The notes under the pieces: model-generated
Told to the model about the DNA's origin: nothing
Seen by the model: only the letters and a program-made list of their open reading frames with translations
The model's database searches: none
Made by a program: the position numbers and the translations under genes
In this document: positions 1-64,000 of the stretch, one piece after another
Numbering within the stretch: the stretch's first letter is position 1
Layout: every line of letters begins with the position of its first letter
DNA from: Burkholderia pyrrocinia
Lineage (GTDB): Bacteria; Pseudomonadota; Gammaproteobacteria; Burkholderiales; Burkholderiaceae
DNA length: 64,000 bases
Direction of reading: 5' to 3'
Assembly: GCF_003330765.1 (NCBI RefSeq)
Contig: NZ_CP024903.1
Coordinates: forward strand, 1,984,001 to 2,048,000

Positions 1-116
1 CGTCCTGCTTTCCGGGATAACCGAAGCCTCGCGTCGAAACCCATCCGTCGATTCGATCCGATGCGACCCCGCCCCTGCCCGGCGCCGTCGCGTCGCGCGT
101 ACAGGAGGGGGTTGCG

Positions 117-1301
117 TTGGACGTTCGCGTGTACCTGCTGGCCACCGCCGTGTTCCTGGCCGGCGTCGCCGAAAACATCTGCGTCGGCATCCTGCCGGCC
201 ATCTCCGCCGGCCTTCACGTGTCGATCGCGGCCGCCGGTCAACTCACCACGATCTTCTCCGCCGTGTTCGCACTGGCCGCGCTCGTCGCGGCCGCCGGTG
301 TCGCGCGCGTCGAGCGGCGCACCGCGCTGCTCGCATCGCTCGGCGCGTTCGCGGCCGCGAACCTGTTCGCCGCGGCGAGCCCCGGCTATGCGAGCCTGTT
401 CGCCGCACGCGTGCTGATGGCCGCGAGTTGCGCGACGCTGATCCTCGTCGCGACGCGATTCGCGGCCGAACTCGCGCCCGCCTCGCAACGCGGCCGCGCG
501 ATCGGCATCGTGTTCATGGGAATCAGCGCGTCGCTCGTGCTCGGCGTGCCGAGCGGGATGCGGATCGCCGAATGGGCCGGCTGGCGCGCAGTGTTCGTGT
601 CGATCGCCGTGCCCGCGCTGCCGCTCGGGATCTGGCTCGGCCGCCGGCTGCCGCGCATCGCGCCGGCCGCTGCCACGGTCGTGCCGGATGCGACCGGCAC
701 GCCGGCCACGCCGTCGTATCGCGCCGCGCTCGCGCGCCCGCGGCTGCTGGCCGCGCAACTCGTCTCCATCGCGATGATCGGCGGACATTTCACGCTATTT
801 GCGTATCTCACGCCGTATCTGCAGGCCGTGCTGTCGCCCGGCGCGGCCGCGCTCGAAGGCTTGTACGTCGCGTTCGGAATCGCCGGCGTGACCGGCGCGT
901 GGCTCGGCGGACTGTGCTCCGACCGGCTCGGCGCGTCGCGCGCGCTGTGCGCGTGCCCGGCCGTGTTTCTCGTCGCGATGGCCGTGCTGCCGGCGGCCGG
1001 CGCGTCGCCGCTGTCGTTCGTGCCCGCGATGATGCTGTGGGGCGGCATCAGCTGGTCGATCTCGCCGATCGTGCAGAACTACCTGATCCACACCGCGCCG
1101 TCGCTGGCCGATGCGAGCGTCGGCATCAATGTGTCGGCCATGCACGCGGGCGTCGCGCTCGGTTCGGCGCTCGGCGGCGTGCTCGTCGGGCACGATGCGC
1201 TGCGCGTCACGCCGTGGGCCGGATGCCTGCTCGTGGCCGTCGCACTGGCGTGCGCGTGCGTCGCGGCCTGGCCCGCGCGGCAGGCCGCGCGCGCATCGTG
1301 A
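117..1301 (+). CDS. MFS transporter, DHA1-like
   Basis: This is a 394-residue inner-membrane protein with about twelve hydrophobic segments, typical of the drug:H+ antiporter branch of the major facilitator superfamily (efflux of small molecules driven by the proton gradient). The N-terminal half carries the usual short basic loop (residues about 66-69) after the second helix. The start is a TTG placed 8 bases after a strong AGGAGGGG ribosome site at 102-109, which decides it over internal ATGs. The substrate cannot be read from the sequence. It stands alone and is followed by an unrelated secreted-protein gene on the same strand. Confidence 0.85.
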   Translation: MDVRVYLLATAVFLAGVAENICVGILPAISAGLHVSIAAAGQLTTIFSAVFALAALVAAAGVARVERRTALLASLGAFAAANLFAAASPGYASLFAARVLMAASCATLILVATRFAAELAPASQRGRAIGIVFMGISASLVLGVPSGMRIAEWAGWRAVFVSIAVPALPLGIWLGRRLPRIAPAAATVVPDATGTPATPSYRAALARPRLLAAQLVSIAMIGGHFTLFAYLTPYLQAVLSPGAAALEGLYVAFGIAGVTGAWLGGLCSDRLGASRALCACPAVFLVAMAVLPAAGASPLSFVPAMMLWGGISWSISPIVQNYLIHTAPSLADASVGINVSAMHAGVALGSALGGVLVGHDALRVTPWAGCLLVAVALACACVAAWPARQAARAS

Positions 1302-1357
1302 CGGGCCGCGCGGCGCGCTCGCCGGCCTCGCGCACGACGTGTATCATCGCCGCCATC

Positions 1358-1879
1358 ATGCCCATCCGACCGCTTCGTCCGCTCCTGATCTCCACTGCAC
1401 TCGCCGTCTCCCTCGCCGCGCACGCGCAGCAGGTCGGCGTGGTCGCCGACGGCGTCTACTACACGCCGAACACGCATCTGGCGGCAGGCACATCGCTGCA
1501 GGTCCTGCCGGACGACGACAAGGGCATCGCGCACTGCTGCGCGACGATCACCGGGCCCGCCAGCAAGCCCGCCAACCAGATTCTCGACAACCTGCACGAC
1601 GACCGCACGATCGCGGCGTATGCGCTGTCGCTGCCGAAGTCGGTTCCGGCGGACACGCGCGGCTTCGGCGTGGCCGGCTCCGCGCGCTTCGTGCGCCAGG
1701 GCGCGCGCCCGGAAGCCGTGCTCGACGGCGGGCTGCAACTCGCGTTCTCGACCTGCACGTCGATGGAAGGCACCCATTACCTCGGGCGCAAGGTCGGCGC
1801 CAACACGTTGCTCGTGCACCTGTATCAGTACTTCGACGGCGAACTCGAGCCGACCTGCAAGGATCGCGATCTGAAATAG
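1358..1879 (+). CDS. secreted hypothetical protein
   Basis: This is a 173-residue protein that I do not recognise as a named family. It begins with a clear signal peptide: basic residues, then a hydrophobic core, then an Ala-His-Ala cleavage site near residue 22. The mature part has several cysteines (a Cys-Cys pair near residue 53, a Cys-Thr-Cys region, a late Cys), so a disulphide-bonded periplasmic or outer-membrane-associated protein is likely. The ATG at 1358 is the first in-frame start that leaves an intact signal peptide. The frame extends further upstream, but only as the shadow of the transporter. Confidence 0.7.
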   Translation: MPIRPLRPLLISTALAVSLAAHAQQVGVVADGVYYTPNTHLAAGTSLQVLPDDDKGIAHCCATITGPASKPANQILDNLHDDRTIAAYALSLPKSVPADTRGFGVAGSARFVRQGARPEAVLDGGLQLAFSTCTSMEGTHYLGRKVGANTLLVHLYQYFDGELEPTCKDRDLK

Positions 1880-1939
1880 CGGCGCCCGGCCGGCCAGCGG
1901 CATCGCGCCGTTGCCCGCCGACCGTTCACGCCGGCCGCG

Positions 1940-3097
1940 TCACCACGCCTGCCGATAGATCGCCAGCGCGTCGGCCTCCGTCACCTCGCGCGGATTGTTC
2001 ACGAGCAGGCGTGTCTGCAGCATCGCGTCCGACGCCATCCCCGGCAGGTCGCCCTCCCCGATGCCGACCTCGCGCAGCGTGCACGGGATGCCGGTCGCGA
2101 CGATCAGCCGATCGATCTCGCCGATCAGCGCATGCGTCCTCGCTTCGTCACTACCCGTCGCCGACGGTGCGACGATCGCCGCGAGTTCCGCATACAGCGG
2201 TGCGGCGGCCGGCGCGTTGAAGCGCAGCACGTGCGGCAGCACCAGCGCATTCGACAGCCCGTGCGGCACGTGGAAGATGCCGCCGACCGGATAGGCCAGC
2301 GCATGCACGGCCGCGACCGGCGCATTCGCGAACGCCTGCCCGGCGAACATCGCGCCGACCAGCATCGCCTCGCGCGCGGGCCGGTTGCCGCCGTCGTCGC
2401 AGGCCACGAGCAGGTTGCGCGACAACAGCGTCAGCGCGTGCACGGCCAGCATGTCGGACACCGGATTCTTCAGTCGCGCGGACGTATAGGCTTCGATCGC
2501 ATGCACCATCGCGTCGATGCCCGTCGCGGCCGTCGCGGCGCGCGGCAGGCCGAGCGTCAGCTCGGCGTCGAGGATCGCGACATCCGCGAACAGGTGCGGC
2601 GACACGACGCCCATCTTGCGCGCCTCGCCGACCGTGACGATCGACACGGCCGTTACCTCGGAGCCCGTGCCGGCCGTCGTCGGCATCTGCACGAGCGGCA
2701 GCCGCGCGGTCGCGACCTTGTCGACGCCGTACATGTCGGCCAGCGCCTGCTGCCCCGGCGCGAGCACCGCGATCAGCTTCGCGACGTCCATCGACGAACC
2801 GCCGCCCAGGCCGAGCACGATCTCGGCATCGGCCGCCACCGCCCGCTCGGTTGCTTCGAGCACCACGTGCTCGGGCGGATCGGCGATCACGTCGTCGATC
2901 ACGGTAACTTGCCAGCCGTGCGCGGCGAGGCTCTCCAGCGCGGGCGCGAGCACGCCGCTGCGATGCAGGAACGCATCGGTGACGACGCACAGCCGCACGA
3001 GTGCCGGAAAGCGTTCGCGCAACAACACGCCGAGCCGGCGCGCGGCGCCGAATTCGACGACCTGCGTCGGAACGGTACGGAATTGAAACGGGTTCAT
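1940..3097 (-). CDS. iron-containing alcohol dehydrogenase
   Basis: This 385-residue protein is a group III (Fe-dependent) alcohol dehydrogenase, which interconverts an alcohol or polyol and a carbonyl using NAD(P). The nucleotide-binding GGGSSMD motif is at 98-104. The metal ligands of the family fit Asp195, His199, His265 and His279 (in the PHG motif). It is the last gene of the polyol operon and its start overlaps the stop of the monooxygenase gene by 4 bases (ATGA), so the two are translationally coupled. Maleylacetate reductases are in the same superfamily, but the neighbours here favour polyol or aldehyde chemistry. The exact substrate is unknown. Confidence 0.85.
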   Translation of the reverse strand: MNPFQFRTVPTQVVEFGAARRLGVLLRERFPALVRLCVVTDAFLHRSGVLAPALESLAAHGWQVTVIDDVIADPPEHVVLEATERAVAADAEIVLGLGGGSSMDVAKLIAVLAPGQQALADMYGVDKVATARLPLVQMPTTAGTGSEVTAVSIVTVGEARKMGVVSPHLFADVAILDAELTLGLPRAATAATGIDAMVHAIEAYTSARLKNPVSDMLAVHALTLLSRNLLVACDDGGNRPAREAMLVGAMFAGQAFANAPVAAVHALAYPVGGIFHVPHGLSNALVLPHVLRFNAPAAAPLYAELAAIVAPSATGSDEARTHALIGEIDRLIVATGIPCTLREVGIGEGDLPGMASDAMLQTRLLVNNPREVTEADALAIYRQAW

Positions 3098-3429
3098 CGG
3101 GTGTCTCCCGGGGGTGTCGCCGTGCCGGTGTCCGGCTGCACCATGTAGCGCGACACGTCGCGGCGATCGAGCAACGGAATGATCGCCCCGATCCCGATCC
3201 GCTGGAAATGCGGCGTTTCCCGATGCGCGTCGAGGCCGTCCGCGTCGCGGTAACGCTCGAGGATCACGATGTGGTCGGGATCGGCTGGCGACCGGAAATA
3301 CGCGTAGTCGAGATTCTTCGGCTCGGCGCGCGTCGCCGGCGCGAGCTCCGCGAGCAGTTCGATCACGCGCTCGCCGTTGCCGGGCTTCGCGAAGTAATGC
3401 GCGATGACCTGCAGGTAAGGTTCGTTCAT
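3094..3429 (-). CDS. antibiotic biosynthesis monooxygenase (ABM/YgiN-like)
   Basis: This 111-residue protein has the single ferredoxin-like ABM fold signature: an N-terminal strand with a Val-Ile-Ala-His start, a Pro-Gly-Asn-Gly turn, a Tyr-x-Tyr-Phe-Arg segment and a Val-Ile-Leu-Glu-Arg-Tyr strand. Family members are cofactor-free quinol monooxygenases or related isomerases such as LsrG. The ATG at 3429 follows a GGAG 7 bases upstream. It sits inside the polyol operon between the antiterminator-like gene and the Fe-alcohol dehydrogenase, so it may act on a reactive intermediate of that pathway. This role is inference from position. Confidence 0.75.
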   Translation of the reverse strand: MNEPYLQVIAHYFAKPGNGERVIELLAELAPATRAEPKNLDYAYFRSPADPDHIVILERYRDADGLDAHRETPHFQRIGIGAIIPLLDRRDVSRYMVQPDTGTATPPGDTR

Positions 3430-3457
3430 GCTGTGCTCCGTGTTCGACAGGAGGCCG

Positions 3458-4033
3458 TCACGACGACGGGTCGAAATTCCACCATGCGCGGTCGCTCGTC
3501 GACACCGCGACCGCGCCGTGCCGCCTCGCACTGCGCACGTCGTCCGCGTTGCCGACGAAACCCGACGCAACGATCGGCGGCAGCGCCTGCCGGTCGGCTT
3601 CGCTCAGGTGCGCGAGCATCGGCGCCGGCATCAGTTGCACGAGGTTCGGATCGCTCTGCTCGATCGCCTTCACGCTGCGCGGCCACGTCGAACGGTCGGT
3701 CACGAACACCTTCTGCATCGTGATCAGCCCCGCGCGGTTCGCGCGCTGGATCGTCGCGACGCGCGTCGACACGACGCTCGCGACGCCGATATCGGCCAGA
3801 TACTCGACGCCGCCCTTGTCCTGCGACAGCCCGTCGCAACTGTCGATGTTGACGATCACGAACTTGCCGGCCCGGGCGAGCGCAACGACCACCTCCTGCA
3901 GCCTCCGCAGGTCGACGTTCGCGACGATGCCGACCTCGGCCGCGCTATCGATGAAGCTGTCGGCCTGCTCGGCGCCGTACAGCGTGGCGATGACGGGATG
4001 ACGGGCGAGACGCGCGCCCAGCGACTTGTCCAT
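3458..4033 (-). CDS. glycerol-3-phosphate responsive antiterminator (GlpP family)
   Basis: This 191-residue protein matches the GlpP family, a TIM-barrel-like RNA-binding antiterminator known in Bacillus, where it binds the glpD leader mRNA when glycerol 3-phosphate is present. Visible family features are the early Pro-Val-Ile-Ala segment, a Val-Asn-Ile-Asp-Ser-Cys-Asp-Gly stretch, a Lys-Gly-Gly-Val-Glu-Tyr-Leu turn and a late Pro-Ile-Val-Ala-Ser-Gly-Phe strand. The start ATG lies 5 bases after the stop of the FAD-linked oxidase gene. It may regulate its own operon through the leader upstream of 10297, but no classical terminator is seen there, so the mode of action is open. Confidence 0.8.
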   Translation of the reverse strand: MDKSLGARLARHPVIATLYGAEQADSFIDSAAEVGIVANVDLRRLQEVVVALARAGKFVIVNIDSCDGLSQDKGGVEYLADIGVASVVSTRVATIQRANRAGLITMQKVFVTDRSTWPRSVKAIEQSDPNLVQLMPAPMLAHLSEADRQALPPIVASGFVGNADDVRSARRHGAVAVSTSDRAWWNFDPSS

Positions 4034-4038
4034 GACGT

Positions 4039-5597
<1,559 letters not shown>

Positions 5598-5601
<4 letters not shown>

Positions 5602-7277
5602 CCGTTTTCTCCCATGAGGATGGCTTTTTCGAGTGCAATGGCGGCGACGTAGTCGCGCACCTGGCTGGCGACGGCTGCATCGGACAGGCCGAGCTCCGCC
5701 TTGAGGATGGCGCCGACGCGCGGTGCCGCGCGCGCCGATGCGTCGCGCGCCATCAGTCGCGCGCGTGTGCGACGCGACAGCACGTCGTCGATGCTGCGCG
5801 CGAATTCGTGGCGCACCGCATAGAGCACTTCCGCTTCGCTGTACGGCAGCCCTTCGACGATCGGCGCGAGCAGCGACGGCGTCGCATCGGCGAGATCGCC
5901 GACGAAGCGCGCCTCGGTGCCGTAGCGTTCGCCGAGATGCGCGGCGAGCCCGCCCGACGCAACGATCGCCTGCGGGTCGTAACCGGCCGCGCCGAGCAGG
6001 TACGCGGATTTCGTACGGCAGCGCGTGCGACGGCCGAGCAGCTTGCCGACCGTATCGATCGTCTGCTCGGCCATGTGCCGCGACGTCGTCAGCTTGCCGC
6101 CGACGATCGTCACGAGCCCGTCGGGCGCGACATGGATCTCGTGATTGCGCTTCATCTCGATCGTCTTGCCGCCGGGCGGTCCGACGAGCGGCCGGCATCC
6201 GGCGATGCTGCCGACCACGTCGTCCGCGCTCAGGTCGGCCTTCAACGCGGAACGCGCGCCGTCGAGCAGGAAATCGAGCTCCTGCCGCGTGCAGTGCACG
6301 TCGTCGAGATCGCCGTCGTAGTCCTCGTCGGTCGTGCCGAGATACGACACGTTGCCCCAGCGCGTGATCGTCGCGCGGCGGTTGCGGCCCGGCACCGGAA
6401 TTGTCACCGTGCAGTCGTTGCGGATCTTCAGCCACGGAATCGCGACGTGCACGCCCTTCGCGGGCCGCACCTGCAACGCGGACGTGTCGCCCTTGCGCGC
6501 GCCGGTCCAGTCGCGCAGCCACACGCCCGTGGCCATCACGACCACGCGCGCGCGCACGCGCCGCTCGCGGCCGTCCGCATGCACGATCGCGCCGTCGACC
6601 TTGCCGTGGCCGTCGCGCGTCAGCTCGACCACACGCGCGTGGTTCGCCACCGCCGCGCCGTGAAACGCGGCCGTGCGCACGAGGTTCAGCGTCAGGCGCG
6701 CATCATCGACGCGCGCGTCGAAGTACAGGAAGCCGCCCGTCAGGTAGGTCTCGTTGAAGGTCGGGCAATGCGACAGCACCTCGGCCTTCGTCAGCTTCTG
6801 GTGCAGGATGCCCTCGCGCCAGCCGCCGGCGATGTCATAGGTCCACAGCAGGCTTTCGAAGGCTTTCGCGAGACGCTGGTCGAACACGCCTTCGCGCTCC
6901 ATCACCGGGAACAGGAACGGCAGCCGCTGCACGAGATGGCGCGCGTTGCGCCGCAGCCGCTGCCGTTCGAGCAGCGAATGGCGCACGAGCCCGAGATTGC
7001 CCTGCTCGATGTAGCGCAGCCCGCCGTGCACCATCTTCGACGATTTTGACGACGTCCCCGACGCGAAATCGCTCTTCTCGACGAGCGCGACGTGCAACCC
7101 GCGCAGGCTCGCGTCGAATGCCGCGTACGCGCCTGTCACGCCGCCGCCGACGATCAGCACGTCGAACGTATCCGTCTCGAGTCGCGCCAGATGCTCGTCG
7201 CGGTTCACGCGCAGCGGCTCGGTTCCCGTCATGCCGGCACGGTCCGTCCGCGGTTTTCTGGATGGCAAAAACATCAT
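5598..7277 (-). CDS. glycerol-3-phosphate dehydrogenase, GlpD-like
   Basis: This 559-residue FAD-dependent dehydrogenase oxidises glycerol 3-phosphate to dihydroxyacetone phosphate and passes electrons to quinone at the membrane. The dinucleotide-binding GGGVTG is at 44-49. It is followed by the diagnostic Ser-Lys-Ser-Ser-Lys-Met-Val-His-Gly-Gly-Leu-Arg-Tyr segment (about 77-89) and a later Gly-Gly-Lys-Leu-Thr-Thr-Ser-Arg turn of the DAO fold. A second possible start at residue 16 would remove a basic N-terminus. It is 18 bases downstream of the FGGY kinase, so the kinase product is probably its substrate. Burkholderia usually has another glpD elsewhere, so this looks like a pathway-specific copy. 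Confidence 0.87.
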
Positions 7278-7295
7278 GCTGGTCGTTCTCCGTGC

Positions 7296-8837
7296 TTACG
7301 CGTGAGCAAAATCGGCCGCGTGCGCGAGCTCGGATGCGATCCGCGCATGCCAGGCCGCGCGCCGGCGCTGCCGGCTGTCCGCATCGATCGAGGGTTCGAA
7401 AATGGTGTCGGTAACGAGCGTCGCACGGGCCGCGTCGAGCGAATCCCACAGCAGCCCCGACGCGCCCGCGAGAAACGCCGCGCCGCGCAGGCTCGCGCGA
7501 TCGCCTTCGCGCATCCGGCGCACGGGCACACCGCTCACGTCGGCCTGGATCTGCAGCAGCGTGTCGCTGCCCGCGAGGCCTCCGCCGACGATCAACTCGG
7601 ACACGTCGGCCCGCGCCACGGCCTGGTTGGCCTCCATGCACGACGCGACCGAATGCGCGATGCCTTCGAGCACCGCATACGCGACCTCGGCCTGCGTCGT
7701 CGCGATCGAGATGCCCGACAGCAACGCGCGCGCATTCGGCTCCATCCGCGGCACGCGCAGGCCAGTGAGCGCCGGCACGAACGTCACGCCGCGTGCCGAC
7801 TGCACGGTGCCCGCCAGCGCGCTGATCTGCGCGGGATCGTCGAACCAGCGCAGTTTTTCGCAGACCCAGCGTAGCGCCGAACCCGTTGTCGCGACGAAGG
7901 TTTCGAGCGAGTAATGCGACACGCCGCCGTGTCGCCGCGCGGTCATCGCCAGCGTACCGTCATGCGCGTGACCGGGTTGTGCATGCGATCCGGCATCGGG
8001 ACACACCGTACCGGTCAGCAGGTCGACGAAGCTGCCGGTGCCGTGCACGCACATCGCCTGGCCGCGCTCGACGCAGCCGAGACCGACCGCACCCGCGAAC
8101 TGGTCGCCCGCGCAGGCAAGGATCGGCACGTCGATGCCGAGCACGTCCTGGCGCGTGCGGCCAAATGTGTCGGCGTCCTCACGCAGCGCGGGCAGCAGTT
8201 CGTGCGGAAAGCCGAGCGCGTCGAGCCACGGGTCGAAATAGCGATGTTCGCCGAGCAGGTACGCACTGGCGGAAGTCGCGTGGGTCGGCGTCGTCACGCA
8301 CTCGCGCACATCGGACAGATGCCACAGCAGCCACGTGTCGATCGTGCCGAACGCGAGACAGCCGGCGCGACGCGCGTCGGCCACCGCCTGCGACGTGCGC
8401 ATCTGGTGCACAGCCCAAAGATACGGCGAACGCACGCCCGCCGGCCGGCCGACCTGCGGCACGAGCACGCTGTCCCAGTCGGCCGCGAGACGGTCGAGCT
8501 CGGCCGCATGGCGCGTGTCCTGCCAGACCATCGCGGGCACGAGCGCGCGCCCGGTCCGCGTATCCCACAGCACGGCGGTCGCGCGCTGCGTCGCGAGTGC
8601 AAGCGCGACGATGCGCACACCCCGATCGTGCGCGTGCTCGAGCGTCGCGCGGCAGACCGCGAGCGTCTTGTCGAGGATCGCGTTCGCGTCCTGTTCGACG
8701 ACGCCTGGCCGCGGGCTCTCGACCGACAGCGGCAGGTATTCAAGGCACGACACGTGTCCGCTCGCGTCGACGAGCGCGGCACGCGTGCCGGACGTGCCTT
8801 CGTCGATGGCGAGAATGGCGTTTCGGGAATCGGTCAT
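7296..8837 (-). CDS. FGGY-family carbohydrate kinase, glycerol-kinase-like
   Basis: This 513-residue ATP-dependent kinase belongs to the FGGY family. The first phosphate loop (Ala-Ile-Asp-Glu-Gly-Thr-Ser-Gly-Thr) is at the N-terminus. The catalytic Gly-Asp-Gln motif lies in Ala-Gly-Asp-Gln-Phe-Ala-Gly, followed by a His-Gly-Thr-Gly-Ser-Phe adenosine loop. The Phe-Val-Pro-Ala-Leu-Thr-Gly-Leu and Gln-Ala-Asp-Val-Ser-Gly-Val-Pro-Val segments resemble GlpK closely. With the adjacent GlpD-like enzyme it likely phosphorylates glycerol or a related polyol. Its ATG overlaps the stop of the MFS gene (ATGA). The substrate range of FGGY kinases is broad, so glycerol is only the leading guess. Confidence 0.85.
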   Translation of the reverse strand: MTDSRNAILAIDEGTSGTRAALVDASGHVSCLEYLPLSVESPRPGVVEQDANAILDKTLAVCRATLEHAHDRGVRIVALALATQRATAVLWDTRTGRALVPAMVWQDTRHAAELDRLAADWDSVLVPQVGRPAGVRSPYLWAVHQMRTSQAVADARRAGCLAFGTIDTWLLWHLSDVRECVTTPTHATSASAYLLGEHRYFDPWLDALGFPHELLPALREDADTFGRTRQDVLGIDVPILACAGDQFAGAVGLGCVERGQAMCVHGTGSFVDLLTGTVCPDAGSHAQPGHAHDGTLAMTARRHGGVSHYSLETFVATTGSALRWVCEKLRWFDDPAQISALAGTVQSARGVTFVPALTGLRVPRMEPNARALLSGISIATTQAEVAYAVLEGIAHSVASCMEANQAVARADVSELIVGGGLAGSDTLLQIQADVSGVPVRRMREGDRASLRGAAFLAGASGLLWDSLDAARATLVTDTIFEPSIDADSRQRRRAAWHARIASELAHAADFAHA

Positions 8838-10297
8838 CGCTGCGTTTTCTCGATGGCGGGTTTCAGGAAGGCCGACGTGGCGCGCGCGTCATCGCCGAAG
8901 TGCGGCGCGTCGGGTTCGTTGTCGGGATTGATGGTCGTGCGCGTCGGATCCCAGCGGATCGCGAAGCAAATCGCGCTCGCGACGCACGGCACGATCGCGA
9001 GGATCAGGAACGTGTGTTCGAGGCCGTAGCGCGCACGAAACAGCGGAAAGACCAGCAGGCCGAGTGCCGCGCCGATCGAGCCGAGCGCGCCGACAATGCC
9101 GTTCGCGCCCGCGCGCAGTTCGCCGCGAAACGACAGCGACGACAGGCTCTTGCCGTTCGCGCCGGGGCCGGCCGAGTGGAACAGGATGAACAGCGACGGC
9201 ACGACCACCGACAGCCACAGCGGCATGTGTGCATGGAACAGCCCGAGCGCGACCAGCATCGCGCAGACCGCCGCGAAACCGATCGCCGACGCGCGGCGCA
9301 GGCCGACGCGACGGCCGACCGCCGACGACGAGAAACCGCCGACGATCCCGAACAGGTTGAACACGAGCGCGCCGAGTGTCGCGTAGACGAAGTCCTTGCC
9401 GAACAGCGCGGCGCTGATCAGCGGCAGATACCAGCCGATCGCGAAGTATTCGATCGACTGTCCGATCTGCACGGTCGCGGCCAGGATCGTGCGCGGCAGG
9501 TAGACGCCACGGAAGATCAGCAGCACGTTCGCCAGGCCGCGCGTGGCCGGATTGACGATGGGCGTGCGTTCATGCGAAGGCGCTGCGACGAATGCCTGCC
9601 CATAGATGCGCGTCATCGCGCGTGCCGCGTCGTCGAGGCGTTCCTTGCGCGCGAGCCAGATCGGGCTTTCGACGAGGAACGCGCATTGCAGCGCGAAAAT
9701 CGTCACGCCGAACACCGCGGTAGCCGCGACCGAGTAACGCCAGATCGAATCGCCGACCTGCCATGCATGAAACAGCAGCGCGAGCAGCAGGTTCAGGCAG
9801 ACGGCCGTATACCACATGCCCTGCCAGGTATTGAGCCGGCTCTTCAGGCGGCCCGGCGTGAACTCCGCGAGCATTGCCATCGCGATCGCGAAGTCGATCC
9901 CGTACGCCATCCCGACGAAGAAGCGCCCCGCGAGAATCGTATTGAAATCCGGTGCAAACACCACCAGCAGCGCACCGATCACCGACAGCAGCTTCGCGGC
10001 GATCAGCGGCCGCACGCGCCCCCAGCGATCGGCCATCCAGCCGCCAATCGGGTTGAATGCGATCGCGACCCACGACGCGAACGACGTCATCCACGCAACC
10101 TGCGCGGCCGACAGATGCAATTCGTGCGTCATCGGCCCGAGGCCGGCGCTCAATGCCGAGTTGGAAAATGCGTCGAGAAACAGCCCGCCGAGCGACAACC
10201 ACCAGACGAGCCCCGCCCTGCCCGCGATACCGGGGCGCGCGTCGAGAAAGGAAATAACGTCTTCAATGCCATGAAGCTTGACCGCGATCGTTTGCAC
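8834..10297 (-). CDS. MFS transporter, sugar/polyol uptake type
   Basis: This 487-residue member of the major facilitator superfamily resembles the sugar-porter/metabolite-H+ symporter branch. It has twelve predicted helices, an Asp-Arg-Trp-Gly-Arg loop between helices 2 and 3 and a cytoplasmic central loop. It is the first gene of the polyol operon and presumably imports the substrate. The start is taken as a GTG at 10297 because GGAGG lies 6 bases upstream. An upstream ATG in frame has no ribosome site and would add about 20 unhydrophobic residues. All seven genes down to 1940 are on the same strand with overlaps or short gaps. Confidence 0.85.
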   Translation of the reverse strand: MQTIAVKLHGIEDVISFLDARPGIAGRAGLVWWLSLGGLFLDAFSNSALSAGLGPMTHELHLSAAQVAWMTSFASWVAIAFNPIGGWMADRWGRVRPLIAAKLLSVIGALLVVFAPDFNTILAGRFFVGMAYGIDFAIAMAMLAEFTPGRLKSRLNTWQGMWYTAVCLNLLLALLFHAWQVGDSIWRYSVAATAVFGVTIFALQCAFLVESPIWLARKERLDDAARAMTRIYGQAFVAAPSHERTPIVNPATRGLANVLLIFRGVYLPRTILAATVQIGQSIEYFAIGWYLPLISAALFGKDFVYATLGALVFNLFGIVGGFSSSAVGRRVGLRRASAIGFAAVCAMLVALGLFHAHMPLWLSVVVPSLFILFHSAGPGANGKSLSSLSFRGELRAGANGIVGALGSIGAALGLLVFPLFRARYGLEHTFLILAIVPCVASAICFAIRWDPTRTTINPDNEPDAPHFGDDARATSAFLKPAIEKTQR

Positions 10298-10359
10298 AAT
10301 CGGCCTCCGTATATTTGTTCTGTAAGAGGCTCGACATTGCAGATGCGATCGACGCATGG

Positions 10360-10384
10360 AGAGACCATCTTACAGATAGTCTCT
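10360..10384 (-). promoter_or_regulatory. 25-bp palindrome in leader of polyol operon
   Basis: A near-perfect inverted repeat pairs AGAGAC with GTCTCT and ATCT with AGAT around a three-base centre, with one mismatch per arm. It lies 63 bases upstream of the GTG start. No run of T follows on the minus strand, so a dimeric repressor operator is more likely than a terminator. An RNA hairpin target for the operon's own GlpP-type protein is also possible. Confidence 0.45.
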
Positions 10385-10403
10385 TATCTAGATCTGCCCG
10401 CGC

Positions 10404-10433
10404 AATTTACGGCGGGCATCACGCCTGTGTCAA
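10404..10433 (-). promoter_or_regulatory. candidate sigma-70 promoter of polyol operon
   Basis: A perfect TTGACA -35 box occupies 10428-10433. A weaker TAAATT lies at 10404-10409 on the same strand with an 18-base spacer. The palindrome at 10360-10384 would fall just downstream of the transcription start, a good place for a repressor. The -10 match is only four of six. Confidence 0.35.
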
Positions 10434-10544
10434 GCGCAGTCGGTTGTGCGATGCAGCGAGCGGCACGTCATCACGCCGTTAAATAGTTGCGGGCACAACG
10501 TCATGCGCATGCGGCCGGACGCGACAAACCGCCGTGGTTTCCGT

Positions 10545-11261
10545 TCACCACGGCACCGTCCGCCCCAGATAGTCGAGGTATTCGAGCCCGGGGCGCGCCC
10601 GCTTCGCGATCAGCACGTCGACAAGGCTCGGCACGCTCTCGTCGATGGTCAGGCGCGCATCGGGCCCGCCCAGCTCCGTGCGGACCCAGCCGGGCGCCAT
10701 CAGCGCCATCGCGCGCGGCGTGTCGGCCTGGCGCGCCGCGAAGCTGCGCATGAACTGGTTCAGCGCGGCCTTGCTGCCGCGATAGACCTCGCGCATCCCG
10801 CTGACGTTGTTCGCGACGCTGCCCTGCCCCGACGACATCGCGCCGATCAGGCCGTCCGCAGTCACGAGATCCTGAAGCGTCTCGATCACGCGCATCGGCG
10901 CAAGTCCATTCGTGATCATCACGCGCACGAATTCGTCGGTCGTCACTTCGCCGATCGTTTCGTTCGGGTCGTTCGTCGTCCCGGCATTCACGAACAGCAT
11001 GTCGAAGCGCCTGCCCGACAGGCGCTCGCGCAGCGCGGCCAGTTGCGCCGGCTCGCAGATGTCGAGCGTCCCGATCTCGAGCCGGCCGTCGAACCGGTCG
11101 GCCAGGTCCTGCAACTTCGTGCGCCCCGATCCTTCACGCACGGTACCCGTTACATTCCAGCCCTTGTTCAGGAACACCTCCGCCATTGCGAGCCCGAGGC
11201 CGCGCGAGGCCGCGACGAGCAGGATCGTGGGTGCGTTCGGGTTCGATACAGTCGATTGCAT
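10545..11261 (-). CDS. SDR-family oxidoreductase
   Basis: This 238-residue short-chain dehydrogenase/reductase has a Rossmann fold with the glycine motif in the variant form AASRGLG (17-23). An Asn-Ala-Gly is at 92-94 and the catalytic Tyr160 and Lys164 are present (Tyr-Arg-Gly-Ser-Lys). It is of the classical cytosolic NAD(P)-dependent type, and the substrate is unknown. It is divergent from the LysR regulator at 11395, which probably controls it through the shared 134-base region. The N-terminal extension before the first strand is short. Confidence 0.8.
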   Translation of the reverse strand: MQSTVSNPNAPTILLVAASRGLGLAMAEVFLNKGWNVTGTVREGSGRTKLQDLADRFDGRLEIGTLDICEPAQLAALRERLSGRRFDMLFVNAGTTNDPNETIGEVTTDEFVRVMITNGLAPMRVIETLQDLVTADGLIGAMSSGQGSVANNVSGMREVYRGSKAALNQFMRSFAARQADTPRAMALMAPGWVRTELGGPDARLTIDESVPSLVDVLIAKRARPGLEYLDYLGRTVPW

Positions 11262-11296
11262 GGTTTCCGCCTTTGCCAGGTTTTGTCATGCGCCCA

Positions 11297-11315
11297 CTAT
11301 AGGCATGCGCTATAG
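11297..11315. promoter_or_regulatory. candidate LysR operator
   Basis: Two copies of the self-complementary hexamer CTATAG are separated by seven bases (T-N11-A geometry within), in the intergenic region between the divergent SDR and LysR genes. LysR proteins commonly bind such interrupted dyads near divergent promoters. Assignment to the neighbouring regulator is inference. Confidence 0.45.
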
Positions 11316-11394
11316 CAAGCGCCAGACGCATCAGATGCAATCCATAGTTGCATACGACGCCATGCCAAATCGTGCCCTGGCGTATCCTGTCCGC

Positions 11395-12375
11395 ATGGAA
11401 GACATCGACCTGAACCTCGTCACCGCGCTCGACGCGCTGCTGTCGGACGGCAGTGTAACCGGCGCCGCGCGCCGGCTTGGCCTGAGCACATCCGCGATGA
11501 GCCGCACGCTCACGCGGCTGCGGATTTCCACCGGCGATCAACTGCTGGTGCGCGCCGGGCGCAAGCTCGTGCCGACGCCGCACGCGGCCGCATTGCGCGA
11601 CCGCGTGCATGCGATCGCAAGCGACGCCCGCGCCGTGCTCCGACCGGCGACGGCCGACGCGGACATGGCGACGCTCGCGTCCACGTTCACCATTCGCGCG
11701 GCGGCGTCGTTCATGGAAATGCTATCCGGCCCGGTGGTCGCCGCGCTCGGCGAAGTCGCGCCGCATGTGCGCATCCGCTTCGTACCGAAGCTCGACCGCG
11801 ATCCGCAAGCGCTGCGCGACGGTACGGTCGATCTGGAAATCGGCAAGCGCGGCGACGACGCGCCGGAGTTGCACACGCGCATGCTCTTTCACGACTGGCA
11901 CGTCGCGGTGGCGCGCAGCGGGCATCCGCTGTTCGCGTCGGCCAGGATCACGCCCGCGCGCTATGCGGCCTGCAGCCACGTCATCGCATCGCAGCTCGGC
12001 GATTTCAGCGGGCCGGCGGACGATTCGACCGACAGGCCCGGCTCGCGCCACACCGTGCGCGTCGTCGTCCCCGGCTACCCCGATGCGATGCGCGTCGCGG
12101 CCAGCACCGACCTGATCGCGCTGGTGCCGCGCTCGAGCCTCGGCAACGCGCTCTCGCCAGGGCTCGCGGAGGCCCTCGGGCTGCGCAGCTTCGAGATCCC
12201 GGTCCGCCTGCCGGCGATCCTCGTCTCTGCGCTGTGGCATCCGCGCATGCATGGCGACCCTGTCCATCGCCGCCTGCGCGATGCGGTCATTGCCGTCTGC
12301 CAGCGCGCGTATCCGGAGTCCCGCGCGCCGCGCACACCGGCGCGCCGCCGCGCGGGAACACGCGCGGCCGGCTGA
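11395..12375 (+). CDS. LysR-family transcriptional regulator
   Basis: This 326-residue regulator has an N-terminal winged helix-turn-helix (residues about 3-62: Leu-Asn-Leu-Val-Thr-Ala-Leu, Gly-Ala-Ala-Arg-Arg-Leu, Ser-Ala-Met-Ser-Arg-Thr-Leu). A periplasmic-binding-protein-like effector domain follows. The start ATG at 11395 gives the usual Met-Glu-Asp-Ile-Asp-Leu-Asn-Leu beginning. An ATG 33 bases upstream (11362) is a possible alternative. The C-terminus ends in an Arg/Ala-rich tail of about 25 residues that looks disordered. It is divergent from the SDR gene at 10545 and is likely its regulator. Confidence 0.85.
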   Translation: MEDIDLNLVTALDALLSDGSVTGAARRLGLSTSAMSRTLTRLRISTGDQLLVRAGRKLVPTPHAAALRDRVHAIASDARAVLRPATADADMATLASTFTIRAAASFMEMLSGPVVAALGEVAPHVRIRFVPKLDRDPQALRDGTVDLEIGKRGDDAPELHTRMLFHDWHVAVARSGHPLFASARITPARYAACSHVIASQLGDFSGPADDSTDRPGSRHTVRVVVPGYPDAMRVAASTDLIALVPRSSLGNALSPGLAEALGLRSFEIPVRLPAILVSALWHPRMHGDPVHRRLRDAVIAVCQRAYPESRAPRTPARRRAGTRAAG

Positions 12376-12418
12376 CGCCGCGCGGGCAGCCGAAGCCGGC
12401 CCGCACGCCGCGCGCGGC

Positions 12419-13156
12419 TCAGACCAATCGGCCGCCTCCGTCGATGTGCAGGATTGCGGCATTCATGAAGCCGTTGCCCAGCAGGAACGCAATCGCTTCC
12501 CCGACTTCGTCGGCGCGGCCGACGCGGCCGCCAGGCAGGGCCGAGGCGGCCCCCGTGAGGATCGCGTCGCGCGCTTCCGGGCCGAACGCGTCGTACAGCG
12601 GCGTCTCGACGAAGCCGGGCGCGACGACGTTGACGCGAATCGGCTTCAGTTCCAGCGCGAGCGACTGCGCCAGCGCTTCGACGCCGCGTACGGCAGCGGC
12701 AATGACGGACGTGCCCTGCGCGGACGGACGATCCGACAACTGCCCGCCGGTCAGCACGATCGAGCCGGTCGCGAGCATCAGCGGCAACGCGGCCCGGATC
12801 GCGTAGACCGGCCCGGCGATACGCTCCTGTAGCGCGGCGAGCAGATGATCGGGGTCGGTCTCGTTCAGCTTGCCGGCAATGAAGCGGCCAGCCGTGACGA
12901 CCAGGTGATCGACGCGCGTCATCGTGTCGAATACGGCCTGCACCGCGTGCCGGTCCGCGATGTCGGCCACCGCGATGCGCGCGCCGCCGATCGCCTGCGC
13001 GGCGGCCTCGAGCTTCGCGCGTGTCCGGCCGACCAGCGTGACGCGGGCGCCCCTCGCCTTCGCGGCGGCCGCGGCCGCGAGGCCGATTCCGGAGCTCGCG
13101 CCAAATATCACGACGTGCATACCGTCCAGTGTCGAAGATTGCATTGCCTCGTTCAT
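12419..13156 (-). CDS. SDR-family protein lacking the catalytic Tyr/Lys
   Basis: This 245-residue Rossmann-fold protein has a perfect GASSGIG cofactor motif at 19-25, so it should bind NAD(P). The C-terminal Val-Asn-Val-Val-Ala-Pro-Gly-Phe-Val-Glu-Thr-Pro and Ile-Asp-Gly-Gly-Gly motifs of SDRs are intact. At the positions of the catalytic Tyr-x3-Lys it has Ile152 and Val156. This matches a known aberrant SDR subgroup, so it is probably not a sequencing error, but classical hydride transfer is doubtful. It is divergent from the LysR gene at 13260, which likely controls it. Confidence 0.8.
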   Translation of the reverse strand: MNEAMQSSTLDGMHVVIFGASSGIGLAAAAAAKARGARVTLVGRTRAKLEAAAQAIGGARIAVADIADRHAVQAVFDTMTRVDHLVVTAGRFIAGKLNETDPDHLLAALQERIAGPVYAIRAALPLMLATGSIVLTGGQLSDRPSAQGTSVIAAAVRGVEALAQSLALELKPIRVNVVAPGFVETPLYDAFGPEARDAILTGAASALPGGRVGRADEVGEAIAFLLGNGFMNAAILHIDGGGRLV

Positions 13157-13259
13157 GTCGACTCCTCATCCGGGATTGAAGGTTCGCGAACGTTAGGTCA
13201 TTCTCTATTGCACCGGAACGTGGGAGACTTGAATAAGGTTCATGCCATAAAGGAATCAG

Positions 13260-14204
13260 ATGGATTCGCTGCGATCCATGCGCGTGTTTGTCCGCGCCAT
13301 CGAGCTGGGCAATTTTTCGGCGGTCGCTCGCGAGGAAGGCACCGGCCAGCCGACGATCAGCAAGATCGTCGCCGCGTTCGAAAAGGAACTGGGCGTTCGC
13401 CTGCTCGAGCGCTCGACGACGAGTCTCGCGCCGACCGACGAAGGCCGCCGGTTCTACGACCGCTGCAAGCGCGTGATCGACGAATATGCGAGCGCGGTGG
13501 CCGAGGTGCGCGGGCAAACGCTGCGGCCGGTCGGCAAGCTGGTCGTCAACGCGCCGCTGGGGCTGGGCGAGCTGAAGCTGAACGCGCTCGTGCTCGAATT
13601 CCTCGCCGCGTGGCCGGAGATCGACGTCGAACTGCACCTGACCGATCGCGTGATCGATCTGGTCGAGGAAGGCGTCGATGTCGCCATTCGCCTCGGCCAC
13701 GTGCTGCCGCCGGATGTCGTCGCACGCCACATCGCGTCGTCGCCGCGCCTGCTGGTGGCCACGCCAGCGTATGTGTCGCAGGCACCGCGGATCCGCCGGC
13801 CGGAAGACCTGGCGAGGCACCCGTATGTCGGCTACGCGCGCGCGGGCATCGGAAGCGAACTGGCATTCGCCCGGGGCGACGACCAGGTCGCCGTTCCGGT
13901 GCGCGGCCGGTACCGCGTGAACAGCTCGATCGCACTGCGGGAATGCTTCCTGGCCGGGAACGCGGTGGGCAGCGCGCCGGCGTGGCTCGTTCAGGATCTG
14001 ATCGACGCCGGGCAGCTCGTCCGGTTGCTGCCGAAGTGGGACATGGTTCCGCCGCATGCCCTGCACCTCGTGTATGCGTCACGCCGTTACCTGCCGCTCA
14101 GGACCCGCACTTTCCTGCAGTTCATGGAACAGCGGATTCCCGAACTGCCCGGCTTCAGCGCGACCGCGACCACCACCACCGTCGCGACGCGCCAGGCCCG
14201 CTGA
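13260..14204 (+). CDS. LysR-family transcriptional regulator
   Basis: This is a 314-residue LysR protein of the CrgA/DmlR-like branch. The N-terminus Met-Asp-Ser-Leu-Arg-Ser-Met-Arg-Val-Phe begins the winged helix. Gln-Pro-Thr-Ile-Ser-Lys forms the recognition helix and Leu-Leu-Glu-Arg-Ser-Thr follows. The effector domain occupies about residues 90-295. An AAAGGA ribosome site lies 5 bases before the ATG. It is divergently arranged with the aberrant SDR gene. A GTTCGCGAAC palindrome at 13182-13191 in the shared 103-base promoter region may be its site. Confidence 0.85.
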   Translation: MDSLRSMRVFVRAIELGNFSAVAREEGTGQPTISKIVAAFEKELGVRLLERSTTSLAPTDEGRRFYDRCKRVIDEYASAVAEVRGQTLRPVGKLVVNAPLGLGELKLNALVLEFLAAWPEIDVELHLTDRVIDLVEEGVDVAIRLGHVLPPDVVARHIASSPRLLVATPAYVSQAPRIRRPEDLARHPYVGYARAGIGSELAFARGDDQVAVPVRGRYRVNSSIALRECFLAGNAVGSAPAWLVQDLIDAGQLVRLLPKWDMVPPHALHLVYASRRYLPLRTRTFLQFMEQRIPELPGFSATATTTTVATRQAR

Positions 14205-14355
14205 TCGACGGGCGCCGCAATCACGGCAGGCCTGGTACCGATCCGCCGCCGTTTCCCCGCTCCGTCGAATCCCGGCCATTGCCGCGCGCCCCGGCGGCGT
14301 CGGCGGGCCCTTCGGCTAAAATGCCGCACTTTCCACCTTGTCCGGCCCGCTCGCC

Positions 14356-15744
14356 ATGCACCCCACCTCCTCCGCCCAACCCGCCGCCCACGGCGCCGAC
14401 GCCGCAGAATCGGCCCGCGACCTCGTCTACGGCCCGAACGACCGGCCGGCGCCGATGGTCGCCTTCGTCGCCGCGCTGCAGCACCTGCTGGCAATCATCG
14501 TGCCGATCGTCACGCCCGGCCTGCTGATCTGCCAGGCGCTCGGCGTGTCCAGCCGCGATACGACCCTTATCGTGTCGATGTCGCTGGTGATTTCCGGCAT
14601 CGCCACCTTCGTCCAGTGCAAGCGCTTCGGCCCGCTGGGCGCCGGCCTGCTGATCGTCCAGGGCACCAGCTTCAACTTCGTCGGCCCGCTGATCGCCGGC
14701 GGCAGCCTGATGGTCAAGCAAGGCACGCCGGTCGAGACCGTGATGGCCGCGATCTTCGGCGTCGTCATTGGCGGGTCGTTCGTCGAGATGGGCGTGTCGC
14801 GCATCCTGCCGTTCGTGAAGCGCCTGATCACGCCGCTCGTCACCGGCATCGTCGTGCTGCTGATCGGCCTCACGCTGATCAAGGTCGGCCTCATCAGCAT
14901 GGGCGGCGGCTATGGCGCGATGGCCAAGGGCACGTTCGCGAGTGCCGAGAACCTGACGCTGTCGGGCCTCGTGCTCGGCACGATCATCCTGCTGAACCGC
15001 GTGCCGATCGTCTGGGTGCGCAGCACCGCGCTCGTCATCGCGCTCGTGATCGGCTACCTCGCGGCCGCGTTCCTCGGCCGCCTCGACTTCACCGGCATGC
15101 ACCAGGCCGCGCTGTTCCAGGTTCCGACGCCGCTGCACTTCGGCATCGGCTTCTCGTGGTCGCTGTTCGTGCCGATGCTGATCATCTACCTCGTCACGTC
15201 GCTCGAAGCGATCGGCGACGTCACGGCCACCAGCAAGATCTCGAACGAGCCGGTCGAAGGGCCGGTGTGGATGCAACGAATCAAGGGCGGCGTGCTCGTC
15301 AACGGCGCAAACTCGCTGCTGGCCGGCGTATTCAATACGTTCCCGAGCTCCGTGTTCGCGCAGAACAACGGCGTGATCCAGATCACCGGCGTCGCGAGCC
15401 GCTACGTCGGCATCTGGATCGCGGGAATGCTCGTGGTGCTCGGCCTGTTCCCGGTCGTCGCCGGCGTGCTGCAGGCCGTGCCGGAACCCGTGCTCGGCGG
15501 TGCGGCGATGGTGATGTTTGGCGCAGTGGCCGCATCGGGCATCAACATCCTCGCGGGTGTCCCGCTCGACCGTCGCGCGCTGCTGATCATCGCGGTGTCG
15601 CTGGCGCTCGGCCTCGGCGTGTCGCAGGTGCCGGACATTCTCAACAGCCTGCCGCACGCGCTGAAGAACGTGCTGGAATCGGGCGTCGCGACGGGCGGCA
15701 TCTGTGCGCTCGTGATGAACTGGTTCCTGCCGGAAAAGAAGTAA
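14356..15744 (+). CDS. NCS2-family nucleobase permease (xanthine/uracil type)
   Basis: This is a 462-residue inner-membrane transporter with about fourteen helices, a member of the nucleobase:cation symporter-2 family (UraA/XanQ/UapA). Supporting motifs are the Gln-His-Leu-Leu-Ala near the first helix, the Gln-Gly-Thr-Ser-Phe-Asn-Phe segment, Thr-Ser-Leu-Glu-Ala-Ile-Gly-Asp in helix 8 and Gln-Asn-Asn-Gly-Val-Ile-Gln in helix 10. The Gln-Asn-Asn-Gly pattern favours xanthine or urate over uracil, but specificity is uncertain. The ATG at 14356 is preferred over a TTG 18 bases earlier. It is a single gene followed by a hairpin. Confidence 0.85.
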   Translation: MHPTSSAQPAAHGADAAESARDLVYGPNDRPAPMVAFVAALQHLLAIIVPIVTPGLLICQALGVSSRDTTLIVSMSLVISGIATFVQCKRFGPLGAGLLIVQGTSFNFVGPLIAGGSLMVKQGTPVETVMAAIFGVVIGGSFVEMGVSRILPFVKRLITPLVTGIVVLLIGLTLIKVGLISMGGGYGAMAKGTFASAENLTLSGLVLGTIILLNRVPIVWVRSTALVIALVIGYLAAAFLGRLDFTGMHQAALFQVPTPLHFGIGFSWSLFVPMLIIYLVTSLEAIGDVTATSKISNEPVEGPVWMQRIKGGVLVNGANSLLAGVFNTFPSSVFAQNNGVIQITGVASRYVGIWIAGMLVVLGLFPVVAGVLQAVPEPVLGGAAMVMFGAVAASGINILAGVPLDRRALLIIAVSLALGLGVSQVPDILNSLPHALKNVLESGVATGGICALVMNWFLPEKK

Positions 15745-15759
15745 CGGTGCGAACCGCAT

Positions 15760-15792
15760 GACGACGCGGTGCGCCTGACGGGCCGCGTCGTC
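15760..15792 (+). terminator. putative transcription terminator
   Basis: A ten-base perfect stem (GACGACGCGG with CCGCGTCGTC) encloses a 13-base loop, starting 16 bases after the permease stop codon. No T-run follows, so it may be a weak or Rho-assisted terminator or only an RNA-stabilising hairpin. Confidence 0.4.
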
Positions 15793-15838
15793 GTAATACC
15801 GGCTTGGCCGCGCGCACCATGATGGTTAGAATTGCTTC

Positions 15839-16264
15839 ATGTCCCAAGCACCTGACTCCACGATTCCCGACGAAACCAGCACCGTACTGATCAAGGAACG
15901 GGCTACCGTCGTCTGCTACCGCGACGAGCAAGTGTTGCTCGTGGCGCGTGCGTCGTCGCGCTGGGCCCTTCCCGGCGGCACGATAAAGCGCGGGGAAACG
16001 CCGCTCGAAGCCGCGCATCGCGAGTTATGCGAAGAAACCGGCATCACCGGCCAGCATCTCGTTTACTCGATGCAGTTCACCGGGCTCGCGAAGATCCATC
16101 ACGTGTTCTTTGCGGAAGTCGGCCCGGACGAGACGCCGCAGGCGAACAACGAGATCGAGAAATGCAAGTGGTTTCCCATCGACGGCGTCGACGGATTGCG
16201 CGCGAGCATCCCGACGAAGCGAATCGTCGAACTCGTCTATCACCACGAAATCCGCAAGGTGTAG
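15839..16264 (+). CDS. NUDIX hydrolase
   Basis: This 141-residue protein contains a complete NUDIX box beginning Gly-Gly-Thr-Ile-Lys-Arg-Gly-Glu and ending Arg-Glu-Leu-Cys-Glu-Glu-Thr-Gly (about residues 47-69). The box coordinates Mg2+ for hydrolysis of a nucleoside diphosphate linked to another moiety. The remainder is a single NUDIX fold with no extra domain, so the substrate is not predictable. It is a single gene with no evident operon partner. Confidence 0.85.
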   Translation: MSQAPDSTIPDETSTVLIKERATVVCYRDEQVLLVARASSRWALPGGTIKRGETPLEAAHRELCEETGITGQHLVYSMQFTGLAKIHHVFFAEVGPDETPQANNEIEKCKWFPIDGVDGLRASIPTKRIVELVYHHEIRKV

Positions 16265-16365
16265 CGTCCGGGATCCCGTGCGACTCGTGCGCATCGAGGG
16301 CGAGCACGCTCATGAGCCGTCGGCCGGCTCAAGTCGTTTTTCGTGGATCAGCGACGCGCAAACGC

Positions 16366-16578
16366 TCAGTGCATGCGCTTTCTTCGTAATTCGTGCATGG
16401 AATAAACGACCAGGAAGATGCCCAGCATCGCGGCACCGGATGCCATGAAGTCGTTTGCGTTTCCCGAGCTGTGCAAGGACGTCGGGAAGATGCCGAGACC
16501 CAATCCTGCGACCGCAAGAAGCAATCCTGCAGCCACGCCCCAGATCGGTCCGGCGGTCTTTTCGATTTTATTTTTCAT
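16366..16578 (-). CDS. small two-helix membrane protein
   Basis: This is a 70-residue hypothetical protein with two hydrophobic segments (about residues 13-32 and 43-60), separated by a short polar loop and closed by a basic Arg-Arg-Lys-Arg tail. A topology with both ends in the cytoplasm is likely. The ATG at 16578 gives a Lys-rich N-terminus suited to membrane insertion. Longer in-frame starts exist upstream but have no better ribosome site. I do not recognise the family. Confidence 0.5.
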   Translation of the reverse strand: MKNKIEKTAGPIWGVAAGLLLAVAGLGLGIFPTSLHSSGNANDFMASGAAMLGIFLVVYSMHELRRKRMH

Positions 16579-16896
16579 ACAGCACCCGTCTACAGTCATT
16601 ACCTGGCCGGTATCGGCAAAAAGCGCCGCGCCTACCGCCAGTAACGCCACTATAGCCGGGAAATAATTCGCAAGATTTTAGTGTTTTTCCCGATCAAGTT
16701 TTGTCGATCGCGACTGCGGTACAGAGCCGGTATAGACGTCTGAACCTGCCGGTGTACTCATTATTTCTCCGGCCCTCATGCTCGGGATTCGGCAGGCTGT
16801 AAATCGGCACGTCGCCTGCCTTCGTCCTGCTTCCTCAAGGACGTCCGCCGCCACCGGACGTGAAGCGGCGATGCGCCGCGGCGCCACCGGCGCGCA

Positions 16897-17517
16897 CTAC
16901 GCGCCCTTCTTGTCCAGCAGCGCCTGGTACTTCTGCAGGCTCTCGTCGATCTTGTCGAGCGCGATGCTCGCGGCCTCCCCTTCGATCGCCTCTGCGGCAC
17001 CCGCGACGATCGCCGCAGTCGCGACGAACAGGTCCGTCAACAGCAGGCCCATCGCATCCATCGCCATCCCGGGCACGTTCTCGTCGATGGTCTTCTGCGC
17101 CAGATCCTTCATCAGCACGCTCTTGCCCGCGATCGCCAGCGACGTCGACGCCTCGAAGTAGTTGGCCGCCGCCTGCGCGACCAGGCCGCCCGCCTGCGTG
17201 ATCATCATGTTCGGGCCGACGGCGATTTGCGTCGTCGCGTAGGACGCAGCCTCCGCGTTGATCGCCTGCACGGTCTGCAGCGCCAGGCTGCCGGACCCGG
17301 CCGCATCCGCGATCTGGTTCGGCGCCTTCAGCGCATCGGTGAGCCTGCGCAACCGGTTGACCGGCCATGCGCGCGCGCCGGCCTTCGACGCCGCGGTGTG
17401 CGGCGCGACATCGGCCGGCGTCGTTGCTTCGGCGGCGGCGTCTGCGGCGTCTGCGGCATCGCTCGGCGTCTGCGGCGCGCCGTCGCCGCGTCCGCCCAAA
17501 AGGCCTTTCATGTTCAT
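16897..17517 (-). CDS. R-body locus hypothetical protein
   Basis: This is a 206-residue protein with a Gly-rich start and a low-complexity Asp/Ala stretch at about 20-45. A long helical Ala-rich region follows (about 75-200) with small-residue heptads. It ends in a charged Lys-Tyr-Gln-Ala-Leu-Leu-Asp-Lys-Lys segment. The composition is similar to R-body proteins, but the RebB signature is absent. It lies 29 bases downstream of a RebB-family gene and 437 bases from the ECF sigma gene on the same strand, so all three are probably co-transcribed. A structural or assembly role in the R-body is inferred from position only. Confidence 0.65.
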   Translation of the reverse strand: MNMKGLLGGRGDGAPQTPSDAADAADAAAEATTPADVAPHTAASKAGARAWPVNRLRRLTDALKAPNQIADAAGSGSLALQTVQAINAEAASYATTQIAVGPNMMITQAGGLVAQAAANYFEASTSLAIAGKSVLMKDLAQKTIDENVPGMAMDAMGLLLTDLFVATAAIVAGAAEAIEGEAASIALDKIDESLQKYQALLDKKGA

Positions 17518-17546
17518 GATTCAGGTATCCCGAGAGTCATCGCGTC

Positions 17547-17840
17547 CTAATGCGTGGAACCCGTCTGCGGCCCGCCCGTCGCTGCAGGCAACGCGCCGCC
17601 CGATGCGCCCTTCGGCGACGCTTCGACGGACAGGATCATGGCCACCGCCTTCGACACGACGGCGTTCGAAATCTGGTTCAGCGCCGCCTGCTGCTGGGTC
17701 ATGTTCTGCGCCGAGATGCCGACGGCCTGGCTGAACATCTGGTAAAGCATGCCCAGCGCCTGGGCCGGGGATCCCGCGACGACGTTGACATTGGTCTGCG
17801 TCAGCGCGTCGGTAACCTGCTCATTGACTTTGTCTGCCAC
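17547..17840 (-). CDS. RebB-family R-body protein
   Basis: This 97-residue protein carries the RebB family signature at the N-terminus (Val-Thr-Asp-Ala-Leu-Thr-Gln-Thr-Asn-Val-Asn-Val-Val), then Ala-Leu-Gly-Met-Leu-Tyr-Gln and a helical Gln/Asn/Ala-rich region. R-bodies are large protein ribbons built from small Reb proteins. They can extend rapidly and were first described in Caedibacter. The start is a GTG with AGGAGG four bases upstream. It lies between the ECF sigma gene and the 206-residue protein gene. The Pro/Gly-rich tail (last 25 residues) is probably flexible. Confidence 0.85.
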   Translation of the reverse strand: MADKVNEQVTDALTQTNVNVVAGSPAQALGMLYQMFSQAVGISAQNMTQQQAALNQISNAVVSKAVAMILSVEASPKGASGGALPAATGGPQTGSTH

Positions 17841-17953
17841 GAGGCCTCCTCGGATCTCGGCTCCGGCATGCGATTGAAGGAACGGCGGGCCGGCAGGCCA
17901 TCGACGCCGCGCATGCCGTTAGGAACGCTGCGTGCCCGCGTTCGTGAACGCGC

Positions 17954-18511
17954 TCAGGCGAGTTCCTCGCGCAACTTCTTGCGCAGCAGCTCGACGCGCT
18001 TTCTGGCAAGCGGCTCGTTGATCCCGAGCGTCGCCGCGATGTACAGATAGGGCCGGTCCTCCTCGAACTTCAGCGTGAACAGCATCTGCTGCTGCTGCGG
18101 GAGCGCGGACAGCGCCTGCTCGAGACGCAGCAGCTGCTGCCGGAGCAGTAGTTGCTGCTCCACCGACGGTGCATGGCCAGCCAGCTCGACGGTGTGATCG
18201 TCGTCCCAGCCCGAGTCGAATTCGAGCATGCCGTTTTCGCGGAGACGGCGGCGCGCGCCATCGAGGAACGCGTGGTTCAGCGCCAGAAAGAGAAAGCCGG
18301 CCAGGTTCCGAACACGCTCGGGCGAACGCTGCAGGTAAATGTGGACCTTGAGTGCGGTATCGGAGAGCAGTTCGTCGGCACGGTGAATATCGCCCTTGCA
18401 CAACAGGCGCGCGCGGCGCCGCAATTTCCCCTGCATTTCCCGCCACGTGCGATCGAGCTGCTGCGCCGGTGACTCAGGCGTCGGGGCAGCGTGCTGGTTC
18501 GAGGTTGTCAT
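17954..18511 (-). CDS. ECF-type sigma-70 factor
   Basis: This is a 185-residue RNA polymerase sigma factor with region 2 at about 25-95 (Arg-Ala-Arg-Leu-Leu, Ala-Asp-Glu-Leu-Leu-Ser-Asp-Thr-Ala, Phe-Leu-Phe-Leu-Ala-Leu-Asn-His-Ala-Phe). Region 4 is at about 125-180 (Leu-Ser-Ala-Leu-Pro, Phe-Thr-Leu-Lys-Phe-Glu, Ala-Arg-Lys-Arg-Val-Glu-Leu-Leu-Arg-Lys-Lys). No anti-sigma gene is adjacent. It is transcribed towards the RebB and 206-residue genes and divergently from the Crp-like gene, so it likely directs R-body gene expression. Its target promoter cannot be recognised here. Confidence 0.8.
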   Translation of the reverse strand: MTTSNQHAAPTPESPAQQLDRTWREMQGKLRRRARLLCKGDIHRADELLSDTALKVHIYLQRSPERVRNLAGFLFLALNHAFLDGARRRLRENGMLEFDSGWDDDHTVELAGHAPSVEQQLLLRQQLLRLEQALSALPQQQQMLFTLKFEEDRPYLYIAATLGINEPLARKRVELLRKKLREELA

Positions 18512-18918
18512 CCCGTGCCTTCCTTTTTCATGGAAAACACAGAATCGATTCGATGCCGCGAATGGCGCTGTTACCCGCGTAACACCGTTATTACGATAAT
18601 CGGTTTCGGTAAATTTTCTTGATTATTATTACGGAAATTTTTAAACCCCCGGCATAGCCCAAACCGTCGTTTCAGGCGCGCCGCCGGACGTGAATAACGG
18701 CATCGCGATGAAAAAGAACGACTGCAGCCGCGATGCGTTCGCGCGCCGGCACGCGGCTATCCTTGTCGATCGACCAAGCGTCCTTGCCGCCGAAGTGCCG
18801 CCATATGCGGACTGCTTGCCGATTATTTCGCCATCTTCATTATTCATTTTTCACGCAGTGCCAAAGGCAGCGTTTTTCGCTAGGTGGCCGCATCGTCAAA
18901 CAACCTCGCGCGGAAACC
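18512..18918. promoter_or_regulatory. AT-rich divergent promoter region (ECF sigma / Crp-like)
   Basis: This 407-base stretch between the ECF sigma gene and the Crp-like gene has no convincing gene. Bases 18585-18650 are strikingly AT-rich compared with the rest of the locus. They hold several T- and A-runs suited to promoters on either strand and to silencing by H-NS-like proteins. No perfect FNR or sigma-54 site was found. Confidence 0.4.
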
Positions 18919-19593
18919 ATGCCTGCCCTTGCTAATGTTCAAACGCTGAGCACTATACCGATACTCACCGATCTCCCGGAAAGCCTGCTCGCTCACATCG
19001 AGCGGCATGTCACGCCCTGGCCCGAACACGGCAACCGCCTGTTGTTCTTCAAGGGCGATCCGGGAGATTTCGTCGCCTTCGTGCACCGCGGCCGCGTCTA
19101 CAAGACGCTGCACGAACCCGGCGGACGCGAAATCATTCTCGGCCACTCGATGCCGGGCGAACTCATCGGCGAAAGCACGCTAGTTCGCGCACACCGGCGC
19201 AGCTTCACCGCCCAATTGAGCCCCGACTGCCGCATTTCGCTGCTGCATCGCCAGTACTTCGCGCCGCTGCTGGCCAACGCGGATTTCATGGAGCGCATCC
19301 ATGAGCAGCTGTGCCGGCACATCCATCAGCTGAGCGACTTCGTCGAATCGGCATGCCTGTACCGGCTCGAAGCAAGGCTCGCGCGCCATCTGTTGAACCG
19401 CATGCAAGGGAGCGATCTCGAGGTGCCGCTGCCGGAGAACCAGAGCATCCTCGCCGCGATGCTCAACGTCAGCCGGCCGCGACTGAACAGCAGCCTGCAG
19501 AAGATGCAGCGCGACGGCCTGATCCGGCTGCACGAGCACGGTGTGACGATCGAGAAACCGGATCAGCTCCGGTACATCGTCGACGCCAATTGA
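18919..19593 (+). CDS. Crp/Fnr-family transcriptional regulator (no Fe-S cysteines)
   Basis: This 224-residue protein has an N-terminal cyclic-nucleotide-binding-like beta-barrel (about 15-125, with Phe-Lys-Gly-Asp-Pro-Gly-Asp and Pro-Gly-Glu-Leu-Ile-Gly-Glu). A C-terminal winged helix follows (about 155-215, with Pro-Glu-Asn-Gln-Ser-Ile-Leu-Ala-Ala-Met-Leu-Asn-Val-Ser-Arg-Pro-Arg-Leu-Asn). The N-terminal Cys cluster of FNR is missing, so it is not an oxygen sensor of that type. It is the only gene on the plus strand inside the R-body locus, divergent from the ECF sigma gene and convergent with a RebB gene. It is a likely local regulator. Confidence 0.8.
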   Translation: MPALANVQTLSTIPILTDLPESLLAHIERHVTPWPEHGNRLLFFKGDPGDFVAFVHRGRVYKTLHEPGGREIILGHSMPGELIGESTLVRAHRRSFTAQLSPDCRISLLHRQYFAPLLANADFMERIHEQLCRHIHQLSDFVESACLYRLEARLARHLLNRMQGSDLEVPLPENQSILAAMLNVSRPRLNSSLQKMQRDGLIRLHEHGVTIEKPDQLRYIVDAN

Positions 19594-19637
19594 CGCCCCG
19601 GCACGCACGTGTGTCGTGCAGCGTCGCGGGGAGGTTG

Positions 19638-19662
19638 CGCGCGCCGGGTTGCGCGGCGCGCG
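19638..19662. terminator. putative bidirectional terminator
   Basis: A nine-base GC stem (CGCGCGCCG with CGGCGCGCG) encloses a seven-base loop. It sits in the 76-base gap between the convergent Crp-like gene and a RebB gene. There is no T-run on either side, so termination would depend on hairpin strength or Rho. Confidence 0.4.
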
Positions 19663-19669
19663 GTGAGGG

Positions 19670-19993
19670 TCAGCCGCGCCAGTGGCCGATGGCGTTCATC
19701 AACTGCGCGACGGCGGCCAGCTGCGACGCAAAGTTGTCGTTCGCCGACCGCGCCGCGCTGGCCGACGCCACCGGCGAGCCGGCATAGAGCTGCATGATGC
19801 CGACGGTCGTGGCGGCGAGGTTGGACATCGCCTGGTTCGCCTGCATCTGCACCGCGTTGTGAAGCAGGATCGCGGACGCATGGCTGTTCGACTGCATGAG
19901 CGTGCCCAAGGCCACGGCGGGCGCTTCGCCCACCACCTTGGCGTTGGCTTGCGTGACTGCATCGGTAATCGCGGCGGAAACCTGTTCCGGCAT
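19670..19993 (-). CDS. RebB-family R-body protein
   Basis: This is a 107-residue RebB-family protein. The signature Ala-Ile-Thr-Asp-Ala-Val-Thr-Gln-Ala-Asn-Ala-Lys-Val-Val-Gly-Glu-Ala-Pro is at residues 7-24. It is followed by a Gln/Asn/Ala-rich helix and a Gly-Ile-Met-Gln-Leu-Tyr motif shared with the two upstream paralogues. An AGGAG lies 7 bases before the ATG. It lacks the N-terminal cysteines of its neighbours. It is the last gene of the long minus-strand block and most divergent of the three tandem copies, so it may be a second ribbon subunit rather than a redundant copy. Confidence 0.85.
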   Translation of the reverse strand: MPEQVSAAITDAVTQANAKVVGEAPAVALGTLMQSNSHASAILLHNAVQMQANQAMSNLAATTVGIMQLYAGSPVASASAARSANDNFASQLAAVAQLMNAIGHWRG

Positions 19994-20132
19994 GTCGTTG
20001 CTCCTGGTTTGCTCGCCGCTGCGGCGCAGTCGCGGCGAAAGCATGAGTGGGTCGGTCGGCGACGCGCGCCGCGCGGCGCCGTCGATGCGCCGCGGGCGCT
20101 CGCCGTCGCGGGCGTCGACCCGACGTCGGGCG

Positions 20133-20169
20133 CCGGGCGCCAGCCACCGGGATCGGGGCCACCGCCCGG
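20133..20169 (-). other. intercistronic hairpin
   Basis: A seven-base perfect stem (CCGGGCG with CGCCCGG) with further internal pairing lies in the 196-base gap between two RebB genes. Similar GC hairpins occur in other gaps of this block. A role in mRNA end protection or partial termination, tuning the ratio of subunits, is inferred. Confidence 0.35.
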
Positions 20170-20189
20170 CGTCGACACCGGGTTACGCG

Positions 20190-20585
20190 TCAGGCGAGCG
20201 CCTTGCCGAGCGCGAGCACGTCAGCCAGCACGGAAAGCACGCCGTTCGAGCCGATTTCCGTCGCGGCGGCGCCGGCGCTCGCCGGCCCGAGCGTGTAGAG
20301 CTGCATCGTGCCCACGTTCGTCGAGGTCGGCAGCTGCACCGCGGACTGCGACTGCTGCTGCACGGCGTTCTCGAACAGCACGCTGAGCGAATGGCTCTGG
20401 GCCTGGTACAGCGATCCCGTCGCCATCGCGGGCGCTTCGCCCACCACCTTGACGTTGGTCTGCGTGACCGCGTCGGTGATCGCGGCATTGACCGCGCATG
20501 TCTTGCAGTTGCAGGGGTCCTTCGGATCCTTCGGGTCATTCGGGACCCTCAGGTCGTCGGCGTTCGCGTTTGCGTCGTTTGGCAT
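20190..20585 (-). CDS. RebB-family R-body protein, Cys-motif type
   Basis: This is a 131-residue RebB-family protein with an added N-terminal region of about 30 residues. That region contains a short Pro-Lys-Asp-Pro repeat and a Cys25, Cys27, Cys30 cluster. The Reb core begins Ala-Ile-Thr-Asp-Ala-Val-Thr-Gln-Thr-Asn-Val-Lys-Val-Val. From there it is nearly the same as the gene at 20776, pointing to tandem duplication. The start ATG has AGGAG at 7 bases. The cysteines could form interchain disulphides or bind metal. That they cross-link an R-body ribbon is speculation. Confidence 0.87.
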   Translation of the reverse strand: MPNDANANADDLRVPNDPKDPKDPCNCKTCAVNAAITDAVTQTNVKVVGEAPAMATGSLYQAQSHSLSVLFENAVQQQSQSAVQLPTSTNVGTMQLYTLGPASAGAAATEIGSNGVLSVLADVLALGKALA

Positions 20586-20714
20586 CGTATTTCTCCTGGT
20601 TTGCGAATGGGCGCCGCATCGAATCGGCTCTGCCCGTTCTATCAGCTGCTCCGGAACACCGCGCGGCACCGCTGTTCAGGCGCCGGCGGCCGCGCCGCTG
20701 ATCCGCGGCACGGC

Positions 20715-20748
20715 GGCGGCATTGGCGGCTCGTGCCGCCGGTGCCGCC
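20715..20748 (-). other. intercistronic hairpin
   Basis: Two GGCGGC blocks spaced by three bases face two GCCGCC blocks spaced by three bases, around a TCGT loop. This gives a 12-base-pair stem with a small internal loop. It lies just below the stop of the 110-residue RebB gene and may limit transcription or protect mRNA of the upstream gene. Confidence 0.4.
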
Positions 20749-20775
20749 GCTCAACTACGGCGTTGCGATGGCGCC

Positions 20776-21108
20776 TTAGCCTTTCATCGCCTTCCCGATC
20801 GCGATCACGTCGGCCAGCACGGAGATGATCCCGTTCGCGCCAATTTCCGTGGCGGCCGCTCCCGCGCTTTCCGGCCCGATCGTGTAGAGCTGCATCGTCC
20901 CCACGTTCGTCGACGTCTGCGACTGGATCGCGGCCTGCGACTGCTGCTGCACCGCGTTCTCGAACAGGATGCTGAGCGAATGGCTCTGGGCCTGGTACAG
21001 CGAGCCCATCGCCATTGCCGGCGCTTCGGCGACCACCTTGACGTTGACCTGTGTGACCGCATCGGTAATCGCGGGATTGACCTGGCACACTTGACACGTA
21101 TCACCCAT
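20776..21108 (-). CDS. RebB-family R-body protein, Cys-motif type
   Basis: This 110-residue RebB-family protein starts with a short Cys5-x2-Cys8 motif and then the signature Ala-Ile-Thr-Asp-Ala-Val-Thr-Gln-Val-Asn-Val-Lys-Val-Val (13-26). A Gln/Ser-rich helix, Gly-Thr-Met-Gln-Leu-Tyr and an Ile/Val/Ala C-terminal helix follow. It is a close paralogue of the downstream gene at 20190. The ATG follows AAGGAG at 6 bases. The amphipathic helices and small-residue composition are those of R-body ribbon subunits. Confidence 0.88.
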   Translation of the reverse strand: MGDTCQVCQVNPAITDAVTQVNVKVVAEAPAMAMGSLYQAQSHSLSILFENAVQQQSQAAIQSQTSTNVGTMQLYTIGPESAGAAATEIGANGIISVLADVIAIGKAMKG

Positions 21109-21202
21109 TTTTTGCTCCTTGAATTACGTAGTTGAGAGGTCGCACATCGGGGCCGGCCGGTCTCGCGTTCAGCCGCTTGACTTCAGCCGCATGACCCGCG
21201 TG

Positions 21203-21847
21203 CTACTCCATGGACGCTGGGCCGCGGGTGTCGTGAACGGCAGCGGCAGCATCCGGCGCGGTCGGTTCGGGCAGTTCGGTCGGACCGGCGCCAACGCTTT
21301 GCAGCCGGTCGTCTATCGCGTCGAGCCGTATGGCGAGCCGTTCGGCGAGCGAATCGACGTATTGCCGGAAGCATGCTTCGATTTCCTGCCGGATGAGGCC
21401 CGTCAGCTGTTCGCCGATCATCGCCAGCGCCTGGCGGGTGCTGTCCTGGATGTCGGCCGCGCCGGATGCCTGAGCGTCGCCCTGCGGCTCGTGCGCGTCG
21501 AGTACGCCGGACACTTTCCGCTGTTCCGACGCCAGCATGCCGAGGGTCGTCTCGTTCTGCGCATCGATCGTCTGCAGGATGCCGCGCATCTTCTCGTACG
21601 CCTTCTGCTGGTTGAGCTGCAGGAAATGCTTGACCTGCTCGCGCGCCTCCTGCCGGGTTTTCAACTGCGGCAAGGGCGGGTTCGCGGCGGGCGCCTGCGT
21701 GGCCGTGCCGGCGGCCGGCGCCGGCTGGTTCCCGTGCCTGCTCGGCAGCCGCTCCAGCAGCACCCGTTCTTCGCCAGGCTCGAGGGGCCGTCCCAATCGC
21801 TTCTCTGCGAACTGCCGCAGCAGGGGGTCGAGTGCTTCGTTGCTCAT
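21203..21847 (-). CDS. coiled-coil hypothetical protein of R-body locus
   Basis: This is a 214-residue soluble protein that I do not recognise. Residues about 1-35 are charged and include a Pro-Leu-Glu-Pro-Gly-Glu-Glu turn. Residues 40-60 are Ala/Pro-rich. Residues 62-175 form two long helices with heptad patterns (Arg-Glu-Gln-Val-Lys-His-Phe-Leu-Gln-Leu, Gln-Glu-Ile-Glu-Ala-Cys-Phe-Arg-Gln-Tyr) likely to be coiled coil. It is preceded by a strong GGAGG and lies 3 bases after a 34-codon frame, so the two are translationally coupled. An assembly or chaperone role for the downstream Reb proteins is a guess. Confidence 0.7.
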   Translation of the reverse strand: MSNEALDPLLRQFAEKRLGRPLEPGEERVLLERLPSRHGNQPAPAAGTATQAPAANPPLPQLKTRQEAREQVKHFLQLNQQKAYEKMRGILQTIDAQNETTLGMLASEQRKVSGVLDAHEPQGDAQASGAADIQDSTRQALAMIGEQLTGLIRQEIEACFRQYVDSLAERLAIRLDAIDDRLQSVGAGPTELPEPTAPDAAAAVHDTRGPASME

Positions 21848-21850
21848 GGC

Positions 21851-21955
21851 TCACACCTCCTCGATGTCCGCCCGCGGCGCCGATGCGTGCGGTTCGGGTT
21901 CGGATGGAAGCGGCGCCGAGGCAACTTGGTCTGCGTACTGCAATGGATATCGCAT
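21851..21955 (-). CDS. 34-residue small protein, possible precursor or leader peptide
   Basis: The frame encodes a short acidic, proline-rich peptide starting Met-Arg-Tyr-Pro-Leu-Gln-Tyr and ending Ile-Glu-Glu-Val. GGGAG lies 6 bases before the ATG. Its last codons form the GGAGG ribosome site of the next gene, so translation is directly coupled. It may be a real small protein, a modified-peptide precursor in this enzyme-rich locus, or only a coupling leader. No homologous family is recognised. Confidence 0.5.
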   Translation of the reverse strand: MRYPLQYADQVASAPLPSEPEPHASAPRADIEEV

Positions 21956-22135
21956 GGTGTTCTCCCGGAAATGGACGCGCGACGGCCCTGCCGGAAATTT
22001 CGGCAGGACCGCTGCAGGGACGAACCGTGCGACGAGTCTGTGAAATGGGGCGACCGAATCGGAACCCGTGTGCAGCCGGGCAGGCAGCATGGCGGGTCAC
22101 CCATACGGGCAACCCGACGGATCAACGCCTCCCGC

Positions 22136-23803
22136 TCACTCGGGAATGACAGGATCGTCAAACGGCTCCTCTTCGCCGGAGCCCGCCTCGTCGGCGTTAT
22201 CGCTGGTCTCTTCGGCGACGTCGGACGCCTCTTGCTGCACCTCGACGGCTTCCTCGACCTGATCCTTCAGTTGCTGGCTCACCTGGTCGCCAAGATTCTC
22301 GACGATGTCGGGAAGCGATTGCGTGACCTCGCCGAGGCTTTGGTTCGCTTCGCTCAGTTGACCGGCTTCGAGCTTCGAGCTCGCGTCGACCAGGTTGCCC
22401 TCGGCCTCCTCGATCTGCTCGTTGACCTCGATCTGTGCAAGATCCTTGAGCTGGGTGCTTGCGCTTTCGATCCCGCCGCCGATGTTGTCCCCGGCCACCT
22501 CGCTGTATGCTTCGGAGCCCGACTGACGCGCCGCACTCACGTCGTTCGCGAACGCGGCATCGTCCGCCGGCACCTGCACGTTGCCGTCGCCCGCGGCCCG
22601 GTCGGCCAGTTGCTGGTCCTGCTGCCGCGCGTCATTGCCGATCTCGTTGCCGGCATCCTGCGCATCCTGCTGCTGTTGCTGGTTGGGCGCATCGCCGCGA
22701 TTCTCGTTGGCCTGGTCGTCCTGAAGCTTGTTGTCCTTGCCGGTCAGCTTCTGCTTCAGGAAATCGAGCGCCATCCAGACGCCCATCGCCTGCAGGAAGT
22801 AGCCGAGCACCTTCTCGAACGAGAGGTTCGACCAGAACTTGTCCCAGCCCGACTCGGGCGCGAGCGGGATCGCGATCACCTTCTTGTTGAGCAGCGTGCC
22901 GGTCAGGATCGGCCATGCGGTGGTGTCGCTCTCCTTGCCCGTGAAGGTTCCCTTGAAGCCGAATGCTGCATTGAGGGCGACCGCGCCGGCGCTATCGACA
23001 ACCTGCCCATTGTCGAACGACAGCGTGCTGGTCGAGCCGCTCGATCCGGTGAGCGTGATCGTCATGCCGCTCAGGCGGTCGGCCGGATCGGCCGGCGACG
23101 GCGCGCCGGACTTCCTGGCGAACACGATCGTGCCTTCTGACGTCGCGCCGGTCTTGCCGTCGCCCGGCGCGGAATAGACGTAGTAGGTCCGGCCCGGCTG
23201 GCCTTTGTCGTCCATGCCCCACAGATACGCATAGCCGCGCATCCAGGTGCTGACCGCGACGTAGCTCGGGAAGTCGAGCCCCTTGAACAGGTCGTACTGG
23301 TTGAAGAACGCGGCGATCGCCTTCTCGCTGTCGGACACCGACGGCAGCTTGAACGCGTCGGTCATCGCGCTCTGGAAGCCGGTCGCCATCTTCGACGTCG
23401 GCGACGTCATGATGTTCTGGCAGAAGCTGAGGGCCTTGGCCATGTTGGTGGCGGCAGCTTCGGTCACCGGGATCGGCGGGTAGCCCTGCGTGCCGAAATC
23501 GAGCGCCTCGCCGACCGACATCACCGGGAACAGCGAGTCCGGCTGCGAAATCAGCAGCTGGTAGATGTAGCACGGCTTGGTCTGCCCCTTCGAATCGGTG
23601 TAGGTCCCGTCGAGCGTGACCGCGCCCGTCGCGCCGTTGGCCAGCACCTTGCTGCCCGACGACAGCGCCAGCAGTGTCAGTTCTTGCAGATAACCCTGCT
23701 TCGACGAGTTCTTCGCGACGTTGGTCGACGAGTTGAACGCATTGAGCACGACGACGCTCTTGCCCGACTTGTTGGTGATCGAGCAGTTCTGGTTGATAGC
23801 CAT
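22136..23803 (-). CDS. large scaffold-like protein with Gln-rich acidic tail
   Basis: This is a 555-residue protein of unknown family. Residues 1-300 are a globular, Ser/Thr-rich region that includes Arg-Thr-Tyr-Tyr-Val-Tyr near residue 210, similar to Gly-Thr-Tyr-Tyr-Cys-Tyr in the repeat protein at 28315. A single hydrophobic segment follows at about 330-350. Residues 365-555 form a highly acidic, Gln/Glu/Asp-rich helical tail with a five-Gln run. There is no signal peptide. A GGAG site precedes the ATG. The shared architecture with the 599-residue protein (globular head, hydrophobic belt, low-complexity acidic part) suggests a paralogous pair, possibly a membrane- or ribbon-associated scaffold. 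Confidence 0.7.
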   Translation of the reverse strand: MAINQNCSITNKSGKSVVVLNAFNSSTNVAKNSSKQGYLQELTLLALSSGSKVLANGATGAVTLDGTYTDSKGQTKPCYIYQLLISQPDSLFPVMSVGEALDFGTQGYPPIPVTEAAATNMAKALSFCQNIMTSPTSKMATGFQSAMTDAFKLPSVSDSEKAIAAFFNQYDLFKGLDFPSYVAVSTWMRGYAYLWGMDDKGQPGRTYYVYSAPGDGKTGATSEGTIVFARKSGAPSPADPADRLSGMTITLTGSSGSTSTLSFDNGQVVDSAGAVALNAAFGFKGTFTGKESDTTAWPILTGTLLNKKVIAIPLAPESGWDKFWSNLSFEKVLGYFLQAMGVWMALDFLKQKLTGKDNKLQDDQANENRGDAPNQQQQQDAQDAGNEIGNDARQQDQQLADRAAGDGNVQVPADDAAFANDVSAARQSGSEAYSEVAGDNIGGGIESASTQLKDLAQIEVNEQIEEAEGNLVDASSKLEAGQLSEANQSLGEVTQSLPDIVENLGDQVSQQLKDQVEEAVEVQQEASDVAEETSDNADEAGSGEEEPFDDPVIPE

Positions 23804-23867
23804 CGCTTTTCTCCGTAGGTGAGTAGGAACAACGCGGGTTGACGGTGATGACGTCGCTCGCGGCACA

Positions 23868-23891
23868 CGCGCCGCCTGCCCGGCGGGCGCG
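23868..23891 (-). other. intercistronic hairpin
   Basis: A nine-pair GC stem with one bulged base and a five-base loop lies between the 391-residue gene and the 555-residue gene. No T-run follows on the minus strand. It may attenuate transcription into the downstream scaffold and reb genes. Confidence 0.35.
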
Positions 23892-23913
23892 CCGTGTTTG
23901 CGTCTGTTTGCGT

Positions 23914-25089
23914 CTAGTACACGACGTGGGTCGTGCTCGAGCGCACGCCCCCTTCGAACCGGGTGGAAATGATCGTGCCGCCGCTCGGCTGCCCGTCGGT
24001 CGCGAACTGCGCCGCGCGATAGTCGACGTCGGTCACGCGCACGGCTGTCCTGCCGTCGGTCGCGAAACCCGTGACGAGCGAGCGCCACGGCGCGGCGCCG
24101 CCACTCGACATCCATTCGTCGCGCACCTGCGCGAGGCTGCCGTCGGCGCGGAACGCGCGCCGCGTCCGATCCGGCGCACGCGTCGGCTGCCAGGGCCCCG
24201 GCACGGGTTTCGCCGGCGCGGCTTCGCGCGGCGGCGGCACGGGGTCCCCCGGTTTCAGCACGCGCGTCGAGGTCAGCTTGCCGTTAGCGAAGCGAAACAG
24301 CGTCACCACCTGCGTGTCGCTGCCCGCCGGCTGCAGCGCGACAAGCAGATGCCCGTCGAGAATCTTGCCGCGCGCATCGAACACGACGCCGCCGTAGTCG
24401 GATTCGACGCGTTGGCGCACGGTTGCGCCGTCTTTCGCGTAGTTGATGGCGAGCAGCCGGCCGGGCGTTCCGTGCGCGGTCAGGATCGAGCGCGCGGTGC
24501 TCGCGAGCGTCAGCGCCGGGCCGACCTGGCGGACGATCGCCAGTTCGCCGCCTGCGAGCCGCGTGCCGACCAGCACGGCGTTCGCGAAATCGATCTGTAG
24601 ACGGCCCGCGATCGCGCCCTTCCCGCCGGATGCGTGGTTGACGAGCGAGTAATGCGCCGGCCGTTCGTTCGCGTAGGTCATCTCGGCGACATGGCTTGGC
24701 GACCCGTCAGGGCCGGCGAGCGAGAAACGCGCGACGCCGTCGGTCGGCCAGCCGGCGGGGTCGAGCACCAGCGCGCGATAGATGCCTTGCACGGTGCGCC
24801 GCAGCGTGCCGTCGGCGGTGAGCAGCCGCGTCGCCGACGACACGGCGCGGCCTTGCGCATCGATGACGATGTCGGACGTCGAATGGGGCGCGCCGCCCGC
24901 GAGCGATGCCGCATAGCGGATCGTGCCGCCCGCGTCCGACACGTCCGCGTAGCTGGCCTGGCCGGTGGTCGCGACGCTCGCGCCGTCGGGGCCGTAATGC
25001 ACTGCGCCGACCGATCGCGGCCGGTTGCGTCCGAGATTCGCCACGTCCGCCGCGACGGCCAGCGCCTGCTGCCCGAGTTCCTGAATCAT
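23914..25089 (-). CDS. beta-rich hypothetical protein coupled to oxygenase
   Basis: This is a 391-residue protein of unknown family. After a short helical start it is built of repeated beta-strand units with Gly/Asp turns (for example Val-Val-Phe-Asp-Ala-Arg-Gly-Lys-Ile-Leu-Asp-Gly-His and Ala-Phe-Arg-Ala-Asp-Gly-Ser-Leu). A Pro-rich linker sits at about 285-310. The strand-turn units suggest a beta-propeller or solenoid. There is no signal peptide or transmembrane segment. Its ATG overlaps the stop of the oxygenase gene (ATGA) with AGGAGG upstream. It is therefore produced together with the methyltransferase and oxygenase and may be their substrate or partner. Confidence 0.7.
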   Translation of the reverse strand: MIQELGQQALAVAADVANLGRNRPRSVGAVHYGPDGASVATTGQASYADVSDAGGTIRYAASLAGGAPHSTSDIVIDAQGRAVSSATRLLTADGTLRRTVQGIYRALVLDPAGWPTDGVARFSLAGPDGSPSHVAEMTYANERPAHYSLVNHASGGKGAIAGRLQIDFANAVLVGTRLAGGELAIVRQVGPALTLASTARSILTAHGTPGRLLAINYAKDGATVRQRVESDYGGVVFDARGKILDGHLLVALQPAGSDTQVVTLFRFANGKLTSTRVLKPGDPVPPPREAAPAKPVPGPWQPTRAPDRTRRAFRADGSLAQVRDEWMSSGGAAPWRSLVTGFATDGRTAVRVTDVDYRAAQFATDGQPSGGTIISTRFEGGVRSSTTHVVY

Positions 25090-25871
25090 GGTGCCTCCTG
25101 CGTCGTCAGGGATCGCTCGACGGGCCCCGCGTCGTCGCCGCTGACGCGCGGCCGCTCGAGCACGTCGACGATCCGGTCCATCAGCGCGACGCCTTCGGCG
25201 CGCGTCGTCGCCCGCTTGTAAGAAAACCGCATGTCCAGGCTCACGCGCGTCACGCCCGAATGATTGGCGACCGTGCCGTGGCCCAGATAGCCGCCATCGA
25301 AGATCAGCACCTGCCCGTATCGCACCGGCACCGGTTCGAAATCGCCGCTGCCGTAGTCGCGCTCGAGCCACAGCGTCGCGCCGTCGAACACGTCGGTGAA
25401 CGGCATCCAGAAGTTGATCTGGTCGATCCGGCGTGTGACGCAGATGTCGTGATGGAACGAGCTGATGCTGGCCGTGCCGGGCAGGTGGATGCGCAGCTTC
25501 GGATGGCTCGTGTACGAAATCCCGCGCCCGACCAGCGGCGCGAGCTGTGCGAGCATGAAGCCGTGGTAGAGCTTCCAGAAATCGGCATCGGCAGGCTGGC
25601 GCTCCATCATTGCGCTCACCATCAGGTTGTCGCGTGGGCCGATCCGCGCGCTGCGCCCGTTGCGCCGCCGATGGTCGAGCAGGTATGCATGCAGCCGGTC
25701 GAGGCGCTGCACCTTGTACACGTCGCGGCTCAGCACGGCCGCGAACGGGAAACGCGCCGTGTCGTAGTCGAGCAGCACCCATGGGCGTCGCGGGCGCGGC
25801 CCGGCTTCGCGCACGAGTTTCGCGCGATCGACGTCGGCAATCGATGCGTCGGTGGACATGACCGTGCTCAT
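25086..25871 (-). CDS. 2-oxoglutarate/Fe(II)-dependent oxygenase, StrG/PhyH-like
   Basis: This 261-residue protein has the double-stranded beta-helix iron site. His-His-Asp (about residues 138-140) supplies the His-x-Asp facial ligands. A distal His in Leu-Gly-His-Gly-Thr-Val-Ala-Asn-His-Ser completes it, with Arg-Val-Ser-Leu-Asp-Met-Arg for 2-oxoglutarate binding. The Asn-Phe-Trp-Met-Pro and Gly-Ala-Thr-Leu-Trp-Leu-Glu segments resemble the StrG/phytanoyl-CoA family. Such enzymes hydroxylate or desaturate small molecules and peptides. Both ends overlap neighbouring genes by ATGA, placing it in a tight cassette with the borosin-like methyltransferase. Confidence 0.8.
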   Translation of the reverse strand: MSTVMSTDASIADVDRAKLVREAGPRPRRPWVLLDYDTARFPFAAVLSRDVYKVQRLDRLHAYLLDHRRRNGRSARIGPRDNLMVSAMMERQPADADFWKLYHGFMLAQLAPLVGRGISYTSHPKLRIHLPGTASISSFHHDICVTRRIDQINFWMPFTDVFDGATLWLERDYGSGDFEPVPVRYGQVLIFDGGYLGHGTVANHSGVTRVSLDMRFSYKRATTRAEGVALMDRIVDVLERPRVSGDDAGPVERSLTTQEAP

Positions 25872-28288
25872 GCGTGGTCCGCTCCGTCCCGATGCAGTCG
25901 CGCAAGCACTTGGCGGACGCGCGCGAGATTGGTCGATGCGCGCTCGTAGCCGTGCCACAGGAACAGCCCGCCCTTGCGGCTCGCCCCGGCCATGATCGCG
26001 ACGAGATGCGCCCACGCCCAGTCGGGCAGTCCGAGCCGCGGTGTCGCGGCGAGCACGGCGGCGTCGGCGTCGCTCATAGCCGCCATCCCGCGCAGCGCGA
26101 TGCTCGCGCCGCTAGCGCCGTGCGCGGTGCCGTGCACGAGCGGACGTAGCGTGATCGGGTCGAGCGTGAAAGTCAGCGATCCGCTCGCCATCGCGGGCGG
26201 CCCGTCGCGCCATTGCATCGCGTCGCCGTCGAACGTCGCCGCCACGCGCCGCCCGCCGATCGAGAATCCGCCGGCATCGACGCAAGCGGAGCTCACCTCG
26301 GCCAGCGCCCCGTGCCGCAGGAGCAACCGGTATTCGCCATGCAGGTGCGCGGCGGGTGCATCGTCGCGGATGCGGGTCGCGAGCGGCACGCGGCGTTCGC
26401 CGAGCGTGAAATGGTCGCGGCCGATCGTCAGCGGTTCGTCGACAGGCGTGCCGTCGAGCGTGACGCTCATCCCGGCCGGCGTCGGCAGGATCGCGATCCG
26501 GTGCTCGCCATCGTCGGGCGCAAGCCACGGATAGACGCCGGCGATCGCGCTCGTCGGCAGCCGCGGGCGCGCCAGGCACTCGTCCACGACAAGCTTGTGC
26601 GACGTATCGGGATGGGCGCCCGCCGGCCAGATCAGTCCGACCCAGCGCCGCTGGCCGCCGGGGCGCAGATCGGGCTGCAGGTAGCCCGAATACGGATTGC
26701 CGGCATCGGCGGACCACGTGAGCACGCCCTTGTCGAAGCGCGCGCCCTGCACGCGCACGCCGTTCAGGTCGACGCGCGTGACGCTGCCGTCCGGCCGGCC
26801 GAACACCGATAGCGACAGCGCATGCCCGGCGGCCAGATAGAAGCCGCTCCATACCGCCAGGTCGCGACGCAGCAGTTGCTGGAAATCGGCGGCGAGCGCG
26901 GGCCAGTCGGCCGCGATGCCGCGTGCGCCGCTCCACGACGCGGCGGCCGCCTGGACGCGGCCGGCCGGCGCGCGCTTGACGGCCGCGAGCAGCGTCGCGC
27001 TCGCCGACTTGAGGTCGAGCAGCAGGCTCAGCAGCCGTCGGTTTTCGGGCTCCCCACCGGAGCGCAGCCCTTTCGCGGCGAGCTGGATCGCGCCCGCATC
27101 GCGCCGGCTCAGCAGCTCGCGCTCGCGCTGCGACAGGCCCGACCAGCCGGCGACGGCCGCGGCGGGATCGTCGCGATAGCGCTCGCGCAGGTGCGGATCG
27201 TCGCATAACGCCAGCACGAACCGCGCGGCCGCGCTGTCGGGCTGCCATTGGTAGCTTTGCGGCACGTCGAAGGTCGCGAAATCGGTGAACGCCCGGCGTT
27301 CGCGCGGGCCATAGCGATCGATCACGCGCAATGCATCGGCGGTCGAGCGCAGCGGCTGGCCGGGGTGCAGCAGCCCGAGCCGCCCGAGCATCGCCGCATC
27401 GGCGAGGGCCGCGTCCTTCGGCGGCAGGTAGAAGGTCGAGATGCCCGTCACCCAGTTCTGCACCGACGGATCCCGCAGCGATGCGATCGTCTGCTGGTCG
27501 ATCAGCGGATCGACGCCGGGATAGCGCGAGCCGACATAGTTCACGACCGGATGGTCGGCACCGTACAGCGCCTCGAGATAGTCGAGCAGCACCGAGAAGT
27601 TGCTGTTCAGATACCCCTGCCGGCGATACCCGAGCTCGCCGATCAGCCCGACCTGCCACAGCACGAGGTGCAATCCCGTATCGGGCCGCCGGCTCCGGAT
27701 CAGCATGTCCGTCGCCTCGTACATCTGCATGCCGGGCTGGCTGGGATCGACGCCGAGGTCCGCGCAAAGCGTGTCGAGCGCGCTGACCGCCGCACGCATC
27801 TCGGCGCGATGCCCTTCGCGCCGCGCGATCCGGACGGCCCGGTGCGTCGCCAGCACGAAGATGCCAGGATGACCGTAAAAGATCGCGACGACCCGGCGCC
27901 CCTGTCGCACCGGATGCAGCATCGCTTCGGCCATCTGCATGTACGTGACGTAACGTCGCTTGCTGTCGTCGTAGAGCGTGTAGAGGTCGTAGGCATCGGG
28001 CCGCTCGCGCAGCAGCCAGACCTTCGTCGCCGGGTCCGCGACGCAGAAGAACACGTGATCCGCCGCACGAATGCGCGCTTCGTCGGCACGGGTGAAACCG
28101 CTCGCCTCGATCCCGGAGCCGAGGATCTCCAGCGAACCCGGCCGGGCCGGCGGTGCAATCGCGGCCGGATCGTCGGTAATGGACGCCGCGCGCGCCGCGA
28201 TCTCGCGTGCGAGGTGTCGCCAGCGGCGGCGATGCGTTTCCGCATCGGGATAGCGTTCATGGTCCGGCTGAAACCAGGCAGTGCTCAT
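25868..28288 (-). CDS. borosin-like alpha-N-methyltransferase fused to LigA-like and beta-rich domains
   Basis: This is an 806-residue fusion. Residues 51-300 match the tetrapyrrole-methylase-fold peptide-backbone N-methyltransferases of borosins (OphMA type). They show Gly-Ser-Gly-Ile-Glu (57-61), an active-site tract with Tyr103, Tyr106, Arg112 and Tyr116, the Phe-Tyr-Gly-His-Pro-Gly-Ile-Phe SAM loop (137-144), Asp-Leu-Gly-Val-Asp-Pro (177-182) and Thr-Phe-Tyr-Leu-Pro-Pro (285-290). Residues 354-400 look like the LigA-like domain seen in borosin precursors (Ser-Gly-Leu-Ser-x2-Glu-Arg-Glu-Leu-Leu). Residues about 430-740 are beta-rich and unfamiliar. Fungal borosins methylate their own C-terminus. 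Here no obvious core peptide ends the chain, so the target may be itself, a neighbour or the repeat protein. GAGG precedes the ATG. Confidence 0.85.
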   Translation of the reverse strand: MSTAWFQPDHERYPDAETHRRRWRHLAREIAARAASITDDPAAIAPPARPGSLEILGSGIEASGFTRADEARIRAADHVFFCVADPATKVWLLRERPDAYDLYTLYDDSKRRYVTYMQMAEAMLHPVRQGRRVVAIFYGHPGIFVLATHRAVRIARREGHRAEMRAAVSALDTLCADLGVDPSQPGMQMYEATDMLIRSRRPDTGLHLVLWQVGLIGELGYRRQGYLNSNFSVLLDYLEALYGADHPVVNYVGSRYPGVDPLIDQQTIASLRDPSVQNWVTGISTFYLPPKDAALADAAMLGRLGLLHPGQPLRSTADALRVIDRYGPRERRAFTDFATFDVPQSYQWQPDSAAARFVLALCDDPHLRERYRDDPAAAVAGWSGLSQRERELLSRRDAGAIQLAAKGLRSGGEPENRRLLSLLLDLKSASATLLAAVKRAPAGRVQAAAASWSGARGIAADWPALAADFQQLLRRDLAVWSGFYLAAGHALSLSVFGRPDGSVTRVDLNGVRVQGARFDKGVLTWSADAGNPYSGYLQPDLRPGGQRRWVGLIWPAGAHPDTSHKLVVDECLARPRLPTSAIAGVYPWLAPDDGEHRIAILPTPAGMSVTLDGTPVDEPLTIGRDHFTLGERRVPLATRIRDDAPAAHLHGEYRLLLRHGALAEVSSACVDAGGFSIGGRRVAATFDGDAMQWRDGPPAMASGSLTFTLDPITLRPLVHGTAHGASGASIALRGMAAMSDADAAVLAATPRLGLPDWAWAHLVAIMAGASRKGGLFLWHGYERASTNLARVRQVLARLHRDGADHA

Positions 28289-28314
28289 GATCGATCCTCG
28301 TGACGGACGGGCAA

Positions 28315-30114
28315 TCAGCCCTTCAGGTAGACCATCGCAACCGACGCCCCGGTCTTCACGGGCAGCGGCCGGTTCTGGTACGTCGCTTTCGCGAGCGTCT
28401 GGAACGCCAGATACGCGTTGGCGCCGGTGTTCTGCTTCATCTGCGCGACGAGCGCGTCCTGCGCATCCTGCGGCCAGCGCCAGTTCTGCGCTTCGGTATC
28501 CGCCTGACTGTTCTTCGTTTGCAGGATCGTCGACAGCGTCACCTGCAGCGTGGTCGAATCGCCCTGCACTTCCTGCACGTACTGGCTGAAGGTGGTCCAG
28601 CGCGTGTCGACCGGAATCGGGTCGTTCAGCATGTAGTTGACGAGCAGGCCCAGCCCGGACGTCTGGCGCGGCTGGAGATTCTGCATGTCGCGCTCGTCCT
28701 GCTGCCGCCATGCGTCGAGCAGCTTGCCTGCGGTCTGGAACGCGACGTAGATCGCGACGCCCTCGACGAGCGTCGGCAGCGCCTTCGTCATGATCCAGTT
28801 GCCGACCGCGCCGAGCACGCGCGACACCGTGCCGGGCTGCACATCGACATCGGTGTCGATATCCACGTCCACATCGATATCGATGTCGCTGTCGGTCACG
28901 ACATCGATGTCGATGTCGATATCGACATCGACATCCACGTCGACCACAGCGATGAAATCCACGTCCACGTCGATGTCGACATCCACGTCCACATCCACGT
29001 CGATATCGATGTCCACGTCCACATCCACGTCGATATCGATGTCGATGTCGATGTCCACGTTGATGGGATCGGCATCGTCGCCCACTGCGCTGTCCGGCGC
29101 CGCGCTGTCGCCGTTCGCGTTCAGCGCGCCGCGAATCTTGCCGGCGATCTCGCCGACGTTGTTCGCGAGCCACTGCAGTCCGCCAGGAATCGCGCCCAGC
29201 AGGTTGATCGCCGCATCGACCGCCATCGCGAGCTGGACGGTGAAGAACGCGCCGTAGACGAGGTCGTAGAGCACCGCGTACCACGGCAGTTTCGGGTCCT
29301 CGTAGGATTGCGCGATGAACTGCTGGCCGTTGTACGTGCCGACGAAAGCCCACGTGATCGTGTCCGGGTGCCCTTCCCACGCGAGGTCGCGTATGACAGC
29401 CGTGAGCAGCATGCCGTTCTTCGCGGTTGCCCCTGCGCTGGACAGCTGCGAGGTCGCGAAATCCAGCGGAATCGGCGCGCCTTCGGTAGGCGTGTACGTC
29501 GCCTTGCCGCCGGTGATCGACAGTGTGCCGACGCAGGTCGTCGGCAAGATGAAGCCCATCGAGCTCGCTACCGGCGGCTCATAGCAATAGTAGGTGCCGG
29601 GGAACGCATAGAGCTGGTTCGTCGCCCAGTAGCCGAGCGCGGAGTAGAGGCCAAACGTGAGCCCCGCCGCGCCGTTCTGCGAGAAATAGGTCGCCGCCGC
29701 ATCCGGCAGGCTGGTCACCGGGGTATTCTCGACCAGCGCGTTGAAGTTGAGCGCCGTCGGCGTAAACGGCTGGCTCACGGTATTCCGGTAGAAATTCCAG
29801 CCAGCCTGCGCGATGTCCACGTCGGCCTGCGCGAGCGGAATCGTCTGCGAACCGGGCGTGAGCGCTTCCGCGACGGCCACCTTGAGCGGAAATTCGTCCG
29901 TCTGACGCGTAATCACGACGCGCGCGATCGGCTCGTCGGTCGTGAAGTGGCCGGTACTGTCGGCGGGGACGCTGCCGAGCAGCGTATAGGTCGGCACGTA
30001 GGCCGACGGATCGGTCGACGGCGGATTGGTCGGGGTCGGCGACATCGTCGTGTAAACATTCACCGCCGCGCCGTACGTGCTGGTGACGTTGATCGGGTAA
30101 GTGGCCATGTTCAT
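28315..30114 (-). CDS. protein with long Val/Ile-Asp dipeptide repeat
   Basis: This is a 599-residue protein of unknown family. The head (1-290) is Ser/Thr/Pro-rich and includes Phe-Pro-Gly-Thr-Tyr-Tyr-Cys-Tyr. A hydrophobic belt lies at about 275-320 (Val-Tyr-Gly-Ala-Phe-Phe-Thr-Val-Gln-Leu-Ala). Residues 353-425 are an almost unbroken alternation of Val or Ile with Asp. The C-terminal 170 residues are mixed helical. Alternating hydrophobic/acidic residues should form one beta-strand face that binds Ca2+ or packs into fibrils. There is no signal peptide. The ATG at 30114 overlaps the stop of a 22-codon frame (ATGA), so it is translationally coupled. A methylation-target role is speculative. 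Confidence 0.75.
   Translation of the reverse strand: MNMATYPINVTSTYGAAVNVYTTMSPTPTNPPSTDPSAYVPTYTLLGSVPADSTGHFTTDEPIARVVITRQTDEFPLKVAVAEALTPGSQTIPLAQADVDIAQAGWNFYRNTVSQPFTPTALNFNALVENTPVTSLPDAAATYFSQNGAAGLTFGLYSALGYWATNQLYAFPGTYYCYEPPVASSMGFILPTTCVGTLSITGGKATYTPTEGAPIPLDFATSQLSSAGATAKNGMLLTAVIRDLAWEGHPDTITWAFVGTYNGQQFIAQSYEDPKLPWYAVLYDLVYGAFFTVQLAMAVDAAINLLGAIPGGLQWLANNVGEIAGKIRGALNANGDSAAPDSAVGDDADPINVDIDIDIDIDVDVDVDIDIDVDVDVDVDIDVDVDFIAVVDVDVDVDIDIDIDVVTDSDIDIDVDVDIDTDVDVQPGTVSRVLGAVGNWIMTKALPTLVEGVAIYVAFQTAGKLLDAWRQQDERDMQNLQPRQTSGLGLLVNYMLNDPIPVDTRWTTFSQYVQEVQGDSTTLQVTLSTILQTKNSQADTEAQNWRWPQDAQDALVAQMKQNTGANAYLAFQTLAKATYQNRPLPVKTGASVAMVYLKG
28840..29058 (-). repeat. tandem repeat encoding (Val/Ile-Asp)n
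   Basis: These 219 bases are made of six-base units such as GTCGAT, GTCCAC and ATCGAT in irregular order and encode 73 residues. Synonymous and Val/Ile variation is high (GTG/GTC/GTT-type and ATC codons mixed). The peptide pattern is thus kept while the DNA has diverged, which points to selection on the protein. Short tandem units like these can change length by slippage. Confidence 0.85.
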
Positions 30115-30179
30115 TGCACCCATGCGCGATACGGTGAACACGGCGACGGATCGGACTGCTGACAAACCCACGTATCCAT
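30111..30179 (-). CDS. 22-residue leader or precursor peptide
   Basis: A short frame with an ideal AGGAGG six bases before its ATG encodes a Trp/Cys/Pro/Ser-containing peptide (Met-Asp-Thr-Trp-Val-Cys-Gln-Gln at the start, Arg-Ala-Trp-Val-Gln at the end). Its stop overlaps the next ATG as ATGA. The downstream repeat-protein gene has no ribosome site of its own, so this frame probably recruits ribosomes for it. The two Cys and two Trp residues also make it a possible modified-peptide precursor. Confidence 0.5.
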   Translation of the reverse strand: MDTWVCQQSDPSPCSPYRAWVQ

Positions 30180-30463
30180 TGCTGGCCTCCTGTGGAAGTT
30201 GATTCGCGCACTGTCGGACCGGCCGACAGGACGCCCGCATCTTGCGGATTCCGCTTCGACGACAACGCCGCGCCGGCTCCTTGCTCTGCGATGCCGCGCT
30301 GTCAGGTCGGCCTGTCGGTCGGCGACAGGGAACGGCTGGTTTGGCCTTCCGTCACGCAACGCGCCGGCCCGGTCCCGATGCACGACATTGCCGGGCGAAC
30401 AGGCTCGGTATCACGGTGCGCACGGTCGTTGTCCCGAGCAAGGACGCACACCGCCGGCACCGG

Positions 30464-31912
30464 TCAACTCAACAGCCGCTCGACCTCCTGGATGAGCGTG
30501 CGGCGCCGTTGCGCATCCTGCTCGTAAGCGCGCGCAGCGGCCTCGATGTCCGCGCCGCAGTGCGGACACTCGCGCTCGTGCTGGTGAACGTAGCCGTTGC
30601 AGGCACGGCACAGACCGAGCGTGGGCGGGATTCTCCCGACGTCCGGCGCACGCTTGCCCTTGTGTCTCCACGCGAGTTCGACGGTTTGACCCGACCGGGA
30701 GATGCTTGACACGGGCACGCCGTCCGCAATGCGTTCGGTGACGAGATCGAAGCGCCCCACCGCGAACGACGCCGGCGCCGCATCCTCGATCTTCTCGATG
30801 CGCTCGCGCAGGCCCTGCTTCTTCAGTTCGAGCACGCGATAGTGGCAGTAAGGGTTGTTGCCCGGCTTGCCGAGCAGCGAATGCGATGTCCACGTGCAGC
30901 CGCCGCGGCACACGTCGGCGTAGTAGCACGTGCGGCAGAATCCCCACAGGTCGTCCACGGAGCGCAACCTGCCGAAATGAATCGCGTCACTGGTCCGCCA
31001 TATCTGTTCGAGCGACAGATCGCGGACATTGCCGCCCGCGAAGCCGACCGTCGCCAGCGACGGGCAACCCTTCACGGTGCCGTCCGCTTCGAGCGCAATG
31101 ACGGTCTGCCCGGCCGCGCATCCGGTCCAGTGCACCCGCTCGTCCCCGAAACCGCGCCACAGATGCTCGTAGGGGCCGAAGTAGCCGATGTTGTTACCGA
31201 CGTTCATCAGCAGGCCGCGATCGAGACCCCGCTTGTAGAGATCGGCCAGCAGCGGCATCAGCGCCTCGAGCTGGTACGGCTGCAACAGCAATTCGTCGTG
31301 ATCGACCGCGTTGCCCATCGCGACCGTCAGCTGAATCTGCCAATGCGTGACCCCGATCTCGATGATCGTGTCCATCAGCGCCGGAAGATCGCGCATCGTC
31401 GCCGAGCCGATCTGCGTATTCACGCTGATCGCAAGACCGTGCGCGCGGGCGCGCTTGAGCGTATCCACGGCCCGGTCGAACGAACCCGGGACGTTGCGCA
31501 CCTTGTCGTGCAACGGCGCCAGGCCGTCCAGCGACACGCCCAGACCGTTCAGGCCCGCTTCGACGGCTTGAGCAAGCCGTGCCGGCGTCAGATTGCGGCC
31601 ACCCGTCTGGACCGCGCAGTACATCCCGTGCGAGCGGATTGCCTTGATGAGCTGCGTCCAGTCCTTGCGCAGGTAGGCCTCTCCGCCGATCATCGACACT
31701 TCGCGCGTGCCGAGCCTGGCCAGCGACTCGATCACCTCGAGGCACTCGTCCGTCGAGAGTTCGTTGGTGCGCCGACGGCCTGCACGGGATCCGCAATGCA
31801 GGCACTTCAGATCGCAAGCCAGCGTGATTTCCCACACGACATGAACCGGGGTAAAACGTTTGTAATCCTCATCGCCCAGGAATCGAACCGGGCGTACTTG
31901 GGTCTCGTCCAT
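30464..31912 (-). CDS. radical SAM/SPASM maturase, GDL-peptide-associated
   Basis: This is a 482-residue radical SAM enzyme. Cys33, Cys37 and Cys40 (Cys-Asp-Leu-Lys-Cys-Leu-His-Cys) bind the catalytic 4Fe-4S cluster, followed by Gly-Gly-Glu-Ala for SAM binding. A SPASM region (about 280-370) has many cysteines, including Cys-Arg-Thr-Cys-Tyr-Tyr-Ala-Asp-Val-Cys-Arg-Gly-Gly-Cys, for auxiliary clusters. The C-terminus adds a Cys-x2-Cys/Cys-x2-Cys zinc-ribbon-like module near 435-455. SPASM maturases modify ribosomal peptides and proteins. The adjacent genes encode three proteins with a shared Gly-Asp-Leu motif, the probable substrates. AGGA lies 7 bases before the ATG. Confidence 0.85.
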   Translation of the reverse strand: MDETQVRPVRFLGDEDYKRFTPVHVVWEITLACDLKCLHCGSRAGRRRTNELSTDECLEVIESLARLGTREVSMIGGEAYLRKDWTQLIKAIRSHGMYCAVQTGGRNLTPARLAQAVEAGLNGLGVSLDGLAPLHDKVRNVPGSFDRAVDTLKRARAHGLAISVNTQIGSATMRDLPALMDTIIEIGVTHWQIQLTVAMGNAVDHDELLLQPYQLEALMPLLADLYKRGLDRGLLMNVGNNIGYFGPYEHLWRGFGDERVHWTGCAAGQTVIALEADGTVKGCPSLATVGFAGGNVRDLSLEQIWRTSDAIHFGRLRSVDDLWGFCRTCYYADVCRGGCTWTSHSLLGKPGNNPYCHYRVLELKKQGLRERIEKIEDAAPASFAVGRFDLVTERIADGVPVSSISRSGQTVELAWRHKGKRAPDVGRIPPTLGLCRACNGYVHQHERECPHCGADIEAAARAYEQDAQRRRTLIQEVERLLS

Positions 31913-31995
31913 GCCGATGTCCTTCGAAGATTGTTTCGCCCGCGTCGGCCGCTTGTCGACCGAGTTGTCCGTAGTCTTTCCTGCCCGCTGTCTGC

Positions 31996-32024
31996 AACGC
32001 GTGCCGCGGACGGCGGCACGCGTT
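31996..32024 (-). other. strong hairpin between GDL genes and maturase
   Basis: A perfect 12-base-pair stem (AACGCGTGCCGC with GCGGCACGCGTT) with a five-base loop lies in the 129-base gap between a GDL-protein gene and the radical SAM gene. No T-run follows on the minus strand. It could reduce read-through so that substrate is made in excess over enzyme, a common arrangement for modified-peptide systems. Confidence 0.45.
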
Positions 32025-32041
32025 CCCCGCGTCGCAAACGC

Positions 32042-32629
32042 TCAGCGTCGCGCTTCCAGGCGTGCGATCTCGGCATTCAGCCCAGCGAGCGCTTCCTCGA
32101 TGCGGCCGGTGTTAGCGAGTTGTTGTTCGGCCTCGCGGGCCAACGCCTTCATGCGACCAAGGTCGCCCGATTGCCGCGCCTGCTGCAGGCCGACACCGTA
32201 CAGCGGCGTCACCGGCTGTTGTCGTGGCTCGAGCGGCTGCAGCGCGCCGGTCGCGGTCATGATCGCGTGTTCGACTTCGTGCCAGCGTTCCCCCTCGAAG
32301 AACCGGTAACTGGCGACACCCGACTTCCAGTCCGCCTCGACGATGCCCTGTAGGCGGAACGTTTCGGCCAGGCCGCTGGTCGGCCCCGACGGATTGCCTT
32401 GCAGGCTGAGGACGAGTTGCGTTTTGGCGCCGGGCGCCAGCACCATCTGGCTGTATTGGCCCCATACCTGCGCACGAAATTCGAGCGGCGGCCAGGTCGT
32501 CTGAGTGATGCGAGCAACGCCGCTGACCTTCTTGGCCGGCGGGTTGATGAGCAGCGCCAGCGTGAGGACAGGTGCGCCAATTGCCGGCGTTGCGATGCGG
32601 AAATTTACGGGAAAAAGAGCGGCGGACAT
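32042..32629 (-). CDS. DUF1842-DUF1843 protein with GDL motif
   Basis: This is a 195-residue protein. Residues about 1-125 form a beta-rich DUF1842-type domain (Leu-Phe-Pro-Val-Asn-Phe-Arg-Ile-Ala, Ala-Gln-Val-Trp-Gly-Gln-Tyr, Phe-Arg-Leu-Gln-Gly). Residues 143-193 form a DUF1843-type helical module: Leu-Tyr-Gly-Val, Gly-Asp-Leu-Gly-Arg-Met-Lys-Ala-Leu, and a final Asn-Ala-Glu-Ile-Ala-Arg-Leu-Glu. The Gly-Asp-Leu module recurs in the next two upstream genes and is the likely recognition element for the radical SAM/SPASM enzyme downstream. The biochemical function is unknown. GGAG precedes the ATG. Confidence 0.8.
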   Translation of the reverse strand: MSAALFPVNFRIATPAIGAPVLTLALLINPPAKKVSGVARITQTTWPPLEFRAQVWGQYSQMVLAPGAKTQLVLSLQGNPSGPTSGLAETFRLQGIVEADWKSGVASYRFFEGERWHEVEHAIMTATGALQPLEPRQQPVTPLYGVGLQQARQSGDLGRMKALAREAEQQLANTGRIEEALAGLNAEIARLEARR

Positions 32630-32675
32630 TACGTAGCTCCTGTAGCGAATAGTGATCGGTAAAACCCGGTCGGGC

Positions 32676-33293
32676 TCAATGCCCGGCTTCCAGTCGGGCG
32701 ATTTCCGCCTTCAGCGCAGCCAGTGCCGACGCGATTTCGTCGCGGCTTTGCAACTGATGATTCGCGGCAGCGGCAACCGTCTTCATGTGCGCGAGATCGC
32801 CGGAGGCCGTCGCCTGTTGAATGGGCGCCCCGTACAAGGGCCGCGGTCCCCCGTGCGGCTCCAGGATCACCGGGCCCGGCTCGAGCGGCACGAATTCGCG
32901 ATCAATCTTTGCCGGTACGTTCTCGATTGCGTGCCAGTTGCCGTTGTCGAAGTAACTGTAGGAGGCCACGCCGCTTTGCCAGTCGTTTTCCAGCACGAGA
33001 TGGAGCCGGAACGTCACGATGGAATTCGCGTTCGGCCCGCCGTCATTGCCCTGCAGCGTCACCAGAATTCGCGTATTGACGGGCGGCATCAGCGCCATAT
33101 AGGTGTAGTTGCCCCAGACGTCGGCATGAAACTCGACGGGCGGGTTCACTGCCTGCGTGATGGTCGCGGTGCCGACCACACTGCGCTCGGGAGTGTCGAC
33201 GAGCAACGCGAGCCTGAGCGTCGGCGCGCCCGGCATCGCCGTGCCGATTAGGTAGCCGGCCGGGAAAAGCCCTGTACGTGTGTTCTCGGACAT
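32676..33293 (-). CDS. DUF1842-DUF1843 protein with GDL motif
   Basis: This 205-residue paralogue of the 32042 gene has the same layout: a beta-rich DUF1842-type domain (Ala-Asp-Val-Trp-Gly-Asn-Tyr, Phe-Arg-Leu-His-Leu-Val-Leu-Glu) and then a DUF1843-type tail. The tail contains Pro-Leu-Tyr-Gly-Ala-Pro-Ile-Gln-Gln-Ala, Gly-Asp-Leu-Ala-His-Met-Lys and Lys-Ala-Glu-Ile-Ala-Arg-Leu-Glu. The identity pattern suggests tandem duplication followed by divergence. GGAGG lies 4 bases before the ATG. It is 46 bases upstream of its paralogue and is likely co-transcribed from the sigma-54 promoter at 33591. Confidence 0.8.
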   Translation of the reverse strand: MSENTRTGLFPAGYLIGTAMPGAPTLRLALLVDTPERSVVGTATITQAVNPPVEFHADVWGNYTYMALMPPVNTRILVTLQGNDGGPNANSIVTFRLHLVLENDWQSGVASYSYFDNGNWHAIENVPAKIDREFVPLEPGPVILEPHGGPRPLYGAPIQQATASGDLAHMKTVAAAANHQLQSRDEIASALAALKAEIARLEAGH

Positions 33294-33341
33294 CTGGTCC
33301 TCCTGGGTGGTGAACGAAACAGCAATGCGCGCGACGACCGG

Positions 33342-33530
33342 TCAGGCCCGTTCGCGCTTCACGATTTCCTGCTTGAGCTTGCCGACCACAGCGGCAAGGT
33401 CCCCGTGCTGCTTCAGGACCTCTTCGGCCTGGCTCAGCAAAGCCTTCATTTTTGTCAGATCCCCTTCCGATATGGCCTGGTGGATCGCTACGCCGTAAGG
33501 CGGAATGACATGCCCGGTTTCCCTGTTCAT
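33342..33530 (-). CDS. DUF1843-type GDL peptide
   Basis: This is a 62-residue protein consisting only of the GDL module: Pro-Pro-Tyr-Gly-Val-Ala-Ile-His-Gln-Ala, Glu-Gly-Asp-Leu-Thr-Lys-Met-Lys-Ala-Leu and Leu-Lys-Gln-Glu-Ile-Val-Lys-Arg-Glu. It is two predicted helices joined by the Gly-Asp-Leu turn. It is the first gene after the perfect sigma-54 promoter, 60 bases downstream of the -12 element. Its small size and position beside a radical SAM/SPASM enzyme make it the best candidate for a free peptide substrate. It lacks Cys, so thioether chemistry is unlikely. Confidence 0.8.
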   Translation of the reverse strand: MNRETGHVIPPYGVAIHQAISEGDLTKMKALLSQAEEVLKQHGDLAAVVGKLKQEIVKRERA

Positions 33531-33590
33531 ACCGTTCTCGCTGAAAAGATGGTCGCCGTGATTCGCGGAGCCTCCGCGAGCACTAGACAA

Positions 33591-33606
33591 AGCAACGCAT
33601 GTGCCA
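33591..33606 (-). promoter_or_regulatory. sigma-54 promoter (-24/-12)
   Basis: On the minus strand the sequence reads TGGCAC, five bases, TTGC, then T, a perfect match to the sigma-54 consensus. The -12 element is about 60 bases before the GDL peptide start. The divergent-oriented enhancer palindromes and the sigma-54 activator gene upstream support it strongly. Confidence 0.85.
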
Positions 33607-33659
33607 GTTGCCGCACGTCCGGCATGCGCCCGCAGGATCCGCTGCGGCTCGCCGATCAA

Positions 33660-33675
33660 TGGACGAATTCGTCCG
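33660..33675. promoter_or_regulatory. activator-binding palindrome, proximal copy
   Basis: The sequence contains a perfect 14-base palindrome, GGACGAATTCGTCC, centred about 74 bases upstream of the -12 element. It shares its core with the distal copy, whose centre is 32 bases away (three helical turns). It is the expected layout of enhancer sites for an NtrC-type activator. Confidence 0.75.
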
Positions 33676-33691
33676 GTCGCTTGCTGCGCGA

Positions 33692-33707
33692 TGGACGAAT
33701 TCGTCCA
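33692..33707. promoter_or_regulatory. activator-binding palindrome, distal copy
   Basis: TGGACGAATTCGTCCA is a perfect 16-base palindrome repeating the core of the proximal site. Its centre is about 106 bases upstream of the -12 element. The Fis-type helix-turn-helix of the activator encoded at 34162-36447 is the likely binder. Confidence 0.75.
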
Positions 33708-34161
33708 TGTGCGGCTGCATGGTTCAGCGTCTCGGATGCAATGACAGTCACGACCAGGGGCTCGAGGGAAGAAGGTATGGATGGACCGCCGCGAGCGCGG
33801 CGGCTGGGGAAGGTCGATCAGCGAAGGGGGAATGCACGATTGCCGACAGGATGCGCAAGTACGCGCGGCGACGGTGCTCGCCGGTTCGAACCGAGCAACA
33901 GGTCTACGCGGAGTGACACGCGTCGACTCCGCTGCACGCGCGCTGCATCACTACCGTGTACGCCGCATTGAAGCGCCGGGCGAATCTCGACTCGTCACTG
34001 GCAAAGCACACGCAGATCGTGGAAGCTTGCCAACATCCGGGCATGTCGATCGCCTGTCACGCCGCGTCGACGTCGCCGGTGCCGACATCCGCCCGGGGAT
34101 GCAGGGTCAGGGGACCCAATTCGTCGTGCCTCGCATTCAGGAAATCGCGTTGACGTCATCG
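33708..34161. other. gene-poor gap downstream of the activator gene
   Basis: These 454 bases separate the enhancer palindromes from the stop codon of the sigma-54 activator. Open frames exist on the plus strand but have no family match, no convincing ribosome site and atypical composition, so I see no supported gene here. Confidence 0.5.
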
Positions 34162-36447
34162 CTACAGCAGCCCTGGCGCCTGGATCAGGCCCGGGGCCGG
34201 GAGCGCAGCCGCAGACACGTGCAACGGTCGCTCGAGGGCTTCGACGGCTGATGTCGTCCGCGTGGACTGTCTCAGCAGATCCGCCAGATACGCCGTCGCG
34301 GCAAGCCGCGCGGGGACCGAGCCGAGCGCCAGCGCCGTTGAGATCGCGATGCGCAGCCCTTGCTCGGCCGCGCCGGTATCGCCGAGCATCCATTGCGCAC
34401 GTGCCTTGACGATCAGCAACTCGCCCAGATAAGCGCGCTCCTGTCTGCGGATCACTTCGTCGAGCGCCTCGGAAACGAGCGCTTCGCATTGCCGCGCGCG
34501 ACCTGTGCTCAACAGGAGCTCACCATGCTTCCAGGTCTTGATCGAATAGAACAGCGCGCCACCATGCTTCGCGATGTCGTTGTCATAACCGTCCAGCAGC
34601 ATCGCCTCGGCTTCTCCGTGCTTGCCGACTGCGCTCAGATAGCACGCCCTGAATATTCGGGCCGCCCCACTGCAACAAGCCGGACCGCCGGCTGACGATG
34701 CAGCGTCGAGCGCGCTCGTCAGATCCCTGAGCCGATCGGTGTCGTTGAAGAGCATCGCGAGCCACGCAGCACCCTGGAGATCGGCCGCGCGACCGGGCGA
34801 TTGCGGATGTTCTTCCTCCGTTCGCGCGATCAAACTGTCCATCGCACGGCGTGCATCGTCGACTGCCCCGGTCTGGTATGCGGCGAGCCCCTCGAGCGTC
34901 AATGCGAGTCCCGCGACATCGACGCCCTGGGCCCCGAGCCGGCGGTCGGCGCGGCCGATGCTGCGCAGCCCGCCGCGGGACAGCGATGCCAGCGCTTCCT
35001 CGCTGTCGCCGAGCCAGAACAGCGTATTGGCCAGCGCGACGTGGGCCTCGTCGAGCGCGGCCCGATCCCCCATCGCGTGCGCGCGCTGAAGGAGTTCCTG
35101 AGCCGTGGCGCGCGCCTTGCTGAGCTGCAGCGTCACCAGTTGCGTCGTCCAGATGCCGAATTGAACCGCCGCGAGTTCACACGCGTCGCATACGCCGTCG
35201 CCAATCGACAAAGCCGCTTTGTAACAGGCCATCGCCTCGGGAAACTGCCAGCCATGGATGCTGCGCAGGTTGACGGCAAGCAGGCGATACGCGCCGAACT
35301 GAAGTCGGCGGCTGTCTTCGGTCGGGCTGGTCTTTTGCAGCAGATCGAGGCAGCGACGCAGCAGCGCAACGGCTTCGCGAAACTCGACGGTGCCGACCAG
35401 TGCTTCCGCACGCTCCAGGCACTGTCTCGCTTCCCCGTGTTGTGTTTCGCGCGCCTTGAGCCGGCGCTCGATGACCTTGCGGCCGACACCGAGCAACGCG
35501 GCCGCGGCGCTCTTGTTATACGAAGCCCTCTCCAGCGCGCGATCGATCAGCAGTCGTTCGGCTGCGGCCAGCTTGTCGTCGCCGCCAAGTTCCAGCAGGC
35601 GATCCGCGAGATGGGCACGCGCGGCGGCGTCGTGCGCCTCTGTCGCCAGAAACGGCGCCAAGGTCTCGGCGTCGATCCGCGCATGCTGTACAAACACGCT
35701 CAGCTGACTGACGAGGTTGCGCAACTGGCGCACATTGCCTGGCCACGGTTGTTCGCACAGCCGCTTGATTGCAGCCGGCGTGAACGCGATCGCGCGCGCT
35801 TGCTGGGCCGCAAAATGGGCTGCGAGGAGCGGGATGTCTTCGCTTCGCTGCGCGAGCCCTGGCACGTTGAGGATGAATACCGCGAGCCGGTAGAACAGGT
35901 CTTCGCGGAACCGGCCGGCGTGCGCTTCTTCCAGCAGGTTTCGATGCGTCGCTGCGACGACGCGCCCGTGGAACCGCAGGTTTGCCGATGCCCCGATCGG
36001 ACGGAACGCGCGCGTTTCGAGCACGCGGAGCAGTTTGGGCTGCAGCGCAAGCGGGAGCTCGCCGATCTCGTCGAGAAAGAGCGTGCCCGACCCTACCTGC
36101 TCGAACAAGCCGCGGTGGTGTTCGACGGCGCCCGTAAAGGCACCTCGCATATGACCGAAGAACTCCGCTTCGATCAGGTCGTGGGGGATGGCGCCGCAAT
36201 TCACGTCGATGAACGGCATGTCGCGACGCGGCCCGTTTGCGTGAAGACGCCGCGCGACCAGTTCCTTTCCGGAACCGGTCGGCCCGACGATGAGCAGCGT
36301 GTGCTCGGTCGGCGCGAGACGGTCGATCATCCCGACCAGTTGGCGGAACGCGGACGACACGCCGATCAGCGGATGCGCTTCAGGTGTACCCGTGTCGCAT
36401 GCGCACGCGTCAGGGCCGGAGGCGGCCCTGTTTCGTATCGGATTCAT
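34162..36447 (-). CDS. sigma-54-dependent activator with TPR-like C-terminal domain
   Basis: This is a 761-residue protein. It has an AAA+ domain with Walker A GPTGSGKE (55-62), the sigma-54-contacting GAFTGA loop (102-107) and Walker B Leu-Phe-Leu-Asp-Glu-Ile-Gly-Glu (123-130). A Fis-type helix-turn-helix follows at about 305-335 (Asn-Lys-Ser-Ala-Ala-Ala-Ala-Leu-Leu-Gly-Val-Gly). The remaining 420 residues are helical repeats with TPR-like Ala/Leu/Tyr patterns, probably the sensing region. There is no receiver or GAF domain at the N-terminus, so control is by the C-terminus, an uncommon order. It reads towards the enhancer and promoter at 33591-33707 and likely activates the GDL/maturase block. 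Confidence 0.88.
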   Translation of the reverse strand: MNPIRNRAASGPDACACDTGTPEAHPLIGVSSAFRQLVGMIDRLAPTEHTLLIVGPTGSGKELVARRLHANGPRRDMPFIDVNCGAIPHDLIEAEFFGHMRGAFTGAVEHHRGLFEQVGSGTLFLDEIGELPLALQPKLLRVLETRAFRPIGASANLRFHGRVVAATHRNLLEEAHAGRFREDLFYRLAVFILNVPGLAQRSEDIPLLAAHFAAQQARAIAFTPAAIKRLCEQPWPGNVRQLRNLVSQLSVFVQHARIDAETLAPFLATEAHDAAARAHLADRLLELGGDDKLAAAERLLIDRALERASYNKSAAAALLGVGRKVIERRLKARETQHGEARQCLERAEALVGTVEFREAVALLRRCLDLLQKTSPTEDSRRLQFGAYRLLAVNLRSIHGWQFPEAMACYKAALSIGDGVCDACELAAVQFGIWTTQLVTLQLSKARATAQELLQRAHAMGDRAALDEAHVALANTLFWLGDSEEALASLSRGGLRSIGRADRRLGAQGVDVAGLALTLEGLAAYQTGAVDDARRAMDSLIARTEEEHPQSPGRAADLQGAAWLAMLFNDTDRLRDLTSALDAASSAGGPACCSGAARIFRACYLSAVGKHGEAEAMLLDGYDNDIAKHGGALFYSIKTWKHGELLLSTGRARQCEALVSEALDEVIRRQERAYLGELLIVKARAQWMLGDTGAAEQGLRIAISTALALGSVPARLAATAYLADLLRQSTRTTSAVEALERPLHVSAAALPAPGLIQAPGLL

Positions 36448-37257
36448 CGCGCGATGCGCAGAAATCGCGATGCACGCCGGTGCAGGATGACGTCAGGCCG
36501 CCGAATAGCGGTGCCGGCGCGCGCCGTCGCGTCAGAATCGGGCAACCTGCCCACGCTGCGGATTTCTGTCCCCGGTTTTTGCATGCTCTTTCCTATTCGG
36601 TCGAATTCGAGAGCGATTTTTTCAATCTTTTTCCACAAAGCACGACAGCAGCGCTTGTCGAATCAAACTACAGCACGTTTCTTATTTCAGATTCCCGATT
36701 CTTAAATCGTCACGGCCGGATGTTGGCTGAAGCTTAAAACAGTCTAGCGTGAATTCGTAAGACAAGGATTAAAATAAATGGGGTGGGAGTATTGTTTTTA
36801 AAAGTACGCCGGTGCGGGAAATAATTGTCATTATTGTTTACGACATTCCGCAGGCTACCCGGCGCGGTTGATCAGGGGACAGATCCAGAGTGCCGGCGAT
36901 ACGAAGTGCCGAGCGTGTTCGCCCGAGTTACAAGTCGGTCCATGCACTGGAGCGGGGACATCGACGTGTCGCGTTCCGCGATTCGTCCCGACGCCTGGCC
37001 ATCCCGGCTGTTTAGTTGATGAATTTGCGTCGTTGTCACATGATCCCCAACACGAGCTCTTATGTGACGAGATAATTCCAATATACTTACAACCAAAGAA
37101 TGCTAATTACGCTCTATTTCAAACCGCCCATAAATACGCGCACCCCATTCACCTATAAATCAAACCCCAATAGTCGCGCGCCGCACGAATTTCGCGGGCA
37201 TGCACTACGATCAATGGTTCTTTATAAGAACGTCACCAGAAACACTTGGAGACGGCT
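36448..37257. other. gene-poor, partly AT-rich gap
   Basis: These 810 bases hold the promoter of the sigma-54 activator gene at the left. Two AT-rich stretches (about 36590-36840 and 37020-37170) lie at the boundary with the mobile-element remnants. No supported gene was found. The base composition drop marks the end of the R-body locus and suggests a junction of foreign DNA. Confidence 0.5.
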
Positions 37258-37488
37258 TCATAAAGGCTGCTGAGTGCGCTGCAAGGTATTCCAGCAGATC
37301 ATGCAGCAGCCGAGTTTGAAGAACGCTTCATGTATGTCGGCACGCCGTTCGAATCGAATCCGCAGACGCCGAAAATGGTGCATCCAGGCATGCGTACGCT
37401 CAACGACCCATCGAACCTTTCCCAGGCCACTGCAGTGTGGTTTTCCGCGCCGGGCAATGCTGGTGGGAATACTCAGCGATACGCGCAC
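37258..37488 (-). pseudogene. IS5-family transposase remnant (C-terminus)
   Basis: A 76-codon frame contains the C-terminal part of an IS5-family DDE transposase: Trp-Val-Val-Glu-Arg-Thr-His-Ala-Trp, His-His-Phe-Arg-Arg-Leu, then Arg-Phe-Glu-Arg-Arg. The final catalytic Glu region is present but the rest of the gene is missing. The stretch from 37489 to 37795 beyond it shows no recognisable gene. Confidence 0.7.
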
Positions 37489-37795
37489 TTGGTAACGGAT
37501 AGGCTCGCCGAGGCCGTGAAGACGATCGGCCGATCGTAGGCGTCCGACACGAATCGGGCAGAAAAACCCACACCCTTAATGTAGGAGCACTCCGTTTGGC
37601 GCGCCCGAAATCGCCGGAAACCCATGTGGCGGAAGGCAGCAGATTCCAACAACCGCTCGCACAGACCCGCCAGGTAAGACTCCCTCAATCGCAGACGGCT
37701 TCCTACCCATGATCCTACCCATATTTCCCGGCGGCGATCCAATCTCGGCCGCAATGCCTTGCCGGCAAAGAGACGTCGAGAAAATTCCCGACAAG

Positions 37796-38554
37796 TTACC
37801 CCACGGGCTCTGCTACGTCCCTGGTCGACCAGCGCAAACCGAAGAGTCGGTGCAAATCGAGCCATCGCTCGGTTTCGGTGAGGATATCCAGGATGCAATC
37901 TCCCGTAGTCCGGGTCGTTTCGGTTCCCGCTTGAGTTCGTTCCACTGTGTTCGGCCGCGCCGGATCTGAAACGGCGCGTCGACACGACGCCGTCAAATTA
38001 TCATCGAGAGAGTCGACGAACGCGCGGTAAATCGATTCATGGAGCTGGCTGCGGGCGTGACCGGTGATCCGGGTGAGCGTCGCAACGGGCGGCAACTCGT
38101 AGCGTTGCCGGACCAACTCTTTCAGCACCACGTTGACGATGTTGGGCAATTCCGCCTTGGTTCGGGCCGCATGTGCGGCGATGTCGACCAGCCATGCATG
38201 TGCGGTACTGTCGACGGGGAGAATCCGGACGAACTCGCGCAGGCTTTTCTGGTGCCGGGATTTGCTGCCCGAGCGGTCGTAGCGCGCGAGAGTTGTGCGC
38301 GGCAGCGGACGGACGCCGAGCACCGCGCACACGTGTTCGATGATGGCGGGCGGCACGTCCGAGATCACCGGCATGTACCCGAGGCGCTGCAGCAGCTTCA
38401 GTTGCGCAAGGATCAGCACGCGGGTAGGCGCTTGGCGGAACTGACCGAAGACGAACCGGATCTCCGCCGCCCTGGGTGTGTAGACCGTCCGCAATTCCGC
38501 GTCCTCCAGCTCCGCCGGGAGTACCGGGTACGCGGGTTCGTGAATTTTGGTCAT
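37796..38554 (-). pseudogene. truncated Tn3-family transposase (DUF4158 part)
   Basis: This 252-codon frame matches the N-terminal DUF4158 domain of Tn3-family transposases (Phe-Gly-Gln-Phe-Arg-Gln-Ala-Pro, Leu-Leu-Gln-Arg-Leu-Gly-Tyr, Ser-Lys-Ser-Arg-His-Gln-Lys-Ser-Leu-Arg). The DDE catalytic domain that should follow for over 600 residues is absent, so it cannot move. It is part of the remnant cluster at 37.2-38.9 kb. Confidence 0.7.
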
Positions 38555-38596
38555 CGATGCGGCCTAGATACTCGAAGTCTCGGCATTGTTGATCGA

Positions 38597-38740
38597 TCAG
38601 CGTTTCGGGAACTTGAGGTGCCCCGATAGCACCGCTGCGGCGAGGTCGGCATCGCTCATGCCTATGATCCGGTCGATGGTGTCCTGAGACAGTTCGTCGA
38701 CCAGTGCGAGAATCTGATCCTGCAACGCCGATAGCTGATC
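38597..38740 (-). pseudogene. fragment upstream of Tn3 transposase remnant
   Basis: About 48 codons form an acidic helical segment (Asp-Gln-Ile-Leu-Ala-Leu-Val-Asp-Glu-Leu-Ser-Gln-Asp-Thr-Ile-Asp) ending in Leu-Lys-Phe-Pro-Lys-Arg. No credible start was found. It is likely the C-terminal end of a small gene carried by the same decayed transposon. I do not recognise the family. Confidence 0.3.
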
Positions 38741-38772
38741 GGCCCCATGCCGCCAGATGCGCGGGCATGTCG

Positions 38773-38901
38773 CGCTGTTCAGGCGTCGAGACCTCGGACT
38801 ACGGAAAAGAGGCCGAACGCCTGATTCTGTGGGCGCGCGTTGAGGGCAGTTGCGCACTGTCGTCGCTCACCACCGACGATGCGATCGCCTATCGAAGTTT
38901 T
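38773..38901 (+). pseudogene. tyrosine recombinase remnant (N-terminal core-binding part)
   Basis: A 43-codon segment resembles the SAM-like core-binding domain of tyrosine recombinases: Tyr-Gly-Lys-Glu-Ala-Glu-Arg-Leu, Trp-Ala, Leu-Ser-Ser-Leu-Thr and Ala-Tyr-Arg-Ser-Phe. The frame then runs into unrelated sequence, and no catalytic Arg/His/Tyr part remains. It is a fossil of an integrase lying between transposon debris and the ferredoxin reductase gene. Confidence 0.5.
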
Positions 38902-38957
38902 CCGCAAGTGTGGTCGGTGGATATGCGTGTAAAGCGTGGTGACATCTCGGGCCTCAG

Positions 38958-40013
38958 CTACGGATGAGCGGCGGCCACGCGCTCGGCAAGCTTTGCGTCG
39001 TAGCTCGAGTGCACATGCACACGCTTCTTGTCGGGAAATGCATAAGTGTATGCCTTGCGCAGCGCGAGCGAAGCCTCATGAAACCCGGACAGGATCAGCT
39101 TCTGCTTGTTTGGGTAGCCGGCAATGTCACCTGCCGCGAAGATGCCTGGCCGTGAGCTCTCGTAGTACGACGTATCGACGACGATCCGTCCCGCCTGCAT
39201 GGCGATCCCCCAGTTGGCGATCGGACCGGGATCCGCGACCATTCCGTACAGCACGAGCAATTGATCGGCGTCGAGGCACACCGAGCCGCCGATCTGGCGA
39301 ACCTCGACTGATTCGAGTGTCCCCCCGGGCGCATTCAGCCCGGCAATCGTGCCGACCACGAAATCCATTTCAGTTGCCGCGACTGCCTGATGGAACCGGG
39401 CGACGCTCGAGTCCGTCGCGCTGAAGCCGCTGCGTCGATGGACGAGTGTCACGTGCCGCGCGACTGAGCGTAGCGCCAGCGCCCAGTCGAGCGCCGAGTC
39501 GCCGCCGCCCGCGACCACGATGTTCTTTCCGGCAAAGCTGTTCATGTCGGAGACGCTGTAATGGAGGCACTGGCCTTCAAGGAGTGCCGCCTCGTCGAGG
39601 GCCAGCCGCTGCGGCACGAACGCACCGTTGCCCGCCGCAATCAGGATTGCCGCAGCGTCAAACTCATGCCCCTTGTCGGTGCGGGCAAGCCATCGACCGC
39701 CCTCGAGCGGATCGAGCGTCTCGATGCGCTGACCGAGATGCATCGGGGGATTGAAGGGCCGACATTGTTCGACGAGACGATCGACGAGATCGCGCGCCGT
39801 GCACGACGGTATCGCGGGGATATCGTAGATCGGTTTGTCTGGGTACAGTTCAATGCACTGGCCACCGGGGCGCTCGATCCCGTCGACAATCTGGCACGAG
39901 AGTCCGATTATGCCTGCCTCGAATGCGGCGAACAGGCCCACAGGGCCTGCGCCGACAATCAACACGTCGGTTCGCAAAAGATTCGAGACCAACGAATTTT
40001 CCGGGGATGTCAC
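38958..40013 (-). CDS. ferredoxin/flavodoxin-NADP(+) reductase, TrxB-like type
   Basis: This is a 351-residue flavoprotein of the thioredoxin-reductase-like FNR family. FAD binding is at Val-Gly-Ala-Gly-Pro-Val-Gly (20-26) and NADPH binding at Val-Ala-Gly-Gly-Gly-Asp-Ser-Ala. The late Gly-Ile-Phe-Ala-Ala-Gly-Asp-Ile-Ala-Gly motif closes the FAD site. The Cys-x2-Cys redox pair of true thioredoxin reductases is missing, which supports ferredoxin-NADP reductase activity. It starts the redox/nitric-oxide cluster and is transcribed alone, away from the sdhB-like gene. Confidence 0.85.
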   Translation of the reverse strand: MTSPENSLVSNLLRTDVLIVGAGPVGLFAAFEAGIIGLSCQIVDGIERPGGQCIELYPDKPIYDIPAIPSCTARDLVDRLVEQCRPFNPPMHLGQRIETLDPLEGGRWLARTDKGHEFDAAAILIAAGNGAFVPQRLALDEAALLEGQCLHYSVSDMNSFAGKNIVVAGGGDSALDWALALRSVARHVTLVHRRSGFSATDSSVARFHQAVAATEMDFVVGTIAGLNAPGGTLESVEVRQIGGSVCLDADQLLVLYGMVADPGPIANWGIAMQAGRIVVDTSYYESSRPGIFAAGDIAGYPNKQKLILSGFHEASLALRKAYTYAFPDKKRVHVHSSYDAKLAERVAAAHP

Positions 40014-40498
40014 GTGTATTCCTCATGAATGTCATGCGGGCCGCACCATTTCGCCTGCCGTCTTTTCCCTTACCGAGCCGGTGCAGCACTTGCAACGACG
40101 ACATGCCAGCGCGCATCGACTACTCGAAGGTCAGACGGGCCCGGCCTGATTCTGGCCAGTATCGCGACTGCCAATATACATCATGTCGTGATATAAATTG
40201 AATGTCTTGACATGGAGCAAAGCCCCCCCGATTTCCGCTCGATAGGGTGAGAGTCAGCGGTCCATGACGCGATGTGACTGCCGCAGCAGCTCGAACGGAA
40301 CATGATCCAGCCCTCTTGCTAAACTGCGTCCAATTTTTGGCAGAACAGCCATGGCTTCCGGTGTTGACGGCGTCTTACCAACGCGAACAATTATTGGAGC
40401 ACGTCCGTGACCGAATTCTCCGTCTGGGATACCGTTGGGAGTGACATAGGAGACAACCCGCGCTGGATACGAAATCCGTTCCACCGAGGAGGAACATC
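40014..40498. promoter_or_regulatory. divergent promoter region with AT-rich palindrome
   Basis: These 485 bases separate the reductase and the sdhB-like gene and contain no supported gene. At 40175-40195 an AT-rich imperfect palindrome (TATACATCA, TGTCG, TGATATA) stands out and could be an operator. No perfect FNR box was found here. Confidence 0.4.
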
Positions 40499-41206
40499 GT
40501 GAGTAACACTAGAACCTTTGAAATTTTCCGCTACGATCCGGACCGGGATGCCAAGCCGTACATGCAAACGTACGAGATAGAGGCCCCCCCTGGTGACCGG
40601 ATGTTGCTGGATGTACTTGTCCGGATCAAGGCACAGGACGAGACGCTCAGCTTTCGGCGTTCGTGTCGTGAAGGTGTGTGCGGCTCGGACGCGATGAACA
40701 TCAACCGCAAGAACGGGCTCGCCTGCATCACCAACCTTAACGATCTCCCCCGTCATACGGTCCTGCGTCCGCTGCCCGGATTACCGGTCGTTCGCGACCT
40801 GATCGTGGATATGACCGCGTTCTTCAAGCAGTACTACTCGATTAAGCCCTACCTGATCAACGACACTCCCCCACCCGAACGGGAAAGGCGCCAGTCGCCC
40901 GAGGAACGCGATCAACTCGACGGTCTCTATGAATGTGTTTTGTGCGCGTGCTGTTCCAGCGCGTGCCCCTCGTACTGGTGGAATCCAGACAAATATGTCG
41001 GTCCTGCCGGCCTCCTGCAGGCCTACCGCTTTCTGGTCGATTCCCGCGACGAGGGCACGGGCGAGCGGCTGGACAATCTTGACGATCCGTATCGCCTCTT
41101 CCGGTGCCGGACGATACTGAACTGCACGGACGTCTGCCCCAAAGGCCTGAATCCGGCCAAGGCGATCGGGGAGATTCGCACCATGCTCGCGCGCCGGACG
41201 ATCTGA
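40499..41206 (+). CDS. lone succinate dehydrogenase/fumarate reductase iron-sulphur subunit
   Basis: This is a 235-residue SdhB-type protein. It has an N-terminal 2Fe-2S ferredoxin domain with Cys-Arg-Glu-Gly-Val-Cys-Gly-Ser-Asp (about 56-64) and a later Cys. A C-terminal domain has Cys-Val-Leu-Cys-Ala-Cys-Cys-Ser-Ser-Ala-Cys-Pro and Cys-x6-Cys-x3-Cys-Pro (the 4Fe-4S and 3Fe-4S ligands). All family cysteines appear intact. It is a GTG start after GAGGAGGA. No sdhA, sdhC or sdhD is nearby, so it is either an extra electron-transfer subunit for the main complex or works with other redox partners here. Confidence 0.85.
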   Translation: MSNTRTFEIFRYDPDRDAKPYMQTYEIEAPPGDRMLLDVLVRIKAQDETLSFRRSCREGVCGSDAMNINRKNGLACITNLNDLPRHTVLRPLPGLPVVRDLIVDMTAFFKQYYSIKPYLINDTPPPERERRQSPEERDQLDGLYECVLCACCSSACPSYWWNPDKYVGPAGLLQAYRFLVDSRDEGTGERLDNLDDPYRLFRCRTILNCTDVCPKGLNPAKAIGEIRTMLARRTI

Positions 41207-41333
41207 GTGCCGCAAACTGACACAGGGAGGCTGTTATGGCCATGCCACGGATGACACAGGGGAACTGATCGACGTTCGCGCGCACGCATCCTTACCGGCA
41301 CCGCTTCATCGTTGCGTATCTGGAGTTCAAGAG

Positions 41334-41489
41334 ATGGTTACGAACGGGTTCCACCGCCCGGTCGGCGTGACGGCGGGTTTTCGGGAACCTCTTTCATGGC
41401 GGCGTCAACACCGGCCCGTCGGGCTGGATTGCGAGTGCGACGATGTCGACTGCGGACATCCGCGTTTTTTGCGTTTTAGCGGGGGGTGA
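41334..41489 (+). CDS. small Cys-containing protein, 51 residues
   Basis: This short frame ends four bases (TGAATG) before the AhpD-like gene and has GGAG about 9 bases before its ATG. Its second half has Cys-Glu-Cys-Asp-Asp-Val-Asp-Cys-Gly-His, three closely spaced Cys with a His, which could bind metal. A ten-codon frame with a GGGAGG site precedes it at about 41236. Coding status is uncertain. Confidence 0.3.
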   Translation: MVTNGFHRPVGVTAGFREPLSWRRQHRPVGLDCECDDVDCGHPRFLRFSGG

Positions 41490-41858
41490 ATGATGGGCGA
41501 CTCAATGTATCCGCAGTGGCACGCGGAAATTGCTACGCGACGCCGGGAACTCGCCCCCGAAGCGCTCGCTGCGTTCCGGGCTTTCAATAGCAGCGTGTTT
41601 GGCGACGGCGCGCTGCCAGCGAAAACGAAACAGCTGATCGCCGTGGCCGTCGCACATGTGACGCAGTGTCCCTATTGCATCCGCGGTCACACAAAGGAGG
41701 CATTGAAGGCCGGGGCATCGGAGAATGAGATCATGGAAGCGATCTGGGTCGCGGCCGAGATGCGTGCCGGTGCAGCTTACGCACATTCGGCACTCGCGCT
41801 CGACGTGATGAAGCAAGAGCGGCAGTCGTGCGAGGCCCGGCATGACGAGCATCATTGA
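41490..41858 (+). CDS. carboxymuconolactone decarboxylase-family (AhpD-like) protein
   Basis: This is a 122-residue all-helical protein with the family's active-site motif Cys-Pro-Tyr-Cys-Ile-Arg-Gly-His (about 63-70), followed by Ala-Gly-Ala-Ser-Glu-Asn-Glu-Ile. AhpD-type members use the Cys pair and His for peroxide reduction with a thiol donor. Its end overlaps the hemerythrin start by 17 bases, so the two are an operon. It may protect against peroxides formed when oxygen or nitric oxide reacts with the redox proteins of this cluster. Confidence 0.82.
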   Translation: MMGDSMYPQWHAEIATRRRELAPEALAAFRAFNSSVFGDGALPAKTKQLIAVAVAHVTQCPYCIRGHTKEALKAGASENEIMEAIWVAAEMRAGAAYAHSALALDVMKQERQSCEARHDEHH

Positions 41859-42417
41859 CAACCTGATCACCGAGCACCGGCGCCTGGAGCGACTCGTGCG
41901 GCTCCTCGAACGTCAATCGATGCTCCGTGATGCGCAGGCGGCACCGAACGCCGCAGTGCTCGTGGATGCCCTCTATTACCTCACGCGGTTTCCCGACGTG
42001 AACCACCATGCACTGGAGGATCGCGTCATCGGCAAGCTGCTCGAGAAGAAGGCGTTATCCACCGAGTTGGCAAGCGAGCTGTCGGCGCAGCACGCGACGC
42101 TGGCACTTCAGGGCCACGAACTGATTCAGGACCTCGAATCCAAGGTGCGCGATGAAAATATGTCGAGAGAGCTCCTCGAATTTCGCATCCGGCTGTACGC
42201 GGAGCGGCTGCGCCATAACATGGCGGTTGAGGAACTCACGCTGTTTCCGATCGCGACGCGTCATCTGGATTCGGGCGACTGGTCCTCGATTCTGCAGGCA
42301 AGCCCAAACCAGTCCGCTGACCCACTTTTTCAGACCCCGGTCCACGAGCGCTTTGTGCAGCTGCACCGCGTAATCGCTGCCGAAGCCGATTGCGGATGCC
42401 CGGAGGGCGACGCGTAG
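41842..42417 (+). CDS. hemerythrin-domain protein
   Basis: This 191-residue four-helix protein carries the His/Glu ligands of a di-iron hemerythrin site: His12 with the Glu-His-Arg-Arg helix start, His-His-Ala-Leu-Glu-Asp (about 55-60), a His near 79 and His-Asn-Met-Ala-Val-Glu-Glu (about 128-134). Hemerythrins bind oxygen or nitric oxide and can carry or sense them. A late His and a Cys-Gly-Cys tail add possible ligands. It overlaps the AhpD-like gene and is followed by a converging set of minus-strand genes. Confidence 0.82.
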   Translation: MTSIIDNLITEHRRLERLVRLLERQSMLRDAQAAPNAAVLVDALYYLTRFPDVNHHALEDRVIGKLLEKKALSTELASELSAQHATLALQGHELIQDLESKVRDENMSRELLEFRIRLYAERLRHNMAVEELTLFPIATRHLDSGDWSSILQASPNQSADPLFQTPVHERFVQLHRVIAAEADCGCPEGDA

Positions 42418-42479
42418 AGCCCCTTGCAGTGAAGACGGGACGGTTGCCGGCCTGGGCCACCCCGCCTTCAGCAACGGAT

Positions 42480-42617
42480 CTATGACGGTATTCGCGCCGG
42501 CCCGCTAGCGGGGGGATCGCTTGCCGGGAAGCTCTCCGCCCCGGCCTCGTCGATCAGGGCTTCGAGGTGATCGGCGCGCTGACGCGCCACGCACTCAGCT
42601 TCATGAGGGATTTGCAT
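42480..42617 (-). CDS. 45-residue protein with ESFPASDPPA motif
   Basis: A short frame starting 9 bases after the stop of the 130-residue gene encodes Met-Gln-Ile-Pro-His-Glu, a helical middle and then Glu-Ser-Phe-Pro-Ala-Ser-Asp-Pro-Pro-Ala. That motif is shared by a widespread group of tiny proteobacterial proteins of unknown function. GAGG lies 6 bases before the ATG. It is the third gene of a likely FNR-regulator operon. Confidence 0.6.
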   Translation of the reverse strand: MQIPHEAECVARQRADHLEALIDEAGAESFPASDPPASGPARIPS

Positions 42618-42625
42618 GATGGGCC

Positions 42626-43018
42626 TCAATGATGGTCTCGACTGCGATCAAGGTTTGACAACGCATCTTTCGAGACCTGGCGCGTTGTTTTGCAAAGCCG
42701 GATAACGAGAACTTCTCCCAACGGCGTCATCTGAGGTTTGCCCCGGCATCTGCGACACCGGTCAATCTTGACCAGATTGCCACTCAATAATGGCAGCAAG
42801 TCGGGCCGCTCGATGCTGACTTGCTCAGGGGCGTGAGCGACGAGCATGAGTGTGGCGATCTCGTGCGGCGTCAGCATCGGGAAATTCGTGGCGCAAGTGG
42901 GAGACGCATCGCATTGCAGCGCGGTCCGCTCTGAAGACCGTGCTTGCCCATCCCGCTGGGTGTCGAGGTGGTTGACCTGTCGGGATGCAATGCCTTCGAA
43001 TTCGTATTGAGTTTCCAT
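42626..43018 (-). CDS. hypothetical protein downstream of FNR regulator
   Basis: This is a 130-residue protein. The middle (about residues 48-100) reads like a winged-helix module: Leu-Thr-Pro-His-Glu-Ile-Ala-Thr-Leu, then Pro-Asp-Leu-Leu-Pro-Leu-Leu-Ser-Gly-Asn-Leu-Val. It also holds Cys-Arg-Arg-Cys and Thr-Pro-Leu-Gly-Glu-Val-Leu. It may be a small regulator or a metal-binding protein. The ATG overlaps the FNR stop (TGATG) and AGGAGG lies 6 bases upstream. No family is recognised. Confidence 0.6.
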   Translation of the reverse strand: METQYEFEGIASRQVNHLDTQRDGQARSSERTALQCDASPTCATNFPMLTPHEIATLMLVAHAPEQVSIERPDLLPLLSGNLVKIDRCRRCRGKPQMTPLGEVLVIRLCKTTRQVSKDALSNLDRSRDHH

Positions 43019-43893
43019 CAATGTCCTCCTGGCCGATGTTCTGGCAAGCGAACATCAGGCGCGTACCCGAATGCCTCCCGGTGGGGTTGACCCCGGAAGG
43101 AAGCATGGCCAACGTCTGTCGCCAGCTTCTGCAACCCGTCAATATCGAGAATCCGGAGATCCTTGCCACGCACCTCGATCAGCCCTCGCCCCTGCAATTT
43201 CGACAACATCCGGCTGACTGTCTCGAGCTTCAGACCGAGGTAGCTGCCAATCTCCTCGCGCGTCATCTTCAGTGTGAACGCAGCGGCGGAGTAGCCGCGC
43301 GCCTGCCAACGCTTCGACAGGTCGGCGAGAAATGTAGCCACCCGCTCCTCCGCCGTCGTAGTGCCCAGCAGCATCATGAGGACAGACTCGCGCACGATCT
43401 CAGCGCCCAGCATCTGATGCACATGGCGCTGGACTACCTTCACTTCCCGGCACAGCATCTCGAGTAGGTCGAACGGCATCACGCACACGGAACTGTCTTC
43501 CAACGCGATCGCCTCGCAACTGTGTCTGCCGGTGGCAATGCCATCGATGCCGAGCGTGTCGCCTACGATGCCGAAGCCCGTGACCTGCTCATGCCCCTCG
43601 TGATGCATGACCACGGTCTTGAACGAACCCGCGCGGATCGCATAGATGCTCGCGAAGGTGTCGCCCGGGCGATACAGAGCATGCCCGCGATGCACGGTAC
43701 GGACGCACTGCACGGCGGCGTTGAGCCGCTCGTGGGTCAAGGTGTCAATTGAACTGCGGGTGCATAGTCCTGCCATCGCGCACGTCTTGCAGGCGATGTT
43801 TGACGCCGGCCTCCCTTGGTCGGTTTGCCGCGCGAACGGCTCGCGATAGTAGAGAGATGTCGAACCTCCATAAGGTTCAGTCATGGTCAACAT
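43018..43893 (-). CDS. FNR/Anr-type oxygen-sensing regulator
   Basis: This 291-residue Crp/Fnr protein has the FNR 4Fe-4S ligands: Cys35-x2-Cys38-x5-Cys44 and Cys137 (Ser-Ser-Val-Cys-Val-Met-Pro-Phe). The recognition helix Glu-Thr-Val-Ser-Arg is that of FNR, which binds TTGAT-N4-ATCAA. It should activate low-oxygen genes when oxygen is absent. Perfect boxes occur upstream of the CBS-BON and N-ATPase genes at 56636 and 56743. Starts at 43893 or 43884 are preferred over a longer one because FNR proteins begin near the cysteine cluster. It is followed by two small genes. Confidence 0.87.
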   Translation of the reverse strand: MLTMTEPYGGSTSLYYREPFARQTDQGRPASNIACKTCAMAGLCTRSSIDTLTHERLNAAVQCVRTVHRGHALYRPGDTFASIYAIRAGSFKTVVMHHEGHEQVTGFGIVGDTLGIDGIATGRHSCEAIALEDSSVCVMPFDLLEMLCREVKVVQRHVHQMLGAEIVRESVLMMLLGTTTAEERVATFLADLSKRWQARGYSAAAFTLKMTREEIGSYLGLKLETVSRMLSKLQGRGLIEVRGKDLRILDIDGLQKLATDVGHASFRGQPHREAFGYAPDVRLPEHRPGGH

Positions 43894-44045
43894 GTTTTTC
43901 TCTATCCACAAATATCCAAGTGATCGGAGGCGTGTTGGCGGCCATCGCGAGACGCTAATCTCTCGTGCAACGCACTGGATCAACTGGCTTAGTCAAAGAA
44001 ATGTCTCTGCCACCGCGAGACTTGTTGCCGCACGTAGCGGACATT

Positions 44046-44315
44046 TCAATTCACCGCCTTCACCGTGAAGTCAATCACGATGTTGCCCGGCTCGCGAGCG
44101 ACGTACCCGAAATCCACGCGCGGCCCGAAGTGATGCTCGATTGGGGCCAGAAGCAGGAGCGGGTCATGATCGTTGACGAAGCGCATCACCTCGCCTGGTT
44201 CCAACTCATCGAGCGCGCCGAAAATGGCCGCGTAGCGGAAACGCTTGGCGATGCCGCAGGCATCGAAGACGTATTGCTGGTTAAGAATGGGCAGGACTTC
44301 TGTGCGATTTCGCAT
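44046..44315 (-). CDS. DUF2249-domain protein
   Basis: This 89-residue protein matches the DUF2249 family: Tyr-Val-Phe-Asp-Ala-Cys-Gly-Ile, Ala-Leu-Asp-Glu-Leu-Glu-Pro-Gly-Glu-Val-Met-Arg-Phe-Val-Asn-Asp-His-Asp-Pro-Leu, and a C-terminal Pro-Gly-Asn-Ile-Val-Ile-Asp-Phe strand. It has an alpha/beta fold similar to TusA-like proteins. Members often sit with hemerythrin, NnrS and nitrite/nitric-oxide genes, as here, and may serve in sulphur or iron handling. The precise role is unknown. Confidence 0.8.
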   Translation of the reverse strand: MRNRTEVLPILNQQYVFDACGIAKRFRYAAIFGALDELEPGEVMRFVNDHDPLLLLAPIEHHFGPRVDFGYVAREPGNIVIDFTVKAVN

Positions 44316-44353
44316 GGGTGTTTCTTCTGAAAGGCCGTCGGCCGTGGCCGTCG

Positions 44354-44893
44354 CTACGGCGTAGTGGTGCGTCGGGCCACCATAGCCGCGCTTAGCTTGG
44401 CCATCTGCCGCCGATCCAGGCTCGCTTCGGCAAATGGCAGAACCTCGCTCTCCTCCAGCGCGATGTGGCCGCGGTACGCATCGGCAAAGTCATCCACCCA
44501 AACGCGTTCAAGCAGCCTTGCTTTCCCTTGGGCAATGTCGGCGAGCACAGGTCGCAACCGCCCCCACCCTGCCTCCAGCGATTGATGCTCGTCCAATAAG
44601 AACGCGATCCGTTTAGTCACCGACGAGCCATGCCGTCGATCGACCTCAATCAGCATTGGAAAGAGGTCTTGTTCCTCATCCGCATGATGATGCGGGCCCG
44701 CGACGTCGAAATAGCGCAGGATGTTTCCGGCTGCCTGCTGCGCCTGGGTATCAGTGCCATGCACGGGAAGGTGCGCCGCGAGCTTCTTGAGCGTGGCGCA
44801 CTGTGCGGCAATGCGTTCGTGACACGCCCTGAGCATCTCGATCGGTTCGTCGAACGAGGGCGCAGACTTGACCAATAGACTATTCGACTTCAT
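44354..44893 (-). CDS. hemerythrin-domain protein
   Basis: This 179-residue four-helix protein has hemerythrin ligands His25, the His-His-His-Ala-Asp-Glu-Glu-Gln-Asp stretch (about 72-80), a His in Leu-Leu-Asp-Glu-His-Gln, and His-Ile-Ala-Leu-Glu-Glu-Ser-Glu. It is predicted to bind oxygen or nitric oxide at a di-iron centre. It lies between the NnrS gene and the DUF2249 gene on the same strand, so it is likely part of the NsrR-controlled unit. It differs clearly in sequence from the hemerythrin at 41842. Confidence 0.82.
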   Translation of the reverse strand: MKSNSLLVKSAPSFDEPIEMLRACHERIAAQCATLKKLAAHLPVHGTDTQAQQAAGNILRYFDVAGPHHHADEEQDLFPMLIEVDRRHGSSVTKRIAFLLDEHQSLEAGWGRLRPVLADIAQGKARLLERVWVDDFADAYRGHIALEESEVLPFAEASLDRRQMAKLSAAMVARRTTTP

Positions 44894-44918
44894 TTTGCAT
44901 CACTCACATCGTTTCGCT

Positions 44919-46118
44919 TCAGCCAGCCTTGCCGTCAGTTCGCGGGCGTGTCAGGTAGGGCCAATATTGGAGTGCGTACATGGCGAACGCCACGCACCAG
45001 CACAAGCCGGCGGCGTCGATCCACCACGCGCTCCAGCCACTCGCCAGCAACGGACCAAAGACGCGTAGAACGGCGGCGGCGATCACGAGGCAGTAACAGG
45101 CAATCTCGGCTGGTCCGGCGACGAGATTGCGGCCGGTATGTCCGAGCGCGGTCCGTGTGATCATGGCGATGATCGCGCCTCCGAGCGCACCGACGGTAAG
45201 GGCATGCAGCGCGATGGAATGCGGTACCAGTCCGACTGCACTCAGCATCAGCAGGCCGAAGCCGAGTGGAACCCAGGCGTATGCCGCGTGAAGGATGGCG
45301 AGAATCGGCCGGCGGCCGACTTTCCACGAGCGCCATCCAGCAAGCCGGATGCCATGGACCACCGCCGTCGCACCCGCCGCGCTGCCAACAAGCCACGCAC
45401 TCGCGCCTAGCGCGTCGAACCCAAAAGCCAGCAGCGGCAGCGGCACGGCCAGCGCTTCGACTACCCGCCAGCGCCTGAATGTATAGCCGGGCACAGCGTT
45501 GGCAGTGAACATCGGCGTCACTCGACCCGCGATGATAGTGACGAGCGTCACCAGCAGCCCAACAGCGGCGCCAGCAGAGCGCAATGCCAGATCGGCCCGT
45601 CCCTGCAACACCCAGGCGTGAAACAGGATGTTCAGAAGACCGAGCATGCCCAGCACGACGGGTACAAAGATATTGTGGCGGTTGCGTGCCGGGATAAGCA
45701 CGCGCAGCAAGGCGATCATCAGGACCGGCAGAAACGCCGAATCCACGATCGCGGCCAGCAGCTCCGGGCCGGACCATACCGCGATGCGCCCCACGAGCCA
45801 CAGAAGCCATAACAGGGCCAAAGGCGCGCCGGATGGTGTTTTGAGCGAGGTCCAGGCCCGCACCGCCGTCAGCAGAAAGCCAGCGACGATGGCTGCGGCA
45901 AACCCGAAGATCATCTCGTGCGTATGCCACAGGATGCCACTGAGTGACGTCATCCGACCTGCCGACACAATGCCATGCAGCGCGCCAAGCCAGACCAGAA
46001 TGGCGAGCGCACCGAACAGCGCGCCCCCGAGGTAAAACGGCCGGAAGCCGAGTCTCAGGACGGCCAGCTCCGATGCAGGTGACACGAACGAAGAACGGTG
46101 CGGCAGATGCATTTTCAT
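44919..46118 (-). CDS. nnrS: NnrS-family membrane protein
   Basis: This is a 399-residue protein with about twelve transmembrane helices, matching NnrS. It shows Gly-Phe-Arg-Pro-Phe-Tyr-Leu near residue 25, Trp-His-Thr-His-Glu-Met-Ile-Phe-Gly at about 64-72 and Gly-Arg-Val-Thr-Pro-Met-Phe-Thr. NnrS is a haem- and copper-containing protein that relieves nitric-oxide stress. AGGAGG lies 6 bases before the ATG. Its start overlaps the stop of the NsrR-type gene by 4 bases, so regulator and effector are co-expressed and the regulator senses NO itself. Confidence 0.88.
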   Translation of the reverse strand: MKMHLPHRSSFVSPASELAVLRLGFRPFYLGGALFGALAILVWLGALHGIVSAGRMTSLSGILWHTHEMIFGFAAAIVAGFLLTAVRAWTSLKTPSGAPLALLWLLWLVGRIAVWSGPELLAAIVDSAFLPVLMIALLRVLIPARNRHNIFVPVVLGMLGLLNILFHAWVLQGRADLALRSAGAAVGLLVTLVTIIAGRVTPMFTANAVPGYTFRRWRVVEALAVPLPLLAFGFDALGASAWLVGSAAGATAVVHGIRLAGWRSWKVGRRPILAILHAAYAWVPLGFGLLMLSAVGLVPHSIALHALTVGALGGAIIAMITRTALGHTGRNLVAGPAEIACYCLVIAAAVLRVFGPLLASGWSAWWIDAAGLCWCVAFAMYALQYWPYLTRPRTDGKAG

Positions 46119-46633
46119 TGCTGGCCTCCTGTGCGGCGGCTCGTACTGCCACGCGGGCGCGACACGGCCACCGATACCAACTCGCGAGGGTCGGCCATGC
46201 CCAGGACAGTCGCCGCCACCGTGGGCGCCGCGATGGCTTCTCGCAACGTCATAGTGTCGAGCTCGTGGAGAAAGGCGTCGACCGCCCGGTACAACCTGTG
46301 CCTCAGGTTGCAGGCCGGAAAAATCGTGCAGCCGTGTGCGACGGTCATATCTTGGCAACGCACGACGGCAAAATCTTTTTCGGCGGCCCGCACAATTTCC
46401 CCTACCGAAATCTGCTCGGGCGCGCGCGCAAGGCAAGCGCCGCCAGCCCGACCGCGCGAGGTTTCGATGAAGCCGACCTGGCTGAGCCCGTGAACGATTT
46501 TCGTCAAATGATTGCGTGAAATACCGTAGGCGCCCGCGATCTCGTCAATGGTCGAAACGCCACCGCCCGGGTACTTCAGAGCCAGATACATCATCACCCG
46601 AAGCGTGTAATCGGTGTAGAGAGTGAGGTGCAT
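46115..46633 (-). CDS. nsrR: Rrf2-family NO-sensing repressor, NsrR-like
   Basis: This is a 172-residue Rrf2-family winged-helix regulator with the NsrR pattern. Its N-terminus reads Met-His-Leu-Thr-Leu-Tyr-Thr-Asp-Tyr-Thr-Leu-Arg and the recognition helix region Ser-Arg-Asn-His-Leu-Thr-Lys-Ile-Val. Three Fe-S cysteines follow (Cys-x8-Cys-x5-Cys, about residues 93-108). The Fe-S cluster of NsrR is destroyed by nitric oxide, which releases repression. It is the first gene of the NnrS/hemerythrin unit and likely autoregulated through the dyad at 46699. The C-terminal 20 residues are basic and disordered. Confidence 0.85.
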   Translation of the reverse strand: MHLTLYTDYTLRVMMYLALKYPGGGVSTIDEIAGAYGISRNHLTKIVHGLSQVGFIETSRGRAGGACLARAPEQISVGEIVRAAEKDFAVVRCQDMTVAHGCTIFPACNLRHRLYRAVDAFLHELDTMTLREAIAAPTVAATVLGMADPRELVSVAVSRPRGSTSRRTGGQQ

Positions 46634-46698
46634 GGTGGCTCCATCCCTGAAACGGCGCTGTTGGACCCGCGCGTGCGAAGCTGTTCAACGGCGACACA

Positions 46699-46722
46699 TA
46701 ACATGCATTAAAAATACTTCAT
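46699..46722 (-). promoter_or_regulatory. candidate NsrR operator
   Basis: The sequence reads ACATGCATTA, AAAATACTTCAT on the plus strand, an imperfect dyad close to the NsrR consensus (two ATGCATTT-like arms facing each other). It lies 66 bases upstream of the nsrR start in an AT-rich pocket suitable for a promoter. One arm fits well and the other less so. Confidence 0.5.
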
Positions 46723-46739
46723 TGTCAGCGAATCCACAA

Positions 46740-47350
46740 TGACGTCGATCGTCGAGTTGCGTTAATCATTGGGGACCACGTCTCGAGCGCCTTTGTGATC
46801 ACGCGCACCCGTGCGCCAGCACTGGCTTTGGCGACGGACGGTTTGCATCCGTTCGACCATGCGGCTAATTGACTCATATCGGATTCGCGTGTCCGCTGAG
46901 AATCGGTTCGAAATGGAGTCGAAGCCTAAGCTCGGCCAGTAATGCGCGCCGACGTACTCGTCGATCCAGCTAACGCGGATTAATGATGGAAAAACGGTGC
47001 AACGCCGGTGGCCATTGCTCTTACGTTTTTGTAATGGAGTACCAAACACTGTCGAATGGTTGCCGGAAGTCCGCCGGCAGTTACCCATTGTGATTTACTG
47101 TCGCGCCACGACTAAACTGGAATGAGTAACGAACGGAGCACCGGTTCGAGGCGCGCTCATGGAGGTGCGGGCCGGCGCTAAGCAGCCGTAAACACGAAAT
47201 CCAGCTTGCCTGTTTGGCCACCGCACGAGTACGGCACGGGGTGAGCGCCTGGACTGGCGGTAGCTCTGCACGTCCTGCTGGCGGCGATGGTGATTTCTGG
47301 TGCGCACCTGTCGCACCATCTCACACCCCCACTAGCTCGGACGCGGTGAT
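46740..47350. other. gene-poor stretch left of IS5 element
   Basis: No supported gene lies in these 611 bases. Frames on the minus strand have no family match. The right end (about 47317-47350) continues the reading frame of a disrupted gene, described at 48293. Confidence 0.45.
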
Positions 47351-47353
47351 TAA

Positions 47354-48289
47354 GAATCTATCCGTAAATAATGTTGACCGACAACTTCACTTTACGGAAC
47401 GCGATGATCGCCGCGGCGATGTGATTGAGCGCGACGAAGCTGCGCTCCAGTTTTTCGTATCGCACGAGCAACTTACGAAAACGGTTGAACCAGCTGTGAC
47501 AGACCTCGACCACCCACCGTCGCGCTTTCTTCGTTGGATCGCGCCGCTTGGCATCGGCCTCTTTGCGTCGATCGACGACGTGGGCAATGTAGCCGTGCGA
47601 CTCGATCGTCTCCAATGCACGTTTGCCTCGATAGCCTGCATCGGCGCAAAGATGCTTGCTGCGTCGAGTTCTCGGCGTCTTGCGCTTGACCATGATGGCT
47701 TGGAGCACCGCGTCGAGTTGCGTGACATCATGCCTATTGGCTCCGGTCACGACGAGCGACAACGGGACGCCACGCCCGTCCACCAGCAGGTGGCGCTTGC
47801 TCCCTTTTTTCCCCCGATCCGTCGGGTTGCGTCCCACAGCCTCTTGCGCCATGGGCGCTTTGAACATGGCCCCGTCGATGCTTTGCCATCGCCAGGCGAT
47901 GCCTTCCATCTGGTCGTACTCGGCGAGTCCGGCCTGCCAGATGGCTTCGAACACGCCTGCCGCCTCCCATTCCAAGAAGCGCTTGTGCATCGCGCTGGCG
48001 CTGCCAAATCGTTCTTTGGGAAGCGCTTTCCATTGGCAGCCCGTGCGCAGCACATACATGATCGCCTCGAACACCTGTCGCGCCGGCTTGGCGGGTCGCC
48101 CCGCGCCGGGCTTGCGCAAGTACTCTTGGCCTGCCGGACGCTCACGCTGCGGGATCAACGGCTCGACCCGCGCCCAGAAATCCTCCGTCACCACCCACGA
48201 TTCCACTCGCTTGCGTGTTGCCATCTCTTCGTTCCGTCGCCGCTTGCAGTGCGGCCCGGAGCAAGAGTTTACTATTTACGGATAACTTC
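47354..48289 (-). mobile_element. IS5-family insertion sequence, complete
   Basis: This is a 936-base element with imperfect terminal inverted repeats (GAATCTATCCGTAAATAAT at the left, matching the right end at most positions, including a perfect TATCCGTAAATA). It is flanked by the 3-base direct repeat TAA (47351-47353 and 48290-48292), as for IS1031/IS427-type IS5 members. It carries one intact transposase gene, so it may be active. It interrupts an older reading frame on the minus strand. Confidence 0.85.
47358..48224 (-). CDS. IS5-family transposase
   Basis: This 288-residue DDE transposase has an N-terminal helix-turn-helix part (about 1-90). The catalytic domain shows Ser-Ile-Asp-Gly-Ala-Met-Phe-Lys, Gly-x-Asn-Arg-His-Asp (second Asp region), Ala-Asp-Ala-Gly-Tyr-Arg-Gly, and a Glu followed by Arg-Phe-Arg-Lys-Leu-Leu-Val-Arg-Tyr-Glu near the C-terminus. 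No frameshift or early stop was seen. It occupies nearly the whole element. Confidence 0.9.
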   Translation of the reverse strand: MATRKRVESWVVTEDFWARVEPLIPQRERPAGQEYLRKPGAGRPAKPARQVFEAIMYVLRTGCQWKALPKERFGSASAMHKRFLEWEAAGVFEAIWQAGLAEYDQMEGIAWRWQSIDGAMFKAPMAQEAVGRNPTDRGKKGSKRHLLVDGRGVPLSLVVTGANRHDVTQLDAVLQAIMVKRKTPRTRRSKHLCADAGYRGKRALETIESHGYIAHVVDRRKEADAKRRDPTKKARRWVVEVCHSWFNRFRKLLVRYEKLERSFVALNHIAAAIIAFRKVKLSVNIIYG

Positions 48290-48292
48290 TAA

Positions 48293-48441
48293 CGCGCCCG
48301 GCATGTCGTTGCCGTTGACCACGTCGGCCCAGCATTCGGCGAACTCGGCGTCGGCACCACGTATTCGGACTCCGTCTACTGAACTCGGAACCGTGAACAC
48401 GCTGGTACCCGTTGTGCGCCAACATCGCAACCCCAGGGGTC
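48293..48441 (-). pseudogene. C-terminal fragment of a gene split by insertions
   Basis: The minus-strand frame (Gly-Thr-Ser-Val-Phe-Thr-Val-Pro-Ser-Ser-Val-Asp-Gly-Val-Arg-Ile) reads into the IS5 site. Removing the IS and one TAA copy continues it for ten codons (Ile-Thr-Ala-Ser-Glu-Leu-Val-Gly-Val, stop). The other end is cut by the deleted element at 48442. The protein family is not recognised. Confidence 0.5.
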
Positions 48442-48943
48442 TAACAGGCTGTTGAAAAGCGCATCGATTTGACGACCGAGGCACTGTTTAAGGGGTTCTC
48501 CATCAGGATGTGCCCAGGTAACACAGAATGGACGGCGTGCCTTTGCTCTCCTTGAACAGCCGTGCGTCCGGATCGGTACTCGACTCGTAAGTCTCGTTGC
48601 TGCGCCGCTTGCCTTTCCAGTCAGTGTCGGCGTTACGCCCGCCCGCCGGCGGCGGCTCATCGTCCGCCCCCTCCTTGGGCCGGAAACTTTTGTGGCTGGC
48701 CCAAGCGTGCCACACTGAACAGCCCGCTGAGCCGCTTCAGCGCGTCGTTGACGAGCAGCCGAAGCGGCCGCAGCGGGTGGTCGGCCGGAACAAAATCTTC
48801 CAGTTTTACCGTCGTGAACAGCGGTTCTTGCATCTCGTCCATTCCGCGCATCGCTCTCGTCTGCCCAAGATCATGAACACGATATCTCTAACGCATCGCC
48901 CTCAGGGCCCGCTTACACCGTATCCAATTTCAACAGCCTGTTA
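48442..48943 (-). mobile_element. internally deleted IS5/IS1182-like element with intact ends
   Basis: Perfect 16-base inverted repeats (TAACAGGCTGTTGAAA) bound 502 bases. Inside are the N-terminal part of a transposase (48657-48851) and, in another frame, a middle part with Gly-Gly-Arg-Asn-Ala-Asp, Lys-Arg-Arg-Ser-Asn-Glu-Thr and Thr-Asp-Pro-Asp-Ala-Arg-Leu (48503-48715). The catalytic gene is broken by deletion and frameshift. The intact ends mean it could still be moved by a related transposase. Confidence 0.75.
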
Positions 48944-49101
48944 AGGATAACTTAAGCATCGCGTGTCAATCTCGTCCAACGGAGATAACGACGATCACGC
49001 TTATCATGTTTCGCGTCGTCCACGCCGAGTGACGGCAAACGTGGCGTTAACTGCAGTACACCCCGCGATCTTCGGGACCTGCCCGGCTGCCGCTCTCGTT
49101 T

Positions 49102-49129
49102 GACCCGGTTCAACACCGGGTCTTTTTTT
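49102..49129 (+). terminator. Rho-independent terminator, split by ISL3 insertion
   Basis: An eight-base-pair stem (GACCCGGT with ACCGGGTC) with a five-base loop is followed by seven T. It is a classical intrinsic terminator on the plus strand. The ISL3 element begins directly after the T-run, which is also its target duplication. No gene ending into this terminator was recognised. Confidence 0.75.
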
Positions 49130-50434
49130 GGTTCATCGCAGGAAACCGTGGAGCGTTTGAGGGCGATTGCGTAACCTGACGCCTGATTCTATGGAGGTCA
49201 GGGGGAAGAATTGCTCGATCGCAAGGCGCTTCAGGCACTGGGCTGCTGGACCGGCTATCGGTTGGAACGGGTGGAATGGCCGGAAGGAGACGGCCATACG
49301 CTGTCGCTGCATCTGAAGCCAGTCAGCAAGGTCATGCACTGCGAACAGTGCGGCGCGCGCTGCCAGCAAATCCACGAGACGACGGTTCGGCGAGTGCGCG
49401 ATCTGCCACTGTTCGAGTACCGAGTCGTGCTGCATGTCCCCCGCCGTCGGGTCTGGTGCGCACACTGCGGCGGCCCGAGGCTGGAGAAGCTGACGTGGCT
49501 GGGCCGCTACCAGCGAGTGACGGAGCGGTTCGCCAAGGCCTGTGAGAAGCTGCTGCAAGCGGCCAGCGTGCAGGCGGTGGCAGCCTTCTACGACCTGGGC
49601 TGGCACACGGTCAAATCGATCGACAAGATGCGCTTGCGGGCTCGCGTGGCCGAGCCGGACTGGTCGACGATCCGCTATCTGGCAATGGACGAATTCGCGC
49701 TGCATAAGGGCCATCGCTACGCCACGGTGGTAGTTGATCCGATCGGCCGACAGGTGCTCTGGGTCGGCCCCGGACGTTCACGAGAAACGGCTCGAACCTT
49801 CTTCGAACAACTGCCCGAAGGCGTTGCCGAGCGCATCGAAGCGGTCGCGATCGACATGACCACGGCCTATGAGCTGGAGATCAAGGAGCAGTGCCCGCAA
49901 GCGGAAATCGTCTTTGACCTGTACCACGTCGTGGCCAAGTACGGCCGCGAAGTGATCGACAGGGTGCGAGTGGATCAGGCCAATCAACTACGACATGACA
50001 AGCCGGCCCGCAAGGTCCTGAAGTCCAGCCGCTGGCTGTTGCTGCGCAACCGTCACAACCTGAAACCAGAACAGGCCGTGCACCTGAAGGATCTGCTGGC
50101 CGCCAATCAGTCGCTGTTATGCGTCTACGTGCTGCGCGACGAACTCAAACGGCTCTGGTTCTACCGAAAGCCCGCCTGGGCGGAAAAGGCTTGGGGGCAA
50201 TGGTTCGAACAGGCTCAGCAAAGCGGGATCGCCGCGCTGCAAAAGTTCGCTCAGCGCTTGCAGGGTTACTGGCACGGAATCGTGACTCGCTGCCGTCATC
50301 CGCTCAATACCAGCGTCGTCGAAGGCATCAACAACACCATCAAGGTCATCAAGCGTCGGGCTTATGGGTACCGCGACGAGGAATACTTCTTCCTCAAAAT
50401 CCGCGCCGCGTTCCCCGGTAATCCGCGATGAACC
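49130..50434 (+). mobile_element. ISL3-family insertion sequence, complete
   Basis: This is a 1305-base element with inverted repeats starting GGTTCATCGC (49130-49139) and ending GCGATGAACC (50425-50434). It is flanked by the 8-base target duplication CTTTTTTT (49122-49129 and 50435-50442), as expected for ISL3. It carries one complete transposase. The insertion point is the T-tract of an intrinsic terminator. Confidence 0.9.
49211..50431 (+). CDS. ISL3-family transposase
   Basis: This is a 406-residue DDE transposase. The N-terminal zinc-binding part has Cys-Glu-Gln-Cys-Gly-Ala and Cys-Ala-His-Cys-Gly. The helix-turn-helix follows at about 95-150. The DDE domain starts at Ala-Met-Asp-Glu-Phe-Ala and includes Ala-Ile-Asp-Met-Thr, Phe-Asp-Leu-Tyr-His-Val-Val-Ala and the final Glu in Val-Val-Glu-Gly-Ile-Asn-Asn-Thr-Ile-Lys. 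The start is a TTG preceded by GGGGGAAG. The stop lies inside the right inverted repeat. Confidence 0.9.
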   Translation: MLDRKALQALGCWTGYRLERVEWPEGDGHTLSLHLKPVSKVMHCEQCGARCQQIHETTVRRVRDLPLFEYRVVLHVPRRRVWCAHCGGPRLEKLTWLGRYQRVTERFAKACEKLLQAASVQAVAAFYDLGWHTVKSIDKMRLRARVAEPDWSTIRYLAMDEFALHKGHRYATVVVDPIGRQVLWVGPGRSRETARTFFEQLPEGVAERIEAVAIDMTTAYELEIKEQCPQAEIVFDLYHVVAKYGREVIDRVRVDQANQLRHDKPARKVLKSSRWLLLRNRHNLKPEQAVHLKDLLAANQSLLCVYVLRDELKRLWFYRKPAWAEKAWGQWFEQAQQSGIAALQKFAQRLQGYWHGIVTRCRHPLNTSVVEGINNTIKVIKRRAYGYRDEEYFFLKIRAAFPGNPR

Positions 50435-50585
50435 CTTTTTTTGGCTACGCGCGATCTTTCATGTGCCGTACTGCGAGTACACATCGGCGAGCGAACACTT
50501 CCTCGAAAGACGCGGTTGATCGGTGAAATCTCGGTCCGGTCCCGAATACGCCACAGGATGACAGAACGATGGCATGTACGCCGCG

Positions 50586-50903
50586 TCAATGATGCATGTA
50601 CAACGAACGTGCCGGAGCGTGGCTCTGGACTGCTGCCCCCGAGTCAAATCCAGACGGCTGAGCGGACCCGTATCCCGATGCATCTGCGCGCCTCAATTCC
50701 GAAGACCGGATGCGCGCTTCGGCTTGCTGGATCGACTGCGGATAATGGATGTCCTTTCTGGCTGGGTTATAGCCGGCTTGCTCGAGTTGTACGATCTGGG
50801 CACGAACTTCCGCCCTGGTCAAGCCGCCATTCGACTGACCTGCCGAGGCAAACACGGGGGCGATGCCCACGACCAGCATGATGGTACCGATAGCGAACTT
50901 CAT
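50586..50903 (-). CDS. DUF4148-type secreted protein
   Basis: This is a 105-residue protein with a signal peptide (Met-Lys-Phe-Ala-Ile-Gly-Thr-Ile-Met-Leu; cleavage after Ala-Ser-Ala near 22). The DUF4148 signature follows (Leu-Thr-Arg-Ala-Glu-Val-Arg-Ala-Gln-Ile-Val-Gln-Leu-Glu-Gln-Ala-Gly-Tyr-Asn-Pro). The family is abundant in Burkholderia periplasms and has no known function. GGAGG lies 8 bases before the ATG. It stands alone upstream of the two-component system. Confidence 0.78.
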   Translation of the reverse strand: MKFAIGTIMLVVGIAPVFASAGQSNGGLTRAEVRAQIVQLEQAGYNPARKDIHYPQSIQQAEARIRSSELRRADASGYGSAQPSGFDSGAAVQSHAPARSLYMHH

Positions 50904-51155
50904 GATTTCAACCTCCAATGAACAGGGTCGGCATCCAAGGAAACCTCTTCTGCCGTAATGACAGCATGCCCCGCTCAACATGAAGGCAATGTTAACTGCG
51001 CGTCCTTGAGCGCATTAGCCATGACGTCGGCAGGTCCGGAGTAAGCCGATCGACACGGAACGACTGAAATCATGACGGCGCGTGCGTTTAGGAAACACTG
51101 CGCATCGCCTACCCTGCCCGAGAAGGAATGGCGACCTCATACCGTGGATGCCGAA

Positions 51156-52505
51156 TCAAGCCGACGCGGGCAACACGACACGAATGCCAAACCCCTTTCC
51201 ATCGAGCCCATCGATATACATGAACCTACCTCCAAGTTTGGTCACGATGCGCGCAACGATCGATAGCCCCAGCCCGCTGCCGCTTTCTTGATGGTCCGCA
51301 CCGCGAAAGAAGCGATCCTGCAATCGGGACAGATCTTCGTCCGAGACGCCGTGCCCGTCGTCCTGTACCTGGAGGCTGACCGCGCCGGCATCCTGCCACG
51401 ACGTGATTTCGACGCGCCCCTCTTCGCGACCGTACTTGATCGCGTTATCGACGAGGTTGTCTAGCAAGACACGCACCAGCGTCGACGGCGCATGTGCGAT
51501 GACTGGGCCGTCGACGCGCGAATTCAGCGCAATCCGCTTGCGATCCGCGCGCGTCTGGTGGTCGTTGATGCAGGTCTGCACCACGCGCGCGAGATCTATG
51601 TCCTCGCCAGCCATCGGTACCGTCTCGTCGAGTCGTGCGAGTGCAAGCAACTGGTCCGCTAGATGCGTGCTTCGGTCGACGCCCTCGACGACTCGTTGCA
51701 TTGCGCGCCGCTGACGGTCAGGATCGCGCGCCGTGAGCGCGACCTGCGCCTGAACCTTGAGCGCGGCGAGTGGGGTCTTGAGCTCATGTGCCGCGTCGCT
51801 GGTGAACGCGCGCTCGCGATCGAGCGATCCGCGCAGACGTTGCAGCAACGTGTTCAGTGCGGCGACTAGCGGCCGCACTTCGTCGGGAATGCCCTTCGTG
51901 CCGATTGCATCGAGACTGTCGGGCGAACGCGCCTCGATTGCCTCGGACAGCGTCCGTAGCGGCGTGAGGCTGCGTCCGATCGCCAGCCAGATCAACACGG
52001 CCAGCACGGGCAACGCGAATGCGAGCGGCCGGGCGACGCGACGCGCTACCTCCGCAGACAAATCCGAACGGTGTGAGCGTTGCTCGAAGATACGCACGGT
52101 ACGGCCGCGCGCGGCATCGGTCAGCACGTACGCGTGCCACTTCGGATTGCCGAACCGGATCGGGCTCGATGCGGCAGCGGGAAACACCGGTAGATCGAGC
52201 GAGTCAAGCCCCGGACTGGCGGCCAGGATGCGTCCGCCGGTATCGCTGACCTGATACAACATCCGCGGCGATGTATCGTTGTCGCCGTCATCGTCTTCCG
52301 ACGAACCGAGCGCGATGTCCGCAAAGACTGGGAGATCGGTGGCATCGAGCGCGGCGAACGCCCTGGCGATCTGCTCGATGCGGGTTTCGTCCCATTCCTC
52401 CGCTTCTTGAATCGCCTGGCGGTAGCTCGACAACAGCGAGTACGCCCAGACCACCACGACACCCGACAACACGAGCAAGGTGAGCCGTTGCCGGATCGAG
52501 CGCAT
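51156..52505 (-). CDS. sensor histidine kinase, QseC/PmrB-like
   Basis: This is a 449-residue membrane kinase. It has one transmembrane helix at about 8-26, a periplasmic domain (27-155) with an acidic Glu-Asp-Asp-Asp-Gly-Asp-Asn-Asp patch and a second helix at about 157-175. A HAMP region follows, then the phospho-acceptor Ala-Ala-His-Glu-Leu-Lys-Thr-Pro-Leu. The HATPase domain has Asn-Leu-Val-Asp-Asn-Ala and Gly-Ser-Gly-Leu-Gly-Leu. The acidic patch resembles iron- or polymyxin-sensing motifs of the PmrB group. It overlaps the response-regulator stop by one base. Confidence 0.85.
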   Translation of the reverse strand: MRSIRQRLTLLVLSGVVVVWAYSLLSSYRQAIQEAEEWDETRIEQIARAFAALDATDLPVFADIALGSSEDDDGDNDTSPRMLYQVSDTGGRILAASPGLDSLDLPVFPAAASSPIRFGNPKWHAYVLTDAARGRTVRIFEQRSHRSDLSAEVARRVARPLAFALPVLAVLIWLAIGRSLTPLRTLSEAIEARSPDSLDAIGTKGIPDEVRPLVAALNTLLQRLRGSLDRERAFTSDAAHELKTPLAALKVQAQVALTARDPDRQRRAMQRVVEGVDRSTHLADQLLALARLDETVPMAGEDIDLARVVQTCINDHQTRADRKRIALNSRVDGPVIAHAPSTLVRVLLDNLVDNAIKYGREEGRVEITSWQDAGAVSLQVQDDGHGVSDEDLSRLQDRFFRGADHQESGSGLGLSIVARIVTKLGGRFMYIDGLDGKGFGIRVVLPASA

Positions 52506-53167
52506 CACGATGCCTTCTCCACCACGTACCCGACGCCGCGGATCGTTCGGATCAGGTCGGCCCCCAGTTTCTTGCGCAGATTCGACACATGCACTTCGAT
52601 CGCATTGCTTTCGATTTCTTCGTTCCAGCCGTAGAGGCTGTCCTGGAGGCGCGCGCGGGACAACGGGCGCCCCTGGTTCGCCAGCAGTTCGACGAGCAAC
52701 GCGCATTCGCGCGAGGTCAGCGCGATCCGCTCGGTGCCGCGCGTCACCGTCATCAGCGCGGGGTCGATCGACATGTCGCCGTATTCGATCGTGTCGGTAC
52801 CGCGGCCCTGCGAACGGCGCACGAGCGCCCGGCAGCGGGCGAGCAGCTCGGTCAGGTCGAACGGCTTGCCGAGGTAGTCGTCGGCACCCGCGCTCAGGCC
52901 ACTCACGCGATCGGCCACCGTGTCGCGCGCGGTCATCACCAGCACCGGCGTATGGTCGCGGCGCTTGCGAAGCCAATCCAGCAATTCGACCCCCGACATG
53001 CGGGGCAGGCCGAGATCGAGCACGATGAGATCGTATGGCGTGGTTTCGAGCGCGAGCTGTGCATGCCTGCCGTCGTGCGCCCAGTCGACCGTCATGCCAG
53101 CGTCGATCAGGCCGTCTTCCACCCCGCTTCCGATCAGCTTGTCGTCTTCCACGAGTAGTACCCGCAT
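52505..53167 (-). CDS. OmpR-family response regulator, QseB/PmrA-like
   Basis: This is a 220-residue protein. The receiver domain has Glu-Asp-Asp near residues 7-9, the phosphorylated Asp in Leu-Asp-Leu-Gly-Leu-Pro (about 51) and Lys-Pro-Phe. The C-terminal winged helix has Leu-Thr-Ser-Arg-Glu-Cys-Ala-Leu-Leu, Asn-Ala-Ile-Glu-Val-His-Val-Ser-Asn-Leu-Arg-Lys-Lys-Leu and Ile-Arg-Thr-Ile-Arg-Gly-Val-Gly-Tyr. It is followed directly by its kinase. A PmrA/QseB-type dyad lies upstream at 53265. It is divergent from the cytochrome genes, which may be targets. Confidence 0.88.
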   Translation of the reverse strand: MRVLLVEDDKLIGSGVEDGLIDAGMTVDWAHDGRHAQLALETTPYDLIVLDLGLPRMSGVELLDWLRKRRDHTPVLVMTARDTVADRVSGLSAGADDYLGKPFDLTELLARCRALVRRSQGRGTDTIEYGDMSIDPALMTVTRGTERIALTSRECALLVELLANQGRPLSRARLQDSLYGWNEEIESNAIEVHVSNLRKKLGADLIRTIRGVGYVVEKAS

Positions 53168-53264
53168 GGCGTCGCGTTCCTGTTAGTTCCGCACATGGCG
53201 TCCATAGCCGCACGATAACCGCAGGCGCGGGCCGCCATCAAGTCGGTCGCGGAAAATTCCGGGC

Positions 53265-53281
53265 CTTAAGAATTCGTTAAC
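53265..53281. promoter_or_regulatory. PmrA/QseB-like response-regulator box
   Basis: The sequence CTTAAG, AATTC, GTTAAC presents two half-sites five bases apart, close to the PmrA/QseB consensus (CTTAAT-N5-CTTAAG). It lies about 98 bases before the regulator gene and 46 bases before the cytochrome b562-type gene, in position to control both. Confidence 0.5.
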
Positions 53282-53326
53282 GTCGGCACCCTAAGGTCGC
53301 GGTCACCGACATTCGCAATCGAATCG

Positions 53327-53707
53327 ATGACCATGAACAGCCTGTCGTTCCGACTCCGTTTCTGCGCAGCGCTGGCCGTGCTGCTTTCCGTGGCTACCGC
53401 GCCGGCCTGCGCCGGCGAGATCAAGACATTGATGAGGGACATGAAGCACGCGATGCAAGGTGCGACGAACAGCCGGACGATTCCCGAAATGAAAGCCTAT
53501 GTGGCCCGGCTCGAAAGCGATGCGCAACAGGCTAGCCGCCAGAGGTATCGTGATGACCAGCCGACCTATGACGAAGGAATGCGTACATTGCAGGGAGAAT
53601 TGACCGACGTCGACCGCGCGATCCAGGCCAACGATCTGTCAGCCGCCAAGCAAGCGCTACGACGGATCAACGGCACGAAAAAGCACTATCACGACCTTCT
53701 CGGCTGA
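53327..53707 (+). CDS. cytochrome b562-family periplasmic protein
   Basis: This is a 126-residue protein with a signal peptide (about 1-29, Ala-Cys-Ala-Gly region) and a four-helix bundle. Met in the first helix (Met-Arg-Asp-Met-Lys-His-Ala-Met) and a His in the C-terminal Lys-Lys-His-Tyr-His give the Met/His haem ligands of cytochrome b562. It probably shuttles electrons or binds haem in the periplasm. It is followed 43 bases later by cytochrome b561, a plausible membrane partner. Confidence 0.8.
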   Translation: MTMNSLSFRLRFCAALAVLLSVATAPACAGEIKTLMRDMKHAMQGATNSRTIPEMKAYVARLESDAQQASRQRYRDDQPTYDEGMRTLQGELTDVDRAIQANDLSAAKQALRRINGTKKHYHDLLG

Positions 53708-53750
53708 CTGCGGCCAACCACGCTTTTGCCACTGAACAGATATTCCCGTC

Positions 53751-54317
53751 ATGAAAATCGTCACCCGCTATCCGCTGTCGATCAGCGTACTGCACTGGCT
53801 GCTGGCCGTCGCGCTGATCGGCAACTTGATCGTCGGCCTGCTGCTGGACGACAACGAGGATCTCGTCGGTCTGCACAAGTCGATCGGCATCGTCATTCTC
53901 GGCCTTGTACTGGTTCGTCTCGGGAATCGGGTCCGAAAGCGACGCGTGTTGCCGCCGTCGATCAATCCGGTTGGCACGGCGGCCCGCCTCGTCGAACGCA
54001 CTGTCCACAGCCTGCTTTACGTGCTGATGCTCGTCATCCCGCTGCTCGGGTGGATGAAGACGAACGCCGCCGGGCACACGGCCAGTTGCTTCGGATTCTT
54101 TTCGTTACCGACGCTGGTGCCGAAAAGTCGTGCCATATCGCAGTGGCTAGGAGAACTGCATGCACTGACGGCATATGGACTTGTCGCATTGGTCGGCATC
54201 CATGTGCTCGGCGCATTGGCGCATCAGGTAATCCGGACGGAAAGCATTCTCCCCCGCATCCTGCCCTGGCCGACGCGCGCCGGACAGTATGAGGATCAGA
54301 CGGAGGATATTGTCTGA
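53751..54317 (+). CDS. cytochrome b561-family membrane protein
   Basis: This 188-residue protein has four transmembrane helices and His in Ser-Val-Leu-His-Trp, Gly-Leu-His-Lys-Ser, Val-His-Ser-Leu-Leu-Tyr, Glu-Leu-His-Ala and Val-Gly-Ile-His-Val. The His residues bind two b haems and move electrons across the inner membrane, often from quinol to periplasmic acceptors. It stands downstream of the b562-type gene and probably forms one transcription unit with it. The tail after residue 165 is polar. Confidence 0.83.
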   Translation: MKIVTRYPLSISVLHWLLAVALIGNLIVGLLLDDNEDLVGLHKSIGIVILGLVLVRLGNRVRKRRVLPPSINPVGTAARLVERTVHSLLYVLMLVIPLLGWMKTNAAGHTASCFGFFSLPTLVPKSRAISQWLGELHALTAYGLVALVGIHVLGALAHQVIRTESILPRILPWPTRAGQYEDQTEDIV

Positions 54318-54348
54318 AGCCAGAAATATGACTCGCGGTGACCGTGCC

Positions 54349-55692
54349 GGGGGTGTCAGAATTTCCGTGTTCAAGGCGGGTGGAGTAATTACACGGAAGG
54401 CCGAGCGAATCGATCTGCGTAAAGGATAGCGAATTGGTTCATGGCCGTCTTCCAGTCATGAGCGGCACTTCCCCAATTCGCGGTGATGTTGCGCAAGGCC
54501 AGCCAGATGAGTTTGGTGGCTGCCTCGTCGGTCGGGAAGTGACCCCGGGTCTTGATGATCTTGCGCAGCTGCGAGTTGATATTTTCAATCGCGTTCGTCG
54601 TGTAGATGATCTTGCGCACACCCGGCGGAAACGCAAAGAACGGGATCACGCGATCCCAGGCGTTGCGCCACGCGCTACTGACGGTCGGGAATTTCTGACC
54701 CCACGGCCCATCCGCAAACGCATCGAGTTCGGCCTGAGCTGCTTCCGCGCTGGGAGCGGCGTAGATCGGCTTGATCGCGGCGGCCAGTCCTCGGCGATCT
54801 TTCCAACTGGCGTAATCGAGGCTGTTGCGGATCAGATGGACGATACAGGTTTGCAGCGTAGTCGCCGGAAACACCACCGCCAGAGCTTCGGGCATGCCCT
54901 TAAGACCGTCGGTGACGGCGATCAGGATGTCGTGAACGCCGCGCGTCTTCAGATCGTTGAACACCTTCATCCAGAACTTGGCACCCTCGGTATTCTCGAT
55001 CCACAGGCCCAGGATCTCCCGGGTGCCGTCGGGCAGCACGCCCAGCGCCAGGTACACCGCCTTGTTGCGCACGACGGCGTCTTCGCGAATCTTGACCCGC
55101 AGTGCGTCGAAAAACACGACCGGATACATCGGTTCAAGCGGTCGGGCCTGCCAGGCAGTCACTTCGGCCATGACTTCGTCGGTGACCGAGCTGATGAAGT
55201 CGGGCGAGACCTCCGTACCGTACTGTTCCAGCAGGAAGCCCTGGATCTCGCGTACGGTCATGCCTCGGGCATACATGGCGACGATCTTGTCGTCGAAGCC
55301 GGTGAAGCGCCTTTCGTGCTTGGGAATCAGGACGGGTTCGAAGCTGCCGTCGCGGTCACGCGGCACCTCGATGCGGATCGGACCGTCTTCGGTCAGAACC
55401 GTCTTGGCGCCTTTGCCGTTGCGCTGATTCGTGGCGTTGGCCGGCTTGGCAGCACCGAGAGGGTAGCCGAGATGATGGTTCATCTCGCCGCCCAGCGCAC
55501 GCTCGATCAGCGCCTTCTTGAGCGCCAGCGTCGCGGCATTGATGGCTTCAGCCGTCATCGGGCCGTTGCCGAACTGCTCAAGCAGCTCGGCCGGAATCGC
55601 CGGCAGCGCCGCCGGCTGGGCTTTCGGTTTGCGAGGCATAAACTCTCCTTGAGAGCATGTTATGCCTTAAACACAAAATTCCTGACAGGCCC
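54349..55692 (-). mobile_element. IS256-family insertion sequence, complete
   Basis: This is a 1344-base element with related ends (GGGGGTGTCAGAATTTCC at the left; the reverse complement of the right end begins GGGCCTGTCAGGAATTTT). It is flanked by the 8-base duplication ACCGTGCC (54341-54348 and 55693-55700). It carries an intact transposase gene, so it may be active. Confidence 0.9.
54389..55639 (-). CDS. IS256-family transposase
   Basis: This 416-residue mutator-type DDE transposase has an N-terminal DNA-binding part (1-130). The catalytic domain shows Phe-Phe-Asp-Ala-Leu-Arg, Ile-Ala-Val-Thr-Asp-Gly-Leu-Lys-Gly, Cys-Ile-Val-His-Leu-Ile-Arg-Asn-Ser (the C/D-1H signature) and the late Glu in Thr-Thr-Asn-Ala-Ile-Glu-Asn. 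No internal stop was seen. The N-terminal 15 residues are Ala/Pro-rich. Confidence 0.9.
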   Translation of the reverse strand: MPRKPKAQPAALPAIPAELLEQFGNGPMTAEAINAATLALKKALIERALGGEMNHHLGYPLGAAKPANATNQRNGKGAKTVLTEDGPIRIEVPRDRDGSFEPVLIPKHERRFTGFDDKIVAMYARGMTVREIQGFLLEQYGTEVSPDFISSVTDEVMAEVTAWQARPLEPMYPVVFFDALRVKIREDAVVRNKAVYLALGVLPDGTREILGLWIENTEGAKFWMKVFNDLKTRGVHDILIAVTDGLKGMPEALAVVFPATTLQTCIVHLIRNSLDYASWKDRRGLAAAIKPIYAAPSAEAAQAELDAFADGPWGQKFPTVSSAWRNAWDRVIPFFAFPPGVRKIIYTTNAIENINSQLRKIIKTRGHFPTDEAATKLIWLALRNITANWGSAAHDWKTAMNQFAILYADRFARPSV

Positions 55693-55850
55693 ACCGTGCC
55701 GTTCAGGTCTCTTGGCTACAAGGATAAGCACAACACCTTCACCGACGGTGCGCAGGCGTCGAGCAATTCTCTCGAGGCTCAAAGCAACCGTTGGTCGCGC
55801 ATGCAACGTCAACCAGGCTCGTGCTCTACGCACAGCCCCTGCTTCCCGTC

Positions 55851-56540
55851 CTACGCATCTGAATGCGATGCGCCAGTGTGATCCTCCACACCCCTGACGC
55901 CTGGAATGCCCTCTGCTGCTACCCGCATCGCCTGGACCTCGTTCGGTGCCCAGGCGTAGTAGCCCCAAAGATGGACAATCCCGTTCTTGACGATCACATT
56001 GCGACCGGGAAAGCTCCATTTGCGACCTGCAATCTCGGCCAACAGCATGCCTCGAATCTCGCGATCGCTTAGAACCTGCTGCAAGTTCGGCGTCGACGGC
56101 GAAATCGCGAGTGCCTGAACCAGATTGGCTCGGCTCACGATCCCGACAACCTCATTGCCGCGCACGACGGGGACACGTCTGACGTGCGCCTTCTCAAGGA
56201 TGTGGGCCAACTCGTCGATCGGCGTCATCTCCTGAACGGTGACGACGTGCTTCGTCATGACATCCTTGACGAGATGCGCATGCGTTTTCACATAGTCGGC
56301 GGCATCGTCGCGGCGGGCAGTCAGCAGTTCCATCCACCAGGCGCGATGTGGCCTGTCCGTTTCTATCTCCACGCGTCGCACCAGATCCGACTCGCTGATC
56401 ATCCCGACCAACCGTCCATTCGCGTCGATCACTGGCGCGCCACTTATTCCATTCTCGACGAGAAGCGCTGCCGTTTGTTGAACTGTCATATCCGGTTTCA
56501 CGGAAACGACTACGGGTGTCATGACGTCAATGGCGTGCAT
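55851..56540 (-). CDS. CBS-domain and BON-domain protein
   Basis: This is a 229-residue protein with two CBS motifs (about 1-60 and 88-145: Val-Met-Thr-Pro, Pro-Val-Ile-Asp-Ala-Asn-Gly-Arg-Leu-Val-Gly-Met-Ile-Ser-Glu-Ser-Asp-Leu; Val-Met-Thr, Val-Val-Gly-Ile-Val-Ser-Arg). A BON domain at the C-terminus includes Val-Lys-Asn-Gly-Ile-Val-His-Leu-Trp-Gly. CBS pairs bind adenine nucleotides and could sense energy charge. It is divergent from the N-ATPase operon and has its own FNR box, so it may modulate that enzyme or be co-induced. AGGAGG precedes the ATG. Confidence 0.82.
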   Translation of the reverse strand: MHAIDVMTPVVVSVKPDMTVQQTAALLVENGISGAPVIDANGRLVGMISESDLVRRVEIETDRPHRAWWMELLTARRDDAADYVKTHAHLVKDVMTKHVVTVQEMTPIDELAHILEKAHVRRVPVVRGNEVVGIVSRANLVQALAISPSTPNLQQVLSDREIRGMLLAEIAGRKWSFPGRNVIVKNGIVHLWGYYAWAPNEVQAMRVAAEGIPGVRGVEDHTGASHSDA

Positions 56541-56635
56541 TGTCAGCCTCCTCGTACCTGTTTCAGTCATGCGCCAATAGCCGGCGCTTGCCTGTGTTTC
56601 CGATATCGAGATTAGGTGACGAGCGCACCGGCTCG

Positions 56636-56649
56636 TTGATGTGCATCAA
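56636..56649 (-). promoter_or_regulatory. FNR/Anr box for CBS-BON gene
   Basis: TTGAT-GTGC-ATCAA is a perfect FNR site. A TAATCT -10 box lies on the minus strand at 56609-56614, its centre 31 bases from the site centre. This is the class II layout (site at about -41.5) for the CBS-BON gene. Confidence 0.8.
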
Positions 56650-56742
56650 TCTGGCTTGCACAGCGCACATCGCCGGGTATCGCCGGCATTTTGGCGTGAA
56701 CGTCCCCATCCCCACCTCTCAGTCAGCTCGGCGACAGGCCCC

Positions 56743-56784
56743 TTGATCACGATCAATCGTCGACAGGATGCATCGCAGTAAATA
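56743..56784 (+). promoter_or_regulatory. FNR/Anr class II promoter of N-ATPase operon
   Basis: A perfect TTGAT-CACG-ATCAA box (56743-56756) precedes a TAAATA -10 element at 56779-56784, with the centres about 32 bases apart. This is class II spacing for activation of the N-ATPase operon starting at 56867. The FNR regulator at 43018 is the likely factor. Confidence 0.8.
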
Positions 56785-56812
56785 TTGGCTTGTGGCTTTT
56801 GCCAGTGACTAG

Positions 56813-58747
<1,935 letters not shown>

Positions 58748-58758
<11 letters not shown>

Positions 58759-59092
58759 TTCACGAAAAACCGCTCCTGGCCCGCGCGACCGGGACGTGAA
58801 AGCGCCCGAGCCCGCTGCGCCGGTACTCGAGCAAATCACGCAATGCGCCGTCCGGCGAGACCGGCAGGCGCGCGATGTACCGGAGCCGACACTGGGCTCC
58901 AGACTGGGGCAGATCGGCATGCTTGGCTGGATGATCGTGATTCCGGCCTTGCTGGCACTCTGGGCGGGCCATTGGCTCGACCGACATTTTCATACCGGCG
59001 TGTTTTTCTCAGCGCCGTTACTGATGCTGGGCGCTGCATTCGGTTTGTGGTCCGCGTGGCGCTGGATGCATCGCCAGGGCCCAGGGAGCTGA
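58748..59092 (+). CDS. atpQ: N-ATPase accessory subunit AtpQ
   Basis: This is a 114-residue protein with a polar N-terminal half and two transmembrane helices (about 62-80 and 86-104), similar to AtpI. In N-ATPase operons the gene between epsilon and AtpR is called atpQ. It is thought to help c-ring assembly or ion/Mg2+ handling. The start ATG overlaps the end of the epsilon gene by 11 bases. Other ATGs nearby are possible. Confidence 0.75.
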
Positions 59093-59095
59093 AAC

Positions 59096-59380
59096 ATGAT
59101 GCCAGTCCATCCATTGTGGATCCCCCTGCAGATGGCTGTCGGTGGCGTGACCGGTGGCGTCGTCGGGCTCGCCTATTTTGCGTCGCTACTCGCTAATGTG
59201 CGCTGGTACGTCAGGGATGCAATCAGCGTCGCCATCATCGTGCATCTCGTTCGTTTCGGCACGCTCGCTCTGGTGCTGTTCGGTCTGGCACATATCGGAT
59301 ACGTTGCGTTGCTGAGCGGCCTCGCCGGCATCATGCTCGCTCGCCGCGCGATGATCCGCTTGCCGGGAGGTTCGTCATGA
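59096..59380 (+). CDS. atpR: N-ATPase accessory subunit AtpR
   Basis: This is a 94-residue protein with three hydrophobic segments. AtpR is characteristic of N-ATPases and absent from housekeeping F-ATPases. Its Arg-containing middle helix (near Leu-Val-Arg-Phe) has been suggested to interact with the c-subunit carboxylates during assembly. The stop overlaps the start of subunit a (ATGA). The function here is by analogy. Confidence 0.75.
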   Translation: MMPVHPLWIPLQMAVGGVTGGVVGLAYFASLLANVRWYVRDAISVAIIVHLVRFGTLALVLFGLAHIGYVALLSGLAGIMLARRAMIRLPGGSS

Positions 59381-60075
59381 TGCATTCACCGCTCTTGACC
59401 GAACCGCTGTTTCGCATCGGGGCGATTCCCGTGTCGACGCCGGTCGCAACCACCTGGGCACTGATGGCGCTCGTCGCCGTCACCGCGGCCGCGATGCGCA
59501 GGCGACTGTCGTTGACCCCGGGCAAACTCCAGACGGCGGTGGAACTCTTCGTCTCCACGCTCGACAGCCAGTTGCAGGACACGATGCAAATCGACCCCGC
59601 GCGTTGCCGCGCCTTGCTCGGTACGTTGTTCCTGTTCATCCTGACTTCCAACTGGTCCGGCTTGGTTCCAGGCGTCGAGCCGCCTACCGCCCATCTCGAA
59701 ACCGATGCGGCCCTCGCAGCCGTCGTGTTCGCGTCGACGGTGTTCTACGGCGTCCACGAACGCGGGCTCGCTCGCTATCTCGCCTCGTTCGCTCAACCGA
59801 CCTGGATCATGATTCCGCTCAATCTGGTCGAGCAGATAACCCGTACCTTCTCATTGATCGTGCGCCTGTTCGGCAACGTCATGAGCGGCGTGTTCGTGAT
59901 CGGTATCGTGCTGTCGCTCGCGGGCCTTCTGGTGCCGATACCGCTCATGGCGCTCGATCTGCTGACAGGCGCGGTTCAGGCGTACATCTTCACGGTACTC
60001 GCGGCGGTATTCATTGGCGCCGCGCTCGGCGACGAGCGCTCAGCCACGCCGCATCCACGGCAAGGAGCATCATGA
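59377..60075 (+). CDS. atpB: N-type ATPase Fo subunit a
   Basis: This 232-residue membrane subunit forms the ion half-channels next to the c-ring. The essential Arg is in the Leu-Ile-Val-Arg-Leu-Phe-Gly-Asn-Val-Met-Ser-Gly segment (about 162-173). Five to six helices and the Gln-Ala-Tyr-Ile-Phe-Thr-Val-Leu motif match AtpB. It starts with ATGATG after an overlap with AtpR and ends overlapping the c-subunit ATG. Confidence 0.88.
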   Translation: MMHSPLLTEPLFRIGAIPVSTPVATTWALMALVAVTAAAMRRRLSLTPGKLQTAVELFVSTLDSQLQDTMQIDPARCRALLGTLFLFILTSNWSGLVPGVEPPTAHLETDAALAAVVFASTVFYGVHERGLARYLASFAQPTWIMIPLNLVEQITRTFSLIVRLFGNVMSGVFVIGIVLSLAGLLVPIPLMALDLLTGAVQAYIFTVLAAVFIGAALGDERSATPHPRQGAS

Positions 60076-60320
60076 GCAACTGGATTCAACTGGTGAGCAT
60101 CGTCGCGGCAGCCATTGCCGTTTCATTCGGCGCGATCGGCCCGGCGCTGGCCGAAGGTCGCGCCGTCGCAGCCGCGATGGACGCATTGGCGCGTCAGCCG
60201 GAATCGGCAGGCACGATTTCGCGAACGCTGTTTGTCGGCCTGGCCATGATCGAAACCATGGCGATCTATTGTCTGGTGGTCGCCTTGCTCGTTCTGTTCG
60301 CCAATCCGTTTATCAAGTAG
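60072..60320 (+). CDS. atpE: N-type ATPase Fo subunit c, Na+-type ligand pattern
   Basis: This 82-residue hairpin forms the rotating ring. Helix 2 carries Ile-Glu61-Thr62-Met-Ala-Ile-Tyr66. Glu-Thr/Ser-x3-Tyr is the residue set that binds Na+ in sodium ATPases. Helix 1 has Glu28 at the place of the ligand Gln of Ilyobacter, a second carboxylate typical of N-ATPases. The pattern suggests Na+ transport, to be confirmed experimentally. AAGGAG precedes the ATG, which overlaps the stop of subunit a. Confidence 0.88.
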   Translation: MSNWIQLVSIVAAAIAVSFGAIGPALAEGRAVAAAMDALARQPESAGTISRTLFVGLAMIETMAIYCLVVALLVLFANPFIK

Positions 60321-60329
60321 GCATTAGCC

Positions 60330-61082
60330 ATGCGAATCGACTGGTGGACACTCGGCTTCCAGACGATCAACGTCCTCGTCCTGATCTGGCTGCTGTCGCG
60401 CTTGCTGTTCAAGCCGGTCGCCAAGATCATGGCGGATCGTCAGCAGGCCGCCGCACGCCTCCTGCAAGATGCCTCGGCTGCCCGCGATGCAGCGCGGCAG
60501 GATCGCGACAACGCTGCAAGGGAAAGCGCCGCACAGGATGCAGAGCGCCTTGATCGATTGAGTGCGGTGGCGTCGGAGGCAGAGCGCCTCAAGGCATCCC
60601 TGCTCGCCGATGCGCACGCCGAGGCCGATACACTCAGAAAGACGGCCGAGGCCGAAGCCGCGGCGATGAAAGACGATGCGCTGCGAGCCAATGCCGAGCG
60701 GGCCGGTCAGTTTGCCGTCGACATCGCGGCGCGGTTGCTCGCGACGCTCCCGCCGAGCACGCTGGTAGAAGGATTCATTGCGCCGCTCGCCGACGCAGTC
60801 CGTGCCCTGCCCGCGGAGGACCGCGCTTGTCTCGGCCGCGAAGGCGAAACGTTGCGCTTGATAGCCCCGCGCACGTTGAACGACGACGAACTGGCTCATT
60901 GCCGTTCGATGCTCGCGACGGCATCGGGCCACGCCCTCTCCATTCGAACCGAAGTCGATCCCACCCTGATCGCGGGACTCGAACTCGTCGCACCTCACCT
61001 TATCGTGCGAAACAGCTTTCGACATAGCCTGGAATCCCTGAGAAGCGGACTCATCTCCCATGGCGACGAACGAAACGCATAA
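60330..61082 (+). CDS. atpF: N-type ATPase Fo subunit b, extended
   Basis: This is a 250-residue subunit: one transmembrane helix at the N-terminus (about 8-28), a long Ala/Asp/Arg/Glu-rich helical stalk (about 30-150) and a C-terminal globular part with [13 protein letters not shown]. The last part resembles delta subunits. N-ATPase operons have no separate delta gene, and an extended b is thought to replace it. It overlaps the alpha gene by 23 bases. Confidence 0.85.
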
Positions 61083-62607
61083 CGACTCCGACGACGCATG
61101 GCTGACGAACGGCAGAGCCGTGCTGGAGTCGCTGAATCTTGCGCCGCAGACGGAATCGGTTGGGCGCGTGGAGCATATCGCTGACGGCATTGCACGGGTG
61201 AGCGGCCTCCCGCATGTTCGCCTGAACGAGTTGTTGCAGTTCGGGGACGGACAGTACGGCTTCGCGCTCAAGCTGGACGTCGACACGCTAAGTTGCGTGT
61301 TGCTCGACGACAGTAGCGGCATTGCCGCCGGCACGCGCGTATCGGGCACCGGCCGCGTGGTTGAAGTTCCGGTAGGTCCGGACCTGCTCGGACGCGTTGT
61401 CGACCCACTCGGGAGGCCGCTCGATCGCGGACGGCCGCCGAAATGCAAGCTATCCCTCCCGATCGAACGCGCCGCGCCGTCGATCATCGAGCGCGCACCG
61501 GTCTCTCAACCGGTCGAAACGGGCATTCTGTTGATTGATGCGCTTTTCGCGATCGGCCGCGGGCAGCGCGAACTGATCATTGGCGATCGCGCAACCGGCA
61601 AGACGTCCATCGCGGTTGACGCGATCGTCAACCAGAAACATTCCGACATGATCTGCGTCTACGTGGCGATCGGTCAGCGGGCCACCGCGGTCGAGCGCGT
61701 GATCGAGGCGGTTCGACGGCACGGTGCGCCGGAACGCTGCATCTTCGTCGTCGCGTCGGCGGCGGATCCGCCCGGCCTGCAATGGATTGCCCCGTTTGCC
61801 GCGTTCAGCATCGCGGAATACTTCAGGGATCGGGGCGAGCATGCGCTCGTCGTCATCGACGACCTGACCAAGCATGCCGCCACCCATCGGGAACTCGCAT
61901 TGCTTGCACGAGATCCGCCGGGGCGCGAAGCGTATCCGGGCGACATCTTCTATCTGCACGCCCGTCTGCTGGAGCGTGCCGCCAAGCTCTCCGCGGAACG
62001 AGGCGGCGGCTCGTTGACCGCGCTCCCCATTGCGGAAACCGATGCCGGGAACCTGGCAGCATACATCCCGACCAATCTGATCTCGATTACCGACGGCCAG
62101 ATCGTGCTGGATGCACACTTGTTCGCGGCCAACCAGCGCCCTGCGATCGATGTCGGACTCAGCATCAGCCGTGTTGGCGGCAAGGCCCAGCTGCCGGCAT
62201 TGAGAGCCGCCTCCGGAAGGTTGCGACTCGACTACGCACAGTTTCTCGAGCTCGAGATGTTCACGCGCTTCGGCGGTCTCGGCGACACGAGGATCAAGGC
62301 GCAAATCGCTCGTGGAGAGCGTATTCGTACGTTGATTGCGCAGCCGCGATTTGCGCCGCTACGCCCGGTTGGCGAGATTGCGTTGCTGTTTGCGCTGGCC
62401 GACGGTGTATTCGATGCGTGTGCACCGTCAACGATCGCTGCCGTGCGAGTCGCACTTCCCGCCCGTCTCGATTCGACCGGCATCGCGACAAGATTGGGCC
62501 CAATCCTCGTTGCCGGCGGAGAAGTGTCATCCGACGACCGGGCGGCGCTTGTTCGCATTGTCCGCGACCTCATCCCGCAGTCCGCGGAAGTCAGGAGCGG
62601 TCGATGA
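61060..62607 (+). CDS. atpA: N-type ATPase F1 subunit alpha
   Basis: This is a 515-residue regulatory subunit. The Walker A motif is Gly-Asp-Arg-Ala-Thr-Gly-Lys-Thr-Ser. Also visible are [21 protein letters not shown], and the arginine finger in Ser-Ile-Ser-Arg-Val-Gly-Gly. Length and motifs fit AtpA. Its start is inside the end of the b gene and its stop overlaps the gamma ATG (ATGA), a compact unit. Confidence 0.9.
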
Positions 62608-63461
62608 GCAATCGGCTCGACGAAGTCCAGAATCGATTGGGTACGGTCCGCGAACTGGAATCCGTGGTAAGTGCAATGCGCGGTATCGCAGCGACACGGA
62701 CGCGAGAAGCGCTCTCCCGCCTGCCGGGCATCCGGGCCTGCGCCGATCTGATCGGCCTTGCGATCGCAGATGCAATGGGCATTGCCGCCCAACGCCCCTC
62801 CGAGAGCCGAAGGCCCCGCGTTCCGGCCGACACTCACGTCTTTATCGTCATCGGCGCAGAGCACGGCTTCGTCGGCACCTACAACCAACGCGTGTTCCAG
62901 TCGATTTGCGTTCCTGCGACTGTTGCCGTCGAGTACTTCGTCGTGGGGAGTCGCGCAAGGGTCGCTGCCGACGCGCTCAATCTGCCGGTCACCTGGTCGT
63001 CGGAAATGATCGGTCACGCCGATATGGTGTCCGATCTCGCAGCCAGGATCATCGATGCGCTTTACGGCCGCCTGCGCCACGGCAACGCATCGCACGTCAC
63101 GCTTGTCCACGGCGCGCCGCAAGCGGCCGGTGAATCGCCTGTACAGTCCACTTCGCTGCTGCCGTTCGATTTCCAGCGGTTCGAACCGGCCAGACGCCCC
63201 TTCCCGCCTGTCGTCACGCTCCCGATACAACAACTGCAGGAAAGGCTGGCCGAGGAATACGTCTACACCCAGGTATGCGAGGCCATCATTCTGTCGTTCG
63301 CCGCGGAGAACGAAGCGCGAATGCGCGCGATGATCGCGGCGAAACGTAATATCGACGACACCGCACAGCGGCTGAACCGGGACTATCACCGCTTGAGACA
63401 GGAGCAGATCACTGCCGAAATCGTCGAATTGTCGAGCGTCGAGGGGACTCTCGCTTCATGA
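62604..63461 (+). CDS. atpG: N-type ATPase F1 subunit gamma
   Basis: This is a 285-residue central-stalk subunit with N- and C-terminal long helices (Arg-Leu-Asp-Glu-Val-Gln-Asn-Arg-Leu and Ala-Lys-Arg-Asn-Ile-Asp-Asp-Thr-Ala). A Rossmann-like middle contains [11 protein letters not shown] (the AtpG motif, in place of the usual Asp-Arg-Gly-Leu-Cys-Gly). It is the last gene of the operon and converges on the antiporter gene, with only four bases between stop codons. The divergent motif is typical of N-ATPases. Confidence 0.83.
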
Positions 63462-63465
63462 ATCG

Positions 63466-64000
63466 CTACGGTGCCGTATTTGACGGTTCGGGCGGCGATG
63501 TCAACTTCCGCAAAAGCCATCCGAACGTGGTGCCCTGAGTCAGTACGGAAAACACGACGACGACATAGGTTACGGTCACGATCATTTCCCGCTCGGGCCC
63601 ATGGGGAAGCAAAAGCGCGAGTGCGAGCGAGATGGCACCGCGCAGGCCTCCCCAGATCAGCAGTCTGGTCGTGCCTTTCGGAAACCGGATACGCAGACCG
63701 ATCACCCAGAGCGGAATGGCCACGCTGACTGTCCGTCCCGCCAGCACGCAGCCGACGGCGACTATTCCGGCTATCAGATACGTCCGGCTCTGATGGATCG
63801 AGAGGACTTCAAGGCCAATCAGCAGAAAGAGCACGCTGTTCATCATCTCGTCGACGACCTCCCAGAACATGCTCAGATACTCCCCCGTCTGGCCGGAAAC
63901 GGTCTTCATCGACCCGTGGTTGCCGGCGAACAGCCCGGCCACGACCACCGCGATCAGGCCCGAGGCGTGGGCAAGCTCCGCCAGCGCATATGATCCCATG
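63466..64000 (-). CDS. Na+/H+ antiporter, CPA1 family (partial, C-terminal part)
   Basis: This is the C-terminal 177 residues of a cation:proton antiporter, cut by the window edge. They contain six or so helices, the Asn-Ser-Val-Leu-Phe-Leu-Leu-Ile-Gly-Leu-Glu segment and Trp-Gly-Gly-Leu-Arg-Gly-Ala-Ile-Ser-Leu-Ala-Leu-Ala, typical of NhaP/CPA1. The Met at 63999 is internal. The gene lies convergent to the Na+-type N-ATPase, a consistent partner for sodium cycling, though co-function is only inferred from position. Confidence 0.85.
   Translation of the reverse strand, partial: MGSYALAELAHASGLIAVVVAGLFAGNHGSMKTVSGQTGEYLSMFWEVVDEMMNSVLFLLIGLEVLSIHQSRTYLIAGIVAVGCVLAGRTVSVAIPLWVIGLRIRFPKGTTRLLIWGGLRGAISLALALLLPHGPEREMIVTVTYVVVVFSVLTQGTTFGWLLRKLTSPPEPSNTAP

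Follow-up and report, generated by a model that had tools for sequence, protein, structure and literature searches.

The 64,000-nucleotide stretch of Burkholderia pyrrocinia DNA analysed here (the window) contains, at 16.9-36.8 kb, a block in which RebB genes, a radical SAM maturase and a borosin-like methyltransferase lie together, which raises the question of whether these genes form one machine or several. The initial annotation favoured a single R-body-like polymer with enzymatically modified subunits, switched on by sigma-54, and named neighbouring systems in one genomic island as the alternative. Our results indicate, with a probability of roughly 0.65, that the block consists of three separable modules: a radical SAM/DUF1842 operon under a predicted sigma-54 switch, a borosin-type cassette that likely methylates a repetitive tract of a protein termed scaffold A, and an ordinary reb cluster. 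The single polymer is not supported, because each module stands alone elsewhere, and the alternative holds as to separate systems but not as to their number, which is three rather than two.

Three modules and their occurrence in other genomes

The modules lie side by side with sharp seams. Module 1 (30.4-36.8 kb) encodes a sigma-54 activator, a DUF1843 protein, two DUF1842-DUF1843 proteins and a TIGR03913 radical SAM maturase; module 2 (about 22.1-30.3 kb) two paralogous scaffold proteins, a borosin-type methyltransferase, a 2-oxoglutarate (2OG) oxygenase and a 391-residue protein; and module 3 (16.9-22.05 kb) the reb cluster with Crp-like and ECF regulators. The description of the block as almost wholly minus-strand was accurate, the one plus-strand gene being that of the Crp-like regulator (18733..19593). 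Each module occurs without the other two. Of 11 same-genus stretches, 10 have a complete reb cluster and neither of the other modules, the borders of the cluster falling at the same window positions (16873-16903 to 22045-22053 in 10 genomes); module 1 is found as two blocks in L112 and L113, with borders at 30464/30416 to 36622/36791, respectively; and the cassette of module 2 (22090-30272) is present at 93% in Paraburkholderia mimosarum (L005), where the contig ends at 22090.

Among 249 genomes of the same family, RebB was detected in 22 (21 over the cut-off), the TIGR03913 maturase in 7 and the methyltransferase, at a threshold of E <= 1e-30, in 6. RebB and the maturase occur together in three other genomes, each time on different contigs; no other genome of the 249 combines the methyltransferase with RebB or the maturase, and two modules share a contig in the window's own genome only. 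A second survey covered 67 methyltransferase loci with flanks of up to 10 kb, in which HMM searches found no Reb. In the 35 genomes bearing the tract, no TIGR03913 match exceeded the cut-off, and relatives of the maturase below it (about 390-430 bits) were found in four. Four of these 35 genomes contain reb genes, which are on other contigs in three cases and 8.8 Mb along in a Nannocystis, so that a link between reb genes and the cassette may exist at a distance. Across these genomes, the components of the block are not inherited together, contrary to what the single-polymer reading expected.

The radical SAM operon, its predicted switch and the reb cluster

Every component that the initial annotation had named is present at or close to the position given for it, and the regulators, RebB genes, maturase and DUF1842/1843 genes of modules 1 and 3 were recovered by profile matches. 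In module 1, the maturase (30464..31912, minus strand; TIGR03913 987 bits, cut-off 592) is accompanied by a DUF1843 "GDL" protein (33342..33530, minus; PF08898 70.9 bits) and two DUF1842-DUF1843 proteins (32676..33293, minus; PF08896 140.7 and PF08898 76.7 bits; and 32042..32629, minus; 117.1 and 68.3 bits), the gene content that defines the GDL motif peptide radical SAM system. DUF1842/1843 genes of B. thailandensis are reported among those most induced at stationary-phase entry (PMC12322963), and those of Chromobacterium as quorum-controlled and beside a co-expressed maturase (PMC12114271).

The sigma-54 activator (34162..36447, minus; Sigma54_activat 204.5 bits) gave no match to a receiver domain, and its C-terminal half shows weak TPR matches. 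Copies 81%, 84% and 67% identical adjoin the same maturase in L112, L113 and L114, and none was found next to it in L111, L115 and L116. Upstream of the operon lie two palindromes GGACGAATTCGTCC (33661..33706), 32 bp apart from start to start, which are likely activator sites; across the 8.0 Mb genome, the exact sequence occurs nowhere else. L112 and L113 each have an exact and a near copy with the same spacing, whereas L111, L114, L115 and L116 have no exact copy. A sigma-54-like -24/-12 promoter TGGCACATGCGTTGC (33592..33606, minus) has one mismatch to the consensus; such matches are no commoner over the whole window than in shuffled sequence, and the argument for this one is its position. 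A match also precedes the operon in L112 (11768), L113 (6498) and L114 (11150), and one is present in L005. In G118 and G205, the predicted activator, palindromes and promoter all accompany the radical SAM operon, as do the activator and a promoter match in G164. Since the palindrome pair and the promoter match lie upstream of this operon, the predicted switch belongs to that module, and not to the whole block as had been proposed.

Module 3 contains four RebB genes, all on the minus strand (20776..21108, 20190..20585, 19670..19993 and 17547..17840), whose PF11747 scores of 83.9, 78.9, 74.1 and 73.7 bits exceed the Pfam cut-off of 24 bits. The ECF sigma factor (17954..18511, minus; TIGR02937 51.7 bits) is present in 10 of the 11 same-genus reb stretches, and the Crp-like regulator (cNMP_binding, HTH_Crp_2) in all 11, partially in L107. 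Two accompanying proteins of 214 residues (21203..21847, minus) and 206 residues (16897..17517, minus) are also found in all 11, the latter with no Pfam match up to E 1. The cluster has Crp-like and ECF regulators of its own.

These observations bear on two readings that join the modules. One integrated system, in which an R-body-like polymer would contain enzyme-modified Reb, GDL or scaffold proteins under a sigma-54 switch, is very improbable. It draws on the contiguity of the genes in this genome, nearly all on one strand, and, weakly, on the lack of a terminator-like site on the coding strand between modules 1 and 2; it is opposed by the conserved borders at which the modules stand alone, by the separate contigs of Reb and maturase in the three other genomes with both, by the Reb-free flanks (up to 10 kb) of the 67 methyltransferase loci, and by the regulators within the reb cluster. 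In P. aeruginosa, reb expression is described as needing both the transcription factor RcgA and the sigma factor FecI2 (PMC8322103). A narrower reading, in which this lineage has joined modules 1 and 2 into a single operon and the radical SAM enzyme, methyltransferase and oxygenase act on the same scaffold or GDL proteins, with reb separate, is unlikely, although the two modules are neighbours on the same strand, separated by about 355 bp. In P. mimosarum, the cassette lies directly behind a remnant of the module 1 promoter region: its -24/-12 region is kept just upstream, as is the 3' end of the maturase gene, indicating a joined arrangement common to two species, but the DUF1843, DUF1842 and maturase genes between them are missing and the upstream palindromes are gone, so that the cassette persists without them, and no tract-bearing genome has a maturase over the cut-off. 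Within the three-module reading, this one contig suggests that a single promoter may serve modules 1 and 2, and the module 1 promoter may read through into the cassette in the present strain; to this extent a sigma-54 switch reaching beyond module 1 retains some support. The preferred reading remains that of three separable modules.

The borosin-type cassette

The predicted backbone N-methyltransferase of module 2 (25868..28288, minus) was rightly recognized as borosin-like: its profile matches the solved structures of OphMA (E 2e-108) and SonM (E 3e-52), and the top Foldseek hits of its model are OphA (E 6e-19), with a poor whole-length superposition (rmsd about 24). Residues Tyr102, Tyr105, Arg111 and Tyr115 are invariant in 25 of 25 sequences and align with the catalytic Tyr63, Tyr66, Arg72 and Tyr76 of OphMA. 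A helical binding/clasp region follows the catalytic domain, the alignment extending to OphMA residue 381, and includes a weak LigA-like match (E 0.029); about 390 further C-terminal residues form a domain that is beta-rich in the predicted model. Sequence comparison thus shows that the enzyme has borosin homology, a binding/clasp region and the catalytic Tyr/Arg/Tyr residues.

The gene starts at 28288 after refinement of the start codons, and overlaps stop to start with those of the oxygenase (start 25871) and the 391-residue protein (start 25089). The oxygenase (25086..25871, minus) had been named as a 2-oxoglutarate enzyme; family matches are weak (PhyH 17.8 bits, cut-off 22; TIGR04324 46.4 bits, cut-off 150) and relatives are annotated as StrG, but the HxD...H iron ligands and a later arginine (His140, Asp142, His198, Arg209) are invariant in all 24 aligned sequences (the window and 23 of 37 relatives). 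No function was assigned to the 391-residue protein (23914..25089, minus), whose relatives lie near the methyltransferase at 13 of 67 loci.

The two proteins described as scaffold-like are homologous to each other over about 307 columns (hhalign probability 99.5). Scaffold B (22136..23803, minus; start 23803) is a paralogue of the N-terminal part of scaffold A and has no tract. Scaffold A (28315..30108, minus; start about 30108, a GTG slightly upstream being also possible) gave no confident fold match, and carries a (Val/Ile/Thr-Asp)n tract at residues 351-423, approximately, with 173 residues after it. Nine of 35 rows were dropped from the alignment for length; in the 26 kept, Asp is invariant at 24 alternate positions. 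When the best 60-residue window is taken from each of the 35 proteins, Asp fills a median of 26 of its 30 alternate positions, the lowest counts being 17 and 18 (L040 and L027); the same count gives no more than 11 in 30 scaffold B proteins. The conservation of the tract is far above chance expectation. The tract occurs in seven phyla by record title, or five counting isolates, and has a pLDDT below 50 in the predicted model. A Magnetococcales relative joins the methyltransferase and a C-terminal IDVDSDAEIDID stretch in a single 1177-residue protein. Weak matches to Ser-Asp adhesin models arise from the tract, and a hydrophobic stretch directly precedes it in all five proteins scanned.

Across the 67 loci, the oxygenase is present at 37, scaffold A at 34 and scaffold B at 29. 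The tract is found at 36 of 42 loci with a strong methyltransferase C-domain (> 110 bits, a split chosen after the scores were seen) and at 0 of 25 others (P 4e-13); with the 20-bit split set in the script, the counts are 36/48 and 0/19 (P 6e-9). The loci are related by descent, so neither P value comes from independent observations. In 31 loci plus the window, the similarity matrices of the methyltransferase, scaffold A and the oxygenase show correlations of 0.77-0.87, and none of 999 permutations was as high. The strong C-domain occurs without a tract in the available sequence at four actinobacterial loci (L012, L019, L022, L046) and at the cyanobacterial L023 and L024, where the sequence is cut off upstream; among the 25 loci without the C-domain, L043 is cut off inside the enzyme. 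At L018, the distance between scaffold A and the methyltransferase is about 9 kb. The oxygenase is present at 33 of the 36 tract loci and missing at three, one of these a contig end, and the 391-residue protein is absent at most cassette loci; not every part of the cassette is therefore needed. No gene family from outside the cassette covers more than 5 of 45 loci, and with no further family conserved at most of them there is no sign of a dedicated protease or exporter; what the cassette makes is likely the modified protein. Two ABC-transporter genes lie about 7 kb upstream at the Azospirillum locus and may encode an exporter there.

Proposed modification of the tract and relation to known systems

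The best reading of module 2 is a split borosin whose core is the (Val/Ile/Thr-Asp)n tract, likely kept on scaffold A; the guess of the initial annotation that this protein is a scaffold or substrate was a good one, the substrate role being still putative. The methyltransferase would act in trans, methylating the backbone nitrogen of the hydrophobic residues of the tract. SonM is described as methylating residues i and i-2 (PMC8429565, PMC11285071); Val, Ile and Thr recur in this same register, and the tract thus fits borosin chemistry. The oxygenase may hydroxylate the same tract, perhaps at the invariant Asp residues. Were alternate residues N-methylated, the tract would form a long, extended strand with hydrogen bonding blocked along one edge; scaffold A would then hold, between its folded ends, a strand that is soluble, acidic and single-edged. 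We tentatively extend this to a possible protein-embedded borosin, in which a nearly continuous tract of about 75 residues would be N-methylated at every second residue, oxidised by the 2OG enzyme and never excised, making scaffold A a single-edged device built on an acidic beta-strand.

It is fairly unlikely that the tract is instead an acidic linker with a metal-binding or mechanical role, as in other Asp-rich repeats, and that the methyltransferase modifies another part or protein. That the invariant residue is Asp and not its hydrophobic partner agrees with such a linker, as do the adhesin-model matches, but neither the restriction of the tract to one methyltransferase subtype, at either split, nor its borosin-compatible register would be expected. 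Scaffolds A and B could also be a two-part membrane-active weapon with the modified tract as its working part, to which the hydrophobic stretch before the tract and two weak similarities would point, one between scaffold B and a hemolysin II domain (E 0.0076), the other between the scaffold A model and cytolysin domains (Foldseek, E from 0.09 upwards); these domain matches all fall below a trustworthy level and no secretion gene family, among the small families without assigned identity, is common to more than 5 of 45 loci, which makes such a weapon quite improbable.

The analysis separates three systems otherwise readable as one machine. One of them is a compact cassette of wide but scattered occurrence, whose backbone-modifying enzyme, oxygenase and protein with invariant alternating Asp residues are inherited as a set. 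If the tract serves as substrate, backbone modification of a ribosomal peptide would extend here over a long and regular stretch, and bacterial borosins would gain a possible role beyond small natural products. Should the protein-embedded form be true, borosin chemistry would build a structural or metal-handling protein, not a small peptide, in at least five phyla.

Module 1 is a member of the GDL motif peptide/rad_SAM_trio system (TIGR03913 with DUF1842/DUF1843), to which it adds the sigma-54 activator, present in three of six other genomes examined, and the paired palindromes, present in two. In gene content, module 3 resembles the Reb clusters described for Burkholderia (PMC13430693) and for P. 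aeruginosa (PMC8322103), having several RebB with a transcription factor and a sigma factor, and no difference beyond ordinary variation was seen.

For module 2, OphMA and the fungal fused borosins have a homologous methyltransferase and clasp region, but no core is evident at the C-terminus of the module 2 enzyme itself. KchMA, a type III enzyme, is by its description likewise a long bacterial protein; its core is described as fused to the enzyme, unlike that of module 2, type III cores as alternating acidic and other residues, and KchMA as methylating Val, Ala, Leu and some Asp (PMC11395268). Compared by description only, module 2 may belong to a published borosin type, with VII and VIII as candidates; about 160 residues are described after the core of type VIII borosins, close to those after the tract in scaffold A. 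The Pseudomonas mosselii locus of our survey (L008) is perhaps, as we guess from the name, that of PmoM. This enzyme is named among those of types V, VII and VIII, and "Class 2" is the term for split borosins in which the methyltransferase is fused to the binding domain while another protein carries the core (PMC11395268). Module 2 shares with split borosins the homology, the catalytic residues and the fused binding/clasp region, has a candidate core in a neighbouring protein, and differs in its long C-terminal domain, usual oxygenase partner, paralogous second scaffold and very long alternating-Asp tract.

Gene content of the block and separation of its modules

All the genes listed for this block in the initial annotation were found in the window, and judged from sequence the block is made up of three modules rather than of one system. 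Read in the minus direction, module 1 (approximately 30.4-36.8 kb) encodes a sigma-54 activator, a DUF1843 protein, two DUF1842-DUF1843 proteins, and a TIGR03913 radical SAM maturase. Module 2, hereafter the cassette (approximately 22.1-30.3 kb), follows with scaffold A, which carries a (Val/Ile-Asp)n tract, a borosin-type methyltransferase, a 2OG oxygenase, a 391-aa protein, and scaffold B, a paralogue lacking the tract; stop-to-start overlaps join the methyltransferase, oxygenase, and 391-aa genes. The nearest named relatives of the methyltransferase and of scaffold A, among the matches listed, are from Burkholderia (94% and 97%, respectively). Module 3, the reb cluster (16.9-22.05 kb), comprises genes for a 214-aa protein, three RebB proteins, a divergent Crp-like regulator, an ECF sigma factor, a fourth RebB, and a 206-aa protein. 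The right flank (36500-64000) has a lower G+C content, about 0.57-0.66, and carries transposase genes: a Tn3-type fragment (37796-38554) and genes of the IS4/5 (47358-48224), ISL3 (49211-50431), and Mutator (54389-55639) types. It also holds ATP synthase subunit genes (56837-62607; alpha/beta-type twice, subunit a), whose order we take to recall that of an N-ATPase.

One set of 249 same-family genomes was searched for the methyltransferase (best four candidates per genome scored, so that misses are possible), the maturase, and RebB alike, with matches in 6, 7, and 22 genomes, respectively; RebB exceeded the Pfam cut-off in 21 of its 22. RebB and the maturase occurred together in four genomes, the window's own included, and in the other three (G083, G205, G013) they lay on separate contigs. 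The methyltransferase was accompanied by RebB or the maturase in the window's genome alone, so the co-occurrence of all three proposed as a check in the initial annotation is limited to that genome among the 249. In a set of 65 genomes from the same genus, the methyltransferase was found at E <= 1e-100 in the window's genome alone.

Seventeen stretches of 18 kb were fetched around reb and maturase loci, 11 of them reb stretches. Ten of the 11 contained the whole reb module (214-aa and 206-aa proteins, Crp, ECF, and RebB 4 included), the eleventh (L107) being a decayed copy; the cassette and the maturase operon were absent from all 11. The decayed cluster (L107 6304-8775, genome G205) shares its contig with a second, divergent reb cluster, and the maturase operon of that genome is on another contig. 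Nucleotide comparison placed the seams of the reb module at 16873-16903 and 22045-22053 (ten genomes) and those of module 1 at 30416/30464 and 36622/36791 (two genomes, two blocks each). The cassette matches Paraburkholderia mimosarum from 22090 to 30272 at 93%, the P. mimosarum contig ending at 22090. The proposal of a single R-body system uniting all parts was rejected on these genome searches and stretches, in which the modules occur apart, and on the flanks of the 67 methyltransferase loci described below.

Distribution and joint inheritance of the cassette

Genome contigs were scanned for methyltransferase relatives, and the 67 loci obtained were probed by tblastn with 18 window proteins in flanks of up to 10 kb a side, less at contig ends. 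The oxygenase was found at 37 loci and the two scaffolds at 34 (A) and 29 (B); the 391-aa protein was found at 13. No Reb, DUF1842/1843, maturase, ECF, or Crp match was obtained in these flanks, nor did a model derived from the four Reb copies of the window match at any of the 67 loci; a generic sigma-54 activator match (32-35% identity) was present at three (L013, L015, L057). When ORFs at 45 loci were clustered, every gene family other than those of the cassette was confined to five loci or fewer. In the 35 tract-bearing genomes, RebB was found in four, on other contigs in three and 8.8 Mb along in one Nannocystis; the maturase exceeded its cut-off in none, with weaker relatives below it in four.

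Occurrences of the cassette are rare and scattered: in a sample of 349 genomes from across the phylum, one had scaffold A (best three candidates per genome scored, so that misses are possible). With phyla assigned from record titles, tract-bearing loci include at least one isolate each in Pseudomonadota, Myxococcota, Bacillota, Cyanobacteriota, and Bacteroidota, and come from metagenome bins alone in Nitrospirota, Acidobacteriota, and Actinomycetota. In Azospirillum lipoferum and in Mycetohabitans, large plasmids carry methyltransferase relatives that align over 98% of the query. The megaplasmid of a Mycetohabitans endofungorum strain isolated from Rhizopus (L118 1-14923) encodes the methyltransferase, an oxygenase of the StrG type, and two hypothetical proteins; a very large NRPS/PKS gene lies some 6 kb away, beyond IS21-type elements.

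The tract occurred at 36 of the 42 loci with a methyltransferase C-terminal domain scoring over 110 bits, versus 0 of 25 others, a split chosen after the scores were seen; at the script's own split of 20 bits the figures were 36/48 and 0/19. The six exceptions at 110 bits were four actinobacterial loci and two contigs that start a short way ahead of the enzyme. For the methyltransferase, scaffold A, and the oxygenase, similarity matrices correlated at 0.77 to 0.87, which shows joint inheritance of the three proteins and does not thereby prove contact. Sequence alignments covered 24 of 120 listed hits (347 in all) for the methyltransferase and 23 of 37 relatives for the oxygenase.

A predicted sigma-54 switch and its relation to modules 1 and 2

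Two copies of the palindrome GGACGAATTCGTCC, 32 bp apart, precede the DUF1843 gene together with a -24/-12 match, and the two palindromes are the only exact sites in the window's genome. The pair (one exact and one near copy, spacing unchanged) is kept in two other genomes, and the promoter match with the activator in three (G118, G205, G164); the activator was not found in the stretches from G083, G013, and G122. The predicted sigma-54 switch is assigned to module 1 because palindromes, promoter match, and activator go with this module in two or three other genomes and the exact palindrome occurs nowhere else in the window's genome.

The initial annotation had hypothesised that sigma-54 switches on the R-body polymer, which would include the reb genes. 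This was rejected, since both exact palindromes precede DUF1843; none of the 11 reb stretches holds an exact copy. The -24/-12 matches upstream of the reb block lie far off, at 3.6 kb (L106) and 5.3 kb (L103), and these, like the looser palindromes in L107 and L109, are taken for chance occurrences. Regulators of its own, Crp-like and ECF, are encoded within the reb cluster; reb expression in Pseudomonas aeruginosa depends on RcgA, a transcription factor, and on the sigma factor FecI2 (PMC8322103).

On the P. mimosarum contig (L005), 81 bp resembling the sigma-54 promoter region lie ahead of scaffold A; next come 156 bp that resemble the maturase gene end plus adjoining downstream sequence, and the cassette follows. 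TGGCATATGCGTTGC is retained there and the palindromes are lost; the cassette is kept, and the maturase operon is missing between the remnants. These promoter and maturase-end remnants therefore indicate a joined order common to two species. Transcription from the sigma-54 promoter may plausibly continue into the cassette. A likely IS element, named by eye, lies just upstream of the promoter remnant; L005 1-2530 takes in this element and the promoter and maturase 3' remnants.

The Asp-alternating tract, its proposed modification, and known systems

Scaffold A was aligned for 26 of 35 proteins, the nine outside 580-640 aa being left out, as they were from structure prediction. The alignment contains 24 invariant Asp residues at alternate positions between 352 and 418, partnered mostly by Val, Ile, or Thr; also conserved are a brief hydrophobic break in the tract and its ending, IDTDV(D/N)V. 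Across all 35 proteins, the best 60-residue stretch has 30 alternate positions, of which a median of 26 are Asp (lowest 17), compared with at most 11 in scaffold B. A DNA microsatellite origin was rejected in view of mixed codons and of Asp conservation from the window to Paenibacillus. In the scaffold A model the two ends are predicted to be folded and the tract is not; fold searches with this model gave no helpful match. The profile of scaffold B (22136-23803) shows weak similarity (E 0.0076) to the C-terminal domain of hemolysin II.

The methyltransferase matches OphMA and SonM, both by sequence and by Foldseek, and retains the equivalents of OphMA Tyr63, Tyr66, Arg72, and Tyr76. SonM places methyl groups on residues i and i-2 (PMC8429565), namely Leu63 and Ile65 of SonA (PMC11285071). 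Acidic and other residues alternate in type III borosin cores, and the methylation targets of KchMA are Val, Ala, Leu, and some Asp (PMC11395268). The register of the tract offers a hydrophobic residue at every i/i-2 step. A single 1177-aa Magnetococcales frame (L041 6318-9848) unites a borosin methyltransferase, C-domain, hydrophobic segment, and acidic tail with a short IDVDSDAEIDID stretch, one case that hints at the methyltransferase acting on the tract. From the borosin homology, the SonM register, the type III and KchMA cores, and this fusion, we infer that the methyltransferase would methylate the tract in trans; the oxygenase would oxidise it, and the modified product would remain part of scaffold A. 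Elsewhere (L054 9959-11647), many ELSS/EQDAAELSS repeats come after a shorter borosin-type methyltransferase and may constitute a repeated core.

Among the literature matches listed, exclusive of Imani et al. 2022, Cho et al. 2022, and Lee et al. 2024, none linked R-bodies with borosins or covered the Val-Asp cassette. On sequence grounds, modules 1 and 3 belong to known kinds of system. Module 2 shows homology to borosin systems and agrees with the 'Class 2' of PMC11395268; it may be the same as published borosin types VII or VIII. If the proposed modification is correct, the novelty of module 2 would lie in a very long alternating core embedded in a protein, with its own oxygenase and paired scaffolds.
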